DNA of 64,000 nucleotides from the NCBI GenBank assembly GCA_028284705.1, contig JANQRE010000020.1, positions 1 through 64,000 on the forward strand. The letters are read 5' to 3'. A model generated the notes under the pieces. The model saw only the letters and a list, made by a program, of their open reading frames with translations, ran no database searches and had not been told where the DNA came from. This stretch comes from Paracoccaceae bacterium (lineage in GTDB: Bacteria > Pseudomonadota > Alphaproteobacteria > Rhodobacterales > Rhodobacteraceae). The position numbers were made by a program, and so were the translations under genes. Below are positions 1 to 64,000 of this stretch, one piece after another; position 1 is the stretch's first letter, and each line of letters begins with the position of its first letter.

Positions 1-693
1 GACGTTGACCTGAAGTTCGAATTCACCGGCGTGAACTACTACGACGGTCAGGGCTTCATGGTGCCGAAAGACCTCGGCGTGTCCTCTGCGAAGGACCTCG
101 ACGGTGCGACGGTTTGCATCCAGACCGGGACCACCACCGAGCTGAACCTGGCGGACTTCTTCCGCTCCAACAACATCTCCTACGAGCCGGTTCCGATTGA
201 AACCGGTGCGGAAGCCGTTCAGCAGTACAACGCTGGCGCATGTGACGTGTACACCACGGACGCATCCGCTCTGGCGGCTCAGCGTGCGAACTTTGAAGAT
301 CCTTCGGCACATGTGATTCTGCCGGAAATCGTCTCCAAAGAGCCGCTCGGCCCGCTTGTGCGCCACGGCGACAACGAATGGGCTGACATCGTTCGCTGGA
401 CGCTGAACGCGCTGATCACGGCCGAAGAGCTCGGCATCACCTCGGTGAACCTCGAAGAGCTGTCGGCAGGATCGGAAGTTCCGGAAACCAACCGTCTGCT
501 CGGCACCGAGGGTGACCTCGGCGCGATGCTCGGCCTCGACAAAGAATGGGCCAAACGCGCCATCGGCGTGGCTGGCAACTACGGCGAGATCTTCGAGAAG
601 AATATCGGCGAATCCACTCCGATCGGTCTGGCGCGCGGTCTGAACGCGCAATACACCGATGGTGGTCTGATTTACTCGCCGCCGTTCCGGTAA
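1..693 (+). CDS. aapJ: General L-amino acid ABC transporter, periplasmic binding protein (3' part)
   Basis: The reading frame is open from base 1 and ends at TAA 691-693, so only the C-terminal 230 residues are present and the start lies outside the window. The sequence matches family 3 solute-binding proteins of the AapJ/BztA type: a GATVCIQTGTTTELN segment, the ACDVYTTDASAL ligand-binding stretch, and the long C-terminal tail ending in GLIYSPPFR that is typical of AapJ. It would bind L-amino acids in the periplasm and hand them to AapQ and AapM. The three genes downstream on the same strand complete the transporter, which makes the assignment secure. A hairpin follows the stop codon. Confidence 0.93.
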   Translation, partial: DVDLKFEFTGVNYYDGQGFMVPKDLGVSSAKDLDGATVCIQTGTTTELNLADFFRSNNISYEPVPIETGAEAVQQYNAGACDVYTTDASALAAQRANFEDPSAHVILPEIVSKEPLGPLVRHGDNEWADIVRWTLNALITAEELGITSVNLEELSAGSEVPETNRLLGTEGDLGAMLGLDKEWAKRAIGVAGNYGEIFEKNIGESTPIGLARGLNAQYTDGGLIYSPPFR

Positions 694-707
694 GCACATC
701 AAGGTTT

Positions 708-734
708 AGGGCGCGGAATTTCCGCGCCCTTTTC
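708..734 (+). terminator. Hairpin between aapJ and aapQ
   Basis: AGGGCGCGGAA (708-718) can pair with TTCCGCGCCCT (720-730), and a short T-rich run follows. The gap to aapQ is 142 bases. The hairpin is inside an evident operon, so it more likely acts as a partial terminator or an mRNA 3'-end stabiliser that raises binding-protein output over the membrane components than as a full stop. The other transport operons in the window have the same arrangement. Confidence 0.7.
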
Positions 735-835
735 CTATCTGGCCCCAGAGGGGAACACTCGGGCCAACAAAAACATGGCGCCGCACCGCAAATGAGTGCA
801 ACCTAGACGCCAAAACAAAACAGGGAACGTCCTAG

Positions 836-2104
836 ATGACGACGATGACCGACTCACCGGTGGGGACACCGACCGAGTCGTTCCGGCTTTCCATGCTGTT
901 GAACGACACCCGGTACCGATCACTTACATTTCAATTCATCGCCCTTGTGGCCATCATCGCCTTCATGGCCTTCGTTGGTGGCAACCTGGTGCGCAACCTC
1001 GCCGAAGCTGGCCTGAACATCTCTTACCAGTTTCTGTATGAGCCCGCGGGCTACGACATCAACCAGCGACCCATCGAGTATGACTCGCAGTCATCCCATG
1101 GCCGCGCGGCGATTGTCGGGTTGCTGAACACGCTGATCGTCGCCTTCCTGGCCTGTATCACCGCCACCGTCTTTGGCGTCGTCGCCGGTGTGCTGCGACT
1201 TTCCAACAACTGGATCGTCGCGAAGCTGATGAGCTTCTATGTCGAGATTTTCCGCAACGTTCCCGTGCTGATCTGGATCTTGATCATCTTCTCGATCATG
1301 ATCAACGCGCTCCCGGGACCAAGGGAGTTCCGAGGGGACACGCCAACCGCGTCGATGTCCTTCTTCGACACCGTGGCCTTCACCAACCGGGGTGTCTTTG
1401 CTCCCGCGCCACAATTCAACAACTCCTTCGCCGCCACCGCCGAAAGCGGTGCAACATCCGGCACGATGGACTGGCTGCTTGTCATCGCAGCCCTGCTTCT
1501 GTCGTTCTTCGTGGCCCGCGCCATTGGCACCTGGGCCAGCAAAACGCAGGAAAGCACCGGGAACCGTCCAACCACCTGGTATCTGACACTGGCCACCTGG
1601 GTCGTCCCTGTCGGCCTGGTGTTGATGTTCCTCGGTCTCACCTGGAATGTGCCGGAGTTGAGGGGCTTTAACTTCTCGGGCGGCATGCAAGTCCGCGGCT
1701 CCCTGATCGCGCTCTGGTTCGCGCTGGCGATCTATACCGGCGCCTTTATCGCCGAGAACGTCCGCGCTGGCATCCTGGCCATCTCCAAGGGGCAAACCGA
1801 GGCGGCCGGTGCGCTGGGCTTGCGCCCCAACCGGATCATGTCGCTCGTGGTTCTGCCACAGGCGCTGCGGGTCATCATCCCGCCGCTGATCTCGCAGTAT
1901 CTCAACATCACGAAGAACTCCTCGCTCGCCATCGCGGTGGGCTATATGGATGTGACGGGCACGCTGGGCGGCATCACGCTCCTGCAGACCGGTCGCGCGA
2001 TCGAGACGATCCTTCTGTTGATGCTCTTCTATCTGACGGTCTCGCTGCTGATCTCGGCAGTGATGAACGTCTTCAACAACCGCATGAAGCTGAAGGAGCG
2101 CTGA
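836..2104 (+). CDS. aapQ: General L-amino acid ABC transporter, permease
   Basis: A 422-residue inner-membrane permease of the His/Glu/Gln/Arg family. A transmembrane segment lies at about residues 30-55. The permease core begins near residue 90, and a long loop carrying the REFRGDTP motif is characteristic of AapQ/BztB. The cytoplasmic EAA loop that contacts the ATPase is visible as AAGALGLRPNRIMSLVVLPQA near residues 320-345. The start is ATG 836; an in-frame ATG at 845 is possible. The stop lies one base before the start of aapM, so the two permeases are translationally coupled. It forms the heteromeric channel with AapM. Confidence 0.95.
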   Translation: MTTMTDSPVGTPTESFRLSMLLNDTRYRSLTFQFIALVAIIAFMAFVGGNLVRNLAEAGLNISYQFLYEPAGYDINQRPIEYDSQSSHGRAAIVGLLNTLIVAFLACITATVFGVVAGVLRLSNNWIVAKLMSFYVEIFRNVPVLIWILIIFSIMINALPGPREFRGDTPTASMSFFDTVAFTNRGVFAPAPQFNNSFAATAESGATSGTMDWLLVIAALLLSFFVARAIGTWASKTQESTGNRPTTWYLTLATWVVPVGLVLMFLGLTWNVPELRGFNFSGGMQVRGSLIALWFALAIYTGAFIAENVRAGILAISKGQTEAAGALGLRPNRIMSLVVLPQALRVIIPPLISQYLNITKNSSLAIAVGYMDVTGTLGGITLLQTGRAIETILLLMLFYLTVSLLISAVMNVFNNRMKLKER

Positions 2105-2105
2105 T

Positions 2106-3653
2106 ATGGCTGAGAAAACCGTCTCCTTCGTTCGTCACGATCAAATTCCGCCATCGCCGCCCCCGGCGTCCGAGACCGGACCGCTGAAATGGGCGCGTGA
2201 GAACCTGTTCTCGGGCTGGGTCAACACGATCCTGACGGTGCTTGCGATCTACTTCATCGCGCGCTTCGTCTTCTTCGCCTTCCCCTGGTTCTGGAACGGC
2301 GTCTGGGATGCGGGCTCCATCAAGGAGTGTCGCGATATCCTGACCGCCGCTGGCAAGTCCACTGGTGCGTGTTTCGCGGTTCTCGTGGATCGCTGGGATC
2401 ACTTGCTCTTCGGGTTCAAGTACCCCGCGACCGAGTATTGGCGGCCGACGGTGGCCTTCATCCTGCTGCTCGTCGCGGCAGCGCCAGCGCTGTTCTACAA
2501 GTATATCCCCTCGAAATTCCTGCTCTTCACAGCACTCTACCCCTTCATTGCCTTCTGGCTGGTCTGGGGTGGCTCGCTCTGGGTGCCGGTGACGATCCTG
2601 GCCGCGATCATCGCCACGGGTCTGGTTTTCCGGCTGGTCGAGGGACTTGATTTCAACCTCAGGCGCGTTCTCGCTGGCGTGGTCGGGTTGGTGTCTGCGC
2701 TGGGGCTGGCCTATCTGCTCTATCAGGGCGCAACCGAGCTTTGGTTTATCTCTAACTCCATCGGCACGGGCGGTATCTTCACTGTGATCGTCAGCCTGCT
2801 CTTCAAGGCGGCATCGGTCTTCATGTTCGTCTTCTTCATCCCGATGGGCATCTTCGTGGGCTACGCCATCTACGACGATGCCGAGGGCGGGGGATTGGTG
2901 ACCATCGTCACGACGCTCTTTGCGCTCTACGCGATGCTCGCCTTCGCGCTGGGGCCAGTTTCGACCTTCATCAACAACATCATCCCGATTGAGCTTCTGG
3001 CCGTGCCGTCCCGCGATATGGGCGGCTACATGCTGTCGCTGATTCTCGGAGCGGTCTGTGTGTCGCTGTCGATCCCCTTGGGCATACTGTTGGCCCTTGG
3101 GCGTCAGTCCACCATGCCGCTCATCAAGGGTGTCTGCGTGGTCTTCATTGAGTTCATCCGCGGTGTGCCGCTCATCACCTTGCTCTTCGTGGCAAATGTG
3201 ATGCTGGCCTATTTCATGCCGCCGCAATCGAACTTCGACCTGATCCTGCGGGTGATCATCATGATCACGATGTTCTCGGCGGCCTATATCGCCGAGGTGA
3301 TCCGGGGCGGTCTCGCCGCCCTGCCGAAGGGGCAGTATGAGGCAGCCGACTCTCTGGGTCTGAACTACACCCAGGCCACGCGGCTGATCATCCTGCCGCA
3401 GGCGCTGAAAATCTCGATCCCGGGCATCGTGAACGTCGCTGTGGGCCTCTTCAAGGACACCACGCTCGTCTCGGTGATCTCGATGTTCGACATCGTCGGC
3501 ATGATCCGCGGACCAATCCAGCAGTCGACCGACTGGATCAGCATTTACTGGGAGGTTTACCTCTTCGCAGCGCTGGTCTTCTTCATCGTCTGCTATTCCA
3601 TCTCGCAATATTCGCAATGGCTCGAACGAGAGCTGCGCACAGACCATCGCTAA
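2106..3653 (+). CDS. aapM: General L-amino acid ABC transporter, permease
   Basis: A 515-residue permease, longer than AapQ because of an extended N-terminal half with several extra hydrophobic segments (about residues 35-290). The conserved permease domain follows, with an EAA loop AADSLGLNYTQATRLIILPQ near residues 415-435. It pairs with AapQ in the inner membrane. It starts one base after the aapQ stop and ends 12 bases before aapP, with AAGGAGAG as the ribosome binding site for the latter. The long minus-strand open frame through this region is a shadow produced by GC-rich codons. Confidence 0.95.
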   Translation: MAEKTVSFVRHDQIPPSPPPASETGPLKWARENLFSGWVNTILTVLAIYFIARFVFFAFPWFWNGVWDAGSIKECRDILTAAGKSTGACFAVLVDRWDHLLFGFKYPATEYWRPTVAFILLLVAAAPALFYKYIPSKFLLFTALYPFIAFWLVWGGSLWVPVTILAAIIATGLVFRLVEGLDFNLRRVLAGVVGLVSALGLAYLLYQGATELWFISNSIGTGGIFTVIVSLLFKAASVFMFVFFIPMGIFVGYAIYDDAEGGGLVTIVTTLFALYAMLAFALGPVSTFINNIIPIELLAVPSRDMGGYMLSLILGAVCVSLSIPLGILLALGRQSTMPLIKGVCVVFIEFIRGVPLITLLFVANVMLAYFMPPQSNFDLILRVIIMITMFSAAYIAEVIRGGLAALPKGQYEAADSLGLNYTQATRLIILPQALKISIPGIVNVAVGLFKDTTLVSVISMFDIVGMIRGPIQQSTDWISIYWEVYLFAALVFFIVCYSISQYSQWLERELRTDHR

Positions 3654-3665
3654 GGAGAGCGTTCC

Positions 3666-4433
3666 ATGTCTGAACAAGCACAAATGACGGTCTCCGACGA
3701 GGTCGCGATCGAAATCCAGAACATGAACAAGTGGTACGGCACGTTCCACGTGCTCAGGGATATCGACCTGACGGTCTACCAGGGCGAGCGCATCGTGATC
3801 TGCGGCCCCTCGGGCTCCGGCAAATCGACGCTGATCCGCTGCATCAATGCGCTGGAGGAGCACCAGCAGGGTTCCATCGTGGTGGATGGCACGCTGCTGT
3901 CGTCTGATCTCAAGAATATCGACAAGATCCGCTCCGAGGTCGGCATGTGCTTCCAGCACTTCAACCTCTTCCCGCATCTGACGATCCTTGAGAACTGCAC
4001 GCTGGCGCCGATCTGGGTGCGCAAGACGCCCAAGAAGGAAGCCGAAGAAACAGCGATGCATTTCCTCGAGAAGGTGAAGATTCCCGATCAGGCGCTGAAA
4101 TATCCCGGACAGTTGTCGGGCGGTCAGCAGCAGCGCGTGGCGATTGCGCGCAGCTTGTGCATGCGTCCGCGCATCATGCTGTTTGACGAACCGACCTCCG
4201 CGCTCGACCCCGAGATGATCAAGGAGGTGCTCGACACGATGATCGAGCTCGCCGAGGAGGGCATGACCATGCTCTGCGTGACCCACGAAATGGGCTTCGC
4301 GCGGCAGGTCGCCAACCGGGTGATCTTCATGGATGCCGGTCAGATCGTGGAGCAGAACGAGCCGGAAGAGTTCTTCAACAATCCACAATCGGATCGTACG
4401 AAGCTGTTCCTGAGCCAGATTCTCGGGCACTGA
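3666..4433 (+). CDS. aapP: General L-amino acid ABC transporter, ATP-binding protein
   Basis: A 255-residue ABC ATPase that powers the AapQM channel. It has Walker [10 protein letters not shown] (residues 47-55), the signature [15 protein letters not shown], Walker [13 protein letters not shown], and the switch histidine in VTHEM. It is closest to the GlnQ/AapP branch, as expected from its place as the last gene of aapJQMP. AAGGAGAG eight bases before ATG 3666 supports the start. A strong terminator follows the stop codon. Confidence 0.96.
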
Positions 4434-4458
4434 GCCGACCGACCATACAATCGCGTAG

Positions 4459-4488
4459 GGTGGGCAAATTTTGCCCACCTTTTCTTTT
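4459..4488 (+). terminator. Rho-independent terminator after aapP
   Basis: GGTGGGCAA (4459-4467) pairs perfectly with TTGCCCACC (4471-4479) around a three-base loop, and TTTTCTTTT follows. It closes the aap operon on the plus strand. It also lies between two convergent transcription units, so it may block read-through from the minus strand as well. Confidence 0.88.
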
Positions 4489-4546
4489 GGGGTCTTCGTG
4501 CACCCCGCTACGGTGTGCTTGTGGCTGCGGATGTACTACGGGAATG

Positions 4547-5065
4547 CTAAGCTGTCTTTTTCGTTTCCAGTAGTTCCCTCGGGATCACGAAACCCTCAGG
4601 GTTCGCCTCGCCAAATCCGACCTCGCGCCAGGTGGATTTGGTTGACGTCGCAACCAGCGTCGCAGCCGTTGGATAATCAAAAAACCGAATATGATCAGGA
4701 GGTTGCGTGACCATGCGTCCGGCGAAATCTGCGATCCCGGGGTTGTGACCCACCATTAGAACTGAAGGCATCTCCATGCGCCTGAGATGTCTGAGCATCG
4801 TTTCCGCAGAGGCGTGGTAAAGCCCGCTCTCAACCGTGAATTCACCCTTGAATTCAAGCGTTTCCGCGATCAGTTCCGCCGTCATCTGCGCCCGCGTTGC
4901 CGAGGAGGTCAGTACCATATCCGGCACATGCCCGGTTTCCATCAGCCACGCCCCGATGGCCCGTGCCGATTTGGTTCCGCGCGTCGTCAAAGGTCTGTCA
5001 TGGTCATAGAGAAGCGGGTCATCCCAGCTTGATTTTGCGTGCCGGGTCAGGATCAGTTTCAGCAT
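4547..5065 (-). CDS. SixA-like histidine phosphatase family protein
   Basis: A 172-residue histidine phosphatase superfamily protein, starting MLKLILTRHAKSSW. R8-H9 form the phosphate-accepting RHA motif, and LMVGHNPGI supplies the second catalytic histidine. Short proteins of this kind are annotated as SixA-type phosphohistidine phosphatases, although their substrates are rarely tested. The start at 5065 is preferred over an upstream ATG because it gives the canonical N-terminal beta strand and follows directly after the stop of the ferredoxin-like gene (5067-5069), so the two are probably co-transcribed. Confidence 0.85.
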   Translation of the reverse strand: MLKLILTRHAKSSWDDPLLYDHDRPLTTRGTKSARAIGAWLMETGHVPDMVLTSSATRAQMTAELIAETLEFKGEFTVESGLYHASAETMLRHLRRMEMPSVLMVGHNPGIADFAGRMVTQPPDHIRFFDYPTAATLVATSTKSTWREVGFGEANPEGFVIPRELLETKKTA

Positions 5066-5066
5066 T

Positions 5067-5708
5067 TTATTTATGAAAAACAGACATATGGTAAGCGGAT
5101 TGCGCTTCCACTCTGCCATAGCTTTGCGACACCGGACAAGCCCTGCGCACCGCACAGCCTCGTGTCATGCAGTCCTGACCCGCAGGTGTATCGAGGTAAG
5201 CGTGACAGGCGGCGACATCATAGCCCTCGCTGGTCAACGCCCCGACCGGGCAGGCCGTCAGGCAGGGTTTTTCGCAAGAATCACAGGGCTTTGCCGGGGG
5301 CGGGGGCAGTTCCAACTTCTGTTTCAAGGCCAGCGCGCCCCGGTATGAGACCATCAACCCGGCTCTATCATGGACAAGAATGGTGACCGGCGATTGCCAC
5401 GCGGCACCTGACCGCAAGGCCCATTTGATAAACGGCTTATACGGCGGCCCGCCAAAGGGAAACAGCGCCTCTGCATCCAACTCCTTGGCCAGATCACCAA
5501 TTACCCTGGCCGACCACGCATCGACAGCTTCCAAATCACCCCACTCCTCGCTAGATGTGAGGGCGTCCCAGAACCCGGGCTCATGCGGACCCAATAGGAG
5601 AAGCGTCTGGCATCCGTCGGGCGCGCCATCATCAGGCACAGTGTGAAAAGCGCCAAAGATATCAAGCTGTTGCGCCTGACATAAGGCTCTGATGTCGTCC
5701 AGCGTCAC
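5067..5708 (-). CDS. Ferredoxin-like 4Fe-4S protein
   Basis: A 213-residue cytoplasmic protein. Its C-terminal third has a cysteine-rich region, CDSCEKPCLTACPVGAL, followed by further cysteines in AACHAYL, DCMTRGCAVRRACPV. This pattern could bind one or two 4Fe-4S clusters, as in the ferredoxin domain of epoxyqueuosine reductase QueG, but the cobalamin-binding part of QueG is missing. The first 130 residues match no family I can name. Its start overlaps the stop of the sterol desaturase-family gene by four bases, so it belongs to that operon. Its biochemical role is unknown; electron transfer is an inference. Confidence 0.75.
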   Translation of the reverse strand: MTLDDIRALCQAQQLDIFGAFHTVPDDGAPDGCQTLLLLGPHEPGFWDALTSSEEWGDLEAVDAWSARVIGDLAKELDAEALFPFGGPPYKPFIKWALRSGAAWQSPVTILVHDRAGLMVSYRGALALKQKLELPPPPAKPCDSCEKPCLTACPVGALTSEGYDVAACHAYLDTPAGQDCMTRGCAVRRACPVSQSYGRVEAQSAYHMSVFHK

Positions 5709-6508
5709 TTCTTGAAGAACGGCAGGGCCAGCGACCAGCCAAGCTGCGCGGGCCGCTCATCCTGCCACTCCAGACCGATATCCATCGCTTCATGCCCGTC
5801 TTTGGGTTGCGCAATATAGGTGCCGAACATCCGATCCCAGATCGACAGGGCAAAGCCGTAGTTGCTGTCATGCTCCTCCCGGTTCACCGAGTGGTGAACA
5901 CGGTGCATGTCGGGGGTCACCAGCACCGTCCTTAGGGCCCGATCCAAACCCAAAGGCAGTCTGATATTGGCATGATTGAACATCGCCGTCCCGTTCAGCA
6001 GAATTTCGAACAGGATCACCGCAAGGGCCGATGGGCCCAGCAGATAAACAACCCCTATTTTCAAGACCATAGACAGTGCAATCTCGATCGGGTGGAAGCG
6101 GATCGCGGTGGTCACATCGATGTCCACATCCGCATGATGCACCCGGTGCAAGCGCCACAGGATCGGGATTTTGTGGGTGATCAGATGCTGTGCCCAGATC
6201 ACGAAATCCAGAACCAGAATGGCGATCAGAACCTCCAGAGTAACAGGCCAGTCAACGGCATTGAAGAGCCCCCACCCATTCGCCTGCGCATCCACCGCGG
6301 CGCCAACGGCGAGAAGCGGCAGGAAGATCGCCATCGCCCGCAGTGTCAGCGTGTCGATGAGGATGATGCCCCAATTTGTAACCCAACGCTTCGCGCGGGT
6401 CTGGCGACGATCCCGGCGCGGGGCCCAGGCCTCCACTGCGGCAAAAAGCGCAAAAAGACCAATGAAAACAGTGAGACGGATCGCGGCTTCATTCTCCATG
6501 ACCCGCAA
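5705..6508 (-). CDS. Sterol desaturase / fatty acid hydroxylase family membrane protein
   Basis: A 267-residue integral membrane protein with hydrophobic segments near the N-terminus and in the middle. It has the three histidine boxes of the non-haem di-iron hydroxylase family: HLITH, HRVHHAD and HRVHHS. Bacterial members hydroxylate or desaturate lipids, and the substrate here cannot be told. ATG at 6508 or 6499 could be the start. The stop overlaps the next minus-strand gene by four bases. It is downstream of argB with an 81-base gap that has no clear signal. Confidence 0.87.
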   Translation of the reverse strand: MRVMENEAAIRLTVFIGLFALFAAVEAWAPRRDRRQTRAKRWVTNWGIILIDTLTLRAMAIFLPLLAVGAAVDAQANGWGLFNAVDWPVTLEVLIAILVLDFVIWAQHLITHKIPILWRLHRVHHADVDIDVTTAIRFHPIEIALSMVLKIGVVYLLGPSALAVILFEILLNGTAMFNHANIRLPLGLDRALRTVLVTPDMHRVHHSVNREEHDSNYGFALSIWDRMFGTYIAQPKDGHEAMDIGLEWQDERPAQLGWSLALPFFKK

Positions 6509-6589
6509 CCTACCGTGAAAAGTCTGCGCCTCAAGGCGACAATGCGCACATTCTCGCGAGGCGGTCCCGCAAGGGAGCGATGAGCCGCG

Positions 6590-7453
6590 CTAGTTGCGGA
6601 TGATCGATCCTGCACCGTGATCGGTGAAGAGCTCCAAAAGGCAGGCATTCGGCGCCCGTCCATCAAGGATGACCACCGCACGCACGCCGTCGCTCAACGC
6701 TTTCAATGCGGTCTCGGTCTTGGGGATCATGCCGCCGGCAATCGTCCCGTCTTTCGTCAGGTCCGCGATTTGTGCGGCTGTCAGCTCGGTTACCACTTCA
6801 CCGCTTGCGTCCTTCACACCGTCCACATCGGTCAACAAAAGCAGGCGATCTGCTTTCAACGCACCGGCAATCGCGCCCGCTGCCGTGTCGCCATTGACGT
6901 TGAATGTCTCGCCATCGCGTCCCGCCCCCAAAGGCGCGACAACCGGAATGATCCCGGCCTCGAACAGGGTGCGCAGCACGTCCGGGTTCATCTCCGCGGG
7001 CTCTCCCACAAACCCCAATTCGGGGTTCGCCGCATCGCAGACCATCAGGTCGCCATCCTTGCCGGAGATCCCAACCGCACGACCGCCTTGCCCGGCAATC
7101 GCCTGGACAATCCGTTTGTTCACGCGGCCCGACAGAACCATCTCGACCACTTCGACGGTCGCCGCATCGGTCACCCGCTTGCCGCCGACAAATTCCGACG
7201 TCACGCCAAGCCGGTCCAGCATCTGATTGATCATCGGGCCACCGCCATGCACGATCACCGGGCGTACACCGACCTGCTGCATCAAGACGACGTCGCGCGC
7301 GAAGCTTTCCATCGCCGCGTCGCTGCCCATGGCATGGCCGCCGAGTTTGATTACGACAATTGCGCTCTCGTAGCGCTGCAAATAGGGCAGGGCCTCAGAG
7401 AGCGTGCGTGCCGTGGCGATCCAGTCCCGGTTCATCGTATTCCGCTTTTTCAT
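6590..7453 (-). CDS. argB: Acetylglutamate kinase
   Basis: A 287-residue amino acid kinase that phosphorylates N-acetyl-L-glutamate in the second step of arginine synthesis. Visible motifs are [11 protein letters not shown] (phosphate-binding lysine), [12 protein letters not shown] (substrate loop), [22 protein letters not shown], and the C-terminal [11 protein letters not shown]. The length fits the family. Start could be ATG 7453 or ATG 7435 (MNRDW); the second resembles other alphaproteobacterial ArgB more closely. It is downstream of engB, a common arrangement in Rhodobacterales. Confidence 0.96.
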
Positions 7454-7518
7454 TTACTTGGTCCGATTAATCTGACAGGCTGTTACCCCGCTGCGATCGG
7501 ATTGCCAAGCAAGGTGGG

Positions 7519-8172
7519 TCAGTCAAGTTTCGCGATGATCGCGCGCAACGTGCTGATCCCGTCGCCGCTTTGAGAAGAGGTGAGCACGATCTCGGGGAAT
7601 GCCGCGGGGTGCTTTTGCAAAGCGTCGGACACTGAGCCAATCAATTTGGCGCGCTCTTTCTCTTTGATTTTGTCGCATTTCGTAAGCACGATCTGGAAGG
7701 TCACGGCGGATTGGTCGAGAAGGGTCAGAATGTCATGATCGACCTTTTTCACCCCATGCCGGGCGTCGATCAGAACGAATGCCCGTCTCAGTGTCGGACG
7801 GCCCGAAAGATATGATTTAAGCAGGCGCTGCCACTTCTCGACGACCGGCAGCGGTGCCTCGGCAAAGCCGTAGCCCGGCAGGTCGACAAGATAGGCCGTC
7901 TGCGCAAGCTCAAAGAAGTTGATCTCTTGTGTGCGGCCGGGCGTGTTCGATGTCCGCGCCAAGGCCTTGCGGCCGGTCAAGGCATTGATCAGGGAAGATT
8001 TTCCGACATTGGAGCGGCCGGCGAAGCAGACCTCGACCCGGTCGGCTGGCGGCAGTCCCGACATCGCGACCACCCCTTTCAGGAATGTCGTCTCGCCGGC
8101 AAAAAGCTTGCGGCCGGCCTCGACCTCGGATGGCTCGGGTGCCTCAACCTCGCGAAACTGAAAACCACTCAT
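7519..8172 (-). CDS. engB: Ribosome biogenesis GTPase EngB (YihA/YsxC)
   Basis: A 217-residue small GTPase required for assembly of the large ribosomal subunit. G1 is GRSNVGKSS (residues 52-60), G3 is DLPGYGFAEAP, and G4 is TKCDK. The DLPGYG motif is diagnostic of EngB. The gene begins three bases before the stop of the MOSC gene, in the run yidC-MOSC-engB-argB. Confidence 0.95.
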   Translation of the reverse strand: MSGFQFREVEAPEPSEVEAGRKLFAGETTFLKGVVAMSGLPPADRVEVCFAGRSNVGKSSLINALTGRKALARTSNTPGRTQEINFFELAQTAYLVDLPGYGFAEAPLPVVEKWQRLLKSYLSGRPTLRRAFVLIDARHGVKKVDHDILTLLDQSAVTFQIVLTKCDKIKEKERAKLIGSVSDALQKHPAAFPEIVLTSSQSGDGISTLRAIIAKLD

Positions 8173-8175
8173 GGG

Positions 8176-8919
8176 TTAAAGGACCCTGACCGCGTCGCCC
8201 TTGGCAATCGCCCCGCCTTTCGTGACTACCCCGTAGACGCCAAAATCCTGATGCCCCCAGCTTTTCAACGCGCCGAGCGTGTCGGCATCGCGTTCACCTG
8301 TAGCTGGGTTGGCGGTCGTGGCAAGGCAGCGGGTGATCGGTTCCTCGATCTTCATTTCGACCTCTCCGATGGCGAGGGTTTTGCCGACCCATTCGAACTC
8401 TTCCCAAAGCGCGAAACCCTCAAGGATCAGATTACCGCGCCATCGCACCGGATCGAGCACCTGCCCAAGTTTCTGTTCCACCGCGCGGTGGGACGCGAGG
8501 TTGTTGATGGAGATGGAGGCAAAGTCGGTATCGGTCATGCCGCGGTCTGCGGCGCGGATAACCTGTGCCGATTGTGCGCGGGTTTCAGGCATCAAGGGCT
8601 TGACCCAGTCGACCAGAGCGTCGCCCTCGTCATCGGGTCGGAAGGTGAGATCAGGACGATTGGGGTGGCTGAGTGTCACTGTTCCAGCCGCCTCATCGAG
8701 GGTCGAGGAGATCGCCATCAATTCGGGCGCTTTCGCCCCGCGGGAGAAGTTCGCGCAAGGGACCCACTCATCGCCCCGGAGCCGGGCCGCTTCATGGGCC
8801 ACGGCCCAGGTGCGGTCCCACGGCATCGTCATTCCCTCTTTTAGGGTAACCTGCTCCAACTCCTCACGCCCATGGCTCTTGATCGGATAGCGCCAGATAT
8901 GGGCGAGATGGGGTGTCAT
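8176..8919 (-). CDS. MOSC domain-containing protein
   Basis: A 247-residue protein. The N-terminal beta-barrel domain is recognisable by HIWRYPIKSHGRE, and the MOSC domain covers about residues 120-247, with RWRGNLILEG and EPITRCLATTANPATGERD. The latter holds the conserved cysteine that binds the molybdenum-cofactor sulfur. Such proteins are molybdopterin sulfur carriers or N-hydroxylated substrate reductases of the mARC/YcbX type. The start at 8919 overlaps the yidC stop by four bases, which decides against the much longer upstream open frame that runs antisense-like through yidC. Confidence 0.9.
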   Translation of the reverse strand: MTPHLAHIWRYPIKSHGREELEQVTLKEGMTMPWDRTWAVAHEAARLRGDEWVPCANFSRGAKAPELMAISSTLDEAAGTVTLSHPNRPDLTFRPDDEGDALVDWVKPLMPETRAQSAQVIRAADRGMTDTDFASISINNLASHRAVEQKLGQVLDPVRWRGNLILEGFALWEEFEWVGKTLAIGEVEMKIEEPITRCLATTANPATGERDADTLGALKSWGHQDFGVYGVVTKGGAIAKGDAVRVL

Positions 8920-10739
8920 TTTTCTTCCGGTTTCTTCTTCTGGAAACCGGATTTGATGTTGCCGAAGATGTCTGGCGTGTAGCCTTGGCTTTTCATGATC
9001 GCATATTGCTGGACGAAGGTGATCACGTTGTTTGCGATCCAGTAGACGACGAGCCCGCTGGCGAAGCTTCCCAGCATGAACATGAAGACCCAGGGCATCC
9101 AGGCGAAGATCATCGCTTGCGTCGGATCGGTGGGGGCCGGGTTCAGTTTCTGCTGCAGCCACATCGAGATGCCGAGGATCAGCGGCAGGATGCCGATGAA
9201 GATCAGCGCGACGATCGAGCCCGGCTCCGGACCGGCCCAGGGGAACAGGCCCCACAGGTTGATGATCGACGTGGGGTCGGGCGCGCTGAGGTCCTGGAAG
9301 GGGCCAAACCAGGCGGCGTGGCGCAGCTCGATGGTGACGAAAATCACCTTGTAGAGCGAGAAGAAGATCGGAATCTGCAGAAGGATCGGCAGACAGCCTG
9401 CGGCGGGGTTCACCTTCTCCTTTTTGTAGAGCGCCATCATCTCGGTTTGGAGCTTCTGGCGATCGTCACCTGCCCGCTCCTTCAGCTTCTCCATCTCCGG
9501 CTGAAGCTCTTTCATCTTCGCCATCGAGACGTAGGATTTGTAGGCCAGCGGCAGCAGGACGGCCTTGATGATCAGGGTCAGCGTGATGATCGCCCAGCCC
9601 ATGTTGCCGATAAGACCGTTCAGCCAGTGCAGAACCGCGAAGATCGGTTTAGTGAGGAAGAAGAACCAGCCCCAATCGATGGAGTCGATGAAGCGGTAGA
9701 TCGTGTTGTCGCGCTCATATTCGCGGATTGCTTCCCATTCTTTGGCGCCTGCGAAGAACTGTGTTGTGACCTCCGAGGTCGCGCCGGGGGCAAGTTCCAC
9801 GGTGCTCATCCGGGCGGTTGCGCGATAGATGTCAGCGGCGGCGTCGTATTTCAGGACGGAGGTGAAGGGTTCCGTCCCTGCGGGCACCAGCGTTGTCATC
9901 CAGTAATGGTCCGTGAACCCGAGCCAGCCATTGGCGTTGATCTGTGCCACGCTGGCATTCGCGCCCCAGAGCGGGTCGGGGTCGAAGTCGCGCAGGTCGT
10001 CGTAGTGCAGTTCTTCCAGCTCATCTCCGGTTTGGCGCATCGCACCCTCATGGATGATGAAAAAGCCTTTCTGATCGGTGGGTTCGCCGAAGCGCTCGAT
10101 CTCGCTGTAAGGCGCAAGGCGGTGGGTCTCAGAGCCGGTATTCTCAACGATCTGGCGCACCGAGAACATGAACCGGTCATCCACGGAAATCTCACGGGTG
10201 AACTTGAGGCCCGCCGAATTGGTCCAGCTCAGGGAGATTGGGCTGTCAGGGGTCAGGGTCGGTTCGCCCTCGATCTGCCAGGCGGTGTTGGCGCCGGGGA
10301 CATCCTCAAAACTCAGGCTGCCGCCGGGTGCCCAGCCAAAGAGCGCGTGATAGGCGCCAACGGTTCCAACCGGAGAGAGCAGGGTGACCGTGTCGCTGCC
10401 TTCGTCAAGCGTCTCGCGGTAGCGATTGAGTTTCAGATCATCAAGCCGACCGCCGGTGAGTGAGATCGACCCGGTTAGGTTCGGTGTCTCGATGGGGATA
10501 CGCACGGATTCCGAAAGTGCGGCGGACCGCGCCTCGGTGGGCGAGGCCGCAATTGCAGGTGTGCCATTTTGGACGGCAGGTTCCGCGCCGGGAACGGTCG
10601 TGCCGGGCTGTGTTTGAGTTGCGGTAGGCGCATTGGGATCGACGACCGGTTCTTCGGGCGGGAAGAGCACAAACCATACCAAAATCACCAGGAAACTCAG
10701 TGCCGTGGCAAGAATGAGATTCTTATTGTGATCGTCCAT
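8916..10739 (-). CDS. yidC: Membrane protein insertase YidC
   Basis: A 607-residue inner-membrane insertase that places proteins in the membrane alone or with SecYEG. The first hydrophobic segment is at residues 7-25, starting MDDHNKNLILATALSFLVI. A large periplasmic beta-sandwich domain runs to about residue 340. The conserved insertase core follows, with WGWFFFLTKPIF, KPKMKELQPEM-like coiled-coil hairpin residues and GCLPILLQIPIFFSLYKV. Length and layout are typical of Gram-negative YidC. It is 120 bases downstream of the EAL gene and overlaps the MOSC gene. Confidence 0.96.
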   Translation of the reverse strand: MDDHNKNLILATALSFLVILVWFVLFPPEEPVVDPNAPTATQTQPGTTVPGAEPAVQNGTPAIAASPTEARSAALSESVRIPIETPNLTGSISLTGGRLDDLKLNRYRETLDEGSDTVTLLSPVGTVGAYHALFGWAPGGSLSFEDVPGANTAWQIEGEPTLTPDSPISLSWTNSAGLKFTREISVDDRFMFSVRQIVENTGSETHRLAPYSEIERFGEPTDQKGFFIIHEGAMRQTGDELEELHYDDLRDFDPDPLWGANASVAQINANGWLGFTDHYWMTTLVPAGTEPFTSVLKYDAAADIYRATARMSTVELAPGATSEVTTQFFAGAKEWEAIREYERDNTIYRFIDSIDWGWFFFLTKPIFAVLHWLNGLIGNMGWAIITLTLIIKAVLLPLAYKSYVSMAKMKELQPEMEKLKERAGDDRQKLQTEMMALYKKEKVNPAAGCLPILLQIPIFFSLYKVIFVTIELRHAAWFGPFQDLSAPDPTSIINLWGLFPWAGPEPGSIVALIFIGILPLILGISMWLQQKLNPAPTDPTQAMIFAWMPWVFMFMLGSFASGLVVYWIANNVITFVQQYAIMKSQGYTPDIFGNIKSGFQKKKPEEK

Positions 10740-10806
10740 CAGCGCCCCAAAGCTCAGCTTGCATTGACCAGTGGTTCAATAGGCTGAGGTGGGAAAGGTC
10801 AAGCTG

Positions 10807-10823
10807 TTTTGCAAGGCAAAACG
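10807..10823 (-). terminator. Small hairpin downstream of the EAL gene
   Basis: GTTTTGC (10807-10813) and GCAAAAC (10817-10823) form a perfect seven-base stem with a three-base loop. No T run follows on either strand, so this is at best a weak terminator for the EAL gene or a leader structure for yidC. Confidence 0.3.
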
Positions 10824-10859
10824 CGGCTTTCCACTCACATATTCGGGCGGTTTTTGGAG

Positions 10860-12374
10860 CTACCCGGTTTTGCGCTGCAAGAGCGGTGGGCTTTTTAGTT
10901 TCTTCTGATGATCGGCCAACCAGGCCAGCGTATCTTCAAAGGGCATGGGGCGGGCGATGCCGAAACCTTGCAGATGGGTGCAGCCAATTTGCGACAGGAT
11001 GCTCTGCTCGCCGACGCTCTCGACCCCTTCGGCCAGGGTTTCGATTTCAAGCCGCTCTGCCATGCCGACAATCGCCGCCACCATGCGTTGTTGCTCGGGG
11101 TCTTCGTCGGCGCGTTGCACGAACGAACGGTCGATCTTGATGCGATCCACCTTGAAGCGACGAATATTTGCCAAGGTCGCATGACCGGTGCCGAAATCGT
11201 CGAGGTCGATATTGAAGCCTTGTGATCCCAATTCGCGGATATTGCGGGTGATCACGTCATCCGCGGATTCCGAAATCACCGTCTCCAAGATTTCTACGGT
11301 CAGGCGTCGAGGGTCCAGTTCAAACCGATCCACATCCCATTTGATCCGTTCCACCAGGCTTGGATTGCGCAGCTCCTGTGTGGCGAAGTTGACCGAGACG
11401 CTTGGTACATCGAACCCGGCCTTGTCCCAGGACACGACGGCGCGCAGGGCGTGGTTCAGGATCGCCTCGCTCAAATCTTCCATCCGCCCGGCACGCTCCA
11501 GAAGCGGAATAAACTCCGACGGCGGCACCATGCCATGCACGGGATGTTTCCACCGCGCCAGTGCCTCAAACCCCGTCACCTGGCCCGTATCCGTCGAGAT
11601 TTGTGGCTGAAACCACGGAATGATGTGGCCCGATGCAAGCGCATCGATCACATCCGATTGCATCTTTTCAGGCTCTCGGTTCTCGGTCGGCGTGAGATTT
11701 GAGAACGACCGGATCGCGCCGTTTTCAGCCCGCCGAGCCTCGGCGAGGGCCAGAACGGCCGCATCATACATTGACCGCGCCGTGTGTGCGGGCGCGCGGG
11801 AATCGAGGCAGAAGCCAACGGCGACGGAGATATGCAATTCGGTCCCATCAAGCGCGATAGGTTGCGAGAGGCCTGTCTGTAGACGTTCGATCAGGGAGAT
11901 CACCGAATTCAGTTCCGGCGCGCGGATACCATCGATGCTCAGCCCAATGAGCCCATCTTCCAGCACGAAGATATTGTCAGAGCGCCGCATCATGACCCCA
12001 AGGCGGGCGATCATCTCGCCGCGCACAAATTCCACGGCGGAGACGCCCCAATCCCTTTCAATTGTCGCGCTATCTTCAAGCTCGAGCAGGATACAGGCGG
12101 TGCGATGGTTTTCTGTGTTTTCTGCGAGTTGATTCTCCATGGAGCGCTGCATCGCGTCGAACCCGCGGCGCTCAAACCGCCGGCGGCCATCGGAATGCGC
12201 CAGCAGCAGGGCATTGCCAGCCAGGATCATGATCGGAATGACCACCGCCATGACCACAAGCAATTCGAGCGCATTGATTGCATATGCCACGGCTGCGGAC
12301 ACAGGCAGCACCGCCAAAGCGGATTTCTGGATCAGCTGTTGACGCCAAAATCTAGTCATTACCTGTGCGCTCAT
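10860..12374 (-). CDS. EAL-domain cyclic-di-GMP phosphodiesterase with degenerate GGDEF domain
   Basis: A 504-residue protein. Two hydrophobic segments (about residues 18-60) anchor it in the membrane. A diguanylate-cyclase-like domain spans about residues 85-220, but its catalytic loop reads GLSIDGI instead of GGDEF, so synthesis activity is unlikely. The EAL domain (about 240-490) keeps FEALARW, the NFATQEL asparagine, EILET, DDFGTGHA and DRIKIDRSFV, so hydrolysis of c-di-GMP is expected. It lies 65 bases downstream of ttcA. What signal the N-terminal part senses is not apparent. Confidence 0.9.
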   Translation of the reverse strand: MSAQVMTRFWRQQLIQKSALAVLPVSAAVAYAINALELLVVMAVVIPIMILAGNALLLAHSDGRRRFERRGFDAMQRSMENQLAENTENHRTACILLELEDSATIERDWGVSAVEFVRGEMIARLGVMMRRSDNIFVLEDGLIGLSIDGIRAPELNSVISLIERLQTGLSQPIALDGTELHISVAVGFCLDSRAPAHTARSMYDAAVLALAEARRAENGAIRSFSNLTPTENREPEKMQSDVIDALASGHIIPWFQPQISTDTGQVTGFEALARWKHPVHGMVPPSEFIPLLERAGRMEDLSEAILNHALRAVVSWDKAGFDVPSVSVNFATQELRNPSLVERIKWDVDRFELDPRRLTVEILETVISESADDVITRNIRELGSQGFNIDLDDFGTGHATLANIRRFKVDRIKIDRSFVQRADEDPEQQRMVAAIVGMAERLEIETLAEGVESVGEQSILSQIGCTHLQGFGIARPMPFEDTLAWLADHQKKLKSPPLLQRKTG

Positions 12375-12439
12375 CGCGGGCCTCGAACCGGTTTGGGATC
12401 AGATCGCGGCGACGCTACGGGCAGAGAATGCCGAGAGTC

Positions 12440-13309
12440 TTAATTCTCGTCCGTCAGTTGTGGAGGATTTTCGTCAAATGGTTTCTCTTCTCGGGAAAGT
12501 CCTGCAAAATCAAAGAGTTTCGGGTCGAGCAAGTGTGAAGGTCGGGCATTCATCAAAGCGCGAAACATCTTTTGCCGACGCCCCGGTGCCTTTGCTTCCC
12601 AGGAGTTTAACAACTCTTTCACATTTTGCCGCTGCAACCCGTCCTGCGAGCCACAGAGGTCACAGGGAATGATCGGGTATTGCAGGTCGCGCGCGAACTT
12701 CCCACAATCGGCCTCGGCGACATAGGCCAGAGGGCGGTAGACGAACAGGTCACCTTCCTCGTTCACCAGTTTCGGCGGCATAGTGGCGAGCCGCGATCCG
12801 TGGAAGAGGTTGAGGAAAAACGTCTCCAGAATGTCGTCCCGGTGGTGGCCCAGCACAACCGCCGAACACCCCTCTTCGCGGGCAATTCGGTAGAGATTTC
12901 CGCGTCTTAAGCGCGAGCAAAGCGCACAATAGGTACGTCCCTCGGGCACTTTATCGACGACGATTGAATAGGTGTCCTGATATTCGATCCGATGTGGCAC
13001 GCCCATACGGTCGAGAAAGTCGGGCAGGACGGTTGCCGGAAACCCGGGCTGACCCTGATCGAGATTGCAGGCGAGGATCTCGACCGGCAAAAGCCCGCGC
13101 CATTGCAACTCGGTCAATGCCGCCAGCAAGGTATAGCTGTCCTTGCCGCCCGACAGACAGATCAGCCATTTCGCGCCACGCTCGATCATGCCGAAATCGT
13201 CGATGGCGGCCCGGGTCTCGCGCACGATGCGTTTGCGCAGTTTCTTGAACTCCGTGGTGTCGGGCGCATGCTCGAAGAGCGGGTGGATGTCTTTGGGTTG
13301 GTCCAGCAT
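12440..13309 (-). CDS. ttcA: tRNA 2-thiocytidine synthetase TtcA
   Basis: A 289-residue ATP-dependent thiolase that makes 2-thiocytidine at position 32 of certain tRNAs. The PP-loop SGGKDS is at residues 53-58, and two CxxC motifs that hold the iron-sulfur cluster are present as CALC and CDLC. The start at 13309 ([12 protein letters not shown]) gives the normal TtcA N-terminus; the longer upstream frame would overlap the divergent lipoprotein gene region. It is transcribed away from the DUF3833-type gene. Confidence 0.94.
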
Positions 13310-13397
13310 GGGCGTGCTTATAGGGCGGCGGAGCGGTGCAGGGAAGATGCATCCGACAGCGGGCCTAGGGCGTAGAAGGCTGGAGAGGAGGCCGCTC

Positions 13398-13922
13398 ATG
13401 CGCCGTTTCGCCATTTTGCTCACACTCGCCATCGCGGCCTGCACCGGCAAGCCCAGTTTCGACGATCCCAGCTTCTCGGATCGGGAGTTGAACCTTGAGG
13501 AGTTCTTCAGCGGCGATCTGGTCGCGCGCGGGCAGTTTCAGGACATCTTCGGCACTGTTCGACGGCAGTTTGATGTCACGATCAAGGGAACCTGGGATGG
13601 CGAGATCCTGCGGCTGGTGGAGGATTTCGTCTATGAAGATCGGTCAACCGAGCAGCGCATCTGGACCTTGCGAAAAACCGGCCCCGAGACCTGGGAAGGC
13701 ACGGCGCCGGGCGTGATTGGCAAGGCGACGGGGGAGGAGCAGGGGGATCGGTTCAATTGGCGCTACACGATCGACCTGCCGGTGGGTGAGGGTGAGACCG
13801 CGCGTGTGACCTTTGATGACTGGATGTGGTTGCAATCGGAGACGCACCTGTTGAACCGCGCTTACATGAAACGCTGGGGCGTGGATGTGGGGGACGTGAT
13901 CATAACCTTTGAGAAACTGTAG
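13398..13922 (+). CDS. DUF3833 family lipoprotein
   Basis: A 174-residue protein with a short signal peptide and a lipobox, LAIAAC, which places the lipidated cysteine at residue 15. The mature part matches the DUF3833 family, with [22 protein letters not shown] near the start and the [18 protein letters not shown] ending. Its function is unknown; it is probably anchored in the periplasm or outer membrane. GGAGAGGAGG a few bases upstream supports ATG 13398. A hydrolase gene follows after 65 bases on the same strand. Confidence 0.85.
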
Positions 13923-13987
13923 TGAAGCATTTGGCGAATGCCGCGCGCTGACGCATACTCCTTGAAAGTTTTTGAGGGGGACATTTC

Positions 13988-14863
13988 ATGCCACTGATTT
14001 TCTCACGCCGCGCCATCACGCCATCGGGCAAGTTCTCGACCCGACCGGATGACAAGACGACCTATTACGAGTTCACAAAATCCGGTCGGCGCTGGCAAGC
14101 GGCCCCGATGAGCAAGACCCGCTGGCTTTCTGGTGTGAGGGCAGAGGGTACGACGAAGGACGTTTTGATCCATGTGCATGGGTTCAACACGACGCAGCCT
14201 ACGATGCTCAAGCGTCATCAGCAGATCGAGGCGGGGCTGCGCGCGAAGGGCTACAAGGGCGCTGTGGTGTCTTACGACTGGCCCAACCGCGGCAAAGGCA
14301 CACCGGCGGCCTATCAGGGCGATCTGACCGACCGCGCCCCGGTGATCAGCCGCTTTCTGGTGGAGGACGCGATCCTGCCGTTTCTGAGCATGGACTGGAA
14401 CCCGCGGGTGCATCTTTTCGCCCATTCCATGGGGGCGTTCGTGATCACGGACGGGTTTTCGCAATTCGGCGACAGTTTTGGTCCGGGTACAGCACCCTGG
14501 AAGGTGAACCACATCCTGATGGCCTCGGGTGATGCGCATCGCAATATCTTTGCGAAAGGCGCGGGAGCCTCGCTGAGCCTGGAGCGCCACAGTCGCCGTC
14601 TGACCAATTTCAACTCGCGCGATGATGCGATCCTGACCCTGGCGGTGGTCTGGAACAATCTGCGCAAACGGGTGGGTCAAAGCGGGTTGCCGTCTTCGCA
14701 TTCCCATGAGCATTTCAATGTCGATGGCACGCGCAAATATCGCGATACGAAGCCCGATTTCGATGACAACAATATGGCGGAGATGCTGTATTCGCATCGC
14801 TGGTGGTTTGAGAGTGAGTGGTTTTACAAACGCGCCGCCGACACATTGAAGATCGGGACCTAG
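13988..14863 (+). CDS. Alpha/beta hydrolase (DUF900 family)
   Basis: A 291-residue alpha/beta hydrolase of the DUF900 type. It has [11 protein letters not shown], which forms the oxyanion-side HGFN motif, LFAHSMGAF, which is the nucleophile elbow (serine in AHSMG), and a late histidine region near EHFNVDG or SHRWW that could complete the triad. Substrates of this family are not known. There is no signal peptide. Its stop overlaps the stop of convergent yidD by two bases, so there is no room for a terminator. Confidence 0.85.
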
Positions 14864-15081
14864 TCCGGGACGTTATCGACCCCCGAGCCGCCCCAGGGAT
14901 GGCAGCGGAAGATGCGGCGCGCGGCAAGGTAGCTGCCTTTGATCCCGCCATGTTTTTCGAGCGCTTCGAGCGCGTAGGCGGAGCATGTCGGGTGGTAGCG
15001 GCAGTTGAAGCCGACCCAGGGGCTGAAAAGTAGCCGGTAGGCGCGCACCGGCAGGGCGCAGATATGGGCGAAGGGGCTCAT
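14860..15081 (-). CDS. yidD: Membrane protein insertion efficiency factor YidD
   Basis: A 73-residue protein with the family pattern: [20 protein letters not shown], then [18 protein letters not shown]. It assists YidC-dependent insertion. It overlaps rnpA by four bases in the conserved rpmH-rnpA-yidD order. Unlike many bacteria, yidC is not next: two plus-strand genes, ttcA and the EAL gene lie between. Confidence 0.95.
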
Positions 15082-15476
15082 TTGTGGATTTGCCGCAGGG
15101 CGCGGCGCAGATCGTCGAGGAGATCCGAGAAGGGGCGCTCCACGGTCACGCGGGGGCGGCCGATCAGCACGTAGTCCCAGCCGTCATGGCCCATGTCGGG
15201 CAGCACCGCCCGGGCAACCTCGCGCAGGCGCCGTTTGGCGCGGTTGCGGGTCACAGCGTTGCCGATTTTCTTGGAGCAGGTATAGCCGACGCGGAGAGGG
15301 TCTTGATCGCCCCGGTTGCGCGCCTGAAGCAGCAATCCGGATTGGCTGGAGCGTTTCGCGCGGGCAGCCGCCAGAAAGTCAGAACGCTTTCGCAAAACCT
15401 CCAAACGCGAAGACGCCGCCCGGGGCGCACGCGTGTCCGGAACATCTCCGGTCACGGGGGCCTCAGGCGGCGTCAT
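15078..15476 (-). CDS. rnpA: Ribonuclease P protein component
   Basis: A 132-residue basic protein that supports the RNase P ribozyme in 5' processing of tRNA. The RNR motif is clear in [18 protein letters not shown], and [18 protein letters not shown] matches the conserved N-terminal strand and helix. An extra acidic and proline-rich N-terminus of about 22 residues precedes it, so a later start cannot be excluded. It is 26 bases downstream of rpmH. Confidence 0.94.
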
Positions 15477-15502
15477 ATCTCAGGTGAGAAACCCTGGCGC
15501 GC

Positions 15503-15640
15503 TTACGCGCTCAGCGATTTCCGTCCTTTTGCGCGGCGCGCGTTCAGGATTTTACGGCCAGCTTTGGTGGCCATGCGGGCGCGGAACCCGTGGCGGCGCT
15601 TGCGCACCAGGTTCGACGGCTGAAAAGTACGTTTGCTCAT
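15503..15640 (-). CDS. rpmH: 50S ribosomal protein L34
   Basis: A 45-residue basic protein reading [20 protein letters not shown] at the start and ending GRKSLSA, which is the unmistakable L34 sequence. ATG is at 15638-15640 and TAA at 15503-15505. It heads the rpmH-rnpA-yidD group. Confidence 0.97.
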
Positions 15641-15943
15641 GAGCTTGGCTCCGGTCGGTCGAGAGGCAAACCGCGCTGATTCACCCCGTCATGTCATTCG
15701 AGACCCGTCACATAGAGGGACAGAGGTTCCCCGTCAACGGCTCTGGGCCCGGTTTTGCGGGTCATTTTGCAACATTTTCCGGTCGCGCGACGGGATTTCA
15801 GCCGCCATTTGTTACGAAAGCGTAATTTGACCCACGAAACCCGTCACGGCTCATCAAGCACGCGTGAGGGCAGCTATCGCGGGCAGGTGCAAACCGGCAA
15901 AAGAGGCGCAACTCGACCATTCCTTCCTCCCAAGGACCCCGCT
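15641..15943. other. Intergenic region between divergent rpmH and TVP38 gene
   Basis: About 300 bases between two divergently transcribed units, expected to hold the rpmH promoter and the promoter for the membrane protein gene. I see no convincing promoter, repeat or small gene in it. A long open frame entering from the right has no ribosome binding site before 15944. Confidence 0.5.
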
Positions 15944-16687
15944 ATGACCGATATAATGCAAAATCCCGGGCCCGAGGCCCCTTCCAAATGGCGCAAACGC
16001 GCGCCGATCCTGATTATCGCCACCGCGGCCATTCTGGGTGCGGTTTTCTTGCGTGATTACCTGAGCTTCCAGGCTTTGGCCGACAATCGCGAGGCGCTGA
16101 TTGCCTATCGCGACGAGCACTACCTGCTGACCGTGCTTACATTCATGGCCGCCTACATCGTCATTGTGGCCTTTTCGCTGCCCGGGGCGGCGATTGCCAC
16201 GCTGACGGGCGGCTTCCTCTTTGCCACCTTCCCCGGCGCTCTGTTCAACATGACAGCGGCGACCATCGGGGCTTTGTGTATCTTCACTGCGGCCCGGATG
16301 GGGTTTGGGGATCGTCTGGCCGCGAAGATGGAGAACTCCGAGGGGATCGTGAAGAAGATCAAGGATGGTATCGACGAGAACCAATGGTCGGTGCTGTTCC
16401 TGATCCGCCTTGTGCCCGCCGTGCCGTTCTTCGTGGCCAATCTGGTGCCCGCTTTGGTGGATGTTCCCTATCGCCGGTTCATCATCTCGACCTTCTTTGG
16501 GATCATCCCGGGCTCCGTCGTCTACACCTCTGTCGGCGCTGGTCTGGGTGAGGTGTTCGCCCGCGGTGAAACCCCCAATCTTGGCATTATCTTCGAGCCG
16601 CATATTCTGCTGCCGATCCTCGGCCTTTGTGCGCTCGCGGCCCTGCCGATTGTTCTGAAAGCCGTGCGCGGCAAGGAAGGCCTCTAA
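15944..16687 (+). CDS. TVP38/TMEM64 family membrane protein
   Basis: A 247-residue protein of the DedA/VTT superfamily with five or six hydrophobic segments. The core motif region VLFLIRLVPAVPFFVANLV is followed by the FGIIPGSVVYTSVGAGLG segment typical of TVP38. It is an inner-membrane protein, possibly a lipid scramblase or transporter by family analogy. CAAGGA ahead of ATG 15944 favours this start over one 189 bases upstream. The next gene starts three bases after the stop, a common pairing in which this protein and a flavin oxidoreductase are neighbours or fused. Confidence 0.88.
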   Translation: MTDIMQNPGPEAPSKWRKRAPILIIATAAILGAVFLRDYLSFQALADNREALIAYRDEHYLLTVLTFMAAYIVIVAFSLPGAAIATLTGGFLFATFPGALFNMTAATIGALCIFTAARMGFGDRLAAKMENSEGIVKKIKDGIDENQWSVLFLIRLVPAVPFFVANLVPALVDVPYRRFIISTFFGIIPGSVVYTSVGAGLGEVFARGETPNLGIIFEPHILLPILGLCALAALPIVLKAVRGKEGL

Positions 16688-16690
16688 GAT

Positions 16691-18109
16691 ATGGAAAAGA
16701 TCAAGACGGACCTGTTGGTCATCGGCGCAGGCTCCGGTGGCCTGTCGGTCGCGGCCGGGGCCAGCCAGATGGGCGCGAAAGTGGTGCTCCTGGAAGACCA
16801 CAAGATGGGCGGCGATTGCCTGAACTATGGCTGTGTGCCCTCCAAAGCGCTGATCGCGGCGGGCAAACAGGCCTACACCCTGCAACATGGGTCCCAATTC
16901 GGCGTCGCCGATGCCAAGCCGAAGGTGGATTACGCCGCTGCCAAGGATCACGTCGCCTCCGTCATCAAAACCATTGAACCCGTCGACAGTCAGGAACGTT
17001 TCGAAGGTCTCGGCGTGCATGTGATCCGTGAACGCGGGCGTTTCATTCGTCCTGATGCTGTCCAAGCGGGCGATTATGAGATTACCGCGCGCCGTACGGT
17101 CATCGCCACTGGCTCTGCGCCGCTGGTGCCGCCGATCCCCGGCCTCGACAAGGTGCCCTATCTCACCAATGAGAGCCTTTGGGACCTGCGCGATCTGCCG
17201 AAACATTTGCTCGTCATCGGCGGCGGGCCCATCGGTATGGAGATGGCGCAAGCCCATCGCAGGCTTGGGTCCGAGGTGACCGTGATCGAAGGCCTGAAAG
17301 CCATGGGCAAGGATGACCCGGAACTGGCTGCTATCGTGCTTGAGAAGTTGCGTGGCGAAGGTATTGCCATTGAGGAAGATGCTCTGGCCGAAGAAATCAC
17401 CGGCAAAGCGGGTGCGATCACCGTGAAGGCCAAGGACGGGCGTGTGTTCAAAGGCACGCATCTCTTGATGGCTGTTGGCCGCGCCGCGAATGTCAATGAT
17501 CTGGGGTTGGAGAACGCCAAGATCGAGTATGACCGCGGCGGTATCAAAGTCGATGACGCCCTGCGCACCAACAACCCCAAGGTTTACGCCATCGGCGACG
17601 TGTCCGGCGGTCTGCAATTCACCCATGTGGCGGGCTACCACGCAGGTGTGGTGATCCGCTCGATCCTGTTTGGTCTGCCGTCTAAGGCGAAAACCTCTCA
17701 TATCCCCTGGGCGACATATACCGATCCGGAACTCGCGCAGGTTGGTCTGACCGAGGCGCAAGCGAAGGAAAAGCATGGGGAGGCTGCTGAGGTTTACCGT
17801 TTCCCCTATCACGAGAACGACCGCGCCATCGCGGAGGCCAAAACCACAGGTCTTGTGAAGGTCATGGTCGTGAAAGGTCGCCCCGTTGGGGCCTCCATTG
17901 TCGGTGCGAATGCTGGTGATCTGATCAGCTTCTGGGCGCTCGCGATCGCCAATAATCTCAAGATGAGCGGTATCGCAGGCATGGTCGCGCCCTATCCGAC
18001 GATCGGAGAGGTTAACAAACGCGCCGCTGGTGCCTATTTCTCGCCAAGGCTTTTCGAAAGCGATAAAGTCAAGACAGTCGTGCGGCTGGTGCAACGCTTC
18101 CTGCCCTAA
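16691..18109 (+). CDS. FAD-dependent pyridine nucleotide-disulfide oxidoreductase
   Basis: A 472-residue class I flavoprotein related to dihydrolipoamide dehydrogenase and mercuric reductase. The FAD fingerprint GAGSGG is at residues 12-17, the redox pair is C43 and C48 in DCLNYGCVPSK, the NAD(P)H fold begins GGGPIGMEMA, and YAIGDVSGG binds FAD. The C-terminal catalytic base, His-Pro in lipoamide dehydrogenase, reads PYPTIGE here, so Tyr replaces His as in mercuric reductase. There is no N-terminal metal-binding domain and no mer gene nearby. It is coupled to the TVP38 gene; its substrate is unknown. Confidence 0.88.
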   Translation: MEKIKTDLLVIGAGSGGLSVAAGASQMGAKVVLLEDHKMGGDCLNYGCVPSKALIAAGKQAYTLQHGSQFGVADAKPKVDYAAAKDHVASVIKTIEPVDSQERFEGLGVHVIRERGRFIRPDAVQAGDYEITARRTVIATGSAPLVPPIPGLDKVPYLTNESLWDLRDLPKHLLVIGGGPIGMEMAQAHRRLGSEVTVIEGLKAMGKDDPELAAIVLEKLRGEGIAIEEDALAEEITGKAGAITVKAKDGRVFKGTHLLMAVGRAANVNDLGLENAKIEYDRGGIKVDDALRTNNPKVYAIGDVSGGLQFTHVAGYHAGVVIRSILFGLPSKAKTSHIPWATYTDPELAQVGLTEAQAKEKHGEAAEVYRFPYHENDRAIAEAKTTGLVKVMVVKGRPVGASIVGANAGDLISFWALAIANNLKMSGIAGMVAPYPTIGEVNKRAAGAYFSPRLFESDKVKTVVRLVQRFLP

Positions 18110-18127
18110 ACCAAGACGAGGAAAACT

Positions 18128-19531
18128 TTGATCAATTCGCTTTCAGGTCGGTTTCTCATCCTGACGGTGATCGGCGTGATGCTCGCCGAGGTGATGATCT
18201 TTGTGCCCTCCGTTGCGCGTTACCGGGAAGACTATCTGAACCAGAAGCTGGAGAAGGCGCAGATCGCATCGCTGTCGGTCCTGGCGTCCGAGAGCAACAG
18301 GATTTCGCCGCAACTGGCGGGCGAGTTGCTGCAAAACGCCGGGGTCTACAACGTTGTCCTGCGCCGCAATGAGGCGAGCCAGCTTGTCCTGTCCTCACCT
18401 GTTCCGGGCCCTGTAACCACGATGGTGGACCTGCGCGATCCCTCCGCTTGGTATCTGATCCAGGGTGCCATGATGCAGCTTCTGGGGCCGGGGGAGGGTG
18501 TCATCCGGGCGCTGGGGTCACCCACACAAGGCTCGGGCATCCTGATTGAGGTCGCGATGGACCAGAAGCCGTTGCGGGACGCGATGGTCGACTACGGGTT
18601 GCGCATTTTGGTTCTGTCGCTGGTGATTTCGGTCATTGCAGCCGCGCTTCTGTTTCTCGCCGTGCGTCGCGTCATGGTGCGTCCGATCACCCGCGTGGTG
18701 GACCACATGGCGGCTTATGCCCAAGCGCCAGAGGATGTGCGGCTGATCATCGAACCGCAGGAAAATATCCGTGAGTTGCGCGCGGCGGAGGATGCCTTGG
18801 CGGGCATGCAGCGGCAGTTGACCGGCTCTCTGAAACAGAAGGAGCGGCTTGCGCAACTTGGCGGCGCGGTGGCGAAAATCAGCCACGATCTGCGCAATAT
18901 TCTCACGACGGCAACCTTGCTGGTGGATCGCATGGAAAGCTCCGAAGACCCGACTGTGAAGCGCACGGCACCGAAGCTCGTGAATTCTCTCAGCCGCGCC
19001 GTGAACCTGTGCGAGACGACGCTGGCTTTCGGTAAGGCCGAGGAAGCGGCGCCGGTGCTCAATCTGGTCCGTCTGGCGCATCTCATCGACGATGTCATCG
19101 AAAGTGAACGTTTGGCCGGCGACGGTTCCGTCACCCTGATTGACGATGTCCCGCCGGGCATGAGCGTGCGTGCCGACAGCGAACAGCTCTATCGCGTCTT
19201 CTCCAACCTCGTGCGCAATGCGCGCCAAGCCATTGAAGCCTCGGGTAACCCGGGCACGATCACCGTGAAAGCGCAGGAAGACGATCAGCAATGGGAAATA
19301 CTGGTCTGTGATACCGGTCCCGGTCTGCCGCCCAAGGCGCAGGAGCATCTCTTCACGCCCTTTGAGGGCGGTGTACGCAAGGGTGGAACCGGTCTGGGCC
19401 TTGTCATCGCGGCCGATCTGGTGCGTGGCCATGGCGGGCAGTTGATGCTGTTGAAGACCGGCGAGGAAGGCACCGAGTTCGCTATCCGTCTGCCGAAAGG
19501 GGCAGCCGAACTGTCGCAGGCTGCGGAGTAG
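18128..19531 (+). CDS. Membrane-bound sensor histidine kinase
   Basis: A 467-residue sensor kinase starting at TTG 18128 behind GACGAGG. Transmembrane helices are near residues 8-29 and 157-180, which brackets a periplasmic sensing domain of about 125 residues. A HAMP-like linker leads to the dimerisation helix with phospho-acceptor H253 in KISHDLRN. The ATP-binding domain shows the N box SNLVRNARQAIE, G1 CDTGPGLP and G2 GGTGLGLVIA. No response regulator is encoded next to it, so its partner lies elsewhere. It is 18 bases after the oxidoreductase gene and may share its transcript. Confidence 0.92.
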   Translation: MINSLSGRFLILTVIGVMLAEVMIFVPSVARYREDYLNQKLEKAQIASLSVLASESNRISPQLAGELLQNAGVYNVVLRRNEASQLVLSSPVPGPVTTMVDLRDPSAWYLIQGAMMQLLGPGEGVIRALGSPTQGSGILIEVAMDQKPLRDAMVDYGLRILVLSLVISVIAAALLFLAVRRVMVRPITRVVDHMAAYAQAPEDVRLIIEPQENIRELRAAEDALAGMQRQLTGSLKQKERLAQLGGAVAKISHDLRNILTTATLLVDRMESSEDPTVKRTAPKLVNSLSRAVNLCETTLAFGKAEEAAPVLNLVRLAHLIDDVIESERLAGDGSVTLIDDVPPGMSVRADSEQLYRVFSNLVRNARQAIEASGNPGTITVKAQEDDQQWEILVCDTGPGLPPKAQEHLFTPFEGGVRKGGTGLGLVIAADLVRGHGGQLMLLKTGEEGTEFAIRLPKGAAELSQAAE

Positions 19532-19636
19532 TGACCGGGGCAGATTTACCCGGAATTCCCCCAGAAGCGCCGCAATTTCCGCAAATTCCTCTGGTTTTCT
19601 TGCCCAGATCACAATTCTGAGTGGGCAGATAGAGAT

Positions 19637-19957
19637 ATGGTTATTCGTAAACTCATCCTCGCAATGGGCCTTTTCATGGTCATTGTCAGCGTCGGTTTTG
19701 CACTGACATCCCCAACGCCAAATCCGAAACAGGGCTTCGGTGTGGAGGCGCGCCAAGCCGTGAACCTCACCGCGAGCGGCGCCTATCCGGAGGACATGAG
19801 CATGGTGGAAACCGTGCGCTCCTGGTTCGGGGCCGACATCTATGCGGAACGTGCCGCGGCGCACCGTCAAACCGAGCTGCGCAAACTTCAGCAGCGCGCC
19901 AAGGGCATCAAGACCTACAACACCCGCACCAAAGGTGTCCTTTATAACGGCTCGTAA
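19637..19957 (+). CDS. Small membrane-anchored hypothetical protein A
   Basis: A 106-residue protein with an N-terminal hydrophobic helix (residues 5-24) that could be an uncleaved anchor or a signal peptide. The rest is polar, with PEDMSMVETVRSWFG in the middle and a basic helix TELRKLQQRAKG near the end. I do not recognise the family. The next gene starts four bases after its stop and encodes a protein with matching MSMV and TEL-x2-LQ-x-RA-x-G segments, so the two look like tandem paralogues. Confidence 0.65.
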   Translation: MVIRKLILAMGLFMVIVSVGFALTSPTPNPKQGFGVEARQAVNLTASGAYPEDMSMVETVRSWFGADIYAERAAAHRQTELRKLQQRAKGIKTYNTRTKGVLYNGS

Positions 19958-19961
19958 CAGG

Positions 19962-20315
19962 ATGCGGCGCATTTGGACTGTCTTGGTCACAGGCCTTGGC
20001 CTGTTGATGCTGGCCTTCACACTGGGTTTCGGTCCGGCCTTGTTTCCGGGCTACAAACCGGGTCCGGAGTTCAAAGTGTCAGACACCGCAAAGGCCATTT
20101 CACAGACCCGCGCAAAGATCGTCACGGCCAATCCTGAGCGGCTACCGCAACCCGAAAAGACCTGGCGCAACTATGTCAGCGCCTTTTTCATGCTGGAGCC
20201 GATGAGCATGGTCTCCGTCCCACCCCGCGAACGCACCGAGTTGCAGGCGTTGCAAGATCGCGCGCAAGGCAAACCGGGTCCGGGCGAGATCGAGGCGCTT
20301 CGGCGCGACCGCTAA
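19962..20315 (+). CDS. Small membrane-anchored hypothetical protein B
   Basis: A 117-residue protein with an N-terminal hydrophobic helix (residues 6-30) and a polar remainder. It ends with EPMSMVSVPPRERTELQALQDRAQG. The last segment resembles the corresponding part of the gene just upstream, from which it is separated by four bases. The start ATG 19962 is chosen because it gives the hydrophobic N-terminus; a longer frame upstream would overlap the first gene heavily. Function is unknown. A tRNA gene follows. Confidence 0.65.
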   Translation: MRRIWTVLVTGLGLLMLAFTLGFGPALFPGYKPGPEFKVSDTAKAISQTRAKIVTANPERLPQPEKTWRNYVSAFFMLEPMSMVSVPPRERTELQALQDRAQGKPGPGEIEALRRDR

Positions 20316-20373
20316 GCCCCCATTTTGCCCCTTGCAAAGCCATAGGTGCAGAGTTACATCCCCCACACCCCGC

Positions 20374-20450
20374 GCGCTGGTAGCTCAGTTGGATAGAGTA
20401 CTTGACTACGAATCAAGGGGTCGGGGGTTCGAATCCTCCCCAGCGCGCCA
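20374..20450 (+). tRNA. tRNA-Arg (anticodon ACG)
   Basis: A complete 77-base tRNA: acceptor stem GCGCTGG/CCAGCGC, D arm GCTCAGTTGGATAGAG, anticodon stem CTTGA/TCAAG with loop CTACGAA giving anticodon ACG, T arm GGGGGTTCGAATCCTCC, discriminator G and an encoded CCA. ACG, read as ICG after deamination, decodes CGU/CGC/CGA. Its 3' part is repeated exactly 28 kb downstream, so it served as the integration target of a mobile island. Confidence 0.97.
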
Positions 20451-20451
20451 T
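20406..20451 (+). repeat. Left copy of the 46-bp attachment-site repeat (in tRNA-Arg)
   Basis: The repeat begins CTACGAATC in the anticodon loop and runs through the CCA end plus one T. It is identical to 48502-48547. Because integrases that use tRNA genes rebuild the 3' end with element-borne sequence, the tRNA stays intact at this junction. Confidence 0.92.
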
Positions 20452-20807
20452 ATAAATCAAACACTTAACGTCTATTCTGTTTTGGCTCGCGCTCCCCGTG
20501 TAAGCAATTTTTAACCAGGAATCGAGTTTCAAAGCTATCCGTGGATCTAGCGATTACAAAAAAGACGGTAGTACAAAACACCTGATCCCGCGAAGAATTC
20601 CTATACTTATTTCAGGGTCCCATACTCCAGAGACTTATGCTCGTTTCGTCAGAGTACAAGAACGGCGGAAGGTCGCTGCACTGAACTCCGTCTGAGAAAC
20701 CCTTAGGTTGGAGAGACGGCTCAAAGCATGCGTAATTGGGCTGACCCTGAACAGAGGCCGAGCTCCCGATAGGATCACAGGACATCTGTGAGCAAGGGAG
20801 ATTTCGA
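20452..20807. other. Non-coding stretch between the left attachment site and the IS remnant
   Basis: About 355 bases, visibly more AT-rich than the flanking backbone. I see no gene, RNA or repeat here. Short open frames on the minus strand have no support. GCAAGGGAG just before ATG 20808 is the ribosome binding site of the transposase remnant. Confidence 0.5.
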
Positions 20808-21839
20808 ATGGAGTATTTTGCAGGTTTGGACGTGTCATTGCAGTCCTGCGCGGTTTGTATCGTCGATAGTAAGGGCACGGTCCTGCATGAGCGAGAACTG
20901 CCCTGTGAGATTGAAGAGCTCGCAGGTTATCTGACCGCGCTCGCAATGCCGATCGAGCGCATCGGGTTCGAATCCGGCACTTTAAGCCAGCATTAGTTCT
21001 ATGGATTGAAGGCAAAAGGGTTCGACGTCGTCTGCATGGAAGCGCGGCAGGTGAGCGCTGCGCTGTCCGCGATGCCCAACAAGACGGATCGCACCGACGC
21101 GCACGGCATTGCCCAAATCCTGCGGACGGGTTGGTTTAGCCCCGTTCACATGAAGAGCCGGGAGGCGCATGGGGTTCGGGCCCTTTTGAGCACACGGAAG
21201 GCCTTGCTGAGCAAGACCATGACCTGGCCAATGAAGTGCGCGGTCTGCTGAAGATCTTTGGCATCCGCCTGCCGAGGACCGTCAAGCACGGCAGCTTTGA
21301 CGGTGTTGCTAGGCCGATGATCGAGATGGACGAAGTTCTGGCCCATGCCATGCTTCCGCTGCTCGATACTCGGCTGGTTCTGCATCAGCACTTCCTCGAG
21401 TTGGATCGACGGGTCAAACGCGCGGCCAGTCAGGATAAGGTCTGCATGCGCATGATGACGGTTCCCGGGGTCGGGCCGATCGCAGCTTTGACCTTCAAGG
21501 CCGCGGTCGACGATCCTTCGCGGTTCAAACGCTCACGCACCGTGGCCGCCGATTTTGGCCTGACGCCCAGGCGGTACCAGTCTGGCGAACACGACAACCC
21601 GGGCCGGATATCGAAGTCCGGGGATCAAGATGTGAGGGCCACGCTCTATGCCGCTGCCAACGCCTTGCTGATGCGGGCCGTGGCGGGGTCGCAGATTAAA
21701 TCATGGGCATGCGCCTGATGCGCACAAAGGGACGCCGCCGTGCAGTCGTTGCCGCTGCCCGCAAACTGGCTGTCCTCTTCACCGGATGTGGGTAGATAGC
21801 GCAGAGTTCCGTTCAGAAGTGATGGAGGGCACGGCATGA
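20808..21839 (+). pseudogene. IS110-family transposase, broken
   Basis: The pieces together read as one IS110 (DEDD) transposase. The start is MEYFAGLDVSLQSCAVCIVD, with the first catalytic Asp in GLDVS. Then come NKTDRTDAHGIAQILRTGW, the MMTVPGVGPIAALTFKAAV helix-hairpin-helix, FGLTPRRYQSGE, and a tail ending HRMWVDSAEF at TGA 21837. A TAG replaces a Leu codon at 20994-20996. The frame then moves by -1 near 21220, again near 21705 and again near 21778, which finally restores the first frame. It must therefore be inactive. IS110 elements lack clear terminal inverted repeats, so the element ends cannot be placed exactly. Confidence 0.9.
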
Positions 21840-22018
21840 TCCTCGGCCCTATTGAACGAAGTGTTGGCCGCGCTCTTCTGATCAGCCGGGGCGACGCGAC
21901 GGAGTTAGTGGCCCGGCCAATCTCTGCTGTGCTGGCAATCGCGACTGTGCTTGTCATTCTTTGGTCGATCTACAAAGCGCTGCGTGGCCGGAAAGCCAGT
22001 TCACAGAGCGAGGTATGA
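21836..22018 (+). pseudogene. C-terminal remnant of a TctA-type transporter subunit
   Basis: Sixty codons read MILGPIERSVGRALLISRGD at the start and continue with ARPISAVLAIATVLVILW. This is the usual final segment of TctA proteins of the tripartite tricarboxylate transporter family, whose complete form is about 500 residues. The rest of the gene is gone, replaced by the IS110 remnant whose stop codon overlaps it. It does not resemble the C-terminus of the complete tctA at 61.8 kb closely, so it comes from a different transporter. Confidence 0.7.
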
Positions 22019-22166
22019 TTACCAAAGACACCGCCAATGACTTTCGCAAATTCATTCAATGGCACGGGTACAGAAATGATACGCAACCCACGCGTTCGAC
22101 CCATGCGAAATCAGTGGTTGCTTGGATATGGAAATCAGCGACGGCGAATGAAAGGCGACGGAAAGT

Positions 22167-23324
22167 TCACGCCGCCCATAGTTTCTTGCTCGCCAGCTCA
22201 GCTCCTTCCGCCAGAGCTTTGAGTTTTGCCCAGACAACCCGGTTTTCCACCTCGGTCTTGTAGATCGCCTGGCTTGAAAAGCCGCAATCTGTCGAGGCGA
22301 TGACGTTCTCGCGGCCTACACGATCCGCAAAACGGATGATGCGCTCGGCGATGTATTCGGGGTGTTCGACCACGCTGGAAGCATGTGTTATGACGCCTGG
22401 CAGGATGTGCTTGCCATCGGGCAGTTTCAAATGCTCCCACAGGTGATATTCGTGCTCGTGTCGGGGGTTGCCCGCTTCAAACGAATATGCGCCTGCATTC
22501 ACTTTCAGCACCTCGTTCACCATCATCGGTAGGTCGGGTTCGTAGATGCGCGGCCCTTGGTTGATGCCGTAACAGGTATGGTAGCGAATCTTTTCTGCCG
22601 GAATGCCCTTGATGGAGTGGTTCACGGTCTCGACGTACATATTCGCCTTGGCAATGCGCGCTGCATCATCGAGTGATTTGTCCATATAGACATGTGGCAG
22701 GAACGGATCATCAACCTGTAGCAGGAACCCGGCGTCGATGATGGTGTTGTATTCGACCGCAAGCGCGTCGGCGACCGCGTACATGTATTCTTCCTGGCTG
22801 GAATAATGCTCGTTGAACCCGACGCCCGTGACCGCAGCGCAGGGCATGAAGGCTTCGTCGACACCGTGCTTTTCACAGGACGCCCGCAGATTTTCGAGGT
22901 CTTTTCTCAAAGCATCATGGCCAACGTATTCAATCGGTCCGATGCAGCAGACCGGGTGTGCTGGAGCGATGGCACCGCCAAGGTGCGCGCGGGCAAAATA
23001 GTCTTCGTAGTATTCCGGGAACGCCTCTTTTTCGGCCGCGTAATAGCCCATGTCGTGACCCGGTCGCTGTTCGTAGCCTGACAAACGCTCCTCGATATAG
23101 ATCGCGTGGCCGGGCTTGGACATTTCCCCATCGGCGACGATGTCGATCCCCGCTGCAACCTGACTGGCGACCATGCGATCCACCGCATCGGCGACCTTCG
23201 CGTCATAGGCGGCCTCGTCCACCGGTTCACCGTCGAAACGCGCCTTGAGGACATCCAGAAGATCATGCGGACGCGGCAGGCTGCCGACGTGGCTGGTCAG
23301 AATTCGATCCGTGCTGTGCTTCAT
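22167..23324 (-). CDS. MetE-like (cobalamin-independent methionine synthase C-terminal fold) zinc protein
   Basis: A 385-residue TIM-barrel protein similar to the C-terminal half of MetE and to epoxyalkane:coenzyme M transferase. The zinc ligands of the family are in place: H249 and C251 in YHTCYG, E283 in FEAGNPRHEHE and C347 in ASTDCGF. The N-terminus is HVGSLPRP, typical of the stand-alone clade. It lacks the N-terminal MetE barrel, so it is unlikely to be a methionine synthase. A thiol-alkylating, demethylating or C-S bond reaction on the cluster's substrate is an inference. It is the last gene of the minus-strand ABC/sulfatase operon, 12 bases after the SDR gene. Confidence 0.82.
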   Translation of the reverse strand: MKHSTDRILTSHVGSLPRPHDLLDVLKARFDGEPVDEAAYDAKVADAVDRMVASQVAAGIDIVADGEMSKPGHAIYIEERLSGYEQRPGHDMGYYAAEKEAFPEYYEDYFARAHLGGAIAPAHPVCCIGPIEYVGHDALRKDLENLRASCEKHGVDEAFMPCAAVTGVGFNEHYSSQEEYMYAVADALAVEYNTIIDAGFLLQVDDPFLPHVYMDKSLDDAARIAKANMYVETVNHSIKGIPAEKIRYHTCYGINQGPRIYEPDLPMMVNEVLKVNAGAYSFEAGNPRHEHEYHLWEHLKLPDGKHILPGVITHASSVVEHPEYIAERIIRFADRVGRENVIASTDCGFSSQAIYKTEVENRVVWAKLKALAEGAELASKKLWAA

Positions 23325-23336
23325 GTGATTGGTCCT

Positions 23337-24083
23337 TCAGTAAATGCTGGCGCCACCATCCACCCGCATGACGGTCCCGGTGACCTTGCGGGCGGCGTCA
23401 GAGGCCAAAAAAAGCGCCATCTCGGCAACGTCTTCGGGGTCAGACGGTCCCAGAAGGGACTTCTGATAAATCGGGTTGTCAGGTTTGATAAAGGCCGCCA
23501 CGCGTTCTGTCAGAACGACGCCCGGGGCAAGTACATTCACGCGTACACCTTGTTCGGCCCATTGCATCGCCATGGCCCGGCTCATAGCCAGCACGCCGCC
23601 TTTCGACGCGGTGTAGGCATCAGCGCCATGCGTTCCGATCACGGCCCTGAGCGAGGACATGTTGATGATCGAGCCGCCGCCCGAATTGACCATTTCGGGG
23701 ATCACACGCCGACAGGTCAGAAGAGTGCCGTAGAGATCAACGCGGATGGTGCGCCAGAATTCGTCCAAATCAAGCTCGGTTACAGGACCGTCCGCCGTCG
23801 ATCCACCGCCTGCCGAGTTCATTAGAATGTCGATCTGGCCGAAGCGTTCCACGCCTGCACGGACCATGGCCTCAACATCGTCCTCGCTTGAGACATCGCC
23901 GCCAACCGCAAGCGCCTGGCCGCCTGATGCGTGTATTTCCGCCACAACGTCATCGGCGAATTCCTTTCGGAAATCGGCGAGGACAAGGGCCGCGCCTTCT
24001 CGGGCGAAGGCCAGCGCGGTGGCTTTCCCGATGCCATTGCCGCCGCCGGTGATCAATGCGGTCTTGCCGTCAAGTCGTGCCAT
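23337..24083 (-). CDS. SDR family oxidoreductase
   Basis: A 248-residue classical short-chain dehydrogenase. It has the cofactor motif TGGGNGIG, NSAGGG in place of NNAG, the catalytic serine in INMSSLRAV, YTASK, and a C-terminus DGGASIY. An Asp after the second beta strand (VLADFRKE) suggests NAD preference. It probably oxidises a hydroxyl of a sugar or sugar acid released in this pathway. Its start overlaps the preceding SDR gene by 14 bases. Confidence 0.88.
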   Translation of the reverse strand: MARLDGKTALITGGGNGIGKATALAFAREGAALVLADFRKEFADDVVAEIHASGGQALAVGGDVSSEDDVEAMVRAGVERFGQIDILMNSAGGGSTADGPVTELDLDEFWRTIRVDLYGTLLTCRRVIPEMVNSGGGSIINMSSLRAVIGTHGADAYTASKGGVLAMSRAMAMQWAEQGVRVNVLAPGVVLTERVAAFIKPDNPIYQKSLLGPSDPEDVAEMALFLASDAARKVTGTVMRVDGGASIY

Positions 24084-24801
24084 CGGATGCCTTCATTTTG
24101 ACGCCACCGATGGCCTGATCCGTCGGCAGGATTTCGAGGGTCGCGACATTTACATGCGCGGGCGCATCGGTTGCAAAAAGGATCGCTGCAGCAATATCCT
24201 TGGGATCGAGTTCGCGAATGCCAGTCGTGTTCATCGCATCCAGCCGCTCGCGATCGCCCTTGGCCGCATCATAAAACCCACTGGCCACCCGCCCGGGGCA
24301 GACCTCGGTCACGCGAAGCCCCGTCCCGACAAGCTCGTTTCGCAGGTTCTGGCTGAAGATGTGTACGGCTGCCTTTGACGCGCCGTAGAGCGAGGAAACC
24401 GCGGTGTGCAGCCCCGCGATGGAGCCGATATTGACGATATGGCCCGTGCGGCGTTTGATCATGCCGGGGAGTGTCGCGGCAGTGAGTTTCACCAGCGACG
24501 AAACGTTGATGTCAATCGCCTCTTGAATGATATGCGGCGCGGCGCCCACCAGACCGTCGATGCCATGCCCGACACCGGCGTTGTTGACGAGAATGGAAGG
24601 TTCAAAATCCGCAACCTTCTCGGACAAGGTGTCGTCGCGCACATCTGCGGCAAACACCTGTGCTCCGGTCTCTTCGGCCAGCGCCGCCAGCCGGTCCTTG
24701 CGACGAGCGACGGCCAATACATCGTGTCCGGCTTCGCGGTAGGACCGCACCGTGGCCGCGCCGATCCCGCTGGTTGCTCCTGTCACGACGACGCGTGTCA
24801 C
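24070..24801 (-). CDS. SDR family NAD(P)-dependent oxidoreductase
   Basis: A 243-residue short-chain dehydrogenase of the YdfG-like classical type. It has TGATSGIG at residues 7-14, VNNAGVGHG, the serine in NIGSIAGL, YGASK and CPGRVASGFY. ARRKDRL after the second strand suggests NADP use. Its start overlaps the sulfatase stop by four bases, so it is translated in step with the sulfatase and probably acts on the desulfated product or an early intermediate. Confidence 0.87.
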   Translation of the reverse strand: MTRVVVTGATSGIGAATVRSYREAGHDVLAVARRKDRLAALAEETGAQVFAADVRDDTLSEKVADFEPSILVNNAGVGHGIDGLVGAAPHIIQEAIDINVSSLVKLTAATLPGMIKRRTGHIVNIGSIAGLHTAVSSLYGASKAAVHIFSQNLRNELVGTGLRVTEVCPGRVASGFYDAAKGDRERLDAMNTTGIRELDPKDIAAAILFATDAPAHVNVATLEILPTDQAIGGVKMKASDGTT

Positions 24802-26300
24802 GTTTCCTCCGGCGTCTCAGGGAAGAAATTCATTAAGCCGCCCGGATTGACCGGCGGCACTGGCCATTGATGGCCGCGTGTCATGCCCAGCCCGCGATTG
24901 GGCGCAGGGCGATAAGCGCGGTTGGGCAGCCCTACTAATTCGCCGTCGGTGAGCCACTCCAGGTCGCTGCCATATAGGGACGCGACCAACTGCTCGGTGA
25001 GTGCTCCCCGGACATTGCCATAGGCCGGGTCCGCGGCGACATCGCGGCGCTCTTCGGGGTCGCGTTCGAGATCGAAAAGCTGGCTGCGGTTTCCGGCTGG
25101 GTAATAGACCAGCTTGTGCCGTCCGTCGTGGACCATCCGGTTCGATAGTTCACCCTCGCCGAACTCGCCATAAAGGTGTTCACGCGGTGCGCTCATCATG
25201 GATTGACCGGTGACGCTTTCGGGAATGTCGATGCCGGCAAGATCGAGCAGCGTCGGCATGATGTCGGCGAGGCAGACCAGCCGGTCGTCGGTCGCCCCGG
25301 CAGCGATACACGAACAGTCCTTCACACCCATCATCAACATCGGGATGTTGGCCGAAGGTTCGTAGAAATTTTGCTTTGCCCAGATACCGTGGTCGCCCAT
25401 TGTCTCGCCATGGTCCGAGGTGAATAGGACGATGGTGTTGTCCAATATGCCTTCTTCGCGCAGCGTCCCGAAGAGCGCCCCTACCTGTTGGTCGATCTGG
25501 GTGCAGAGCGCGTAGAAATGCCTCCGCGCCCAGGCGCCTTCTTTGGGCGAATAGGAATAGCGAGCGCGGTAGGCCTGAAGGAGGAGCGGCAATTCCGGAT
25601 CGTCGCACCAGTCCCCGGTGACCGGTTCATCCATCTCTACCCCGTCATAGAACCGCAAAAACCGCTCCGGCGGCACCAGGGGTGGATGGGGGTGGCGATA
25701 GCCCAGGTACCAGAACCCCGGACGCTTGGGATCGCGCCGACGGATGATCCGGCACATTGCATCGGTCGCCCAGTTGGTTGCATGCGCCTCTTCCGGCAGG
25801 TGCCAGCTTGTCGCTTCGTACCCGTTGTTCGAGATTCCGTGCCCGAACTGCCGACCTAGCCAGCCCCTGTCGCCGAGATAGATCTCGTAATCGTCGGTCA
25901 CGCCGTGATGGGTGCGGCCCTCGTCGTCCAGCAGTATATCGTCGAACCCCAGCCGGTCACGCTGTGGATAGGTGTGGGTCTTGCCGACACCGTAGGCCTG
26001 ATACCCCGCGTCGCGAAAGGTCTGCGCCATGGTTGGCAGATGCGCGGGCATCTCAAGCTTGGCCTGAAAGGTGCGGTCGCCATGGTCACGCGCCGAGGTG
26101 CCCGTCATCAGGGAACGGCGCGCGGGGATGCAAACCGGATGCTCGGAATAGGCATTAGTGAAACGCGTGCCACAGCGGGCAATCTGGTCGAGCGTCGGGG
26201 TTCGGACCACCGGATGACCTGCCGCGCCCAGAAGTCCCGCCGACCAGTGATCCGTAACAATCAACAAGATATTCGGTTGCGTATAGTCGCTTTGATACAT
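24798..26300 (-). CDS. Sulfatase (type I, Cys-type)
   Basis: A 500-residue alkaline phosphatase superfamily enzyme. The formylglycine site is C57-I-P-A-R61 within HPVCIPARRSLMTG. The metal site uses the Asp in IVTDHWS and SDHGETMGDHG. It hydrolyses a sulfate ester or possibly a phosphonate ester; the site alone cannot separate these. There is no signal peptide, so it acts in the cytoplasm after import by the adjacent ABC transporter. Its start shares one base with the permease stop. Activity requires a formylglycine-generating enzyme, which is not encoded in the window. Confidence 0.92.
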   Translation of the reverse strand: MYQSDYTQPNILLIVTDHWSAGLLGAAGHPVVRTPTLDQIARCGTRFTNAYSEHPVCIPARRSLMTGTSARDHGDRTFQAKLEMPAHLPTMAQTFRDAGYQAYGVGKTHTYPQRDRLGFDDILLDDEGRTHHGVTDDYEIYLGDRGWLGRQFGHGISNNGYEATSWHLPEEAHATNWATDAMCRIIRRRDPKRPGFWYLGYRHPHPPLVPPERFLRFYDGVEMDEPVTGDWCDDPELPLLLQAYRARYSYSPKEGAWARRHFYALCTQIDQQVGALFGTLREEGILDNTIVLFTSDHGETMGDHGIWAKQNFYEPSANIPMLMMGVKDCSCIAAGATDDRLVCLADIMPTLLDLAGIDIPESVTGQSMMSAPREHLYGEFGEGELSNRMVHDGRHKLVYYPAGNRSQLFDLERDPEERRDVAADPAYGNVRGALTEQLVASLYGSDLEWLTDGELVGLPNRAYRPAPNRGLGMTRGHQWPVPPVNPGGLMNFFPETPEET

Positions 26301-27130
26301 CAGCCCTTAACCGCGCCCGCTGTCATGCCCGCGATGATCTGTTTGGCCGCGAAGAAAGTAAAGATCAGCGGCGGGATCACGATGAGCGTGCCCATCGCCA
26401 TGATCCGCCCCCATTCCACCCCCTCTTCGGTGATGTGGCTCGCCGCCGCAACCGGCAAGGTGCGCGAGTTCCGACCGGTGAGCAGCAGGGCCAGGATAAA
26501 CTCGTTCCACGCGATCCGTAACGTAAAGATGCCGGCCACGGCGTAGCCTGACGACATCAGTGGCAACAGCACCCGGAAGAACACCTGAAGCGGCGTAGCA
26601 CCGTCCACAATTGCCGCTTCCTCAAGTTCCACCGGAATTTGCTTGAAGAACCCGAACAGCAGCCAGATCGCGAAGGGCAGTGAGATCGCCGTGTAAAGGA
26701 ACGTCAGCGCGGCAAGGTCGTTGTCGATCCCCGACAGCATGACAAATGCGAAGGCTGGAACTGCGATAACGGCGGGCGGCACCATGCGGACCATCAACGT
26801 AGCATTTGCCAGGAAGGTCCTGCCCACGAAACGGGTCCGCGCCAGCGCATAGGCGCAGAAGCCGCCGAATAGAAGCGTGATGAAGGTCGTTGCCCCCGCC
26901 ACAATCACCGAGTTCCAGAGGTACGTGTCGAACTTGCCGCGCCCCGTCAGAATGGCCTCATAATTGTCCATCGTCGGCACGAAGAAGAACCAGATGGGGA
27001 TGTCGCCCTGCAAGGTAACCTCGTCTTTGAGTGACGTGGATATCATCACCCAGATCGGCGCGAGCGACATGCAGGCCAAAAGGATTAGCGCTGTGTAGTA
27101 GTAGGTCAGGCGTACTTTTTCGTTCTGCAT
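26300..27130 (-). CDS. Carbohydrate ABC transporter permease (MalG type)
   Basis: A 276-residue inner-membrane permease with six hydrophobic segments. The EAA loop reads LEEAAIVDGATPLQVFFRVLLPL (about residues 165-187). An N-terminal LTYYYTALILLACMSLAPIWVMI and the TMDNYEAI segment are typical of MalG/UgpE-type subunits. It starts one base after the stop of its partner permease and forms the translocation pore with it. Confidence 0.94.
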   Translation of the reverse strand: MQNEKVRLTYYYTALILLACMSLAPIWVMISTSLKDEVTLQGDIPIWFFFVPTMDNYEAILTGRGKFDTYLWNSVIVAGATTFITLLFGGFCAYALARTRFVGRTFLANATLMVRMVPPAVIAVPAFAFVMLSGIDNDLAALTFLYTAISLPFAIWLLFGFFKQIPVELEEAAIVDGATPLQVFFRVLLPLMSSGYAVAGIFTLRIAWNEFILALLLTGRNSRTLPVAAASHITEEGVEWGRIMAMGTLIVIPPLIFTFFAAKQIIAGMTAGAVKG

Positions 27131-27131
27131 G

Positions 27132-28040
27132 TTAAACGTCCGAACGGGTTTTCATGGGGTTGGACAGCTTCAGGATCAACAAGCTCAGCCCGAAGACGAC
27201 CAGAATCAGCAGGACCGCGATGGCAGAGGCATAGCCCAGCTGCTGTGTCTCGAAGGCGCGTTTGTAGATGTGAAGCGACAGTAACTCGGTCGATCTGCCC
27301 GGGCCGCCGCCGGTCATGATCAGCATGACCTCGAGGCCACGGAACACGTCAATGATCCGCATAAGTAGCGCAATGATGATGATCGATTTGATCATCGGCA
27401 GCTTCACCAGGAAGACCTGTTGCCACCAGTTCGCTCCGTCGATCTCCGAGGCCTCCACAACTTCGGATGGCAGCGCCTGTAGGCCTGCAATGATGATGAT
27501 GAAGATGAACGGTGTCCACTGCCAGATGTCGGTAAAGACGATGGCAAAGAAGGCCAGTTGAGGATCGCCGAGCCAGACTTGTGGCTCCATCCCGAACCAG
27601 TTTGACATATAGTAGTTGATCCAACCAGCACGCGCATCGAACAGGTACCGCCAAATCAGCCCAACCACGACAGGTGACACCATCAAAGGCAGGATGAAGA
27701 TTGTCCGAAACAGCGAGGCGCCGCGAATGGGTTTTTCCAGCAGCAGCGCCAGACCGATCCCCAGCGTCATTTCAAGCAGAATGACCCAAAACCCAAAGCG
27801 CAAGGTAACACCAAGGACTTCCCAGACCTGCGGATCATTCAACATCCGCGCGAAGTTTACGAAACCGACCGCCTCGGCGTCGGCAAAGTCGCGCCCGATC
27901 TCCCAATCGAAGAACGACAGGTAAAATGCCATGAAGACCGGATAGAGCAGACCCACACCCATCAGCAGAACCGCCGGGGTCACGAAGGCGTAAGGCGTCA
28001 GCGAGCCCGGTTCCCATTTCGGTTTGGCGGTCGTCGTCAT
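27132..28040 (-). CDS. Sugar ABC transporter permease (MalF/UgpA type)
   Basis: A 302-residue inner-membrane permease with six hydrophobic segments. Its EAA loop is VVEASEIDGANWWQQVFLVKLP (about residues 186-207), and MTGGGPGRSTELLSLHIYKRAF is the conserved stretch found in UgpA-like subunits. It is downstream of the binding-protein gene with a hairpin in the 68-base gap, and CCTCCTCGCC-complement ribosome-binding bases lie in the same gap. Confidence 0.94.
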   Translation of the reverse strand: MTTTAKPKWEPGSLTPYAFVTPAVLLMGVGLLYPVFMAFYLSFFDWEIGRDFADAEAVGFVNFARMLNDPQVWEVLGVTLRFGFWVILLEMTLGIGLALLLEKPIRGASLFRTIFILPLMVSPVVVGLIWRYLFDARAGWINYYMSNWFGMEPQVWLGDPQLAFFAIVFTDIWQWTPFIFIIIIAGLQALPSEVVEASEIDGANWWQQVFLVKLPMIKSIIIIALLMRIIDVFRGLEVMLIMTGGGPGRSTELLSLHIYKRAFETQQLGYASAIAVLLILVVFGLSLLILKLSNPMKTRSDV

Positions 28041-28067
28041 CTCGGTCTTTCAGATTGAGGCGAGGAG

Positions 28068-28096
28068 GTCTCCGGGGCCTCTTTTACCCCGGAGAC
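28068..28096 (-). terminator. Hairpin between binding-protein and permease genes of the sugar ABC operon
   Basis: GTCTCCGGGG (28068-28077) and CCCCGGAGAC (28087-28096) form a perfect ten-base stem with a nine-base loop, just after the stop of the binding-protein gene on the minus strand. There is no strong T run, so partial termination or protection of the upstream mRNA is more likely than a full stop. Confidence 0.7.
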
Positions 28097-28108
28097 TGTG
28101 ACCTGGCG

Positions 28109-29425
28109 TTATTGCCAGACGTAGTAGCCTTCGCGCTCCATGATTGCGCGAATTTTGTCGTTGGCTTCGTCCATGATCGGCTGGATCGGATCATCCGTCG
28201 TGATGACCTGCGTCAAAGCCTGACCCAGCACATCCACGTTGAGCTCGTTCCATTCCGGGATCAGCGGACGCCAATCCGGATCGGCACAAGGCAGCTGCTC
28301 GGCAACAACGGGATATTCATCGAAGCCTTGCGTGTTCGCCTGCAAGGTCGAAATCCGGATCGGGTCTCCGCCAAGCTCTACGATGCGCTGATCCGCAGCT
28401 TTCGAGGTCATCCACTGGATGAACAGGAACGCTGCTTCCTTGTTCTGCGAATTGGCCGGGATGCCCATGGCAAAGCCGCCGGTCTCAGAGCCACAGCGCG
28501 CATCGGTCGGGTGCAGTGCATATCCGACTTTACCGTTCACCTTAGAGCGGCTTTCGTCGCGCGAAAGTGCTGCGATCTTCAGCGAATCCAGCCAGAAAGC
28601 GGCGTCACCTTGCAGAAATGCCGTCGTCGCGTCGCCGAAGCCATAGGACGAAATACCCGTCGGGCCCGTTTTGGCGACATGCCGCAGGAATTCGGCCGCC
28701 TTGACCGACTCCGGCGAGTTCACGATCGGGTTCCATTTGTCATCGAAGATGCGCCCGCCCATCGGTGCGAGATGGAACAGCCACGCAGCGGTCACCTGAT
28801 GGCCGGTGGCGCCGCGCGAGGTCAGCGCGGGGATACCGGCTTCGTTGAGCTTGGTCATGGCCGCGGTCAGCTCATCGTAGGTCGTAGGAACCGCGATGCC
28901 CTGTTCCTCCAGAATGTCCTTCCGATAGGCCAGGATTGAAGTCTCAGCCCCGAAAGGAATGCCATAAAGTCCGCCGGACTTGCCGGGCAGATACCCTTTC
29001 GCGCCCCCGACGATGCCACCGTTTTGCAGGTACGCGTCGGCGATGTCGTCAATATCGTAGTCGGGATCGACAAGGCCTGCATTCGTGTACATCTCGGAAA
29101 GCGGTGTGAGCAGTCCCTTGTTGACGTATTCGCCCTTCCACATCACGACCCATGCGACGACGTCGTATTCGCCTTCGGGCTTTGCCATCTCCAGCAATTG
29201 CCTGTCGCGCAACTTCAGGTACTGAAGATAGTCGATTTCCACGTTGATGCCGGTCTCCTCGGTGAACTCGTCCACCAGAGTTTCCGCAACCTTGAAGTGG
29301 TTGTTGGATGGCCATGATATCACGATCGTGGAACCGGCGTATTTCTCATAGGGATTGGCAAGCGCGCCTGCCGCCCCTATCACGAGCGCTGCAACGGCAG
29401 TTGCCGCCAGATTGAAGAATTTCAT
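28109..29425 (-). CDS. Sugar ABC transporter periplasmic substrate-binding protein (family 1)
   Basis: A 438-residue family 1 solute-binding protein. The signal peptide is MKFFNLAATAVAALVIGAAG with cleavage after ALA near residue 23. The mature protein has the two-lobe pattern with PSNNHFKVAETLVDEFTEET, GIPFGAETSILAYRKD and a C-terminal helix rich in acidic residues. A start at 29425 is chosen because AGGGAGGAC lies just upstream and gives a proper signal peptide. Family 1 members bind oligosaccharides, glycerol phosphate or sugar derivatives; the sulfatase next door suggests a sulfated ligand. Confidence 0.92.
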   Translation of the reverse strand: MKFFNLAATAVAALVIGAAGALANPYEKYAGSTIVISWPSNNHFKVAETLVDEFTEETGINVEIDYLQYLKLRDRQLLEMAKPEGEYDVVAWVVMWKGEYVNKGLLTPLSEMYTNAGLVDPDYDIDDIADAYLQNGGIVGGAKGYLPGKSGGLYGIPFGAETSILAYRKDILEEQGIAVPTTYDELTAAMTKLNEAGIPALTSRGATGHQVTAAWLFHLAPMGGRIFDDKWNPIVNSPESVKAAEFLRHVAKTGPTGISSYGFGDATTAFLQGDAAFWLDSLKIAALSRDESRSKVNGKVGYALHPTDARCGSETGGFAMGIPANSQNKEAAFLFIQWMTSKAADQRIVELGGDPIRISTLQANTQGFDEYPVVAEQLPCADPDWRPLIPEWNELNVDVLGQALTQVITTDDPIQPIMDEANDKIRAIMEREGYYVWQ

Positions 29426-29456
29426 GTAGTCCTCCCTTTTCTGCGAAAGTGGTCGA

Positions 29457-30548
29457 TCAAATGGCCAGGCCGTTCTCCCGGTCAAACAGATAGACACGCC
29501 GTGTGTCGAAGTAGTACGTGCCGTCGCTCAGAAGGTCGGACTCGGGTCCGACATCGACGGCAGCGGTGATATCCGCTCCGCCTAGTTCAGCGGCCAGAAA
29601 CTGACTCGAACCGATATATTCCGAGACCTTCACCGTCAGATCGAGCGGCGCAAAGTCGTCGTCGAGCGCGGTGCCGGCAAAATGCTCGGGGCGAAGGCCG
29701 ACGCGGATATTGCGGCTTTTTGCGCCCTTTGCGCGTGCCGCGAGTCGATCCGGAATCGGCAACTCAAAGCCGGAACCGCGGACAGAGATCTGGCCCGCTT
29801 CATCGACAAGTTCGGCATCCAGAAGCGTCATGGACGGCGAGCCGATGAAAGTTGCCACAAAGACATTGGCCGGCTCGTTGTAGACCTCCTTCGGAGTGCC
29901 AACCTGCTGGATCAGACCGTCCTTCATAATGACGATCCGGTCTGCCATCGTCATGGCTTCGATCTGGTCGTGGGTAACATAAATCATGGTGCGCCCCAGG
30001 CGCTTGTGAAGCAGAGCCAACTCGGTCCGCATCGAGGCGCGAAGCTTGGCATCAAGGTTCGACAAGGGCTCATCGAAAAGGAAGCAGTAGGCGTCTCGCA
30101 CGACGGCGCGACCCATAGCAACACGCTGGCGCTGACCGCCCGACAGGTCTTTGGGCTTGCGGTCGAGATATGGGGTTAGTTCCAGCATCTCTGCCGCTCG
30201 CAGGACACGTTCTTTGACTTCTTCTTTCGATGTGCGCGCAAGCCGCAGCGCAAACGACATATTCTCGCCAACGTTCATGTGGGGATAAAGCGCGTAAGAC
30301 TGGAAAACCATTGCGATATCGCGCTGCTTCGGTCGTTCCCAAGTGACATCGCGTCCTGCAATGGAGATCGAACCGCTGGAAACCTTTTCCAAACCCGCGA
30401 TCATCCGAAGCGTTGTTGACTTCCCGCAACCCGACGGCCCGACAAGCACCACAAACTCGCCCTCCGCGACATCCAGATTGAGGTCTGGAATGACTGTCAC
30501 GTCCCCAAAGGACTTCACAATATCCTTAAGGACCACTCCTCCGGCCAT
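29457..30548 (-). CDS. ABC transporter ATP-binding protein (MalK/UgpC type)
   Basis: A 363-residue ATPase with Walker A GPSGCGKST, signature LSGGQRQRVAMGRA, Walker B CFLFDEPLSNLD and VTHDQIEAMTMADRI. A C-terminal OB-fold regulatory region (about 240-363) is typical of MalK/UgpC. It is the first gene of the minus-strand operon and lies 112 bases after the LacI-type gene, with a regulator-like palindrome in the gap. Placing the ATPase first is unusual but seen in other roseobacter sugar operons. Confidence 0.95.
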   Translation of the reverse strand: MAGGVVLKDIVKSFGDVTVIPDLNLDVAEGEFVVLVGPSGCGKSTTLRMIAGLEKVSSGSISIAGRDVTWERPKQRDIAMVFQSYALYPHMNVGENMSFALRLARTSKEEVKERVLRAAEMLELTPYLDRKPKDLSGGQRQRVAMGRAVVRDAYCFLFDEPLSNLDAKLRASMRTELALLHKRLGRTMIYVTHDQIEAMTMADRIVIMKDGLIQQVGTPKEVYNEPANVFVATFIGSPSMTLLDAELVDEAGQISVRGSGFELPIPDRLAARAKGAKSRNIRVGLRPEHFAGTALDDDFAPLDLTVKVSEYIGSSQFLAAELGGADITAAVDVGPESDLLSDGTYYFDTRRVYLFDRENGLAI

Positions 30549-30627
30549 GTCGTGCGACGCTCCCTTTTCACACGCCTTTTTTCGGCGCTGTTTCCTTCAA
30601 GAATCAATTTAGCCACAAAAGACGGCA

Positions 30628-30647
30628 TTGGTAAAGCGTTTTACCAA
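30628..30647. promoter_or_regulatory. LacI-type operator upstream of the ABC/sulfatase operon
   Basis: The near-perfect palindrome TTGGTAAAGCGTTTTACCAA is 80 bases upstream of the ATPase start and just past the lacI-type stop codon. It shares TGGTAAA-x-CGTTTTACCA with two other sites in the cluster, and the central CG is typical of LacI/GalR operators. Confidence 0.8.
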
Positions 30648-30660
30648 AGGCGCCGTGGGC

Positions 30661-31659
30661 CTACCTTTGTGGAGGACAAGTGCTCGCGCGCAAAACCAAT
30701 GTCGGGTGCGCGTCGACGACTTCACGCATTCTTCCGGCCGGTTCCGTTTTGCAGACAGCCTTTATGGCAGCTTCGCCCAGTGTAGAAAGCGGCATGCGAA
30801 CGACGGTCAGTGGAACCCAGAGATCACCAGCAAATTTCACGTCGTGAATGGAGATGATCGAGAGCTCCTCTGGCACGGAAATGCCACGCGCCCGTGCCGC
30901 CCTCAGAGCACCGACTGCGGCGATCACATTGAAGCAAACCATTGCAGTCATGTCGGGATGTCGCGCGAACAACTTCAGTGCAGCAGCCTCGCCCTCAACC
31001 GCCAAGGGCGAGGAAAAAACGATCAGACTGTCATCCACATCTGCGCCCACGACATCGCGCCAACCCCGCAACCGGTCGCGCGTGAAGGTAAGGCCTTCCG
31101 TTGTCGCAAGGCACCCAATTTTCCGATGGCCCAAATCCCAGAGGTGTTGAGTGGCCATGCGCGCGGCTTCTGTATCAGGCAGTTGGATGAGATGCCCATC
31201 CGTACCGAACGCCGATTGCAACAGGACAACGGGAATGTTCTTGTCGGCGGCCTTGAAGATCATGTTGTCCGCTTGCAATCCCGCAGCTTGCAGGATCAAA
31301 CCGTCCACGCCGCCGCCACCGATCATCTGCGCAAGCCTTGAATTGCTGACACCACCAACAGCGGCGTCCCCCAACAGGATCGCACGGTTTTGCCGTTCAG
31401 CTTCTTCCTGTGCACCGCGCAGGATCTCGCCGTAGACGGGGTTCGCCACGTCATGCACAACAAAGGCAATGGTTCCAGACTTCGACGACCGGAGCGACTG
31501 CGCCGCGACGTTTGGCGCGTAATTCATCTCGCGCACGATCGCCTTCACGCGGGAGCGCGTTTCCTCGCTGACCCGCAGTGATGTATCATTGTTGACGATG
31601 CGCGAAACGACGGCCGAGGACACTCCTGCCTTCTTCGCGATTTCTGCCAAAGTTGCCAT
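30661..31659 (-). CDS. LacI family transcriptional regulator
   Basis: A 332-residue regulator. Its N-terminal helix-turn-helix reads TLAEIAKKAGVSSAVVSRIV (residues 3-22) with the hinge helix near residues 47-57. A periplasmic-binding-protein-like sensor domain follows, with GTIAFVVHDVANPVYGEIL. It is divergent from the CoA-transferase gene and upstream of the ABC operon, and similar palindromes occur at all three operons. It most likely represses the cluster until a sugar-derived inducer binds. Confidence 0.94.
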   Translation of the reverse strand: MATLAEIAKKAGVSSAVVSRIVNNDTSLRVSEETRSRVKAIVREMNYAPNVAAQSLRSSKSGTIAFVVHDVANPVYGEILRGAQEEAERQNRAILLGDAAVGGVSNSRLAQMIGGGGVDGLILQAAGLQADNMIFKAADKNIPVVLLQSAFGTDGHLIQLPDTEAARMATQHLWDLGHRKIGCLATTEGLTFTRDRLRGWRDVVGADVDDSLIVFSSPLAVEGEAAALKLFARHPDMTAMVCFNVIAAVGALRAARARGISVPEELSIISIHDVKFAGDLWVPLTVVRMPLSTLGEAAIKAVCKTEPAGRMREVVDAHPTLVLRASTCPPQR

Positions 31660-31724
31660 GTCCGGTTCTTTCCGATTGCGATTGGTTCAATTTGATAGAT
31701 TTGACTTTCCATGCAAGACTCTTG

Positions 31725-31742
31725 TGGTAAAACGTATTACCA
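31725..31742. promoter_or_regulatory. LacI-type operator between the regulator and CoA-transferase genes
   Basis: TGGTAAAACGTATTACCA lies 66 bases upstream of the regulator start and 38 bases upstream of the CoA-transferase start. TTGACT at 31701-31706 could be the -35 box of the plus-strand promoter, which would put the operator over the -10 region. The position allows control of both directions, including autoregulation. Confidence 0.78.
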
Positions 31743-31780
31743 AAGATTCTGGATCGATTCCAGTTTTGGGAGGTACTTCC

Positions 31781-32965
31781 ATGTCCGACACACCAATGGC
31801 GCTTGAGGGCGTAAGGGTCCTTGACTTCACCCAGATGATGCTGGGCCCCCTGTGCACGCAGACTTTGGCAGACATGGGCGCAGACGTTCTGAAGATCGAA
31901 CGCCCGGGCAAGGGCGAGTGGATGCGCTCGATGCCGATGATCGGAGAATTCGTCGGCGGTGACAGTGCCGCGTTCCACGCGTTCAACCGCAACAAGCGCT
32001 CGGTTTCTGTCGATCTGAAACACCCCGACGGTCGTGCCCTGCTGCTGGAAATGTCCAAGTCCTGCGATGTCGTCGCCGAAAACTTTCGAACGGGCGTGAT
32101 GGATCGTCTTGAGCTGGGATACGAAGACTTCAAGGCGGCAAATCCCAAGATCATCTATGCCAGCGGGTCGGGCTGGGGTGCGGGAAGTTATATGGCCGAG
32201 CAGGGTATGCCTGGTCAGGACCTGCTTATTCAGGCGATGTCCGGCCTCATGATGAACACAGGCCGACGCAACGATCCTCCGACGAATTGCGGCACGGCCG
32301 TTGCAGATTTCGCCGCCAGTCAGGCCCTGGCCATCGGCATCCTCGGCGCGCTCGTGGCCCGCGACCGTCACGGGGTCGGACAGAAGGTCGAAACCAATCT
32401 TTATTCGGCGACACTGAACATGATGGGGCAGGAAAACTTCGCCGTACTTAACCAGGATATCGTGCTGGAGCGATCGGAAGAAGGCATCGCCTCGTGCTGG
32501 AATGACGCGCCCTATGGCGGGCATCCGACTGCCGACGGCTGGGTCGCAATTGCCATGTGCCCCCTGCAAAAGCTCGGCGGCTTGATCGGAGATAACGAGC
32601 TCGCGGCGCTGGATAGTTGGGCGGATCGCGACGCAGTCAAGCTCCGAATAGACCGGGCGACGGTTAGCAAGACAACGGCGGAATGGATGGATATCTTCCG
32701 CGAGGCCGATGTCTGGTCCGCACCGATCCGAAGCTCCAAGGATGCAATGCAGGAACTGGTCGACGTGGAGCCGGAACGGCTTGTGGAGATGGAACACCCC
32801 AAGGCGGGAACTATTCGGGCCATCGCCAACCCGATCACAATGAGCGAGACGCCGATGAAGCTGCGCCACGTACCACCGCAGGTTGGGGAGCATACCGATG
32901 ATGTGCTAACCGAATTCTTCGGAGCCGAACGGCTGGCCGACCTGCGCGCGAAGGGAGCCGTTTGA
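31781..32965 (+). CDS. CaiB/BaiF family CoA-transferase (family III)
   Basis: A 394-residue family III CoA-transferase with LEGVRVLDFTQMMLGPLCTQ, then ADVLKIERPGKGEW, AFNRNKRSVSVDLKHPDGR and a C-terminal GEHTDDVL-type segment. It moves CoA between carboxylic acids and so would activate an acid for the hydratase and dehydrogenase encoded next. GGGAGG just before ATG 31781 decides the start, although the frame is open further upstream through the operator. Its stop overlaps the enoyl-CoA hydratase start by four bases. Confidence 0.94.
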   Translation: MSDTPMALEGVRVLDFTQMMLGPLCTQTLADMGADVLKIERPGKGEWMRSMPMIGEFVGGDSAAFHAFNRNKRSVSVDLKHPDGRALLLEMSKSCDVVAENFRTGVMDRLELGYEDFKAANPKIIYASGSGWGAGSYMAEQGMPGQDLLIQAMSGLMMNTGRRNDPPTNCGTAVADFAASQALAIGILGALVARDRHGVGQKVETNLYSATLNMMGQENFAVLNQDIVLERSEEGIASCWNDAPYGGHPTADGWVAIAMCPLQKLGGLIGDNELAALDSWADRDAVKLRIDRATVSKTTAEWMDIFREADVWSAPIRSSKDAMQELVDVEPERLVEMEHPKAGTIRAIANPITMSETPMKLRHVPPQVGEHTDDVLTEFFGAERLADLRAKGAV

Positions 32966-33759
32966 TGGCAGAAGAACGCCTGCACGCAAACCTCGTTCTC
33001 GACCGGCATGGACCTATCGAGGTCCTGCGAATCGACCGCGAGGACGCCCTGGGCGCCATGAATTTCGAGATTATGGAGGCCTTGGGCACCTATGTGACCG
33101 AATTGTATTCGCGCAGTGAAGAGGTGCGCGTTCTGGTTATCACGGGAACGGGGCGCGGCTTTATCGCCGGGGCGGATATCGCCGGCTACCACGGCGCGCC
33201 GCAGGCGGTTTTTGATGGTTTTCAGCGGCGCTCGCGGCAGACATTCGATGCAATTGCCAGCCTGCCGCAGGTGACGATCTGTGCTGTCAACGGATACGCG
33301 CTCGGCGGCGGATTCGAGCTGGCGCTTTGCTGCGACTTCATCTTCGTCAATGAGAAAACGAAACTCGGTTTGCCCGAAATAAAACTCGGACTCCTCCCGG
33401 GCGGTGGCGGGACACAGCGCCTGCCCCGCCTCGTGGGAGCGGTGCGCGCTAAGGAAATTCTGATGACCGGGCGCATGATCACCGCTCAGGAAGCCGTCGA
33501 GTACGGCGCCGCGCTGGAGGCCTGCGCGCCCGATGCGCTGATACCGAAAGCGATGGAGTTCGCCGAAAGCTTGAGCGAAATGGCGCCGGTCGCATTGCGC
33601 GAAGCAAAGCGTGTCGTTGATGATGGTCTCGACGCGGCGCTTTCGGCTGGTTTGACGCTGGAGCAGCGCGTGCTAGGCGCGCTTTATGCGACGGATGACG
33701 GCAAAGAAGGCATTGCGGCCTTCATGGAAAAACGAGACGCGGACTTTAAGGGCCGCTAG
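32962..33759 (+). CDS. Enoyl-CoA hydratase/isomerase family protein
   Basis: A 265-residue crotonase-fold protein. The oxyanion-hole segments are FIAGADIAGY and GYALGGGFELALCCDF, and LPEIKLGLLPGGGGTQRLPR carries a catalytic glutamate position. It is expected to hydrate or isomerise an enoyl-CoA formed after the CoA-transferase step. It overlaps the CoA-transferase gene by four bases, and the next gene follows after 15 bases. Confidence 0.93.
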   Translation: MMAEERLHANLVLDRHGPIEVLRIDREDALGAMNFEIMEALGTYVTELYSRSEEVRVLVITGTGRGFIAGADIAGYHGAPQAVFDGFQRRSRQTFDAIASLPQVTICAVNGYALGGGFELALCCDFIFVNEKTKLGLPEIKLGLLPGGGGTQRLPRLVGAVRAKEILMTGRMITAQEAVEYGAALEACAPDALIPKAMEFAESLSEMAPVALREAKRVVDDGLDAALSAGLTLEQRVLGALYATDDGKEGIAAFMEKRDADFKGR

Positions 33760-33774
33760 GAGTAACAAAGAACA

Positions 33775-34725
33775 ATGGTGAAATCGGTAATCAGCTATCA
33801 ATCCGGGCCCTTCTCGGTCGTGTCCATGGGATTGCCAGGCGATCACGAGGGCAAGACGGCGACCCGTGTTTTCTTTGTGCGCGGAAGCGAGAAGATCGCC
33901 CTGATCGACAGTGGCCTCTACGGCGGCCTCGGCGACCTGAAGCAAGCCTTCGAAGAAATCGGCATTGCCCATTCCGATTTGGATCTGCTGCTTTTGACCC
34001 ACGAACACATGGATCATGTCGGCAACAACGGCTGGCTTAAGGCCGAAACCGGCTGCGAGATCCTGGGCCACGCCGGCCGGGCAGACCGTGTCGCCGACAA
34101 TATGCTCAACGCCAAAGCCATCGTCCATGCCTTCCCGGAGGGAGAGCATTTCGACCTGAACACCGAATATCTCGACTGGATGGGCCCAACCGAAGGTCCG
34201 ATCGATACGTTGATCAAGGATGGCGACGTCATCGATCTTGGGGGCGGAGTCGAACTGGAAGTGTTTGAGGTGCTTGGGCACTCAATGGCGGAGGTCGGGT
34301 TCTTCGAGCGATCCACGCGCACACTGGTGATCGCCGATCCGCTGCTGCCACCGTTTAATCCGGTGCTTTATCTTTACGAAGATCCCAATGTCATGCGCGC
34401 CACTTTCGACAAGATCGAGAGATTCCTTGCAGAGCGTGACGTGCAAGCCGTTCTGTTTGCGCATGACGAGGTTAAGACGGCTGCCGAGACCGTTGAGCTT
34501 GTGAACGACTGTCGTCGCCGCGTCGACAAGGTCGAGGCGTCGATGGTGGCGCATATGAAGGCCAATCCCGGGATCAGTTTCGCCGAACTGCGCGACAAAT
34601 GTTGCGACGATCAGAACATGGTGCGCGAGTGGCGGGCGCTGGTGTCGATTGACGCAAGCCTGAAAGACTTTGCGGTCAAGGGTCTTGCCGAACAGCGCGA
34701 TGGCGGCTGGCATTATGTCGGCTGA
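33775..34725 (+). CDS. Metallo-beta-lactamase fold hydrolase
   Basis: A 316-residue MBL-fold enzyme with the metal motif H76-E-H78-M-D80-H81 in LLLTHEHMDHVGNNG, GHSMAEVGFF as the later histidine and a FAHDE segment near the end. A C-terminal extension of about 80 residues resembles those of cytosolic thioesterase- or glyoxalase-like members. In a CoA-dependent pathway it may be a thioesterase or lactonase; this is inference. Its end overlaps the 3-hydroxyacyl-CoA dehydrogenase gene by 11 bases. Confidence 0.88.
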   Translation: MVKSVISYQSGPFSVVSMGLPGDHEGKTATRVFFVRGSEKIALIDSGLYGGLGDLKQAFEEIGIAHSDLDLLLLTHEHMDHVGNNGWLKAETGCEILGHAGRADRVADNMLNAKAIVHAFPEGEHFDLNTEYLDWMGPTEGPIDTLIKDGDVIDLGGGVELEVFEVLGHSMAEVGFFERSTRTLVIADPLLPPFNPVLYLYEDPNVMRATFDKIERFLAERDVQAVLFAHDEVKTAAETVELVNDCRRRVDKVEASMVAHMKANPGISFAELRDKCCDDQNMVREWRALVSIDASLKDFAVKGLAEQRDGGWHYVG

Positions 34726-35674
34726 CCTTCCGCAATGCTGCGTCCTTGGCCCGGGCACGATGGGGGCGCAGATTGCGCTTTCGCTCGCCCTCGGCGGTGC
34801 GCGCGTCACCCTCTGGGGGCGCCGCGTCGAAGCGCTGGACGATGCCCTGGTGCGATGCGGCGAGGGGTTTGATTTTCTGGCGTCCCACGGTCTGGCTGCG
34901 GCAAGCGCGCGGGAGGCGGTTCTGGGCCGGATCCTGACCGACCCCGATATGAAAACTGCCGTTGAGGGCGCCGGCTTTGTGATCGAAGCGGTAGCTGAGG
35001 ACCTATCGATCAAGCAGGCGCTTCTGACCGAGGCCGAAAGATCCGCAGGGCAGAAGGCGATCTTGTCTTCGACCACCTCCGCAATTTCTGCCAGCGAAAT
35101 CCAATCCGCGCTGACGCGTCCGGAAAACTTCTGCATTGCCCACTACGCACAGCCCGCGCATCTTGTCGAACTGGTCGAGGTGGTGCCCGGGACCGCTACG
35201 CGGCAACACGCAACCAGCACCACAACCGCGCTGCTTAAGGCCACCGGCAAAACCCCGGTGACCTGCCCCGACATCCCGGGCTTTCTCTGGGCGCGCATTC
35301 AACATGCGGTTCTGCGCGAGTTCGCCACGCTGGTCGGACAGGGCAAGGTTACACCCGAGGCCTGCGACACAATCCTAAAAGTCGGCTACGCATCGCGGCT
35401 GCCCGCAATGGGCGCATTTGAACACGCCGATCTTGCCGGTCTGGACCTGATAAACTCGCCCGCTGCCAAGGCCGTCTGGGCGGACCTTTCGAATGTGTCT
35501 GATCCCAGCGAGACACCGGTCGGACAACTGATGGCGCAGGACAGGCTGGGCATGAAATCCGGCCACGGGTTTTATGACTGGAAGGATCGTGACCCCGATG
35601 CCTTCAAAACATCGCGCGACGAAGAGATCATTCGCCGAGTGAAAATCAACCGTGGTGGCCGGGTGGAGCTTTAG
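34715..35674 (+). CDS. 3-hydroxyacyl-CoA dehydrogenase family protein
   Basis: A 319-residue dehydrogenase. The Rossmann motif is GPGTMGAQ near residue 10, the catalytic histidine lies in AHYAQPAHLVELVEVVPG, and the C-terminal helical domain contains KSGHGFYDW, the usual family ending. It would oxidise the 3-hydroxyacyl-CoA formed by the hydratase. The start ATG 34715 is preferred because it overlaps the preceding stop and gives the normal N-terminus. It ends convergently with the alcohol dehydrogenase gene, with four bases of overlap. Confidence 0.9.
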   Translation: MSADLPQCCVLGPGTMGAQIALSLALGGARVTLWGRRVEALDDALVRCGEGFDFLASHGLAAASAREAVLGRILTDPDMKTAVEGAGFVIEAVAEDLSIKQALLTEAERSAGQKAILSSTTSAISASEIQSALTRPENFCIAHYAQPAHLVELVEVVPGTATRQHATSTTTALLKATGKTPVTCPDIPGFLWARIQHAVLREFATLVGQGKVTPEACDTILKVGYASRLPAMGAFEHADLAGLDLINSPAAKAVWADLSNVSDPSETPVGQLMAQDRLGMKSGHGFYDWKDRDPDAFKTSRDEEIIRRVKINRGGRVEL

Positions 35675-36690
35675 TCTGGCTTGATCAGGACTTTTCCGAC
35701 TGCGTGGCCGTCAGCCATGAAGCTGCAGGCCGCGCCGGTCTCAGACACAGGGTAACGCGCCGCCGTGATCGCCTCGAAATTCACCGTCCCGTTTTCGATC
35801 AACGTAACCGCGTCATCAAACTCGTGCGTGAATAGGATCGAGCCGACCGAGGTGACCTCTTTCAGCGCTTTCAAATGCAGGTTTATCGGCACGTCGCTTG
35901 GCTGGATCAGCGACAGAACACCTATGACGCCCTGCTTGCGCACCGCTGCCAGCGCCTGGTTGTAGGCATACGGACTGCCCGATGCCTCGATGACCACGTC
36001 ATAGGCGTTGTCTGGCGGCGTGGCCGAGCCGATCTGAAATCCACGTTTTGCTCCGACCTGCTCGGCGGCCGAAATCGCTTCGTTCTTCAGGTCGGTGACA
36101 TCAACCTCGGCACCCTTGGTCACGGCGGCGATTGTTGCGAGAAGACCCATGGGGCCGCAGCCGGTAACCAGCACCTTCTGCCCGATAGTGACGTTTGCCC
36201 GGTTGACGGAATGCATCGCGCAGGCCAGAGGCTCGGCAAAGGTCAGATGATCTGGCGAGACGTCCGGCGACACTTTTCGGCAGCATCGGGCCGGAAAGTC
36301 GAACTGCTCTCGAAAGAACCCGTCTATGTGCGGCTTGGTCGTCGCCGAGCCCGGAAATCGCTTGGTTGCACACATGTTTATGTCGCCCGTCGAGCATTTT
36401 TTACAGACGCCACATGGGATCACCGGATTGATCGCGACAAGGTCGCCGACGTTGAAACCCTCGTGGCCGCTGGCGTTGACGACATAGGCGCAGGCCTCAT
36501 GCCCAAGCGTCACGGGATAATCGAGTGTGAACCCGGCATTCGAGAAATGCCGGTAATAGTGCATGTCGGTCCCGCAAATCGAAGCCGTCGCAAGCCGAAG
36601 TCTCAAAGCTTCTGGCGCGAGGTCGGATGGCATTTCGACCTGTTCGATTTTGATGTCGCGCGCCGAGGCAAGCAGCGATTTCACATACAT
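35671..36690 (-). CDS. Zinc-dependent alcohol dehydrogenase (L-idonate/sorbitol dehydrogenase-like)
   Basis: A 339-residue medium-chain dehydrogenase. Catalytic zinc ligands are in SICGTDMHYY and TLGHEACAYV, and the structural zinc site is PCGVCKKCSTGDINMC with four cysteines. The cofactor fold begins VTGCGPMGLL, and an Asp after the second strand (DVTDLKN) suggests NAD. L-idonate 5-dehydrogenase is the closest type I can name, which would fit the gluconate-5-dehydrogenase-like SDR encoded just upstream. ATG 36690 follows the SDR stop by one base, so it is preferred to the longer frame. Confidence 0.9.
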   Translation of the reverse strand: MYVKSLLASARDIKIEQVEMPSDLAPEALRLRLATASICGTDMHYYRHFSNAGFTLDYPVTLGHEACAYVVNASGHEGFNVGDLVAINPVIPCGVCKKCSTGDINMCATKRFPGSATTKPHIDGFFREQFDFPARCCRKVSPDVSPDHLTFAEPLACAMHSVNRANVTIGQKVLVTGCGPMGLLATIAAVTKGAEVDVTDLKNEAISAAEQVGAKRGFQIGSATPPDNAYDVVIEASGSPYAYNQALAAVRKQGVIGVLSLIQPSDVPINLHLKALKEVTSVGSILFTHEFDDAVTLIENGTVNFEAITAARYPVSETGAACSFMADGHAVGKVLIKPD

Positions 36691-36691
36691 A

Positions 36692-37408
36692 TCAAAATCC
36701 AATCGAGAAGCCGCCATCAACCGGTAAGATCACGCCGTTGATGTGTTTCGCCTGATCCGACCCGAGGAAAAAGACCGCGTCCGCCACGTCTTCCGGTGTC
36801 CCAAAGGCGCCGCCGGGAATGCGCCCTTCGATTTTCTCGCGCCGAGCCGGATCCTTGGCCAGGATGGCGCGGGTCATGTCGGTGTCGATGAAACCGGGCG
36901 CAACTGCATTGCACCTTATGCCAAATTTTGCCGCGTCCACCGCAACCGAGCGTGTCAGCCCGACAATTGCCGTCTTGGCGGTGACATAAGCCGCCGACGA
37001 AGGCAGGGCCATCAGCCCGCCCATTGACGATATGTTGACGATGGCGCCACCTTGCGCCTTGCGGGCTCGGACATAGGCACCGCAGGCCGCAAACACCGCC
37101 TTCACATTCAGATCGAGGCGTTCCTCCAACTCATCCGGTTCGACCTCCCAAACGGGTTTCTTCAGATGCATTCCGGCATTGTTCACCAGAACCTCCACTC
37201 CGCCCGCGCGATCGCAAAGCGTCTCGATTATCCCGACATCGCGCCAATTACTCAGATCATGGGCATGAAACGCGACATTGCCGGAAAGGCCACCCAGATC
37301 GCCCTCCGTGCGGGCAACCACGTGCACTTGAAACCCGGCGTCCAGGAACCGCTGCGTCTGGGCCAGACCAAGCCCCTTGTTTCCGCCGGTTATCAAAGCG
37401 GCTGGCAT
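36692..37408 (-). CDS. SDR family oxidoreductase (gluconate 5-dehydrogenase-like)
   Basis: A 238-residue classical short-chain dehydrogenase with TGGNKGLG, VNNAGMHLKKP, ISSMGGLMAL, YVTAKTAIVG and PVDGGFSIGF. The pairing with an idonate-type zinc dehydrogenase recalls the E. coli idnD/idnO pair, in which a 5-keto sugar acid links the two reactions. Sugar-acid oxidation is therefore plausible. It overlaps the preceding gene by 16 bases and is one base from the next. Confidence 0.88.
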   Translation of the reverse strand: MPAALITGGNKGLGLAQTQRFLDAGFQVHVVARTEGDLGGLSGNVAFHAHDLSNWRDVGIIETLCDRAGGVEVLVNNAGMHLKKPVWEVEPDELEERLDLNVKAVFAACGAYVRARKAQGGAIVNISSMGGLMALPSSAAYVTAKTAIVGLTRSVAVDAAKFGIRCNAVAPGFIDTDMTRAILAKDPARREKIEGRIPGGAFGTPEDVADAVFFLGSDQAKHINGVILPVDGGFSIGF

Positions 37409-38532
37409 AGCAAGACCTCTTGTTTCGAACGGCGTTGGTAGAAGTCATTCATGTGCCCCAAGAAATGCTCCTCATCCTGATCCTTGCGGAAAAAGTCAGG
37501 GAAGATTTCGCAGACATCATCGACAAAATCCAGGAACCAGACATCGCGGGGGCGCGTCCATGCATTTTCCATTGCGCAATAGCCGCCGTCCAGGAATCCG
37601 GCGTAACGCGGATCACTGCGCATCTTGCGCCACGTCCGACCATCGGCAGGCTGGCCCTCGTTCTCTAGGAATATACCGGATTGCACCGGCTCCGACGCCA
37701 GCCATGTAGCGAAGGCCCGCGCAGCGTTCGGATATCCCGTTCGCGAGGACACTCCAACCCCGGCGCCACCAAGAATGCCTCGCGACGTTCCTTGTCCTTG
37801 GAACCCGGGCAGACCCGCGAATTCAAGCACATGGCAACGAAAGCCCGGCCGAGCGTAGTTGATGTAGCCAAATAGAGCCGGGGAATAAGCAAAATCGTCG
37901 GTCGTCGACATCGCTTCAAGTACCTTAATGGGGTTCCAAGCCACCGCCTCTGATGGTCCTTGCTTATAGAGGGCCTTCAATATCCGAAGCGCGCGAACGC
38001 CGTTCGCCTCCGAGGCGAAAAGCGACCTTGAGTGCGGCAGATCAACCTCTCCAGAACTAGCGACGAGAGACATGAAAAGGCAGGTTGCATCCACCGGAAG
38101 AAGCGCTGTTACCACAGGGCATTTACGCCGATCTGCAGCAAGCACCGCCTCCCAACTGGCCATTTCGGGAACTTGCAGATCAGGCCGCCTCACGGCCATC
38201 TGGCAAGCACCGTCAATGGGATAGGCCCAGATGTCTCCGTTCCAGGTGTAGCTTTCCAGGCTTCCACCTAGCGATGAGACTTGCGCATGAGGAGGCCAAT
38301 GAAGAGGAAGCAGGCTTCCCGTTTCGGCTATTTTGCCAACGTGCGGATGATCCAGAACGATCAGATCATACGCGTCAGCAAGCCGCTCAATCGGTGCGTC
38401 TGCGAAGGCCTGCAGGCTGCGTTTCTCCCAACGAACACTCGTCCCGGTCTCAACCTCATAAGCTTGGCTTGCCGCTTCGACACAGATGTAACCGCGCGGG
38501 TGATCCCAGGTAATTCCTTTCAATTTAGGCAT
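37393..38532 (-). CDS. Extracellular solute-binding-protein homologue without a signal peptide
   Basis: A 379-residue protein starting MPKLKGITWDHPRGY. The fold is that of a family 1 solute-binding protein: DLIVLDHPHVG, WNGDIWAYPIDGACQMAV and GILGGAGVGVSS. The N-terminus has no hydrophobic stretch and no lipobox, so it should stay in the cytoplasm. AGGAG lies ahead of ATG 38532, and a LacI-type operator lies upstream of that, which rules out the longer frame. It heads the operon with the SDR and alcohol dehydrogenase genes. A cytosolic sensor, chaperone or enzyme-like ligand binder are all possible; I cannot choose. Confidence 0.8.
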   Translation of the reverse strand: MPKLKGITWDHPRGYICVEAASQAYEVETGTSVRWEKRSLQAFADAPIERLADAYDLIVLDHPHVGKIAETGSLLPLHWPPHAQVSSLGGSLESYTWNGDIWAYPIDGACQMAVRRPDLQVPEMASWEAVLAADRRKCPVVTALLPVDATCLFMSLVASSGEVDLPHSRSLFASEANGVRALRILKALYKQGPSEAVAWNPIKVLEAMSTTDDFAYSPALFGYINYARPGFRCHVLEFAGLPGFQGQGTSRGILGGAGVGVSSRTGYPNAARAFATWLASEPVQSGIFLENEGQPADGRTWRKMRSDPRYAGFLDGGYCAMENAWTRPRDVWFLDFVDDVCEIFPDFFRKDQDEEHFLGHMNDFYQRRSKQEVLLCQPL

Positions 38533-38555
38533 CAGTCTGCTCCTGTCGTTCAAAA

Positions 38556-38573
38556 TGGTAAAACGTTTAACCA
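38556..38573. promoter_or_regulatory. LacI-type operator upstream of the binding-protein-homologue operon
   Basis: TGGTAAAACGTTTAACCA is 24 bases upstream of the start codon at 38532 on the minus strand. It differs from the other two sites at only one or two positions, so the same regulator probably controls this third operon. Confidence 0.78.
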
Positions 38574-38947
38574 AGAAGAGCAAGGCGCTTTGAGGAGACT
38601 GACCCGATGATTTCACAACGATCCGAATTGGATGTTCGCTACTCGACCATCACCACCCTTTTAATTCTACTTCTTGAGGACATTCAGCTCTAACAGAGGC
38701 CAGAAACGTTCCACGTGCTTGAGGCGCACTTCTTGGCCACTGTTGCCGTCAGCTTTTATTCGTCTGCGGGCGCAGCGAATGCCGGCTTTCGGCCTAGACC
38801 AGACATTCAACCTATAGTCGAGATGCTGCGGTTCGGCCCGTCAGATACGACTTTCGCCGCAAGTGCTAACGCAAGTGCTAAATAACGGTTCTGGGAAGAA
38901 GCCGCCAACAGAACCCCCAATTTACGAGGGCCACTATCTTTAACCGA
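38574..38947. other. Gene-free stretch with a 12-bp tandem repeat
   Basis: About 370 bases between the catabolic operon and the LysR remnant, with no credible gene. CGCAAGTGCTAA occurs twice in tandem at 38858-38869 and 38870-38881. The stretch is visibly more AT-rich than the genes to the left and may mark the seam between the catabolic and the sugar-synthesis modules. Confidence 0.5.
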
Positions 38948-39328
38948 TCAGTTCTTGTGCATCATCAGGAATGTGCTTTCTAAACCAGCGGATCTCATGT
39001 TCGTAACCGTTTTTTCACTGTGAAAGAGCAACACCTCGAGGGGCGGAGTCTTGAACGGCAGGTTGCATTGAGCGAGGCCATAGACTTTTGTAGCGTCGCA
39101 CATTGCGACGGACGGCACAGTCAAATAGATGTTAGTTCCGAAAACAAAAGGCGCGGCCATGGAGAAATGCGGCGCCACCGCTCCAATCTTTCGCACCGCA
39201 CCAAGCTTTATGGCCGCCTGTTCGATTGGGTCTGCGCGGCGAAGAGAGCATCGCAGAGCAAGGCCGTAGAAAGGACCTAGAAGGGACAGAAAGCGGTCTT
39301 TGGGATCTTTTTCCCGACGAAGCCACAA
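38948..39328 (-). pseudogene. C-terminal fragment of a LysR-type regulator
   Basis: The frame encodes VAPHFSMAAPFVFGTNIYLT, then PSVAMCDATKVYGLAQCNLP and LEVLLFHSEKTV. This follows the usual C-terminal part of the LysR effector-binding domain (psf-x-aap-x-va-x-tdliat-x-p, then lPf and the final W/FH segment). The DNA-binding domain and the first part of the sensor domain are missing, and no upstream continuation is visible before the next gene. It is probably a remnant rather than a working protein. Confidence 0.6.
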
Positions 39329-39510
39329 AGGTCGTTCTATAGTCGGAGAGTTTGATTTCCGGTTAGCTCACGCATCGCTAGGCGACGCAGACTTTGGCTT
39401 CACACGGCTGCGCGTTTTTGTTAAGAATCGGCTCCTGGATTCAAGAACTGCGATCTGAGCGTACCGATATCGGGCTTCCAATTCTTGCATGCTTAAGGAA
39501 AGACCCGTTC

Positions 39511-40353
39511 TCAACCCCCATCAAAAACCGTCGGGATCCCGACTATTCTCGGAGTGTCACTCGCATTCACGGGTCGCGATCCAAAATTAAGAAGATCGCG
39601 CCTACCATAAATGTCAGCGATTTCTTCTGCGTGCTCTCGAACGGACTTACCTTTGCCTGAGCAAATATTGGCTGGACCCTCAAAGTTGCTGAGTGCCCCA
39701 TCTATAATCAATTGCGCAGCTTTTGTGACTTCGATGAAATCACGTATCTGGGTGCCTTGCGTAAGTTCAGCGACCGAACCCGTGCTCAACTGTTGGTGCA
39801 GGAAAGGATAAAGTCGGTTCGGATGTTCTCCGGGACCGTAAGGGTGGAAAAGGCGACACCACAAAAAAGAGACACCACTTTGAGCAAAAACTTCCCGCAG
39901 CGTGAGAAACGCGCCAACCTTCGCGGCAGCGTAAGGCGTTTTGGGGTCGAGGGGGCTCTCAACCGATAGTGGCTCGTCCGAACTTTTGTACTCGATGCAA
40001 GTTCCCAGACCGACAAAGCGCTGCAGCTTCACAGCGGCGGCGGCCTTGGCCATAAAAAGGGTTCCGGCAAGGCAGTCCAGATTTTCCTCCGTCGTCAGAT
40101 ACGAACCGGGCTTTGCAACCCAAGCGGCATGGATTCCCATAGCCGCACCGCGCAGATGTTCACGCCACCAATCATAACCCTCGGCAAAGACATCCTTGGT
40201 CTCCACAACTCTGGTGAGTTCGGTGTCAATTTGGATGCGGTTCTCCCATCCAGGTCGTACTGCAATGATGCTCTGTTTCCTGCGCGTCTCAAGCTCCCTG
40301 AGAATGTGACGCCCGATAAAACCAGTCGCACCTGTGAGGAAGACCGCCTCCAT
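39511..40353 (-). CDS. NAD-dependent epimerase/dehydratase (nucleotide-sugar reductase type)
   Basis: A 280-residue extended SDR with TGATGFIG near residue 7, YAAAK as the catalytic pair, and SFLWCRLFHPYGPGEHPNRL with the R-x-FxxYGPG segment of sugar epimerases. As the last gene of the rfbF-rfbG-rfbC-like operon, it most likely reduces the 4-keto group or epimerises the C-methylated intermediate. It shares one base with the stop of the C-methyltransferase gene. The ending NASDTPRIVGIPTVFDGG is short for the family. Confidence 0.85.
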   Translation of the reverse strand: MEAVFLTGATGFIGRHILRELETRRKQSIIAVRPGWENRIQIDTELTRVVETKDVFAEGYDWWREHLRGAAMGIHAAWVAKPGSYLTTEENLDCLAGTLFMAKAAAAVKLQRFVGLGTCIEYKSSDEPLSVESPLDPKTPYAAAKVGAFLTLREVFAQSGVSFLWCRLFHPYGPGEHPNRLYPFLHQQLSTGSVAELTQGTQIRDFIEVTKAAQLIIDGALSNFEGPANICSGKGKSVREHAEEIADIYGRRDLLNFGSRPVNASDTPRIVGIPTVFDGG

Positions 40354-41576
40354 CAGATCACCTTGATCTCGGGAATTGCGACAACGAATTTTGTGCCGTT
40401 GGTTGCGAGATGTGCATTCAAGCGCATCACCTCAGAGGCAATGTTCCATGGGAAGATGACCAAAAAGTCCGGGCGCTGCTCCGCCAAAACGGATGGATGC
40501 AATATGGGGATATGGCTTGCGGGAAGAAACTTACCAATTTTGGACTCGGCGGCATCACATACGAATGGCATGAGATCAGGGCGAATGCCTGCGTAGTTCA
40601 TCAGCGTGTTGCCTTTTGCGGCGGCGCCGTAGCCGGCAACAGAACGGCCGTTTCGCTTTGCCGCTATAAGAAAACTGACAAGACCATCTTTGACTGTATC
40701 GGCCTTGTCCTGAAAGGCTTGGTAGGTCGACGCCAATTGCAAACCCGCCCGCTTTTCAGCCGACAAAATCTGGTCCAGGGCGTCGGTCTTGCTGTGATCT
40801 GCCGCGGTCAGACAACCATATACCCTTAGACTACCGCCATGTGTTGCGAGCTCCTCAACGTCGAAGACACGCAAACCCACGGCCTCGAAAATCGATGTGA
40901 CGGTAAACAGGGAAAGATATGAGAAATGCTCATGATAAATCGTGTCGAACTGAGTATCGGCAATTAGCCGCATCAGGTGCGGAAACTCGAATGTCACCAC
41001 ACCTTGAGGTCGTAGCAGGTTTGCCACCCCGCTGACAAAGTCGTTGATATCTGGCACATGGGCCAGGACATTGTTTCCAATGATCAAGTCGGCGCGCTCA
41101 TCTGCATCAGCCATCTTCTGTCCAAGCGCTGCGCCGAAGAATTCCTGGCGCACCGGTACTCCGATCTTCCGGGCGGCCTCCGCGGTGCTTTGTGTCGGCT
41201 CTATGCCAAGGCAAGGAATGCCGGCTGCGACAAAATTCCTCAACAAATACCCGTCATTGGATGCGAGTTCGACAACGAAGCTGTCCTTATCAAGGCCCAG
41301 CCGCTGAGTGATCATGTCGCAATAGTCCGACGCATGTCTAAGCCAGCTTTTCGAAGTCGATGAGTAATACGCATAGTTTTCGCTAAATAGTTCCTCTGCC
41401 TCCGAGTAATCCTCGGTCTGAACCAGCCAACAGTTTGTACAGGTCAAGACACGCAGGGGATAAGTTACCTCCGGTTTACGCAAATCCGCCTCGGACAAAT
41501 ACGCATTGGAGGGCGGTGCGTAGCCAAGGTTCACAAACTCAAGCTTAAGCTCGAACTGACAATGACGGCACTTCAT
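40353..41576 (-). CDS. Sugar C-methyltransferase (TylCIII/NovU type)
   Basis: A 407-residue SAM-dependent enzyme. An N-terminal zinc-binding domain shows CRHC (residues 3-6) and CTNC about 45 residues later. The SAM fold has VVELASNDGYLLRNF, and the C-terminal domain contains YGAAAKGNTLMNY. These three parts define the NDP-4-ketohexose C-3-methyltransferases that create branched sugars. The start at 41576 overlaps the epimerase stop by four bases and gives the zinc domain its usual position. Confidence 0.9.
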   Translation of the reverse strand: MKCRHCQFELKLEFVNLGYAPPSNAYLSEADLRKPEVTYPLRVLTCTNCWLVQTEDYSEAEELFSENYAYYSSTSKSWLRHASDYCDMITQRLGLDKDSFVVELASNDGYLLRNFVAAGIPCLGIEPTQSTAEAARKIGVPVRQEFFGAALGQKMADADERADLIIGNNVLAHVPDINDFVSGVANLLRPQGVVTFEFPHLMRLIADTQFDTIYHEHFSYLSLFTVTSIFEAVGLRVFDVEELATHGGSLRVYGCLTAADHSKTDALDQILSAEKRAGLQLASTYQAFQDKADTVKDGLVSFLIAAKRNGRSVAGYGAAAKGNTLMNYAGIRPDLMPFVCDAAESKIGKFLPASHIPILHPSVLAEQRPDFLVIFPWNIASEVMRLNAHLATNGTKFVVAIPEIKVI

Positions 41577-42121
41577 ATGGCAACCGGAGTGGTAGACTTG
41601 AACGACGGATGCGCCGCATCGCGCTCCGACATATTTTTGATCGGCAACGGCCACTCAATGGCAAGCTCGGGATCGCGCAGGTTTACTGCCCCCTCGGATG
41701 CTGGGTGATAGGGCATTGAGTGACAATAATGAAGCTCGGCTGCTTCCGTGAGCGTTTGATAGCCGTGGGCACACCCCTCGGGAATATATACGCTTTCCAT
41801 GGCGACGCCATCGAGCGTTATCGCGCAAACTCGACCATAGCTATTTGACCGCGCGCGTAGGTCCACCAACACGTCAAAGACCTGACCCTTTACGCAGCGC
41901 ACAAGCTTGGCTTCGGCATATGGTGGCCGCTGAAAATGTAATCCACGAACCGTGCCTTTTTCCGTGTTTAAAGAGGTGTTCATCTGAGCCCACCGAGTAT
42001 TCAGACCTCGCTTTGTGAACTCGTCATCGCAATAGACCCGCGCAAACGCACCTCGATCGTCCAGAATCTTCTCGGGTGTGATTTTGAAAGCTCCGTCAAT
42101 GCTCAAGGGCTCGAACTTCAT
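41573..42121 (-). CDS. dTDP-4-dehydrorhamnose 3,5-epimerase family protein
   Basis: A 182-residue cupin of the RmlC family with ILDDRGAFARVYC, RGLHFQRPPYAEAKLVRC (catalytic His in GLHF), PEGCAHGYQTL and a C-terminal DPELAIEWPL. It epimerises C3 and/or C5 of a 4-keto-6-deoxysugar nucleotide. Since the neighbours make CDP-4-keto-6-deoxyglucose, the substrate is more likely a CDP sugar than a dTDP sugar. Four-base overlaps join it to rfbG upstream and to the C-methyltransferase gene downstream. Confidence 0.9.
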   Translation of the reverse strand: MKFEPLSIDGAFKITPEKILDDRGAFARVYCDDEFTKRGLNTRWAQMNTSLNTEKGTVRGLHFQRPPYAEAKLVRCVKGQVFDVLVDLRARSNSYGRVCAITLDGVAMESVYIPEGCAHGYQTLTEAAELHYCHSMPYHPASEGAVNLRDPELAIEWPLPIKNMSERDAAHPSFKSTTPVAI

Positions 42122-43164
42122 GTCTTACAGTAGGTCTCCAGATCTTGAAGTGTCATCTCCAAGGGGGACGCGCCTTCGTGAACACGCTTATACCAGGTCA
42201 TCGTTCTTGCGACCGCTTTTTCAAAGTTCCACTTCGGCTGCCAGTTTAGTTGCAGCCGTGCCTTTTCAATCGACAGCTTGAGCAGCCCGGCCTCGTGCGG
42301 TGCATTTTGATCGGATGAGGTGTGATACTCGCCATGCCAGGTTTGAAGCGCTGATTTGATCACATCCTCGACGGTCCGATTGTCGCTTTTTTCGGGGCCG
42401 AAGTTGAACGCGTCGGCGAATGCCGTGTTGCCATGTAATCTCTCCGCAAGCCGCAAATATCCGGACAGCGGTTCCAAAACATGCTGCCAGGGGCGGACGG
42501 CTTTCGGGTTCCTTGTCTCAATGGATTGGCCCTTTGAAAGTGCGCGGGCAATATCCGGAAGTAGGCGATTTTCGCACCAGTCCCCTCCTCCGATCACATT
42601 GCCGGCACGCGCTGAAGCCAGGGCCAGCGGCAACCCCTCCTGGGCGAACACGGAGCGATAGCTGTCAATCACGAGCTCGCTTCCGGCTTTACTCGCACTG
42701 TACGGATCGACACCTCCGAGACGATCAGTTTCGCGATACGCATGATCAGATTCAATGTTGTGATAGACTTTGTCCGTCGTGATCGCGACAATCGTTGCGG
42801 GCCTTGAAGCCTCGCGCAGCGCTTCCAGCAGAATGGCCGTACCCTGAACATTGGTTTGCCATGTGTTCAGAGTTTGCTCATAACTTCGAAGCACCAGCGA
42901 CTGCGCCGCAAAATGGAAGACAATTTCGGGTTGCACGTCTAAGACATAGTCAGACACCAGCACCTGGTTCCTGATATCCCCTATTCGGTGGTGAACCCGA
43001 TTTCCTAAGTCGAGCTGATCAAACAGTGCCGGTCTAGTGTCCGGCTCCAGAGCAAGACCATATACCTCTGCGCCCAGTTGATGCAGCCAAAGAGACATCC
43101 AGCTGCCTTTGAAACCGGTATGCCCGGTCAGCAATACACGCTTGGCACGCCAGAAGTCGGTCAA
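42118..43164 (-). CDS. rfbG: CDP-glucose 4,6-dehydratase
   Basis: A 348-residue extended SDR with TGHTGFKGSWMSLWL near residue 12, AAQSLVLRSY, YSASK as the catalytic pair, and RAGNVIGGGDW, all diagnostic of CDP-glucose 4,6-dehydratase. It makes CDP-4-keto-6-deoxyglucose. No ATG fits; TTG at 43164 overlaps the rfbF stop (CTTTGACC) and gives MTDFWRAKRVLLTG, which matches the expected N-terminus, so I take it as the start. Confidence 0.93.
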   Translation of the reverse strand: MTDFWRAKRVLLTGHTGFKGSWMSLWLHQLGAEVYGLALEPDTRPALFDQLDLGNRVHHRIGDIRNQVLVSDYVLDVQPEIVFHFAAQSLVLRSYEQTLNTWQTNVQGTAILLEALREASRPATIVAITTDKVYHNIESDHAYRETDRLGGVDPYSASKAGSELVIDSYRSVFAQEGLPLALASARAGNVIGGGDWCENRLLPDIARALSKGQSIETRNPKAVRPWQHVLEPLSGYLRLAERLHGNTAFADAFNFGPEKSDNRTVEDVIKSALQTWHGEYHTSSDQNAPHEAGLLKLSIEKARLQLNWQPKWNFEKAVARTMTWYKRVHEGASPLEMTLQDLETYCKT

Positions 43165-43931
43165 AGCCAGACTTTCCAGGGAGCCGTGCCGGAGTCCCAG
43201 AGGTCTTCCAGACGGTTTCGATCGCGCAAGGTATCCATCGCCTCCCAAAATCCGGCATGTTTGCGCACCGCCAGTTGCCCATCCTCAGCTGCGCTGACAA
43301 GTGCTTCTGACTCGAAAATTGAGGTGTCGTCGAATATCCGGTCCAGGATGGATGGCTCGCACACCATGAACCCTCCATTGATCCATTGGCCGTCACCTTT
43401 CGGTTTTTCGAGAAATTGTTTCACCTTTTCGCCATCAATATCAAGGGCTCCAAAACGGCCGGCTGGTTGAACGGCCGATATGGTTGCCTCGCAACCTTGC
43501 TTTTTGTGGAAAGCAATCAGGTCGGAAATATCGATGTTGCTGACCCCATCCCCATAGGTAAGGCAAAATGTGTCATCCAGATGATCCGCAATGCGTTTGA
43601 TGCGACCACCGGTTTGTGTGAGCTCGCCCGTATCAACAAGGGTTACTTTCCATGGTTCCGCCCGCTGTCGGTGGACTTGCAGTGAATCGTTAGCCAGATC
43701 GAAAGTGACATCGGACATGTGAAGCACGTAATTCGCGAAGTATTCCTTGATCACATAACCCCGGTAACCGCAGCACACCACAAACTCGGTGATGCCAAAA
43801 TGGCCGTAGATCTTCATGATGTGCCACAAAATCGGTCGACCGCCGATTTCGATCATCGGCTTTGGCTTCAGATGGCTTTCCTCGCTAATCCGTGTCCCTA
43901 ATCCACCGGCAAGAATTACGGCTTTCGTCAT
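43161..43931 (-). CDS. rfbF: Glucose-1-phosphate cytidylyltransferase
   Basis: A 256-residue nucleotidyltransferase with the signature MTKAVILAGGLGTRISEES, KPKPMIEIGGRPILWHIMK, LTYGDGVSNID (metal-binding Asp), and WINGGFMVCEPSILD. It makes CDP-glucose from CTP and glucose 1-phosphate and feeds rfbG. ATG 43931 is the start that gives this N-terminus; an ATG 60 bases upstream has none of the conserved sequence. It is first in a five-gene operon in which every gene overlaps the next. Confidence 0.95.
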   Translation of the reverse strand: MTKAVILAGGLGTRISEESHLKPKPMIEIGGRPILWHIMKIYGHFGITEFVVCCGYRGYVIKEYFANYVLHMSDVTFDLANDSLQVHRQRAEPWKVTLVDTGELTQTGGRIKRIADHLDDTFCLTYGDGVSNIDISDLIAFHKKQGCEATISAVQPAGRFGALDIDGEKVKQFLEKPKGDGQWINGGFMVCEPSILDRIFDDTSIFESEALVSAAEDGQLAVRKHAGFWEAMDTLRDRNRLEDLWDSGTAPWKVWL

Positions 43932-44094
43932 GCTGGTCCCTTGGTCCAAGTTGCTCAATGGGCTGGAATCTGATGCAAGTACTGTGCTCACTGAGTGATC
44001 GGATTACAAGTTTCGGTTGAACTTTCAACCGCTTGTCGGCTAGGGCAAACGACGATCGTAACGGACATTCGGCATTTGATTTCAGGACACTGGC

Positions 44095-45288
44095 GTGCAG
44101 CATCAACCCTCCACTTCTTGCCCTGTCTGCGACAACACGGAGGACAACCTCCGTTTGGACCATCGGGAGCGCGTTCCAACATTGCAGAACGTCGCGCTAA
44201 AGTCCCTAGACGCAGCCGTGGATTTTCCGACTGGATCGCTCGACATGATGTGGTGTGCGAGGTGCAGTTTTGTCTGGAATAATGCGTTCGATCCCAGCCG
44301 GATCTCATATGATGCGAGCTATAACAACGATGTGTCGTCCAGCGCTTACCACGTGGCGCATCTGGAAGCGATGGCAGATCGCGTTATCGCCTCAGTGCCG
44401 CGGAATCAACCCATACACTATGTCGAAATTGGATGTGGAGATGCCGACTTTCTGCGGCTAGTGGTAGACCGTTCCGGTGGCCGATGTATTTCTGCGGTAG
44501 GATTTGATCCATCTTATTCGGGCACCAACGACCTGCCCGCGGGGTTTCAATTTTACAGGTCGTTCTTCGGAGAAGCACAGCTCTCGCTGATACCTGAAGA
44601 AACAAACGTGATTTGCTCACGTCACACGATTGAACATGTTGCAGAAGTTCAATCCTTCGTCGGGGCCTTAGCACAGGCAGCAAGGAATGCTTCGAGCAAA
44701 CTATTCATCGAGACACCAGATGCGAATTGGATTTTGGCCCAGACTGCGTTTCAGGACTTCTTCTATGAGCACTGCTCGATCTACACCCCCGCTTCAATAG
44801 AAATGGTCCTTGATCGTCACGAGATGACAGCGAAATCGACTTCGGTGTACGGTGGTCAATACATGTGGACGGAAGCGAAGCTTCGAGAGGAGCACTCAAT
44901 TCAAGAGATTAAGGTCAACGCTGACCTTGCTTTGAAGTATCGGCACGAAAGCGCGCAGGTTATGCGCGATTGGGCGAACCACGTTCAAAACTTTGCCAAG
45001 GACGATCCCGTTGCCATCTGGGGCGCTGCTTCCAAGGGTGTTACATTCGCTCTGCTTCTGGCGGCACTCGACGATGCGGATGCTCAGATTGACTGTGCAA
45101 TTGACCTGAATGCGGCCAAACAGGGCTGCTTTCTACCTGTAACCGGTTTGCCGGTGGTCAGTCCTGCGGAGGCCAAGCATCGCGGAGTGCGTAACATCTT
45201 GGTCATGAACCCCAATTACACTGATGAGATATCCGACCGAATAAATCGAATGGACTGGAAAGCGGCAATCACGACCTTAAACAATTAG
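44095..45288 (+). CDS. Class I SAM methyltransferase with C-methyltransferase-like C-terminal domain
   Basis: A 397-residue protein with GTG start. The N-terminal zinc-binding motif is CPVC with CARC about 45 residues later. The SAM fold has YVEIGCGDADFL, and the C-terminal domain shows IWGAASKGVTFALLL, the same KG-type segment as in the sugar C-methyltransferase at 40.4 kb. It is a distant relative of that protein. It starts a plus-strand pair with the CmcI-like gene. A role in modifying the same or a second deoxysugar is inferred. Confidence 0.82.
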   Translation: MQHQPSTSCPVCDNTEDNLRLDHRERVPTLQNVALKSLDAAVDFPTGSLDMMWCARCSFVWNNAFDPSRISYDASYNNDVSSSAYHVAHLEAMADRVIASVPRNQPIHYVEIGCGDADFLRLVVDRSGGRCISAVGFDPSYSGTNDLPAGFQFYRSFFGEAQLSLIPEETNVICSRHTIEHVAEVQSFVGALAQAARNASSKLFIETPDANWILAQTAFQDFFYEHCSIYTPASIEMVLDRHEMTAKSTSVYGGQYMWTEAKLREEHSIQEIKVNADLALKYRHESAQVMRDWANHVQNFAKDDPVAIWGAASKGVTFALLLAALDDADAQIDCAIDLNAAKQGCFLPVTGLPVVSPAEAKHRGVRNILVMNPNYTDEISDRINRMDWKAAITTLNN

Positions 45289-45383
45289 GTTTGTGAAGAG
45301 GCCTCCCAATGGATATGCATTGCGTGATCCTGCGGAGCATTGGACCCTGACTCCGCGTAGACCCAATAGGCGAGCTCAGATCA

Positions 45384-46154
45384 GTGACCAATTTTGATGA
45401 AGAAGTGCAGCGGCGCATCGCCGGCAATCGAAATGACACCAATATGGTCGATGCTGCAGCGCGTTTTCTGGAGACGTCAACAAAGCCGAAATACTGCTAT
45501 AATTTCTCTTGGCAGGATCGTCCCATAATCCAGTACCCGCAAGATATCGTCGCGATGCAGGAACTGATCTGGAAAGTGAAACCTGATCTGATCATCGAAA
45601 CCGGTATCGCTCACGGGGGGTCGCTAGTCTTTAACGCTTCGATCTTGGCGCTGCTGGATATGAAAGAGGCAATCGAAGACGGCGTCTCGATTGATCCAGC
45701 GCAATCGAGACGTAAGGTTTTGGGAGTCGATATCGATATTAGAGACCATAATCGAGCGGCGATTGAAGCGCATCCGATGAGTTCACGAATTGAGATGATC
45801 CAAGGCTCCAGCATCGATGCAGGGATCGTCGCGAAAGTGAAGAAGATCGCGGACGACTATGAACGTGTCTTGGTTTGCCTCGATAGCAACCATACGCATG
45901 ACCATGTGCGCGCCGAACTGGAAGCTTACGCTCCACTCACGTCCATCGGCAGCTATTGTGTCGTGTTTGACACCTTGATCGAGGATATGCCAGGCGATAC
46001 CTACCCCGATCGCTCCTGGGGCCCGGGAAACAATCCGAAGACCGCCGTTTGGGAATATCTAAGAGACCACCACGAGTTCGAAATCGACACCACGATTGCG
46101 GACAAACTACTGATTACAGTCGCGCATGACGGTTTTTTGAAACGTATTTCCTAG
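45384..46154 (+). CDS. CmcI/rhamnosyl O-methyltransferase family protein
   Basis: A 256-residue protein that matches the cephalosporin hydroxylase/CmcI family: YCYNFSWQDRPIIQYPQDI, the SAM-binding IIETGIAHGGSLVF, GVDIDIRDHN, LDSNHTHDHV and VVFDTLIEDM. Members in surface-sugar clusters act as O-methyltransferases, for example on rhamnosyl units. GTG 45384 is the start. Its stop overlaps the stop of the convergent glycosyltransferase gene by three bases. Confidence 0.87.
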   Translation: MTNFDEEVQRRIAGNRNDTNMVDAAARFLETSTKPKYCYNFSWQDRPIIQYPQDIVAMQELIWKVKPDLIIETGIAHGGSLVFNASILALLDMKEAIEDGVSIDPAQSRRKVLGVDIDIRDHNRAAIEAHPMSSRIEMIQGSSIDAGIVAKVKKIADDYERVLVCLDSNHTHDHVRAELEAYAPLTSIGSYCVVFDTLIEDMPGDTYPDRSWGPGNNPKTAVWEYLRDHHEFEIDTTIADKLLITVAHDGFLKRIS

Positions 46155-47395
46155 AGTTGGCGTTCAAACGATTTTGACCTCCTCAAGGCGGCTTTCCAAG
46201 CGCTCCTCTGCGAGATTGCGCGACTAAGAATCTCACCAAATTCGGTGCCCAATATCTGATCGTATACTTGTACTGCCGTCAGAATAGTGTTCTCACCACC
46301 AAGCTCAGTTGACACCCTGAAACTGTTGAGTTGATCGCCTATGCGACCCAGGCGCTCCTTCAAAGTTCGTTTCGGCTTTCGAGCCATCGACATCGCGGCT
46401 TCAAACTCATCATACGTCCCGTGGGCCTTGGCATAGTCGGACAAGATTGACTGGACCGCCTTGAGCGTTTCGGGATCATCTCGCGCGGCGCTCATCCCAT
46501 AACGATACCATTCTTCGTAGTTCGGACGTGTGTCTTCATAACCCATCCGACCAATCACAGTTTCTAGCGTTGAAAAAAAAGCCATTGGCACGGTCAAGGC
46601 GTGATCAAATGCATCCTGTAAGGGATCTTTCCGGTTTTCAGCCGTGAATGCCCGACCAGCGTCGCCGCCATCTTTGTCTTTGCGGCGCATGTTGTGCGCT
46701 CCACCTGTACTTGCTGGACTATACCCATTTATCGAAAACGGGTGGTCGGTGTGAATGAAGCGGCCACCCGTGAGGATCGATCGATACTCAAAATTTACAT
46801 CCGGAATCGAGCTGTCAAAATAGATGTCCCGGCTCGGTGCGATCTTATCGAGATAGGCCCGGGAAACACAGCCGTGATAGAGGTTCGGCGTCACCGCGTG
46901 CACGTAGTTAATCCGGCAATCCATCAATCCAGACAGGTTTCTCTCCTTCGGATCGTAGATTAATTCGGGCCCAAAAACACCATTCCGGTATATTCTCAAG
47001 CCGCCCGTTTTTTTGCCGTAGCCCGCGACCGGCCAACCATATGTCGCGCGTTTCCACGACACACCGTCGGGCTTATGCTTTTCAATTATCCGGCGTAGAA
47101 ACTTAAACTGAACGGGCAAAATGCCATCGTCGTCCCCGAAAAAGGTTACATAGTCGCCGGAGCTTGCCTGCAACGCGAAGTTGAAATTTTCACGCATCGA
47201 AAGGCGTGTATCAGTGTTGATGTAAACCAACCTCGCATCGTTGAACTGCGCCACAACCTCTGCCGTGCCATCCTGGCTGGCATTGTCGCAAACCACAATT
47301 TCGATGTCGTCGTCCTGGATGTTGAGGGCGGTCCGAATGGAATACGCGAGGTAAGCTGCGCGTTCGCGAGTTGGTATAACGACGCTCATTTTCAT
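46151..47395 (-). CDS. Family 2 glycosyltransferase
   Basis: A 414-residue GT-A glycosyltransferase. It begins MKMSVVIPTRERAAYLAYSI after the first two residues, has EIVVCDNASQDGT and the metal-binding acidic cluster FFGDDDGILP near residue 85, and carries a long C-terminal extension of about 180 residues of unknown role. It is likely to transfer the branched sugar to a surface polysaccharide or glycolipid. The start is ATG 47395 or 47389; the frame is open further upstream without a ribosome binding site. Confidence 0.88.
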   Translation of the reverse strand: MKMSVVIPTRERAAYLAYSIRTALNIQDDDIEIVVCDNASQDGTAEVVAQFNDARLVYINTDTRLSMRENFNFALQASSGDYVTFFGDDDGILPVQFKFLRRIIEKHKPDGVSWKRATYGWPVAGYGKKTGGLRIYRNGVFGPELIYDPKERNLSGLMDCRINYVHAVTPNLYHGCVSRAYLDKIAPSRDIYFDSSIPDVNFEYRSILTGGRFIHTDHPFSINGYSPASTGGAHNMRRKDKDGGDAGRAFTAENRKDPLQDAFDHALTVPMAFFSTLETVIGRMGYEDTRPNYEEWYRYGMSAARDDPETLKAVQSILSDYAKAHGTYDEFEAAMSMARKPKRTLKERLGRIGDQLNSFRVSTELGGENTILTAVQVYDQILGTEFGEILSRAISQRSAWKAALRRSKSFERQL

Positions 47396-47750
47396 GTTGG
47401 GCCCGCGTTGCTGTAAGAGCACTACTTGACGCCTGGGATTGTATGGACGCAAGCCTTTTCCCTAGGCGCGGTCTCCCGTCGTCTATTCAAGTTAAACGAA
47501 TCGTCCGTCGATATAGGACAACAAATCACAGCGAAAACTGATATTCATCTCGCAGAAGCTGGCGCTCTGGGACACTGGCTCTCCATCGGAGGCAGCTTCA
47601 TTTCGCCTCAACCCCGTACGAAGCAGCAACTCAAAGACTCGGTTGATCGACCGGGCGGACCTTTATGGAGGCTTGACCATAACCTAGAGAATTGATCCCT
47701 ACTTAGGTGAGTTGTTCTTCGCCTTGGCTTGGCCCACTTTTTGAGGTCAC
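47396..47750. other. Gene-free stretch between the glycosyltransferase and integrase genes
   Basis: About 355 bases. A plus-strand open frame of 89 codons (47426-47695) has no ribosome binding site or recognisable sequence, so I do not call it. This is where the missing catalytic half of the integrase gene should lie, but no catalytic R-H-R-Y motifs are visible on the minus strand here. Confidence 0.5.
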
Positions 47751-48329
47751 TTAATCGCCGAGCCGGGTTTCAGGAAGCACATATGTTCCATCCGCGTTTG
47801 CGGTGTCGGCGCGAGCGAAATTCCACAATACTCTAAAGACTCGGGCGGCCCCATTCGCGACTGATGTTGAGCGCTTCGAAATTCGCTCGTATCGCTGAAC
47901 AAGCATTGCGGGAGTGATGAACTGAAGTTCCTTCGTCAGCCAATCGCCAAAGTTGTTCTCAATCAAGCTTCGGTTCGCGGCAGCAGTCGCCTTCTTAAGG
48001 TCACGACCCATCAGATAAGCGTCAAGCGCATCACCCAGAGTGATCGTCTTTGCGCGGGCCTCTCGCTTCGCTTTGTTCAAGTCGATGTCGCTGGCCATCG
48101 CTCCCAGCTTTTTCTTCGCCTCTCGGCGGGCCTCATCAATTGTGAAAACTGACACGTCTCCGATTGTGACACGTTGCGTGCGCCCATGACCGCGAGCTTG
48201 GGCAACGTAGACCTTCCGAGCGCTGGTTACTCGGACTCCAAATCCTTGAAGCTTGTCTTCCCAGCAGAGCAACTGACCTTTTTTAGGGTGAGAAAGGTTG
48301 GCGATAGACTTGGCGTTTAAGGCGACCAT
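47751..48329 (-). pseudogene. Tyrosine-recombinase integrase, truncated
   Basis: The frame encodes 192 residues. The N-terminal Arm DNA-binding domain (DUF4102 type) is clear: LSHPKKGQLLCWEDKLQGFG then VRVTSARKVYVAQARGHGRT and RRVTIGDVSVFTIDEARREA-like sequence. A SAM-like core-binding domain follows, KTITLGDALDAYLMGRDLKK, with WLTKELQFITPAMLVQRYE. It stops after VLWNFARADTANADGTYVLP, exactly where the catalytic domain of about 190 residues should begin. It is the integrase of the island and should be inactive. The start may lie upstream at 48392. Confidence 0.85.
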
Positions 48330-48501
48330 TGGCGAAATCTCTGAAGTTAGGTGCCGTCCGCGTGTAATCAAGTTGTAAGCAAGCGGACGCAAATCTTAGA
48401 AAACCACCGCACACAATGATTTCCTGTAACACAATGAAAAATATGAACTTTTAAAGGTATCGCAGAATATCGCGGAATTCAGCAAACACAACATATAGCG
48501 T

Positions 48502-48547
48502 CTACGAATCAAGGGGTCGGGGGTTCGAATCCTCCCCAGCGCGCCAT
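48502..48547 (+). repeat. Right copy of the 46-bp attachment-site repeat (tRNA-Arg 3' fragment)
   Basis: Identical to 20406-20451, from the anticodon loop through CCA plus T. There is no 5' half of a tRNA here, so it is not a functional tRNA. It is the displaced 3' end of the original tRNA-Arg gene and marks the right end of the island, 173 bases beyond the truncated integrase. Confidence 0.92.
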
Positions 48548-48715
48548 CAAAACCAGTGTCGGGCGACACTTGGGTTTGCCTCCTGCAACTGACTTACTCC
48601 TGTCGTGCACCCCGTTCTCCTGAACCTAAGGGCGGATAGCTTTGCCTGCGGGTGCGAGTTCGCCGCTGCGATCCGACATTGTCGGCAACATCAAATCACG
48701 GCTTTAATGCGGGCC

Positions 48716-49633
48716 ATGACTGATATCCTACGTCTTGCGACCAAGATCCGGCTCCGACAGTTGCGGTGCTTTGTGACTGTAGCCCGAAAGAAGAGCTTTG
48801 TTCTGGCGGCGGAGCATCTGGGGCTGACGCAACCTGCGGTCAGTCGCAGCATCAAGGAACTGGAGCATATTCTGGGTCAGGACCTGTTTGATCGGACGGT
48901 GCGCGGCGCGACGCTGACGCCGAACGGTCAGGCGTTTCTCGACTCCGCCGAAGCGGCGATTTTGCAGATCAACAGCGGCCTGCAGGTATTCTCAGGCGAT
49001 ACGGATGCTCATGAATACGTGCGGATCGGTGCCCTGCCAAATGTCTGTTCGCAGTTTCTCCCGCCGATTGTGAAAGACTTCAAAGAAGATCATCCGCTTG
49101 CCGGTGTGCATGTGATCCCGGGGACGAACGCCGGGCTGCTCGATTGTTTGCGCCGGGGGGAAGCTGATTTCGTGATTGGGCGCCTGTCCTCCAGCGAGGA
49201 CATGCGGGGTCTGACATTCGAGGCGCTGTTCGACGAGCCTCTGATCTTTGTGGTCAAGAAGGATCACCCCTTGGCGGGAGCTCAGGCGACGCTGGAGGAA
49301 GCGTTGGGCTATCCGCTGTTATTGCCACCTGAGGGAACCATTATCCGCGACGAAGTGGATCGGTTTTTCGCAGGACGCGGTGTCGCACAGCCGCGCGACA
49401 CAATTGAGAGCACATCGTCTGACTTCCTGCGCACCTATCTTGTGATGAGTGAAGCCGTTGCCGCGATCCCACGCGGGGTCGTTTATGCCGATCTCGCGCA
49501 GGGCGACTTTGTGCAACTGCCCTTCGGAGAAACGGATCTCAAAGGGCCGGTTGGGCTGACGACGAACCCGTCCGTAAGCCAAGGAGCAATCATTCAGGAC
49601 ATGATCGGTCGGATCAAAAGATACCAAGATTGA
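48716..49633 (+). CDS. LysR family transcriptional regulator
   Basis: A 305-residue regulator with a winged helix-turn-helix (RQLRCFVTVARKKSFVLAAE, then HLGLTQPAVSRSIKELE) and an effector domain with PGTNAGLLDCLRRGEADFVI and DEPLIFVVKKDHPL. The N-terminus resembles PcaQ/GbpR-type regulators of aromatic and sugar catabolism. ATG 48716 is chosen for its fit; ATG 48707 is close. Unlike most LysR genes, it points in the same direction as the TAXI-TRAP genes that start 87 bases downstream. Confidence 0.92.
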   Translation: MTDILRLATKIRLRQLRCFVTVARKKSFVLAAEHLGLTQPAVSRSIKELEHILGQDLFDRTVRGATLTPNGQAFLDSAEAAILQINSGLQVFSGDTDAHEYVRIGALPNVCSQFLPPIVKDFKEDHPLAGVHVIPGTNAGLLDCLRRGEADFVIGRLSSSEDMRGLTFEALFDEPLIFVVKKDHPLAGAQATLEEALGYPLLLPPEGTIIRDEVDRFFAGRGVAQPRDTIESTSSDFLRTYLVMSEAVAAIPRGVVYADLAQGDFVQLPFGETDLKGPVGLTTNPSVSQGAIIQDMIGRIKRYQD

Positions 49634-49720
49634 TATTTAGATTGTGCGTGAACTCATTTAAAAACCCAAATTCGATATTCTATGATCTGATCCATGTCGA
49701 TCTAATGGGAGGAATGAGAC

Positions 49721-50728
49721 GTGGGTCTTTTCATAGGAATTCTGGCTGCTTCTGTCGTGGGTTTGGCCGCGGCCACCGCATCCGCACAATCGCTGAGTCT
49801 TGAAGGTGGCGGGTCCGCGTCGCTGACAGGCATTGTTCCGCAAACCTATGCGCAATTCGCGGCGGAACAGGATATCTCGCTGCAAGTTGTGTTGGGGCAG
49901 ACGCTGACGCGTTCTGCACTGAAACTGGCGTCGGGTCGCATCGACATGGCGGTGGTACCGCCAGGTGCCTATCGAACAATGTCGAAAGGTGTTGGACCCT
50001 ATGCACAACAGGGTGATCAGGCGAAGAAACTTGCGCCGAACATCCGCGCGTTGTTTGGGTTTCCTGCCGGCACGTTCCACGCCATCACCTGGGCCGATAG
50101 CGGCATTGAGACCTGGCAGGATTTGGCAGGGAAGCGCGTCTATATCGGACCGCCCGCCGGTGCTGCGAGTGGGCAAATCCAACAACTGATCTCGCTATCT
50201 TCCGGCGGCCTGACGGCGGATGGGGGCGACTATGAGGGCATTCGCGCCCCATGGGGGGCCGCAGCGCAATCGTTTCAGGATGGGCAGTTTGACGTCTATG
50301 TTGCCTCTGCCGCTGTGGGCAGCCAGGCCTTGAACGAACTCAGCCTGCAACGTGAAATCCGCATCCTCGGTGTGCCTGAAGATGTGCTGAATTCCGAGGG
50401 TTGGGCCAAGTTCCTCGTCGAAGCTGCTCAATTCCAATCGACGGTTCCGGCAGGCACCTATTCGGGTCAGGCCAATGGCGACATGGATCAGACCTCTTCT
50501 GCCTCGGCGATGATGATGTCGGTGCACAAGGATATGAGCGACGATCAGGCCTATGCGCTCACAAAGGCCTATTGGGAAAATCTGGAGGCGATGATGAACG
50601 CCAATGCGCTGATGCGGTCGATCAATCCCGACCTGCCTTTTGCAGGCATGAACGCGAAGCTGCATCCCGGTGCCGTGCGGTACTACAATGAGGCTGGCAT
50701 CGAGGTCCCTGGCGACCTGCTGCCGTGA
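49721..50728 (+). CDS. TAXI family TRAP transporter solute-binding protein
   Basis: A 335-residue periplasmic binding protein with GTG start behind GGGAGGAA. The signal peptide is MGLFIGILAASVVGLAAATA with cleavage after ASA. TAXI features are SLEGGGSASLTGIVPQTYA, GRIDMAVVPPGAYRTMSKG, FHAITWADSGIETWQDLAGK, RVYIGPPAGAASGQIQQL and the ending LHPGAVRYYNEAG. The ligand is unknown. It delivers it to the fused permease encoded next. A hairpin lies in the 78-base gap. Confidence 0.93.
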   Translation: MGLFIGILAASVVGLAAATASAQSLSLEGGGSASLTGIVPQTYAQFAAEQDISLQVVLGQTLTRSALKLASGRIDMAVVPPGAYRTMSKGVGPYAQQGDQAKKLAPNIRALFGFPAGTFHAITWADSGIETWQDLAGKRVYIGPPAGAASGQIQQLISLSSGGLTADGGDYEGIRAPWGAAAQSFQDGQFDVYVASAAVGSQALNELSLQREIRILGVPEDVLNSEGWAKFLVEAAQFQSTVPAGTYSGQANGDMDQTSSASAMMMSVHKDMSDDQAYALTKAYWENLEAMMNANALMRSINPDLPFAGMNAKLHPGAVRYYNEAGIEVPGDLLP

Positions 50729-50737
50729 CATCACCCG

Positions 50738-50772
50738 ATCCGGGCTGAAGGCTGCGTGCCATCCGCCCGGAT
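50738..50772 (+). terminator. Hairpin between TAXI binding-protein and permease genes
   Basis: ATCCGGGC (50738-50745) pairs perfectly with GCCCGGAT (50765-50772) around a 19-base loop, ten bases after the stop codon. No T run follows. It probably protects the upstream message or reduces read-through rather than ending transcription. Confidence 0.6.
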
Positions 50773-50806
50773 TGATCCCGCAGACCAGAACAGGAAGGAC
50801 TGAGCC

Positions 50807-52738
50807 ATGTCAGTCGCCAAGACCGGTGCATCGCGCATCGCTGGATATTCCGTCTTCACAATCGGGCTCGTGATTGCCCTGGCGGGCCTCGCCAATGTCA
50901 TGCCGACCTATAATGTGCTGCCACGGATCGGTCCCTTCCCGGTCGAGTGGTTCAGGCCCCTGTTCTACTGGCTCAGCATTCTGGTCTTTATCGCGAGCGA
51001 TGCAGAGAGACGCGCCAAACAAGACAATCTCGGCATCTTGCACATGATCGCCTATGTGGTTGCGTTTGTTGCGATCACCTATGTCTGTTGGGACTATTAC
51101 CGGATCGGTCAGATCATCGCCAATTCGGTGATGTTCTTCGGACCACGCGAGCTTTACATCTCTCTCATTGCAGCCGCGATATCTCTCTGGGCGTGCGGGA
51201 TTCTCTGGGGTGCGCCGATTGCGATCATCGGTGGTCTGGCTCTGCTTTATCTGGGCACAGGCCAACACTGGCCGGGTGTTTTTGCCACCGCGCCATCCGA
51301 CATCTACGACACGATCCCGGCCAATGTCTGGTACGACAGCGCGCAGGGCATTCTGGGCTCAATCATGGGTGTCGTGCTGACGACCGTGCTGCCCTTCATC
51401 ATCCTTGGTGCAATCCTCGAAGGCTGCGGGGCCGGCGGATCGATGATCCGCATTTCCTTTCACCTGATGAAGAAGTTCAAAGGCGGCCCCGCTTATGCCG
51501 CGATCCTCGCCTCCGCTTTGTTTGGCACGGTGTCCGGCTCTGCCGTAGCGAATGTGGTGGGCACGGGTGTTGTGACGATCCCGATGATCCGCAAACGCGG
51601 CTTCTCCTCCAATTTCGCAGGTGCCGTAGAGGCGTCTGCCTCAACGGGCGGGCAAATCCTGCCGCCGATTATGGGGGCCGCCGCACTGGTCATGGCGGAT
51701 ATTGTCGGGGTCAGCTACCTGACGGTCGTGATGGCCGTGATCATTCCGGCGATTGCCTACTACGGCTCGCTCTTTCTCGCCGTCTATTTCGAAGCGCAAA
51801 AGCTCGACATCGAGGTCAGTGACGATGACGTGGGCGTGCCAACGCCAACTGGTCAGGACTGGGTCAATCTTCTTCTGGTCTTCGGTCCGATCTTCATCAT
51901 CGTTTGGCTTCTGGTCAGCGGGTTGTCCGCAGCGGGTGCATCCATCGCGGCCATTCTGCTGTTAATCCCGATGAGCTTCATCAATCCCGAAATCCGCCAG
52001 AAGCCGCAAATGCTGATCGCGGCCCTGTCGGACGGCGGCAAAACGGTCGGACAACTCGCCGTGGCTATCGCGATTGTCGGGATCGTGGTCTCGACCCTGG
52101 CGGCAACGGGCGTTCCGACGAAATTCGCCGTTCTGCTCTCGGCGGCCTCCAGTTCCTCGATGCTCTTTGCCCTGCTGATCGCCGCCTTTGGGTGCATCAT
52201 CCTTGGGATGGGAATGCCGACGCTGCCTGCCTATATCGCGATCATCGCGGTGATGGGGCCGACCCTTCAGGGCTTCGGTATGGAGCTTTTGACCGCCCAT
52301 ATGTTTGTCTTCTTCTTCGGCGTAGCCGCCGGGATCACGCCACCTGTGGCAATTACGGCCTACGCCGCCGCCTCGGTCTCGGGAGGCAGGCCCATCGGGA
52401 CTGCAATTGAAGCCACGCGCATTGGGGCGATGATCTTCCTTGTGCCGTTTGCATATGCGTTCGACGATTCTCTACTGCTTGGCACCGGTGAGACCGATTT
52501 TGCCCATGTTATCACGGCGATCTTCTTCCTCGGAGCTGGCCTCTATTTCTCGACCAGCGCCCTGATCGGCCACGATCAGCGGAAACTGAGCGTGATCGAA
52601 CGCCTGCTCCGTTTCGCAGCGGCGATGGCCTGTCTCAGCCCCACATTGACCTGGGAAGTCGCGGGACTGGCCGTTGGTATTGCCTTGGTCGCCTTTGGCT
52701 TCGCGACGCGTCGAAAGGCGCAAGGGGAAGCGGTATGA
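50807..52738 (+). CDS. TRAP transporter fused 4TM/12TM permease (DctQM fusion)
   Basis: A 643-residue membrane protein. The first 170 or so residues are the small four-helix DctQ-like part, and the rest is the large DctM-like channel with [56 protein letters not shown] and [17 protein letters not shown]. Fused permeases are the rule in TAXI systems. AGGAAGG precedes ATG 50807. Its stop overlaps the sulfatase start by four bases. Confidence 0.95.
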
Positions 52739-54309
52739 GCAAGCGTCCGAATTTCGTCCTCTTTATCACCGACCAGCATCGGGCGGATTATTTGGGATGT
52801 TACGGCCATCCGCTGCTAAAGACGCCGAATATCGACAGCATTGCCGAGCGCGGCGTCGCGTTTGACCGGTTCTATGTGGCCAGCCCGGTGTGCATGCCCA
52901 ACCGTGCGAGCCTGATGACGTGCCGGATGCCAGCCAATCATGGCGTTCGCATGAACGGCATTCCGCTTTCCCGACGCAACGTGACCTTTGTCGAGCTTTT
53001 GAAAGATGCGGGCTACAAGACGGCACTGATCGGCAAAAGCCATTTGCAGACCTTTACTGGCGCGCCGCCGGGCAAAACGATCCCGGACGCCCGTCCCGGA
53101 TTTCACCGTGCGGACGGATCACTGAGCGAAGCTGTTCGTCACGACCTGCAGGAGCAAAGCTACAAAGTCGAAGAGCCGGAGTTTTGGTCGGAGAGAGAGG
53201 CCTCCGTTCCGACGCCATTCTATGGGTTTGATCATGTTGAGTTGGTCACGGGCCATGGCGATCATATTGGGGGCGACTACGCCGCCTGGCTGTTTGAGCG
53301 TGAGCCCAATGCCGAAACGCTCATGGGTGCGGAGAACCAATTGCCGCACGATTATTCCTGTCCGCAAGCGGTCCGAACAGCGATCCCGGAAGAGCTTTAT
53401 TCGACGAACTACATCGCAGAGCGTGCCGAGGCTTGGATCGACGCGCACAAGGATGACGACCAACCGTTTTTCTTGATGGTCTCCTGGCCGGATCCACATC
53501 ACCCCTTCAACCCGCCGGGACGGTTCTGGGATATGTATGATCCCGACGACATTGCCGTGCCGGAAGCATTCTCGCGAAACGACTGGTCTCCGCCGCCACA
53601 TGTGAAAGGCGTGATCGAAGTGCGACAGGCGGGGGAAGCGAAACTTGAGGGCATGAGCGCCATCGGCTGCAGCGCGCGCGAGGCGCAAGAGGCACAAGCG
53701 CTGACCTGCGGGATGATCTCGATGATCGATGAGGCCGTGGGGCGTATTCAATCGGCTCTGAATGTCAGTGGGCGTGGTGACGACACCATTGAAGTCTTCA
53801 CCGCGGATCACGGCGAGCATCTTGGCGATCACCAGCTCCTGTTCAAAGGGGCGGAGCAATATGAGCAGATCACCCGAGTACCGTTCCTGTGGGCCGATCC
53901 GGCAGGTGCGTCGGGTCAACGTACGAACCAAATCGGTCAGACCCATGATATCGGAGCCACGATCCTTGAGCGGGCCCAGATTGAAGCCGCATGGGGCATG
54001 CAAGGTATTGATCTATTTGGCGAAACGCAGCGACAGGCGGCTTTCATCCAATACGCACATCAAAAGCCGATGGATGGAATTGGCACGCGACCGCATGTGC
54101 ACACGCTCCGTGATGGCCGGTATCGCCTGAGCCTCTTTGAAGGCATGGGCTGGGGTGAGATTTACGATCTGGAACAGGACCCGGGGGAGTTTCAGAACCT
54201 ATGGACGTCTGTTGAAGCAGCACCGGTGAAAGCGCACCTGCTTGAGATGCTGGCTCAAGCGGAACTCGCCCATGTCGATCGCGCGCCGATGCCGACCGGT
54301 CGGGCGTGA
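52735..54309 (+). CDS. Sulfatase (type I, Cys-type)
   Basis: A 524-residue enzyme with the formylglycine site C53-M-P-N-R57 in [12 protein letters not shown]. The motif then reads MTCR where most have MTGR. Metal-binding residues appear in [20 protein letters not shown] and [18 protein letters not shown]. There is no signal peptide, so it works in the cytoplasm on a substrate imported by the TRAP transporter to which its gene is coupled. It could act on sulfate esters or phosphonate monoesters; the [11 protein letters not shown] type occurs in both. Confidence 0.92.
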
Positions 54310-54446
54310 CAGGGCGACGGTGTTTCAGTTGCAGACGTCCTCCGGCAGGGAGTTCTGTTGCTAGGTGATCCCGGATTCTCCCCAAAAGGGAGCCTCGGCT
54401 TGCCAGCGGATGCTCTCGGTCATCCGTCCACGCCTGCCAGCCGGAA

Positions 54447-55010
54447 CTATGCTCCGCCCGTGACCTTCAGCGTAGATATTCTGAGTGCTGCGAGCAGGCT
54501 CAGCAGGTGCTTCCGACTGCCGGCCGTGTATTTTGCGGCTGACGCGGAACGTTGCACGAAATCCGCGAGTTGATCGACTGTCAGATCGCTGCTTTCAATC
54601 GTGCTGCTGTAGGGTGCCAAAACCTCGGTCAGCACGGCTTTGTTGCGATCGGCTGCGGCGGCCAGTTCTTTCTGGCTCGATGCATTGAACCCGGAGACAA
54701 TGTCTTCCGCATTTGGTGATGCATGCATCAGATCGAAGGGCTCAATCGCGATGTGCTTGAAGATGACATCTAACTGATCGCCCAGTTCTTCCGCGTCTTT
54801 CAGTCCGATTTCGATAGAGGCAAGCGCGCGCTCCGTCAGCAACCGGATCGTTGCCTGAAGCACGGCGTCCTTGTTCGCAAAGGCATTGTAAAGCGTTTGC
54901 CGAGAGATGCTGGCTTCTGCCGCGATGTCGTTCATGCCCGTGCGCTTCACCCCGTAGCGGGTGAACAGCCGCATGGCCGCCTCGATAATCTGCTCTTCGC
55001 GTTCCTTCAT
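54447..55010 (-). CDS. TetR family transcriptional regulator
   Basis: A 187-residue regulator with helix-turn-helix QIIEAAMRLFTRYGVKRTGM then NDIAAEASISRQTLYNAFAN (residues 6-45). The C-terminal ligand-binding domain is all helical and not assignable. ATG 55010 is the likely start; ATG 55034 or 55037 would run into the palindrome that looks like its operator. It is divergent from the SDR gene at 55089 and probably represses it. Confidence 0.88.
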   Translation of the reverse strand: MKEREEQIIEAAMRLFTRYGVKRTGMNDIAAEASISRQTLYNAFANKDAVLQATIRLLTERALASIEIGLKDAEELGDQLDVIFKHIAIEPFDLMHASPNAEDIVSGFNASSQKELAAAADRNKAVLTEVLAPYSSTIESSDLTVDQLADFVQRSASAAKYTAGSRKHLLSLLAALRISTLKVTGGA

Positions 55011-55038
55011 TTTTTCATATTGACAAATAGACATCATG

Positions 55039-55052
55039 TGTCAATATTGACA
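55039..55052. promoter_or_regulatory. Probable TetR operator
   Basis: TGTCAATATTGACA is a perfect 14-base palindrome in the 78-base gap between the divergent TetR and SDR genes. A further TTGACA-like half site lies at 55019-55025. The position is typical for autoregulated TetR repressors. Confidence 0.7.
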
Positions 55053-55088
55053 ATCATACGAAAAATGTCCAAATGTCAGGAGCGAGGC

Positions 55089-55970
55089 ATGAACACCCTA
55101 CCGCAAAAGATCGCCATCGTTACAGGTGCCAATAATGGCATTGGATTTGAAACCACGGTGGGCATGGTGGAGGCTGGCTATCATGTGATCATGGCCTGCC
55201 GTAGCCAGGAGAAGGCCGAGGCCGCCAAGGTCGATGTCACCAAGCGTGTTCCATCGGCGTCGCTCGATATCCTTCTGCTTGATCTGAGCGATCTGCGTTC
55301 GGTTCGTGGCTTTGCAGAGGCGTTTCGCGCGCGCTATCCCAAACTGGACGTGCTGATCAACAATGCAGGCATTCTGCTTTATTCGGCGCAAACCAATGGC
55401 GATGGCGTAGAGTTGCAATTCGCCACGAACCATCTTGGACATTTCCTGCTCACATCGCTTCTGATTGATTTGATCCCCGATGCCCCGGTGTCGCGGATCG
55501 TTTCGCTGTCGAGCATTGCCCACAAAAGTGCCAGCATTCACTTTGAGGACCTGAGTTGTGGGGGTGACGGCGGCACGGCTTACGGTCAGTCGAAACTTGC
55601 TTGTCTTCTCTTCGGCGATGAATTGGATCGTCGTCTTAAGGCTGAAGGCAAAGTGATGAAGGCGCTGTCGGTGCATCCCGGCGGTTCTGATTCCGGATTG
55701 TTTAACGACATGGATGAAGGTCAGCGCGAGGCTATGAAAAGCCAAATTGCGCAGTTGCTGCATTCCAATGAAGAGGCGGCCAAACCGTCACTTTATGCGG
55801 CGTTGTCGGCGGATGTCGCTGGCGGCGATTACTACGGCCCGACCGGTCCTGAGGAAATGAGTGGCGAGGTCGGCGCCGCTGAACGCAATCCCATCTGCGG
55901 CGATCTCGATGTAGCGCAGCGTCTGTGGCGCCTGTCTGAAGACCTGACCGGACAGACCTTTTCGATCTGA
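55089..55970 (+). CDS. SDR family oxidoreductase (retinol dehydrogenase-like)
   Basis: A 293-residue short-chain dehydrogenase with TGANNGIG, NNAGILLY, NHLGHFLLTSLL, VSLSSIAH and the catalytic pair in AYGQSK. MACRSQEKA after the second strand suggests NADP. This layout is typical of retinol dehydrogenase/WWOX-like SDRs, which act on hydrophobic alcohols. AGGAGCGAGG precedes ATG 55089. The next SDR gene follows after 42 bases. Confidence 0.88.
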   Translation: MNTLPQKIAIVTGANNGIGFETTVGMVEAGYHVIMACRSQEKAEAAKVDVTKRVPSASLDILLLDLSDLRSVRGFAEAFRARYPKLDVLINNAGILLYSAQTNGDGVELQFATNHLGHFLLTSLLIDLIPDAPVSRIVSLSSIAHKSASIHFEDLSCGGDGGTAYGQSKLACLLFGDELDRRLKAEGKVMKALSVHPGGSDSGLFNDMDEGQREAMKSQIAQLLHSNEEAAKPSLYAALSADVAGGDYYGPTGPEEMSGEVGAAERNPICGDLDVAQRLWRLSEDLTGQTFSI

Positions 55971-56012
55971 GCCGACCCCAACTGAATTTTCCCTGCACAG
56001 GAAGATTTTGCC

Positions 56013-56852
56013 ATGAGCGATAATCACATGACGAAAAGAGTTGCGCTGGTCACCGGTGGCTCCAGCGGTATCGGAAAAGCCACCGCCGAGGCGTTGGCGA
56101 AAGACGGCTATGTTGTCTATGCAGCGGCGCGGCGGGTCGAACAGATGGACGATCTGAAAGCGCTGGGGTGCATCCCGGTCAAGGTCGATGTCACCAAGGA
56201 TGAAGACCTGATCGCTGTCGTGGAACAAATTTCGCGGGATCACGGTGGGGTCGACATTCTGGTCAACAATGCCGGCCTGTCGCTCTACGGATCGGTCGAG
56301 GAGGCACCGCTCGACAAGGCCCGCTACCAGTTCGATGTCAATTTCTTCGCGCAAGGCCGCCTGACGCAGCTGGTTCTGCCGCATATGCGCGAGCAGCGCT
56401 GGGGCAAGATCGTCAATGTCTCCTCAGGCGAGGGCAAAGTCCACGCGCCGCTGGCCGCCTGGTATGTGGCCAGCAAATTCGCACTCGAAGGGTTCAGCGA
56501 TTGCCTGCGCGCGGAGACGGCGCAGTTCAACATCGACGTTGTGATCATCGAGCCAGGCGCGATCGACACGCCGATCACGGGCGGATTTATTGATCCGCTG
56601 CTCGACTACTCCGGCAGCGGTCCTTACGGGCAAATCGCGCATAAGATGGCGGACTGGTTTCGCAATATGAGCGCCCAAAAAGGCACGGCGTCTCCTGCTA
56701 GCCTGATGGGCGAGACGATCCTGGAAGCGATCAAAGCTCCCCGACCGAAAACCCGATATGCCGCAGGTGTCGGCGTCAGACGCGCCATCTTCTTTCGAAG
56801 ATGGCTCAGTGACCGCATGTTCGACCGATTCATGATGCGCATGTTGGGATAG
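56013..56852 (+). CDS. SDR family oxidoreductase
   Basis: A 279-residue classical short-chain dehydrogenase with TGGSSGIG near residue 15, VNNAGLSLYGSVEE, VNVSSGEG, YVASKFALEG and IEPGAIDTPI. The profile resembles 17-beta-hydroxysteroid dehydrogenase-like bacterial SDRs (DUF4345-linked types are often neighbours). It probably belongs to the TetR-controlled operon with the genes on either side. The substrate is unknown. Confidence 0.87.
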   Translation: MSDNHMTKRVALVTGGSSGIGKATAEALAKDGYVVYAAARRVEQMDDLKALGCIPVKVDVTKDEDLIAVVEQISRDHGGVDILVNNAGLSLYGSVEEAPLDKARYQFDVNFFAQGRLTQLVLPHMREQRWGKIVNVSSGEGKVHAPLAAWYVASKFALEGFSDCLRAETAQFNIDVVIIEPGAIDTPITGGFIDPLLDYSGSGPYGQIAHKMADWFRNMSAQKGTASPASLMGETILEAIKAPRPKTRYAAGVGVRRAIFFRRWLSDRMFDRFMMRMLG

Positions 56853-56900
56853 CGGGGCTGCGCCGCCCGACCAAAACCCCCAGAGAAACGGAGAAGTTCA

Positions 56901-57356
56901 ATGCCCAGAGTCTGGCAAGTGTTGTCGCAAGGCTTCAGCTATCTGATCGTATTTGCGTCGATCATCATGCTTGGGTGGGGGCTTCTTGGGTTTCTGGAAT
57001 ATTTCACAGGGCTGGCCCCGCTGATGCCTTTGCAGAACCCGACCTTTCCGGGCGGCACTCAGGTCGTTCACTGGGTCTTGATCACGTTATCTGGTGCTAC
57101 GTTCTTAGCCGGGTATTTTCTGCGTTGGCGCTATACACCCATCGCGATGCTTGTTCTGTTTGCGTCGCTGGCCACGATGTGCGCGATCCAGACCTTCGAC
57201 TTTCTTGAGAACCCGGACCGGTACAGGAACTTTGTGATGGAATGCATCAACTACATCATCGTTTCGACCTACCTCTTCCGCTCAAATCGGATGCGCGACC
57301 GGTTTGGGCAGGTCGCAATGGTCGGAGCGGTGCCATCGTCTCCGCAGATCGTCTAA
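56901..57356 (+). CDS. Four-helix membrane protein of unknown function
   Basis: A 151-residue protein with four hydrophobic segments (about residues 12-35, 55-75, 80-100 and 108-125) and a polar C-terminus. I do not recognise a characterised family, although the layout is like the DoxX or DUF4345 groups often found beside SDR genes. ATG 56901 is preceded by AGAAACGGAGAAG. It ends the TetR-controlled plus-strand unit and converges with the MBL-fold gene after 55 bases. Confidence 0.6.
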   Translation: MPRVWQVLSQGFSYLIVFASIIMLGWGLLGFLEYFTGLAPLMPLQNPTFPGGTQVVHWVLITLSGATFLAGYFLRWRYTPIAMLVLFASLATMCAIQTFDFLENPDRYRNFVMECINYIIVSTYLFRSNRMRDRFGQVAMVGAVPSSPQIV

Positions 57357-57411
57357 TGCGAAACCAAAGGGCTGAGCGGGTTCTTCTGCTTCCAGAGACG
57401 TCTTCATTCAG

Positions 57412-58260
57412 TTAGATATCAAAGACTTCCAGATCTTCGACGATGGCAGTGTCCGGACCGAAATGCTCGGCCAGTGAGTGTTTTGCCGCCTGTGTCGGCG
57501 CATCCGCATCCATATGCGCACGGAAATGGGTGAGAAGGAGGCGTTTCACACCAGTTTCGCTCGCGAACTTGGCGATCTGCCCTGGCGTTGGGGACAGGCG
57601 ATCTAGATCGGGATGCACGCTTTCCCCGTCGGCGCGATAGCACCAATGGAGCAACAGATCGGCATTCTGGCAAAGCGCGCCCAAGTCATCGCATATTCCG
57701 GCATCGCCTGAATACACGAAGCTCTTTCCCCCTGCCTCAACGCGAAATGCCATGCACTCCAGATGGGGTTGGGCGTGTGGGACCTCGCAGGATGTGAGCT
57801 TCCAGATGCCGCCGTCCACATGGAAGCCCGGTTGAACTTCGGTGATGTCGGGCGATGGCCAGGGTCGAGGCACTGTGCCTCCCCGTGCGCGCCAGACCTC
57901 TTGGCTGGGGACAAACTCGGTTCGGGCCCTCAGATCATGCGCAAGGGCGCCATCGGACCCGAACAGGCGGTCGTGAATATGTGCAAGCGGCGGAGGTCCG
58001 AAGACCTTGATCCGCTTGTCGCCTGTTTCCCAAGCCGCATGGATGAGACGTGCGTAATCGATCATGTGGTCGGAGTGGAGGTGACTGAAAAACAGGTAAT
58101 CGATCTCCGTTGGGTCAATCCCGGCCTCCAGCATCCGGCTGACAACGCCGCCGCCGCAATCGAACAGGAGTTTTTCGCCGCCGATGTCCAACAGATAGCC
58201 CGACGACGCGCGCCGCGCATAAGGTTCAGGAGAGCCGGACCCGAGAACTGTCAGTTTCAT
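57412..58260 (-). CDS. MBL-fold hydrolase (RNase Z / arylsulfatase-like)
   Basis: A 282-residue metallo-beta-lactamase protein of the RNase Z-like branch: VLGSGSPEPYARRASSGYLL at the start, H60-L-H-S-D64-H65 in FFSHLHSDHM, YSGDAG and LTHFRAH near the end. The same branch includes the type III arylsulfatase of Pseudoalteromonas, and a true RNase Z would have a longer flexible arm. Its start overlaps the sulfatase stop by four bases, so a second sulfatase or lactonase activity in the same pathway is plausible but inferred. Confidence 0.85.
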   Translation of the reverse strand: MKLTVLGSGSPEPYARRASSGYLLDIGGEKLLFDCGGGVVSRMLEAGIDPTEIDYLFFSHLHSDHMIDYARLIHAAWETGDKRIKVFGPPPLAHIHDRLFGSDGALAHDLRARTEFVPSQEVWRARGGTVPRPWPSPDITEVQPGFHVDGGIWKLTSCEVPHAQPHLECMAFRVEAGGKSFVYSGDAGICDDLGALCQNADLLLHWCYRADGESVHPDLDRLSPTPGQIAKFASETGVKRLLLTHFRAHMDADAPTQAAKHSLAEHFGPDTAIVEDLEVFDI

Positions 58261-59687
58261 GGGGATATCTCCGGCGGGGGCGTCGCGCCCGATGCCCCCA
58301 AAGCGAGGGCCGCGTCGCGTCCGCCATGGCGCGCAATCAGGGCGTCCTGATCGGCGAAAGCCTGCGCGTCGACGGCGTCGGGGTCGCAGATATCAAGAAG
58401 TGCCGCATGCATCTCCGCCAATTTGAGGGTATGAGAGGGATCGCTCGCAAGGTTCGCGACCTCTTCGGGATCGCTTTCCAGATCGAATAGTTCGGGATCG
58501 AACCCGACATAGTGGATATATTTCCAGCGGCCTTTGCGGATCATGAACCCGCCCGAAACAGCTCCCGCGGCGTGATACTCACTGAAGATGGTCCGCTCCG
58601 GGTTGTCCGGTTCAGCCGCGATCTGACTGAGCGAGCGCCCAGGGCCGTCAATGGAGGTGTGAAAAAACTCGGCGATGGTGGATGAAAGGTCGAGAAGGCT
58701 GACCGGGGTCGCACAGGTCTCAGCAACCCCACCGGGTTTCGCCATGATTATGGGAATAGCGACGCTTTCTTCATAGAAATTAGATTTTCCCCAAAGCCCG
58801 CGGGCACCGACATTGTCGCCATGATCGGATGTGTAGATGATGGTGGTGTCATCGGCGAAACCGGCCGCCTCCAACGCCCCCAAGATCGCGCCAATATTGT
58901 GATCCAGCAGCGTACACAGCCCATAGTAAGCGGACAATGCGCGCAGACGTTCGTCAGCGTCTTTGAACAGCGCTTCGCTGTCAAAATTGGCGTTCTGCCT
59001 CTCAATCCACGGGTGGCGTTCGTAGCCCGTTGATGGGTGCAGTTTTGGCTCCGGCAGAGAACCCGGAGGGTAGAGATCAAAGTAGTGTTGCGGCACAACC
59101 AGCGGGAAATGCGGCGCAACGAGGCCCACGTAAAGACACCAGGGACGCCCGTCAGATTGGTTTGCGCGATCTGCAAACCACTGCCGGGTGCGGCTGACGA
59201 CGGCGGCGTCATATTCGGTGTATTTGCTGTCTCCCGGACCTATATAGTCGCCCAGCATGCGCCCGCGACCGGAGACACGCTCGTCTTCACGGCGGATCGA
59301 GGCCCAGACCATGCCGACGCCGCCCGCGACCATCATGGGCAAGTGTTCAACATCGAACCCTGCCGGGTCTTCTTCAGAGCGGTAATGCAGTTTGCCGATG
59401 GATTCGACCGCCACACCCTTGGCTTGCAAAGCATGTCCCCACCCCGGAATACTGCCGTCATAGGGCATCGCGTTGTCCCAGAGACGAATGTCGTGAACCG
59501 GGCGACCGGTCGCAAATGCGGCGCGCGCCGGAACGCAGATGGGCGAGGGGGTGTAGGCATTCGTAAACCGTGTGCCGCGCGCAGCCAGCGCATCGAGGTT
59601 GGGCGTCTGCACGAACGGATGTCCGGCGCATCCCATGGCGCGGGCCTGATGCTCGTCGGACATCAACACCAGAAGGTTCTTGCTCAC
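58257..59687 (-). CDS. Sulfatase (type I, Cys-type)
   Basis: A 476-residue sulfatase with formylglycine site C51-V-P-A-R55 in PICVPARAAFATGR and metal-binding SDEHQARAMGCAGHPFV and YTSDHGDNVGARGLW. It lacks a signal peptide. SDEHQARAMGCAG is a motif seen in choline-sulfatase-like members, but the choline-binding residues cannot be checked here. It is coupled to the MBL gene downstream and to the MarR gene upstream by four-base overlaps. Confidence 0.92.
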   Translation of the reverse strand: MSKNLLVLMSDEHQARAMGCAGHPFVQTPNLDALAARGTRFTNAYTPSPICVPARAAFATGRPVHDIRLWDNAMPYDGSIPGWGHALQAKGVAVESIGKLHYRSEEDPAGFDVEHLPMMVAGGVGMVWASIRREDERVSGRGRMLGDYIGPGDSKYTEYDAAVVSRTRQWFADRANQSDGRPWCLYVGLVAPHFPLVVPQHYFDLYPPGSLPEPKLHPSTGYERHPWIERQNANFDSEALFKDADERLRALSAYYGLCTLLDHNIGAILGALEAAGFADDTTIIYTSDHGDNVGARGLWGKSNFYEESVAIPIIMAKPGGVAETCATPVSLLDLSSTIAEFFHTSIDGPGRSLSQIAAEPDNPERTIFSEYHAAGAVSGGFMIRKGRWKYIHYVGFDPELFDLESDPEEVANLASDPSHTLKLAEMHAALLDICDPDAVDAQAFADQDALIARHGGRDAALALGASGATPPPEISP

Positions 59688-60163
59688 AACGCCGCGTCCA
59701 TGTCGTCGATCGCGCTTTCAAGCTTTGCAAGCGTCTCAAAGAACTGATCGAGCTCCGCCGTCTCGATCCCTGCAACCAGGGTATTCTGGCGTGCGAGCAT
59801 GTGCGGCCAGGCGGCGTTGAAGGTTTCAAATCCCTTTGGCGTGAACGTGATCAAATGCGTGCGCTGATCGTCTTTGCTGGTGCCAACCTTAATCATGCCA
59901 TCCGCAACGAGGCTCTTGATCGTGCGGCTCACCAGAGCTTTGTCGATCTTGGTGCGGCGTACAATTTCACTGGCCGAAATCTCGCCCGTGCGTTCGATCA
60001 TGACCATGACCCGCCATTGCGATAGCGAGATATTTGCCGAGTCCTTGAGGATGCGCGCCGCCTGAGCGTTCAGGCGCGCGTGGATACGGCTGATCCTATA
60101 GGACACGCGCTGACTGAGCGGCGGGCTGTCGGGTTGTTTGAGTGGTGTCTGGTCTGTGGCCAT
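59684..60163 (-). CDS. MarR family transcriptional regulator
   Basis: A 159-residue winged helix-turn-helix regulator. SLSQWRVMVMIERTGEISAS then EIVRRTKIDKALVSRTIKSL is the recognition region, followed by the wing RTHLITFTPKGFE. GAAAGGGAGAG precedes ATG 60163, which decides against the longer frame that runs through two operator-like palindromes. It heads the MarR-sulfatase-MBL operon and is divergent from tctC, so it probably controls both directions. Confidence 0.9.
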   Translation of the reverse strand: MATDQTPLKQPDSPPLSQRVSYRISRIHARLNAQAARILKDSANISLSQWRVMVMIERTGEISASEIVRRTKIDKALVSRTIKSLVADGMIKVGTSKDDQRTHLITFTPKGFETFNAAWPHMLARQNTLVAGIETAELDQFFETLAKLESAIDDMDAAL

Positions 60164-60197
60164 GGCGCTCTCCCTTTCCAGAGGATTGCAGAGATCA

Positions 60198-60211
60198 GTT
60201 GACTCGTCAAC
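60198..60211. promoter_or_regulatory. MarR operator-like palindrome 1
   Basis: GTTGACTCGTCAAC has perfect six-base arms with a two-base centre. It is 35 bases upstream of the MarR start and overlaps a TTGACT that could serve as a -35 box. Confidence 0.7.
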
Positions 60212-60215
60212 TTTT

Positions 60216-60235
60216 TTAGTTGACCCATCAACTAA
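60216..60235. promoter_or_regulatory. MarR operator-like palindrome 2
   Basis: TTAGTTGA and TCAACTAA are perfect eight-base arms around CCCA. The site repeats the GTTGAC/TCAAC core of the neighbouring palindrome 18 bases away and is 42 bases from the tctC start, which suggests paired binding by one regulator. Confidence 0.7.
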
Positions 60236-60276
60236 ATTATGGCTCACTACAGAAAACGGTCAATAGGGAGGAGACC

Positions 60277-61215
60277 ATGAAAAGATTTCTGCTGGCGGCA
60301 GCTATGAGCTTCGTAGGATTTGCAGCCCATGCTGCGGATTGGACGCCACCTGGCCCGATCAAACTGATGATTGCCTTTGCAGCAGGGGGCGGGGCCGATA
60401 CCCAGGCCCGCCTGATTGCCGAGGATTTGGAAGCGAAACTGGGGTGGCAGTTCATTCCCGAACAGGTCACTGGCAAAGGTGGCTTGAACCTCGCCGCTGC
60501 GATCAAGGACATGCCGAATGATGGCACGGCCATCGGCATGGTGGTCACGGAATCGCTCGGGTACAACATGCGCGCCGCCGATGCGGGCATGACGCCTGAC
60601 ATGTTCACACCGATTGTGACAACAGCGGGTTTCCAGATGGCTGTTGTGTCGCTGTCGTCGAAGGGTTGGAGCAGCTTTGACGATATGATCGCCGCTGCAA
60701 AAGCCGGCGAAGAGTTGCGTTTTGGCACGATGAGCCCGAAACTGTCCGATCTTGCATATCTGATCGGTAAGGCGAATGGCGTTGACTTCAACATTGTGCA
60801 GGTTCGCGGCGGTCGTGCTGTAATGGATGGCGTGAATGCGGGCGATATGGACCTTGGGTTCATGGCCGGCATCCAGGCAAAGGGCGTCGCTGCGGGCGAT
60901 CTTGTGAACCTTGCTTCCGCCTTGTCTGAGCCACTGAAACAAACGCCGGAAGCGCCGAAGATGTCCGATATCGGCGTGGAGTTCACGGCAGATGGCTATT
61001 TCCTCTTCATCGGCCCGGCGGGCATGCCTGAAGATGCGCGCACGGCGATTGCCGATGCCATTGCCGAAGTTGCATCCGACGAAAACTCCAAGGCCGGCGG
61101 CATCATCCAGAAGGCATTTGGCGGTGCCAGTGTCTTCAAGGGCGCGGAACTCGATGCCCTGATCGCAGGTGATTACGAGGCGGCTGGCGCACTTCTGGAC
61201 GCGGCTTCCGAATAA
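60277..61215 (+). CDS. tctC: Tripartite tricarboxylate transporter substrate-binding protein
   Basis: A 312-residue periplasmic binding protein of the Bug/TctC family. The signal peptide MKRFLLAAAMSFVGFAAHA is followed by ADWTPPGPIKLMIAFAAGGG. The GGGADTQAR loop and GKGGLNLAAAIKDMPNDG are typical. GGGAGGAG precedes ATG 60277. The family binds carboxylates and related anions; with a sulfatase in the same operon the ligand may be a sulfated organic acid. It is divergent from the MarR gene. Confidence 0.93.
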   Translation: MKRFLLAAAMSFVGFAAHAADWTPPGPIKLMIAFAAGGGADTQARLIAEDLEAKLGWQFIPEQVTGKGGLNLAAAIKDMPNDGTAIGMVVTESLGYNMRAADAGMTPDMFTPIVTTAGFQMAVVSLSSKGWSSFDDMIAAAKAGEELRFGTMSPKLSDLAYLIGKANGVDFNIVQVRGGRAVMDGVNAGDMDLGFMAGIQAKGVAAGDLVNLASALSEPLKQTPEAPKMSDIGVEFTADGYFLFIGPAGMPEDARTAIADAIAEVASDENSKAGGIIQKAFGGASVFKGAELDALIAGDYEAAGALLDAASE

Positions 61216-61225
61216 GCCCTGCGCG

Positions 61226-61252
61226 CGGCCTCTGACCGGGGAGCGGAGGCCG
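61226..61252 (+). terminator. Hairpin between tctC and tctB
   Basis: CGGCCTC (61226-61232) pairs with GAGGCCG (61246-61252) around a 13-base loop, 11 bases after the tctC stop. A pyrimidine-rich run follows, so partial termination is possible. Confidence 0.6.
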
Positions 61253-61291
61253 TGCCTCTCATCTTGTCTCTAGCAGTGGGAGGCGTCTGCC

Positions 61292-61846
61292 ATGACGTCG
61301 AAGACACGTGCCAATCTGTTCATCGGGCTTGGCTGCCTTGCTCTCGGCCTCGTCGTGGCTTTCATCTGGGTCCCGCTCGACACCGACACCGGCCTGATCG
61401 AGAAAGTTCGGCGCCGGGTCAGCATCGGGGATGCTTTGGCCCCGACGATCGCAGCCGCTTTTGTGGGTTTGGGCGGATTACTCCTGCTCCTCTCAGAGCG
61501 CAACGCTGAAGTTCAGCCCTTCCCCTCGCGCAACAATCTGCGCTTTGTTCTCTTCTTTCTGGTGATGTTGGTCATCGTCTTTGGAGTGATGCGGTGGGCC
61601 GGGCCCTTCGCGGTTCAACTGACCGGATCGGATGAGCCCTATCGCACGTTGCGTGACACCGCTCCGTGGAAGTGGATCGGCTTCGCGCTTGGTGGGTTTG
61701 GCCTGGTTGTGTCACTTATTTCCGCCGTTGAACGACGGTTGCGCCTGCGCACAGTCATCATCGGTGTCGCGGCTGTCATCGCGCTGATCGCGATCTTTGA
61801 TCTGCCTTTCGATGATCTGCTCTTGCCACCGAACGGAGACGTCTGA
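61292..61846 (+). CDS. tctB: Tripartite tricarboxylate transporter small membrane subunit
   Basis: A 184-residue protein with four hydrophobic segments (about residues 8-30, 48-66, 80-100 and 135-170), which is the layout of TctB. Sequence is poorly conserved in this family, so position between tctC and tctA is the main evidence. Its stop overlaps the tctA start by one base. Confidence 0.88.
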   Translation: MTSKTRANLFIGLGCLALGLVVAFIWVPLDTDTGLIEKVRRRVSIGDALAPTIAAAFVGLGGLLLLLSERNAEVQPFPSRNNLRFVLFFLVMLVIVFGVMRWAGPFAVQLTGSDEPYRTLRDTAPWKWIGFALGGFGLVVSLISAVERRLRLRTVIIGVAAVIALIAIFDLPFDDLLLPPNGDV

Positions 61847-63438
61847 TGGATGTTGCAGGCTATATCTGGCTGGGCATCCTGGCAGTGTTCCAAGGTCCGG
61901 AACTTTCCTTTCTTGGCTTTAGTTTGCCTGCGACGCCGGTCATGGTGCTCTGCGGGTTTCTGCTCGGGATCATGGTGGGCGCAACACCCGGTCTTGCCGG
62001 ACCCATGGCGATGGCGATCTCCCTGCCGATCCTCATCTCCAGCTTCGGATACAACCCGGACGCGCTTCTTCCGGTCATGGGTTTTCTCATCGGCGTCATG
62101 AAGGGCTCGACCATCGGCGGCGCAGTCCCGGCGATCCTGTTCAACACGCCGGGCACGCCCGATGCCTACATGACCACCTTGGATGGCTACCCGATGACGA
62201 GGCGGGGCAAGGCCAGAAAGGCGCTTCGGGTCGCACATTTTTCCTCGGCCAGTGGCGATACGTTTTCTGATGTCGTGCTGATCCTCTGCGCACCCTTTCT
62301 GGCCGTTTTAGTTGAGGCCTATCTCGATCTACCTGAGAAAACGGCCCTTCTGATCCTGTCTCTGGCGTTCATTGCCGCCGTCATCGGGGGGTCGATTGGC
62401 AAGGGCCTGATTGCCACCGGTCTCGGCCTCCTTGCTGCCTATGTTGGAACCGGCGATGATTTCTATCCCCGCCTGAGCATGGGCACGCAGGAACTGGCGC
62501 AAGGGTTTCCCATCACAACTGCCGTATTGGGCGTTCTGATTCTCGGCGAAGTCTTCAAGGGCATCGAGGATTCCTTGCGCCATGCGACATCGCCCGGGGC
62601 GTTGCAGGAGGTGCGGGAGGAGGGGGACCAGTCGCTGCGCGCGACCGATATCCGCCGAATCCTTCCATTTATCGGGCGCTCCGCCGTCATTGGCACGGCC
62701 ATCGGTGCTTTGCCCGGCGTCGGCTCAACGCTGGCCGCGACCCTTGGCTATACCGTTGGCCGCAACCGGCATGCGCGCCGAAAAGCACCTGATCACAAGG
62801 ATTTCGGCGAAGGCGCGATGGAGGGGATCGCCTCCACCGAGGCCGCAAATTCCTCGGTCTCAGGCGCAAACCTCATCCCGGTCCTCTCGCTGGGTATTCC
62901 CGGAAACGCGGCTGCGGTGTTCCTGATCCTTGCTGCTGAGAGCATCGGTGGGTTCAACCCCGGGCCTACAGTGTTCAAGTTCACAACCGACAGCGTGAAC
63001 CCCGAACTGGTTGTGGCCTTTGGCCTTTTCACAACGATGTTCATCGCCAATGCGCTAAACTGGACGGTGGGTGGCGTTTTCATGCGCACGATGAGTGTCA
63101 TGATCCGCATCCCCAAACATATCCTGCTGCCTTGCGTTTTGCTGCTGACGCTCACGGCAATCTATGTGCAGGAAACCCGACTTGTCGCGATTTGGTTCGC
63201 CATCGGGTTTGGTGTGCTTGGATACCTGATGCGGCGCACCGGTATATCGCCACTGCCCTTTGTGATCGCCTTCATTCTGGGTGGAAAGCTGGAGGAGACA
63301 GCGCGGCAAGCCTTTGCGGCCACCGGTGGTGATCCGTTCTTCCTTTTCTCCAGCCCGGTCGCTCTTTTGCTGATGGCGCTGACGCTGGTGGTCATCCTGA
63401 CCTCTCTGCGTCCCAAGAAGGAACCAGCCAGCCCATGA
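61846..63438 (+). CDS. tctA: Tripartite tricarboxylate transporter large membrane subunit
   Basis: A 530-residue membrane protein with about 12 hydrophobic segments. The TctA signature PAILFNTPGTPDAYMTTLDG is followed by YPMTRRGKARKALRVAHFSS, and IPVLSLGIPGNAAAVFLIL is the second conserved glycine-rich motif. It forms the channel for solute driven by a cation gradient. The stop overlaps the next sulfatase start by four bases. Confidence 0.94.
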   Translation: MDVAGYIWLGILAVFQGPELSFLGFSLPATPVMVLCGFLLGIMVGATPGLAGPMAMAISLPILISSFGYNPDALLPVMGFLIGVMKGSTIGGAVPAILFNTPGTPDAYMTTLDGYPMTRRGKARKALRVAHFSSASGDTFSDVVLILCAPFLAVLVEAYLDLPEKTALLILSLAFIAAVIGGSIGKGLIATGLGLLAAYVGTGDDFYPRLSMGTQELAQGFPITTAVLGVLILGEVFKGIEDSLRHATSPGALQEVREEGDQSLRATDIRRILPFIGRSAVIGTAIGALPGVGSTLAATLGYTVGRNRHARRKAPDHKDFGEGAMEGIASTEAANSSVSGANLIPVLSLGIPGNAAAVFLILAAESIGGFNPGPTVFKFTTDSVNPELVVAFGLFTTMFIANALNWTVGGVFMRTMSVMIRIPKHILLPCVLLLTLTAIYVQETRLVAIWFAIGFGVLGYLMRRTGISPLPFVIAFILGGKLEETARQAFAATGGDPFFLFSSPVALLLMALTLVVILTSLRPKKEPASP

Positions 63439-64000
63439 AACGCCCCAATATTCTGTTGATTTCTGCTGACCAGCATCGCGCCGATTGCTTCGGTTTTGAG
63501 GGGCGCAAGATCAAGACACCGCATCTGGATCAGCTGGCCGCTGACGGCACGCGGTTTTCCAATTGCATTACGCCGACGGTGGTCTGTCAGCCCGCGCGCG
63601 CTTCAATCCTGACAGGCCAGCTTTGCAGGACGCATGGCGTGCATGACAACGGGATCGATCTCGATCCGGGGATCGGTGCCAAAGGGTTTGCAGGGTCCCT
63701 CGCGGCTGCGGGGTATGACACGGCCTATTTCGGCAAAGCTCATTTCTCAACCTTTCACACCTTCGCGCCAACCGGCACACCGGAATGTTTGCGCTCATCT
63801 GCCTCCTATCCCGACGACTGGTATGGGCCTTACATGGGCTTTGACCATGTCGAGTTGATGCTCGTGGGTCACAATTGGTTCCTGCCGGAAAAGCCTCCGG
63901 CCGGTCAGCACTATGAGCGTTGGTTTTATGCCGATGGCCGTGGGGATGAGAAAAACGATCTCTACAACGAGAACGCCGGCGATACGCGTGGTGCGGCGCA
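63435..64000 (+). CDS. Sulfatase (type I, Cys-type), 5' part
   Basis: The first 188 codons of a sulfatase that continues past the window. The formylglycine site is C51-Q-P-A-R55 in VVCQPARASILTGQ, and ISADQHRADCFGFEG carries the metal-binding Asp. ATG 63435 overlaps the tctA stop (ATGA), so the enzyme is made together with the transporter. There is no signal peptide, so the substrate should be imported intact and desulfated inside the cell. It resembles the sulfatase at 52.7 kb in its DQHRAD and GFDHVEL segments, suggesting related substrates. Confidence 0.9.
   Translation, partial: MKRPNILLISADQHRADCFGFEGRKIKTPHLDQLAADGTRFSNCITPTVVCQPARASILTGQLCRTHGVHDNGIDLDPGIGAKGFAGSLAAAGYDTAYFGKAHFSTFHTFAPTGTPECLRSSASYPDDWYGPYMGFDHVELMLVGHNWFLPEKPPAGQHYERWFYADGRGDEKNDLYNENAGDTRGAA

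Follow-up and report, generated by a model that had tools for sequence, protein, structure and literature searches.

We found that the 28-kb block downstream of tRNA-Arg(ACG) in a marine Paracoccaceae bacterium (contig JANQRE010000020.1, of which the first 64,000 nucleotides were analysed and are here called the window) is very probably an immobilised, perhaps composite, tRNA island lying beside other acquired DNA in a hotspot between tRNA-Arg and mipZ (Table 1). Judged from comparison with relatives, the block is only the tRNA-proximal part of an acquired stretch of ∼45 kb, because the DNA at 48548–64000 is not common to the relatives in the genus and mipZ is matched in all 20 of them, and because the conserved chromosome restarts only at contig positions 65356–66505, which hold a small gene and mipZ. 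The sequence-only reading had proposed a tRNA-targeted island followed by native chromosome from 48548; the island is borne out by its well-supported ends, by relatives with empty or nearly empty tRNA-Arg/mipZ sites and by an intact counterpart in one relative (G011), but a native chromosome beginning there is not supported.

Table 1. Coordinates of the features discussed, in order along the contig.
Feature	Position	Strand	Remarks
Conserved left flank	12440–19531		PP-loop protein, VTT protein, lipoamide-dehydrogenase-like protein, histidine kinase
tRNA-Arg(ACG)	20374–20450	+	Sole ACG copy found; 3′ half from 20406 is the putative restored target (attL)
attL core, left copy of 46-bp direct repeat	20406–20451	+	Anticodon loop to CCA plus one base
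Broken IS110-family transposase	20808–21718	+	Reading-frame pieces 20808–20996, 21006–21251, 21236–21718
Catabolic block	22167–38616		GC 0.590
Sulfatase with CIPAR motif	24798–26300	−	
Gene-poor junction	38617–39510		GC falls; no recognised family in ORF 38948–39328
CDP-deoxysugar block	39511–47452		
RmlC-like epimerase	41573–42121		In CDP-deoxysugar block
CDP-glucose 4,6-dehydratase	42118–43248		In CDP-deoxysugar block
Glucose-1-P cytidylyltransferase	43161–43991		In CDP-deoxysugar block
Truncated tyrosine-recombinase integrase	47751–48392	−	N-terminal half; Arm-DNA-bind_3 by Pfam; catalytic domain absent
attR core, right copy of repeat	48502–48547	+	46 bp exact; putative displaced 3′ tRNA fragment
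Second acquired compartment	48548–64000		Continues to ∼65.3 kb on contig; no integrase found
Possible remnant of ancestral tRNA-Arg 3′ flank	48553–48589	+	Profile of nine picked flanks, E 0.36
Sulfatases of second compartment	52735–54309; 58257–59687; 63435 onward		Last runs past window end

The ends are as first described: the two direct repeats are identical over 46 bp, cannot be extended on either side, and consist of the 3′-terminal 45 bases of tRNA-Arg(ACG) and one further base, beginning two bases 5′ of the anticodon and including CCA. In random sequence the arithmetic expectation for such a repeat in 64 kb is ∼4e-19, and the 45-base core, allowing up to three mismatches, occurs twice in the genome, both times at this locus. 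The right copy is thus a 3′ fragment, downstream of its tRNA gene on the same replicon and in direct orientation. In the available text of the Islander study (PMC4383910), tRNA islands likewise restore the tRNA, leave a 3′ fragment downstream in direct orientation, contain a tyrosine-recombinase gene and may use an anticodon-centred attachment site, the commoner subsite class there (2083 of 3919 islands). Such islands have an integrase gene and are considered there to be putatively active, whereas the catalytic domain of the integrase in the window is gone, and the block is therefore a remnant by the Islander definition as that text gives it.

An inward-pointing integrase-type gene beside the right repeat had also been noted; its position (109 bp from the repeat) and orientation hold, but the gene is not a complete integrase. 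The ORF encodes 213 aa (192 aa counted from the ATG at 48329), whereas 10 of 11 homologous ORFs from genomes of the family span 376–474 aa and align through the catalytic domain (the eleventh has 308 aa). No PF00589 match was found anywhere on the contig, and inspection by eye of the three minus-strand frames of 46100–48500 revealed no C-terminal remnant. With the arm-binding half kept and the catalytic half missing, an active integrase is ruled out. In G011, whose island spans C6:1–10821 and C1:914160–950320 with the assembly broken between both contigs, the same tRNA is the target, and an exact copy of the 45-base fragment lies 606 bp from mipZ beside an intact integrase (PF00589 and PF13356) placed and oriented as in the window; a 21-bp repeat lies near both ends. 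Because the two integrases share just 27% identity over 166 aa, the G011 island is, by this comparison, an analogue and not the same element; it also differs in having a TrwB/TraG-type coupling-protein domain 2.4–3.6 kb from the tRNA.

The cargo of the block, genes for sugar sulfates and for the decoration of sugars, falls into two parts. Between the tRNA and 38.6 kb, the catabolic genes encode a MetE-like protein, SDRs, a sulfatase, a sugar ABC transporter (26300–30548), a LacI regulator, a CoA-transferase, an enoyl-CoA hydratase, an MBL protein, a 3-hydroxyacyl-CoA dehydrogenase, an alcohol dehydrogenase and a solute-binding protein. They are preceded, next to the tRNA, by a broken IS110 transposase that the earlier gene list had passed over and whose first piece was assigned by position, having no database match. 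The CDP-deoxysugar block holds, besides the enzymes in Table 1, two C-methyltransferase-domain proteins, an epimerase-type protein, a CmcI-type O-methyltransferase and a family-2 glycosyltransferase. The reported lack of conjugation and phage genes was confirmed: among the 30 larger ORFs of the block, Pfam (E up to 0.001) returned no relaxase, coupling protein, T4SS or phage structural gene, and PHROGs searches of 10 ORFs matched only an IS transposase (with an overlapping family of unknown function), a nucleotide-sugar epimerase and a GtrB-like glycosyltransferase. The block accordingly shows the hallmarks neither of an integrative conjugative or mobilizable element (relaxase, coupling protein, T4SS) nor of a prophage or satellite (structural or packaging genes). 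Arm-type repeats were also sought at the two block ends; the longest common match was 9 bp, a length equalled or exceeded in 95 of 300 shuffles and hence at chance level.

Composition agrees only in part with the statement that all material between the repeats differs in character from the housekeeping genes: 38617–48501 is shifted (GC 0.51–0.53), but 22167–38616 has a GC of 0.590 against 0.595 for the core, so that most of the block is host-like in GC, which, like the lack of a common motif at the block ends, counts against our preferred explanation. In 1-kb windows, the GC step predicted at both repeats did not appear; on the left there are two separate dips (windows 20001, 0.544, and 22001, 0.548), on the right a gradual rise, and the step itself lies at ∼38 kb. 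The only sustained shift is that of 38.6–48.5 kb (0.53 versus 0.595; 0.527 for 38617–47452 and 0.513 for the integrase region), and a further dip at 55001 (0.539) lies inside the right compartment. GC3 is 0.54–0.60 in the deoxysugar/integrase segment and 0.65–0.80 in the genes of the catabolic block, bar the one at the junction (37393–38616, 0.58). By tetranucleotide signature, two of the three inner 8-kb stretches fall below all 31 core windows; 30617–38616 does not.

To the right of the repeat, 48548–64000 (15.5 kb) matched 14 of 20 genus relatives in nothing but short pieces, except for one block in G005, so a native flank beginning at 48548 is ruled out as the clade's common flank. This compartment encodes a LysR regulator, a TAXI/DctM TRAP transporter, a tripartite tricarboxylate transporter, SDRs, an MBL protein and three sulfatases; of the genome's seven sulfatase places, four lie between tRNA-Arg and mipZ, one to the left and three to the right of the 48502 fragment. 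The G005 counterpart, corresponding to 57.8–64.9 kb at 68–71% identity, lies inverted near mipZ, in an assembly that has tRNA-Arg on a different contig. The segment at 48553–48589 may be left over from the ancestral tRNA-Arg 3′ flank, but this is suggestive only: it is the window's top match to a profile built from nine picked relatives' flanks (in register to ∼1 base), and the unpicked profile from all 16 genus flanks gave no match there. When 17 flanks were aligned locally at 48548, two gave p = 0.003, L021 in register and L022 out of it; the attL side had no such match against the 17. With the offset fixed, the best single match at 48548 was 23 of 39 (L021, L062), a score that 6 of 9135 random windows attained; the mean over 78 flanks, however, did not stand out, since 819 of 9135 windows scored as high. 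On the mean, the attL side ranked above it (350 of 9135), with a best single match of 20 that 255 of 9135 attained.

Across species, the interval as a whole behaves as a hotspot. On its left, the VTT, lipoamide-dehydrogenase-like and histidine-kinase genes stand 5′ of tRNA-Arg at 19 of 19 loci and the PP-loop gene at 18. In four genomes from four other genera, which keep these three genes and a TrmD-like gene, tRNA-Arg and mipZ are separated by 395 bp (G102), 604 bp (G147), 1,133 bp (G160) and 3,061 bp (G133); the relatives thus offer an uninterrupted or nearly uninterrupted site, but for the interval in its entirety and not the 28-kb block separately. The interval measures 45.2 kb in this genome and 24.7–60 kb in five genus genomes with both genes on one contig in this order. 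By ORF clustering, the content downstream of the tRNA was unlike that of the window, bar a single generic ABC ATPase match, at all 17 genus loci with downstream DNA (two with only 1.9 and 3.0 kb), and these differed from one another save for one pair (G001 and G009), a sporadic distribution. Among 80 tRNA-Arg(ACG) loci of a wider set, 12 of them with <1 kb downstream, no downstream protein cluster occurred in more than four. The arrangement is itself not constant, which weighs against our preferred explanation: of eight genus relatives that carry both genes on a single contig, three (G006, G012, G020) have mipZ elsewhere than downstream of the tRNA, and the window's order and orientation are found in only 12 of 25 such genomes in a family sample. 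Relatives were compared across species and genera with one genome per species, and it is between species that the interval's content varies. Core-gene hotspots in the available text of PMC5635113 similarly have fixed flanks, like tRNA-Arg and mipZ here, and changing content, but were defined within species.

We thus envision that an element, circular or transferred, that bore the 3′ half of tRNA-Arg(ACG) entered the chromosomal copy of this gene by recombination in the anticodon-loop region through its Arm-DNA-bind_3 tyrosine recombinase, which we take to be P4-like. The element's copy would have restored the tRNA while the displaced 3′ fragment moved 28 kb to its present place. The integrase would afterwards have lost its catalytic domain, and the block is therefore probably immobile now, barring help in trans from another recombinase. 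The block may have a composite origin: low GC unites its integrase and deoxysugar genes, and the catabolic genes are host-like. The second compartment, ∼17 kb of acquired DNA, adjoins it, and together they fill the interval.

How much of the block the integrase moved is less certain. It is a serious possibility, though one we lean slightly against, that two events are recorded: the element would comprise only the low-GC deoxysugar segment (∼38.6–48.5 kb), and the catabolic segment (22.2–38.6 kb) would be a later insertion separating this element from the tRNA, brought in by IS110 activity or by homologous recombination. Such a history can be reconciled with the preferred explanation and agrees with the GC and GC3 differences between the segments, the broken IS110 beside the tRNA and the absence of a motif common to both block ends. 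However, islands often hold cargo of mixed origin, so mixed GC cannot date the joins; moreover, no repeat of at least 25 bp or IS-like family was seen at the 38.6–39.5 kb junction, and near the tRNA no second tRNA fragment marks an earlier left end, the only other core match being 12 bp at 20964–20975.

One could instead draw the unit larger, from tRNA-Arg to ∼65.3 kb, as one or tandem site-specific insertions with the 48502 fragment as an inner junction. The DNA to the right is indeed not common to genus relatives' flanks and carries the same theme, with its share of the sulfatases, but we consider this unlikely, since the contig lacks a PF00589 match and no tRNA-core match of at least 12 bp occurs from 48547 to contig position 67000. 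The flank-like segment at 48553–48589 is also what one would expect had the tRNA once directly preceded it, subject to the picked flanks and weak E value noted above, and the inverted G005 counterpart likewise argues against a single unit. Very improbable is that a tRNA pseudogene left the right repeat as a stray fragment in a region made variable by homologous recombination, not site-specific integration. The integrase is broken, and half of the hotspots in one survey lack evidence of mobile elements, according to the available text (PMC5635113); yet a perfect copy of the 3′ half that lies in direct orientation, as an attR should, so near an integrase ORF, in a layout that agrees with intact G011, is hard to reconcile with a stray origin.

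The source of the cargo was sought by database search. For 22100–30000, a distant search returned 1496 records, none with 80% query coverage, and the eight matches listed had at most 21% coverage at 64–69% identity. The 38600–47500 region had no megablast match among plasmids; a distant search with 39500–47450 gave 119 records, all at 60–80% and none with 80% query coverage, and in some rhizobial megaplasmids a methyltransferase gene, rfbG, rfbF and a cephalosporin-hydroxylase-family gene lie under the match. Our literature search found no publication on a Rhodobacteraceae genomic island in tRNA-Arg. For Litoreibacter and genomic islands, the search returned only a publication on iodate reduction.

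Although the insertion mechanism is already well known, these findings correct where the acquired DNA ends. It is possible, if doubtful, that tRNA-Arg(ACG)/mipZ is a hotspot throughout the Rhodobacteraceae in which successive insertions gather matched organosulfate cargo around an internal attachment site, the outer island then being locked by loss of the integrase catalytic domain; if so, the organosulfate-related genes, including the four sulfatases, would have come by separate events. The tRNA-Arg-to-mipZ interval, empty and filled in several genera, offers a testable hotspot for the gain and fixation of catabolic genes in marine Rhodobacteraceae.

The repeat bounding the 28-kb block is exact, and the ends proposed for this unit in the sequence-only reading stand: 46 bases, running from two bases 5' of the anticodon of tRNA-Arg(ACG) to CCA plus one base, recur at the far end of the block, the match ending on both sides. 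Allowing up to three mismatches, the 45-base core is found at just two places in the source genome, the two repeat copies themselves, and the tRNA stretch has three further matches there (73–79% identical). Upstream of tRNA-Arg, genes for a VTT protein, a lipoamide-dehydrogenase-like protein and a histidine kinase (names from Pfam) are present in all 19 loci fetched from relatives, 18 from the same genus and one from another; a PP-loop gene is present in 18 and yidC in 9, the fetched stretches being limited in length. A broken IS110 transposase, in pieces, adjoins the tRNA.

Features of the tRNA-Arg–mipZ interval and beyond (contig C7; L035 is the part of it right of the window; correlations are tetranucleotide correlations with the core)
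Feature	Position	Strand	Details	GC	Correlation
tRNA-Arg(ACG)	20374-20450		ARAGORN and Rfam
Repeat, left copy	20406-20451
Catabolic segment	22167-38616		sulfatase, sugar ABC transporter, LacI regulator, several dehydrogenases, CoA-linked enzymes	0.590	0.891 (22167-30166); 0.927 (30617-38616)
Deoxysugar segment	38617-47452			0.527	0.883 (39511-47510)
Integrase region				0.513
Truncated integrase ORF	47751-48392	minus	Arm-DNA-bind_3 the sole Pfam match
Repeat, right copy	48502-48547
Right compartment	48548 to about 65.3 kb			0.585	0.906 (48548-56547); 0.948 (57356-65355)
Small gene before mipZ	65356-65679		relatives beside mipZ in G001, G009, G011, G014, G008
Phage tail sheath-domain gene	67770-69479 (L035:3770-5479)		569 aa, domain C-terminal
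Tandem acetyltransferase-like ORFs	L035:10375-12621		family by eye

The integrase-type gene that had been read as flanking the right repeat proved to be an N-terminal half alone, without the catalytic domain. Its 192 aa, counted from the ATG, end ahead of that domain when set against 11 homologs extracted from loci returned by our search of 129 family genomes, 10 of which are ORFs of 376–474 aa alignable through the catalytic domain (the remaining one has 308 aa). The ORF has no match in NCBIfam or PHROGs, and no catalytic remnant was visible by eye in the three minus-strand frames nearby. Matches to it at 1e-8 occur in 27 of the 129 genomes, its own included. Because PF00589 is found at eight places elsewhere in the source genome (seven above cut-off; none on the window's contig), another recombinase could act in trans, though nothing supports this.

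Native chromosome had been thought to resume at 48548, but variable DNA continues beyond the right repeat. Among 18 loci downstream of the tRNA (17 from the genus, one from another; up to 12 kb each, two just 1.9 and 3.0 kb), only the G001/G009 pair of relatives shares ORF clusters, aside from a generic ABC ATPase by which the window matches one of the loci. In a wider set of 80 loci (99 entered, 19 without an ACG tRNA-Arg removed; downstream DNA is shorter than 1 kb at 12, and one or more genomes are represented twice), the largest protein cluster covers at most four. Of 21 genus genomes (own counted), 15 match somewhere in the 15.5 kb right of 48547, usually over one short piece; G015 has short matches in colinear succession across the DctM/sulfatase genes, and G005 has a long block. 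All 21 match in the subsequent 20 kb. MipZ, assigned by Pfam, is among the matches listed for all 20 relatives; its neighbours trmD, rimM, rpsP and ffh were named by us from translations. Relatives of the small gene before mipZ can be detected next to mipZ in 5 of 16 genus genomes compared. This places the right end of the acquired DNA, which begins at 20451, between 64961 and 65356. Farther right, the tail sheath-domain gene lies between mipZ and the trmD-like gene, and the tandem acetyltransferase-like ORFs between the rpsP-like and ffh-like genes; several relatives have DNA matching the latter among the matches listed.

The island's contents had also been taken as uniform, and their segments differ in both GC and tetranucleotide signature. 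Core GC in 1-kb windows averages 0.595 (sd 0.022, n = 74), and leave-one-out tetranucleotide correlation of 31 core windows with the rest of the core gives a mean of 0.945 and a minimum of 0.912. By these measures the 28-kb block is of mixed composition; in tetranucleotide terms, the distal portion of the right compartment resembles core. The deoxysugar segment encodes a glucose-1-phosphate cytidylyltransferase and a CDP-glucose 4,6-dehydratase, both over NCBI's cut-offs, an RmlC-like epimerase slightly under its own, C-methyltransferase-domain proteins, a CmcI-type methyltransferase and a glycosyltransferase, and would supply a surface polysaccharide with a branched deoxysugar. Four of the genome's seven PF00884 sulfatase places fall within the tRNA–mipZ interval, all four with a CxPxR motif, which we take to be the sulfatase maturation motif; judged by gene and family names, the cargo would serve organosulfate use.

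Relatives show the interval both empty or nearly so and filled. In the family sample (n = 129, own counted) the tRNA pattern occurs in 88 genomes and mipZ in 121, and 25 besides our own have both on a single contig, mipZ lying downstream in the window's orientation in 12 and otherwise placed in 13. Gaps span 0.4 to 194 kb; the shortest (395 bp in G102, 604 bp in G147, 1.1 kb in G160, 3.1 kb in G133) retain all three left-flank genes together with a TrmD-like one. Within the genus the interval is about 36.4 kb in G001 and G009, 39.6 in G004, 24.7 in G002 and 60 in G018; G006, G012 and G020 have a different order, and the remaining relatives carry tRNA and mipZ on separate contigs. G011 repeats the window's arrangement, with an exact 45-base tRNA fragment 606 bp from mipZ, an adjoining intact 369-aa integrase and a 21-bp repeat near both island ends. 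That integrase shares just 27% identity with the window's, so this tRNA appears to be the target of more than one element. Just 3' of tRNA-Arg, three loci (L025, L026 and L057, from two genus genomes and Roseovarius gaetbuli) have in common a hairpin-like stretch as well as copies of TTAGTCTC, which would fit a single island family using this tRNA across genera; a Loktanella sp. locus (L065) has two neighbouring integrase-like ORFs 1651–4208 past it.

As to order, when the tRNA flanks of nine picked relatives are combined into a profile, its highest-ranking match in the window is 48553-48589 (E 0.36), at most about a base out of register; an unpicked set gave no match there, and pairwise and offset-fixed flank tests were also mixed. 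This is a weak hint that the tRNA once stood immediately ahead of 48548, in which case the right compartment would be older than the 28-kb block. The 57.8–64.9 kb part has an inverted counterpart near mipZ in G005, 68–71% identical (a sulfatase/tripartite-transporter block, window 57845-63985 against G005:C238:12577-18602), which points to this part being independent of the block. The feature is a tRNA island left stranded within a hotspot, clean in its anatomy and ordinary in its mechanism.
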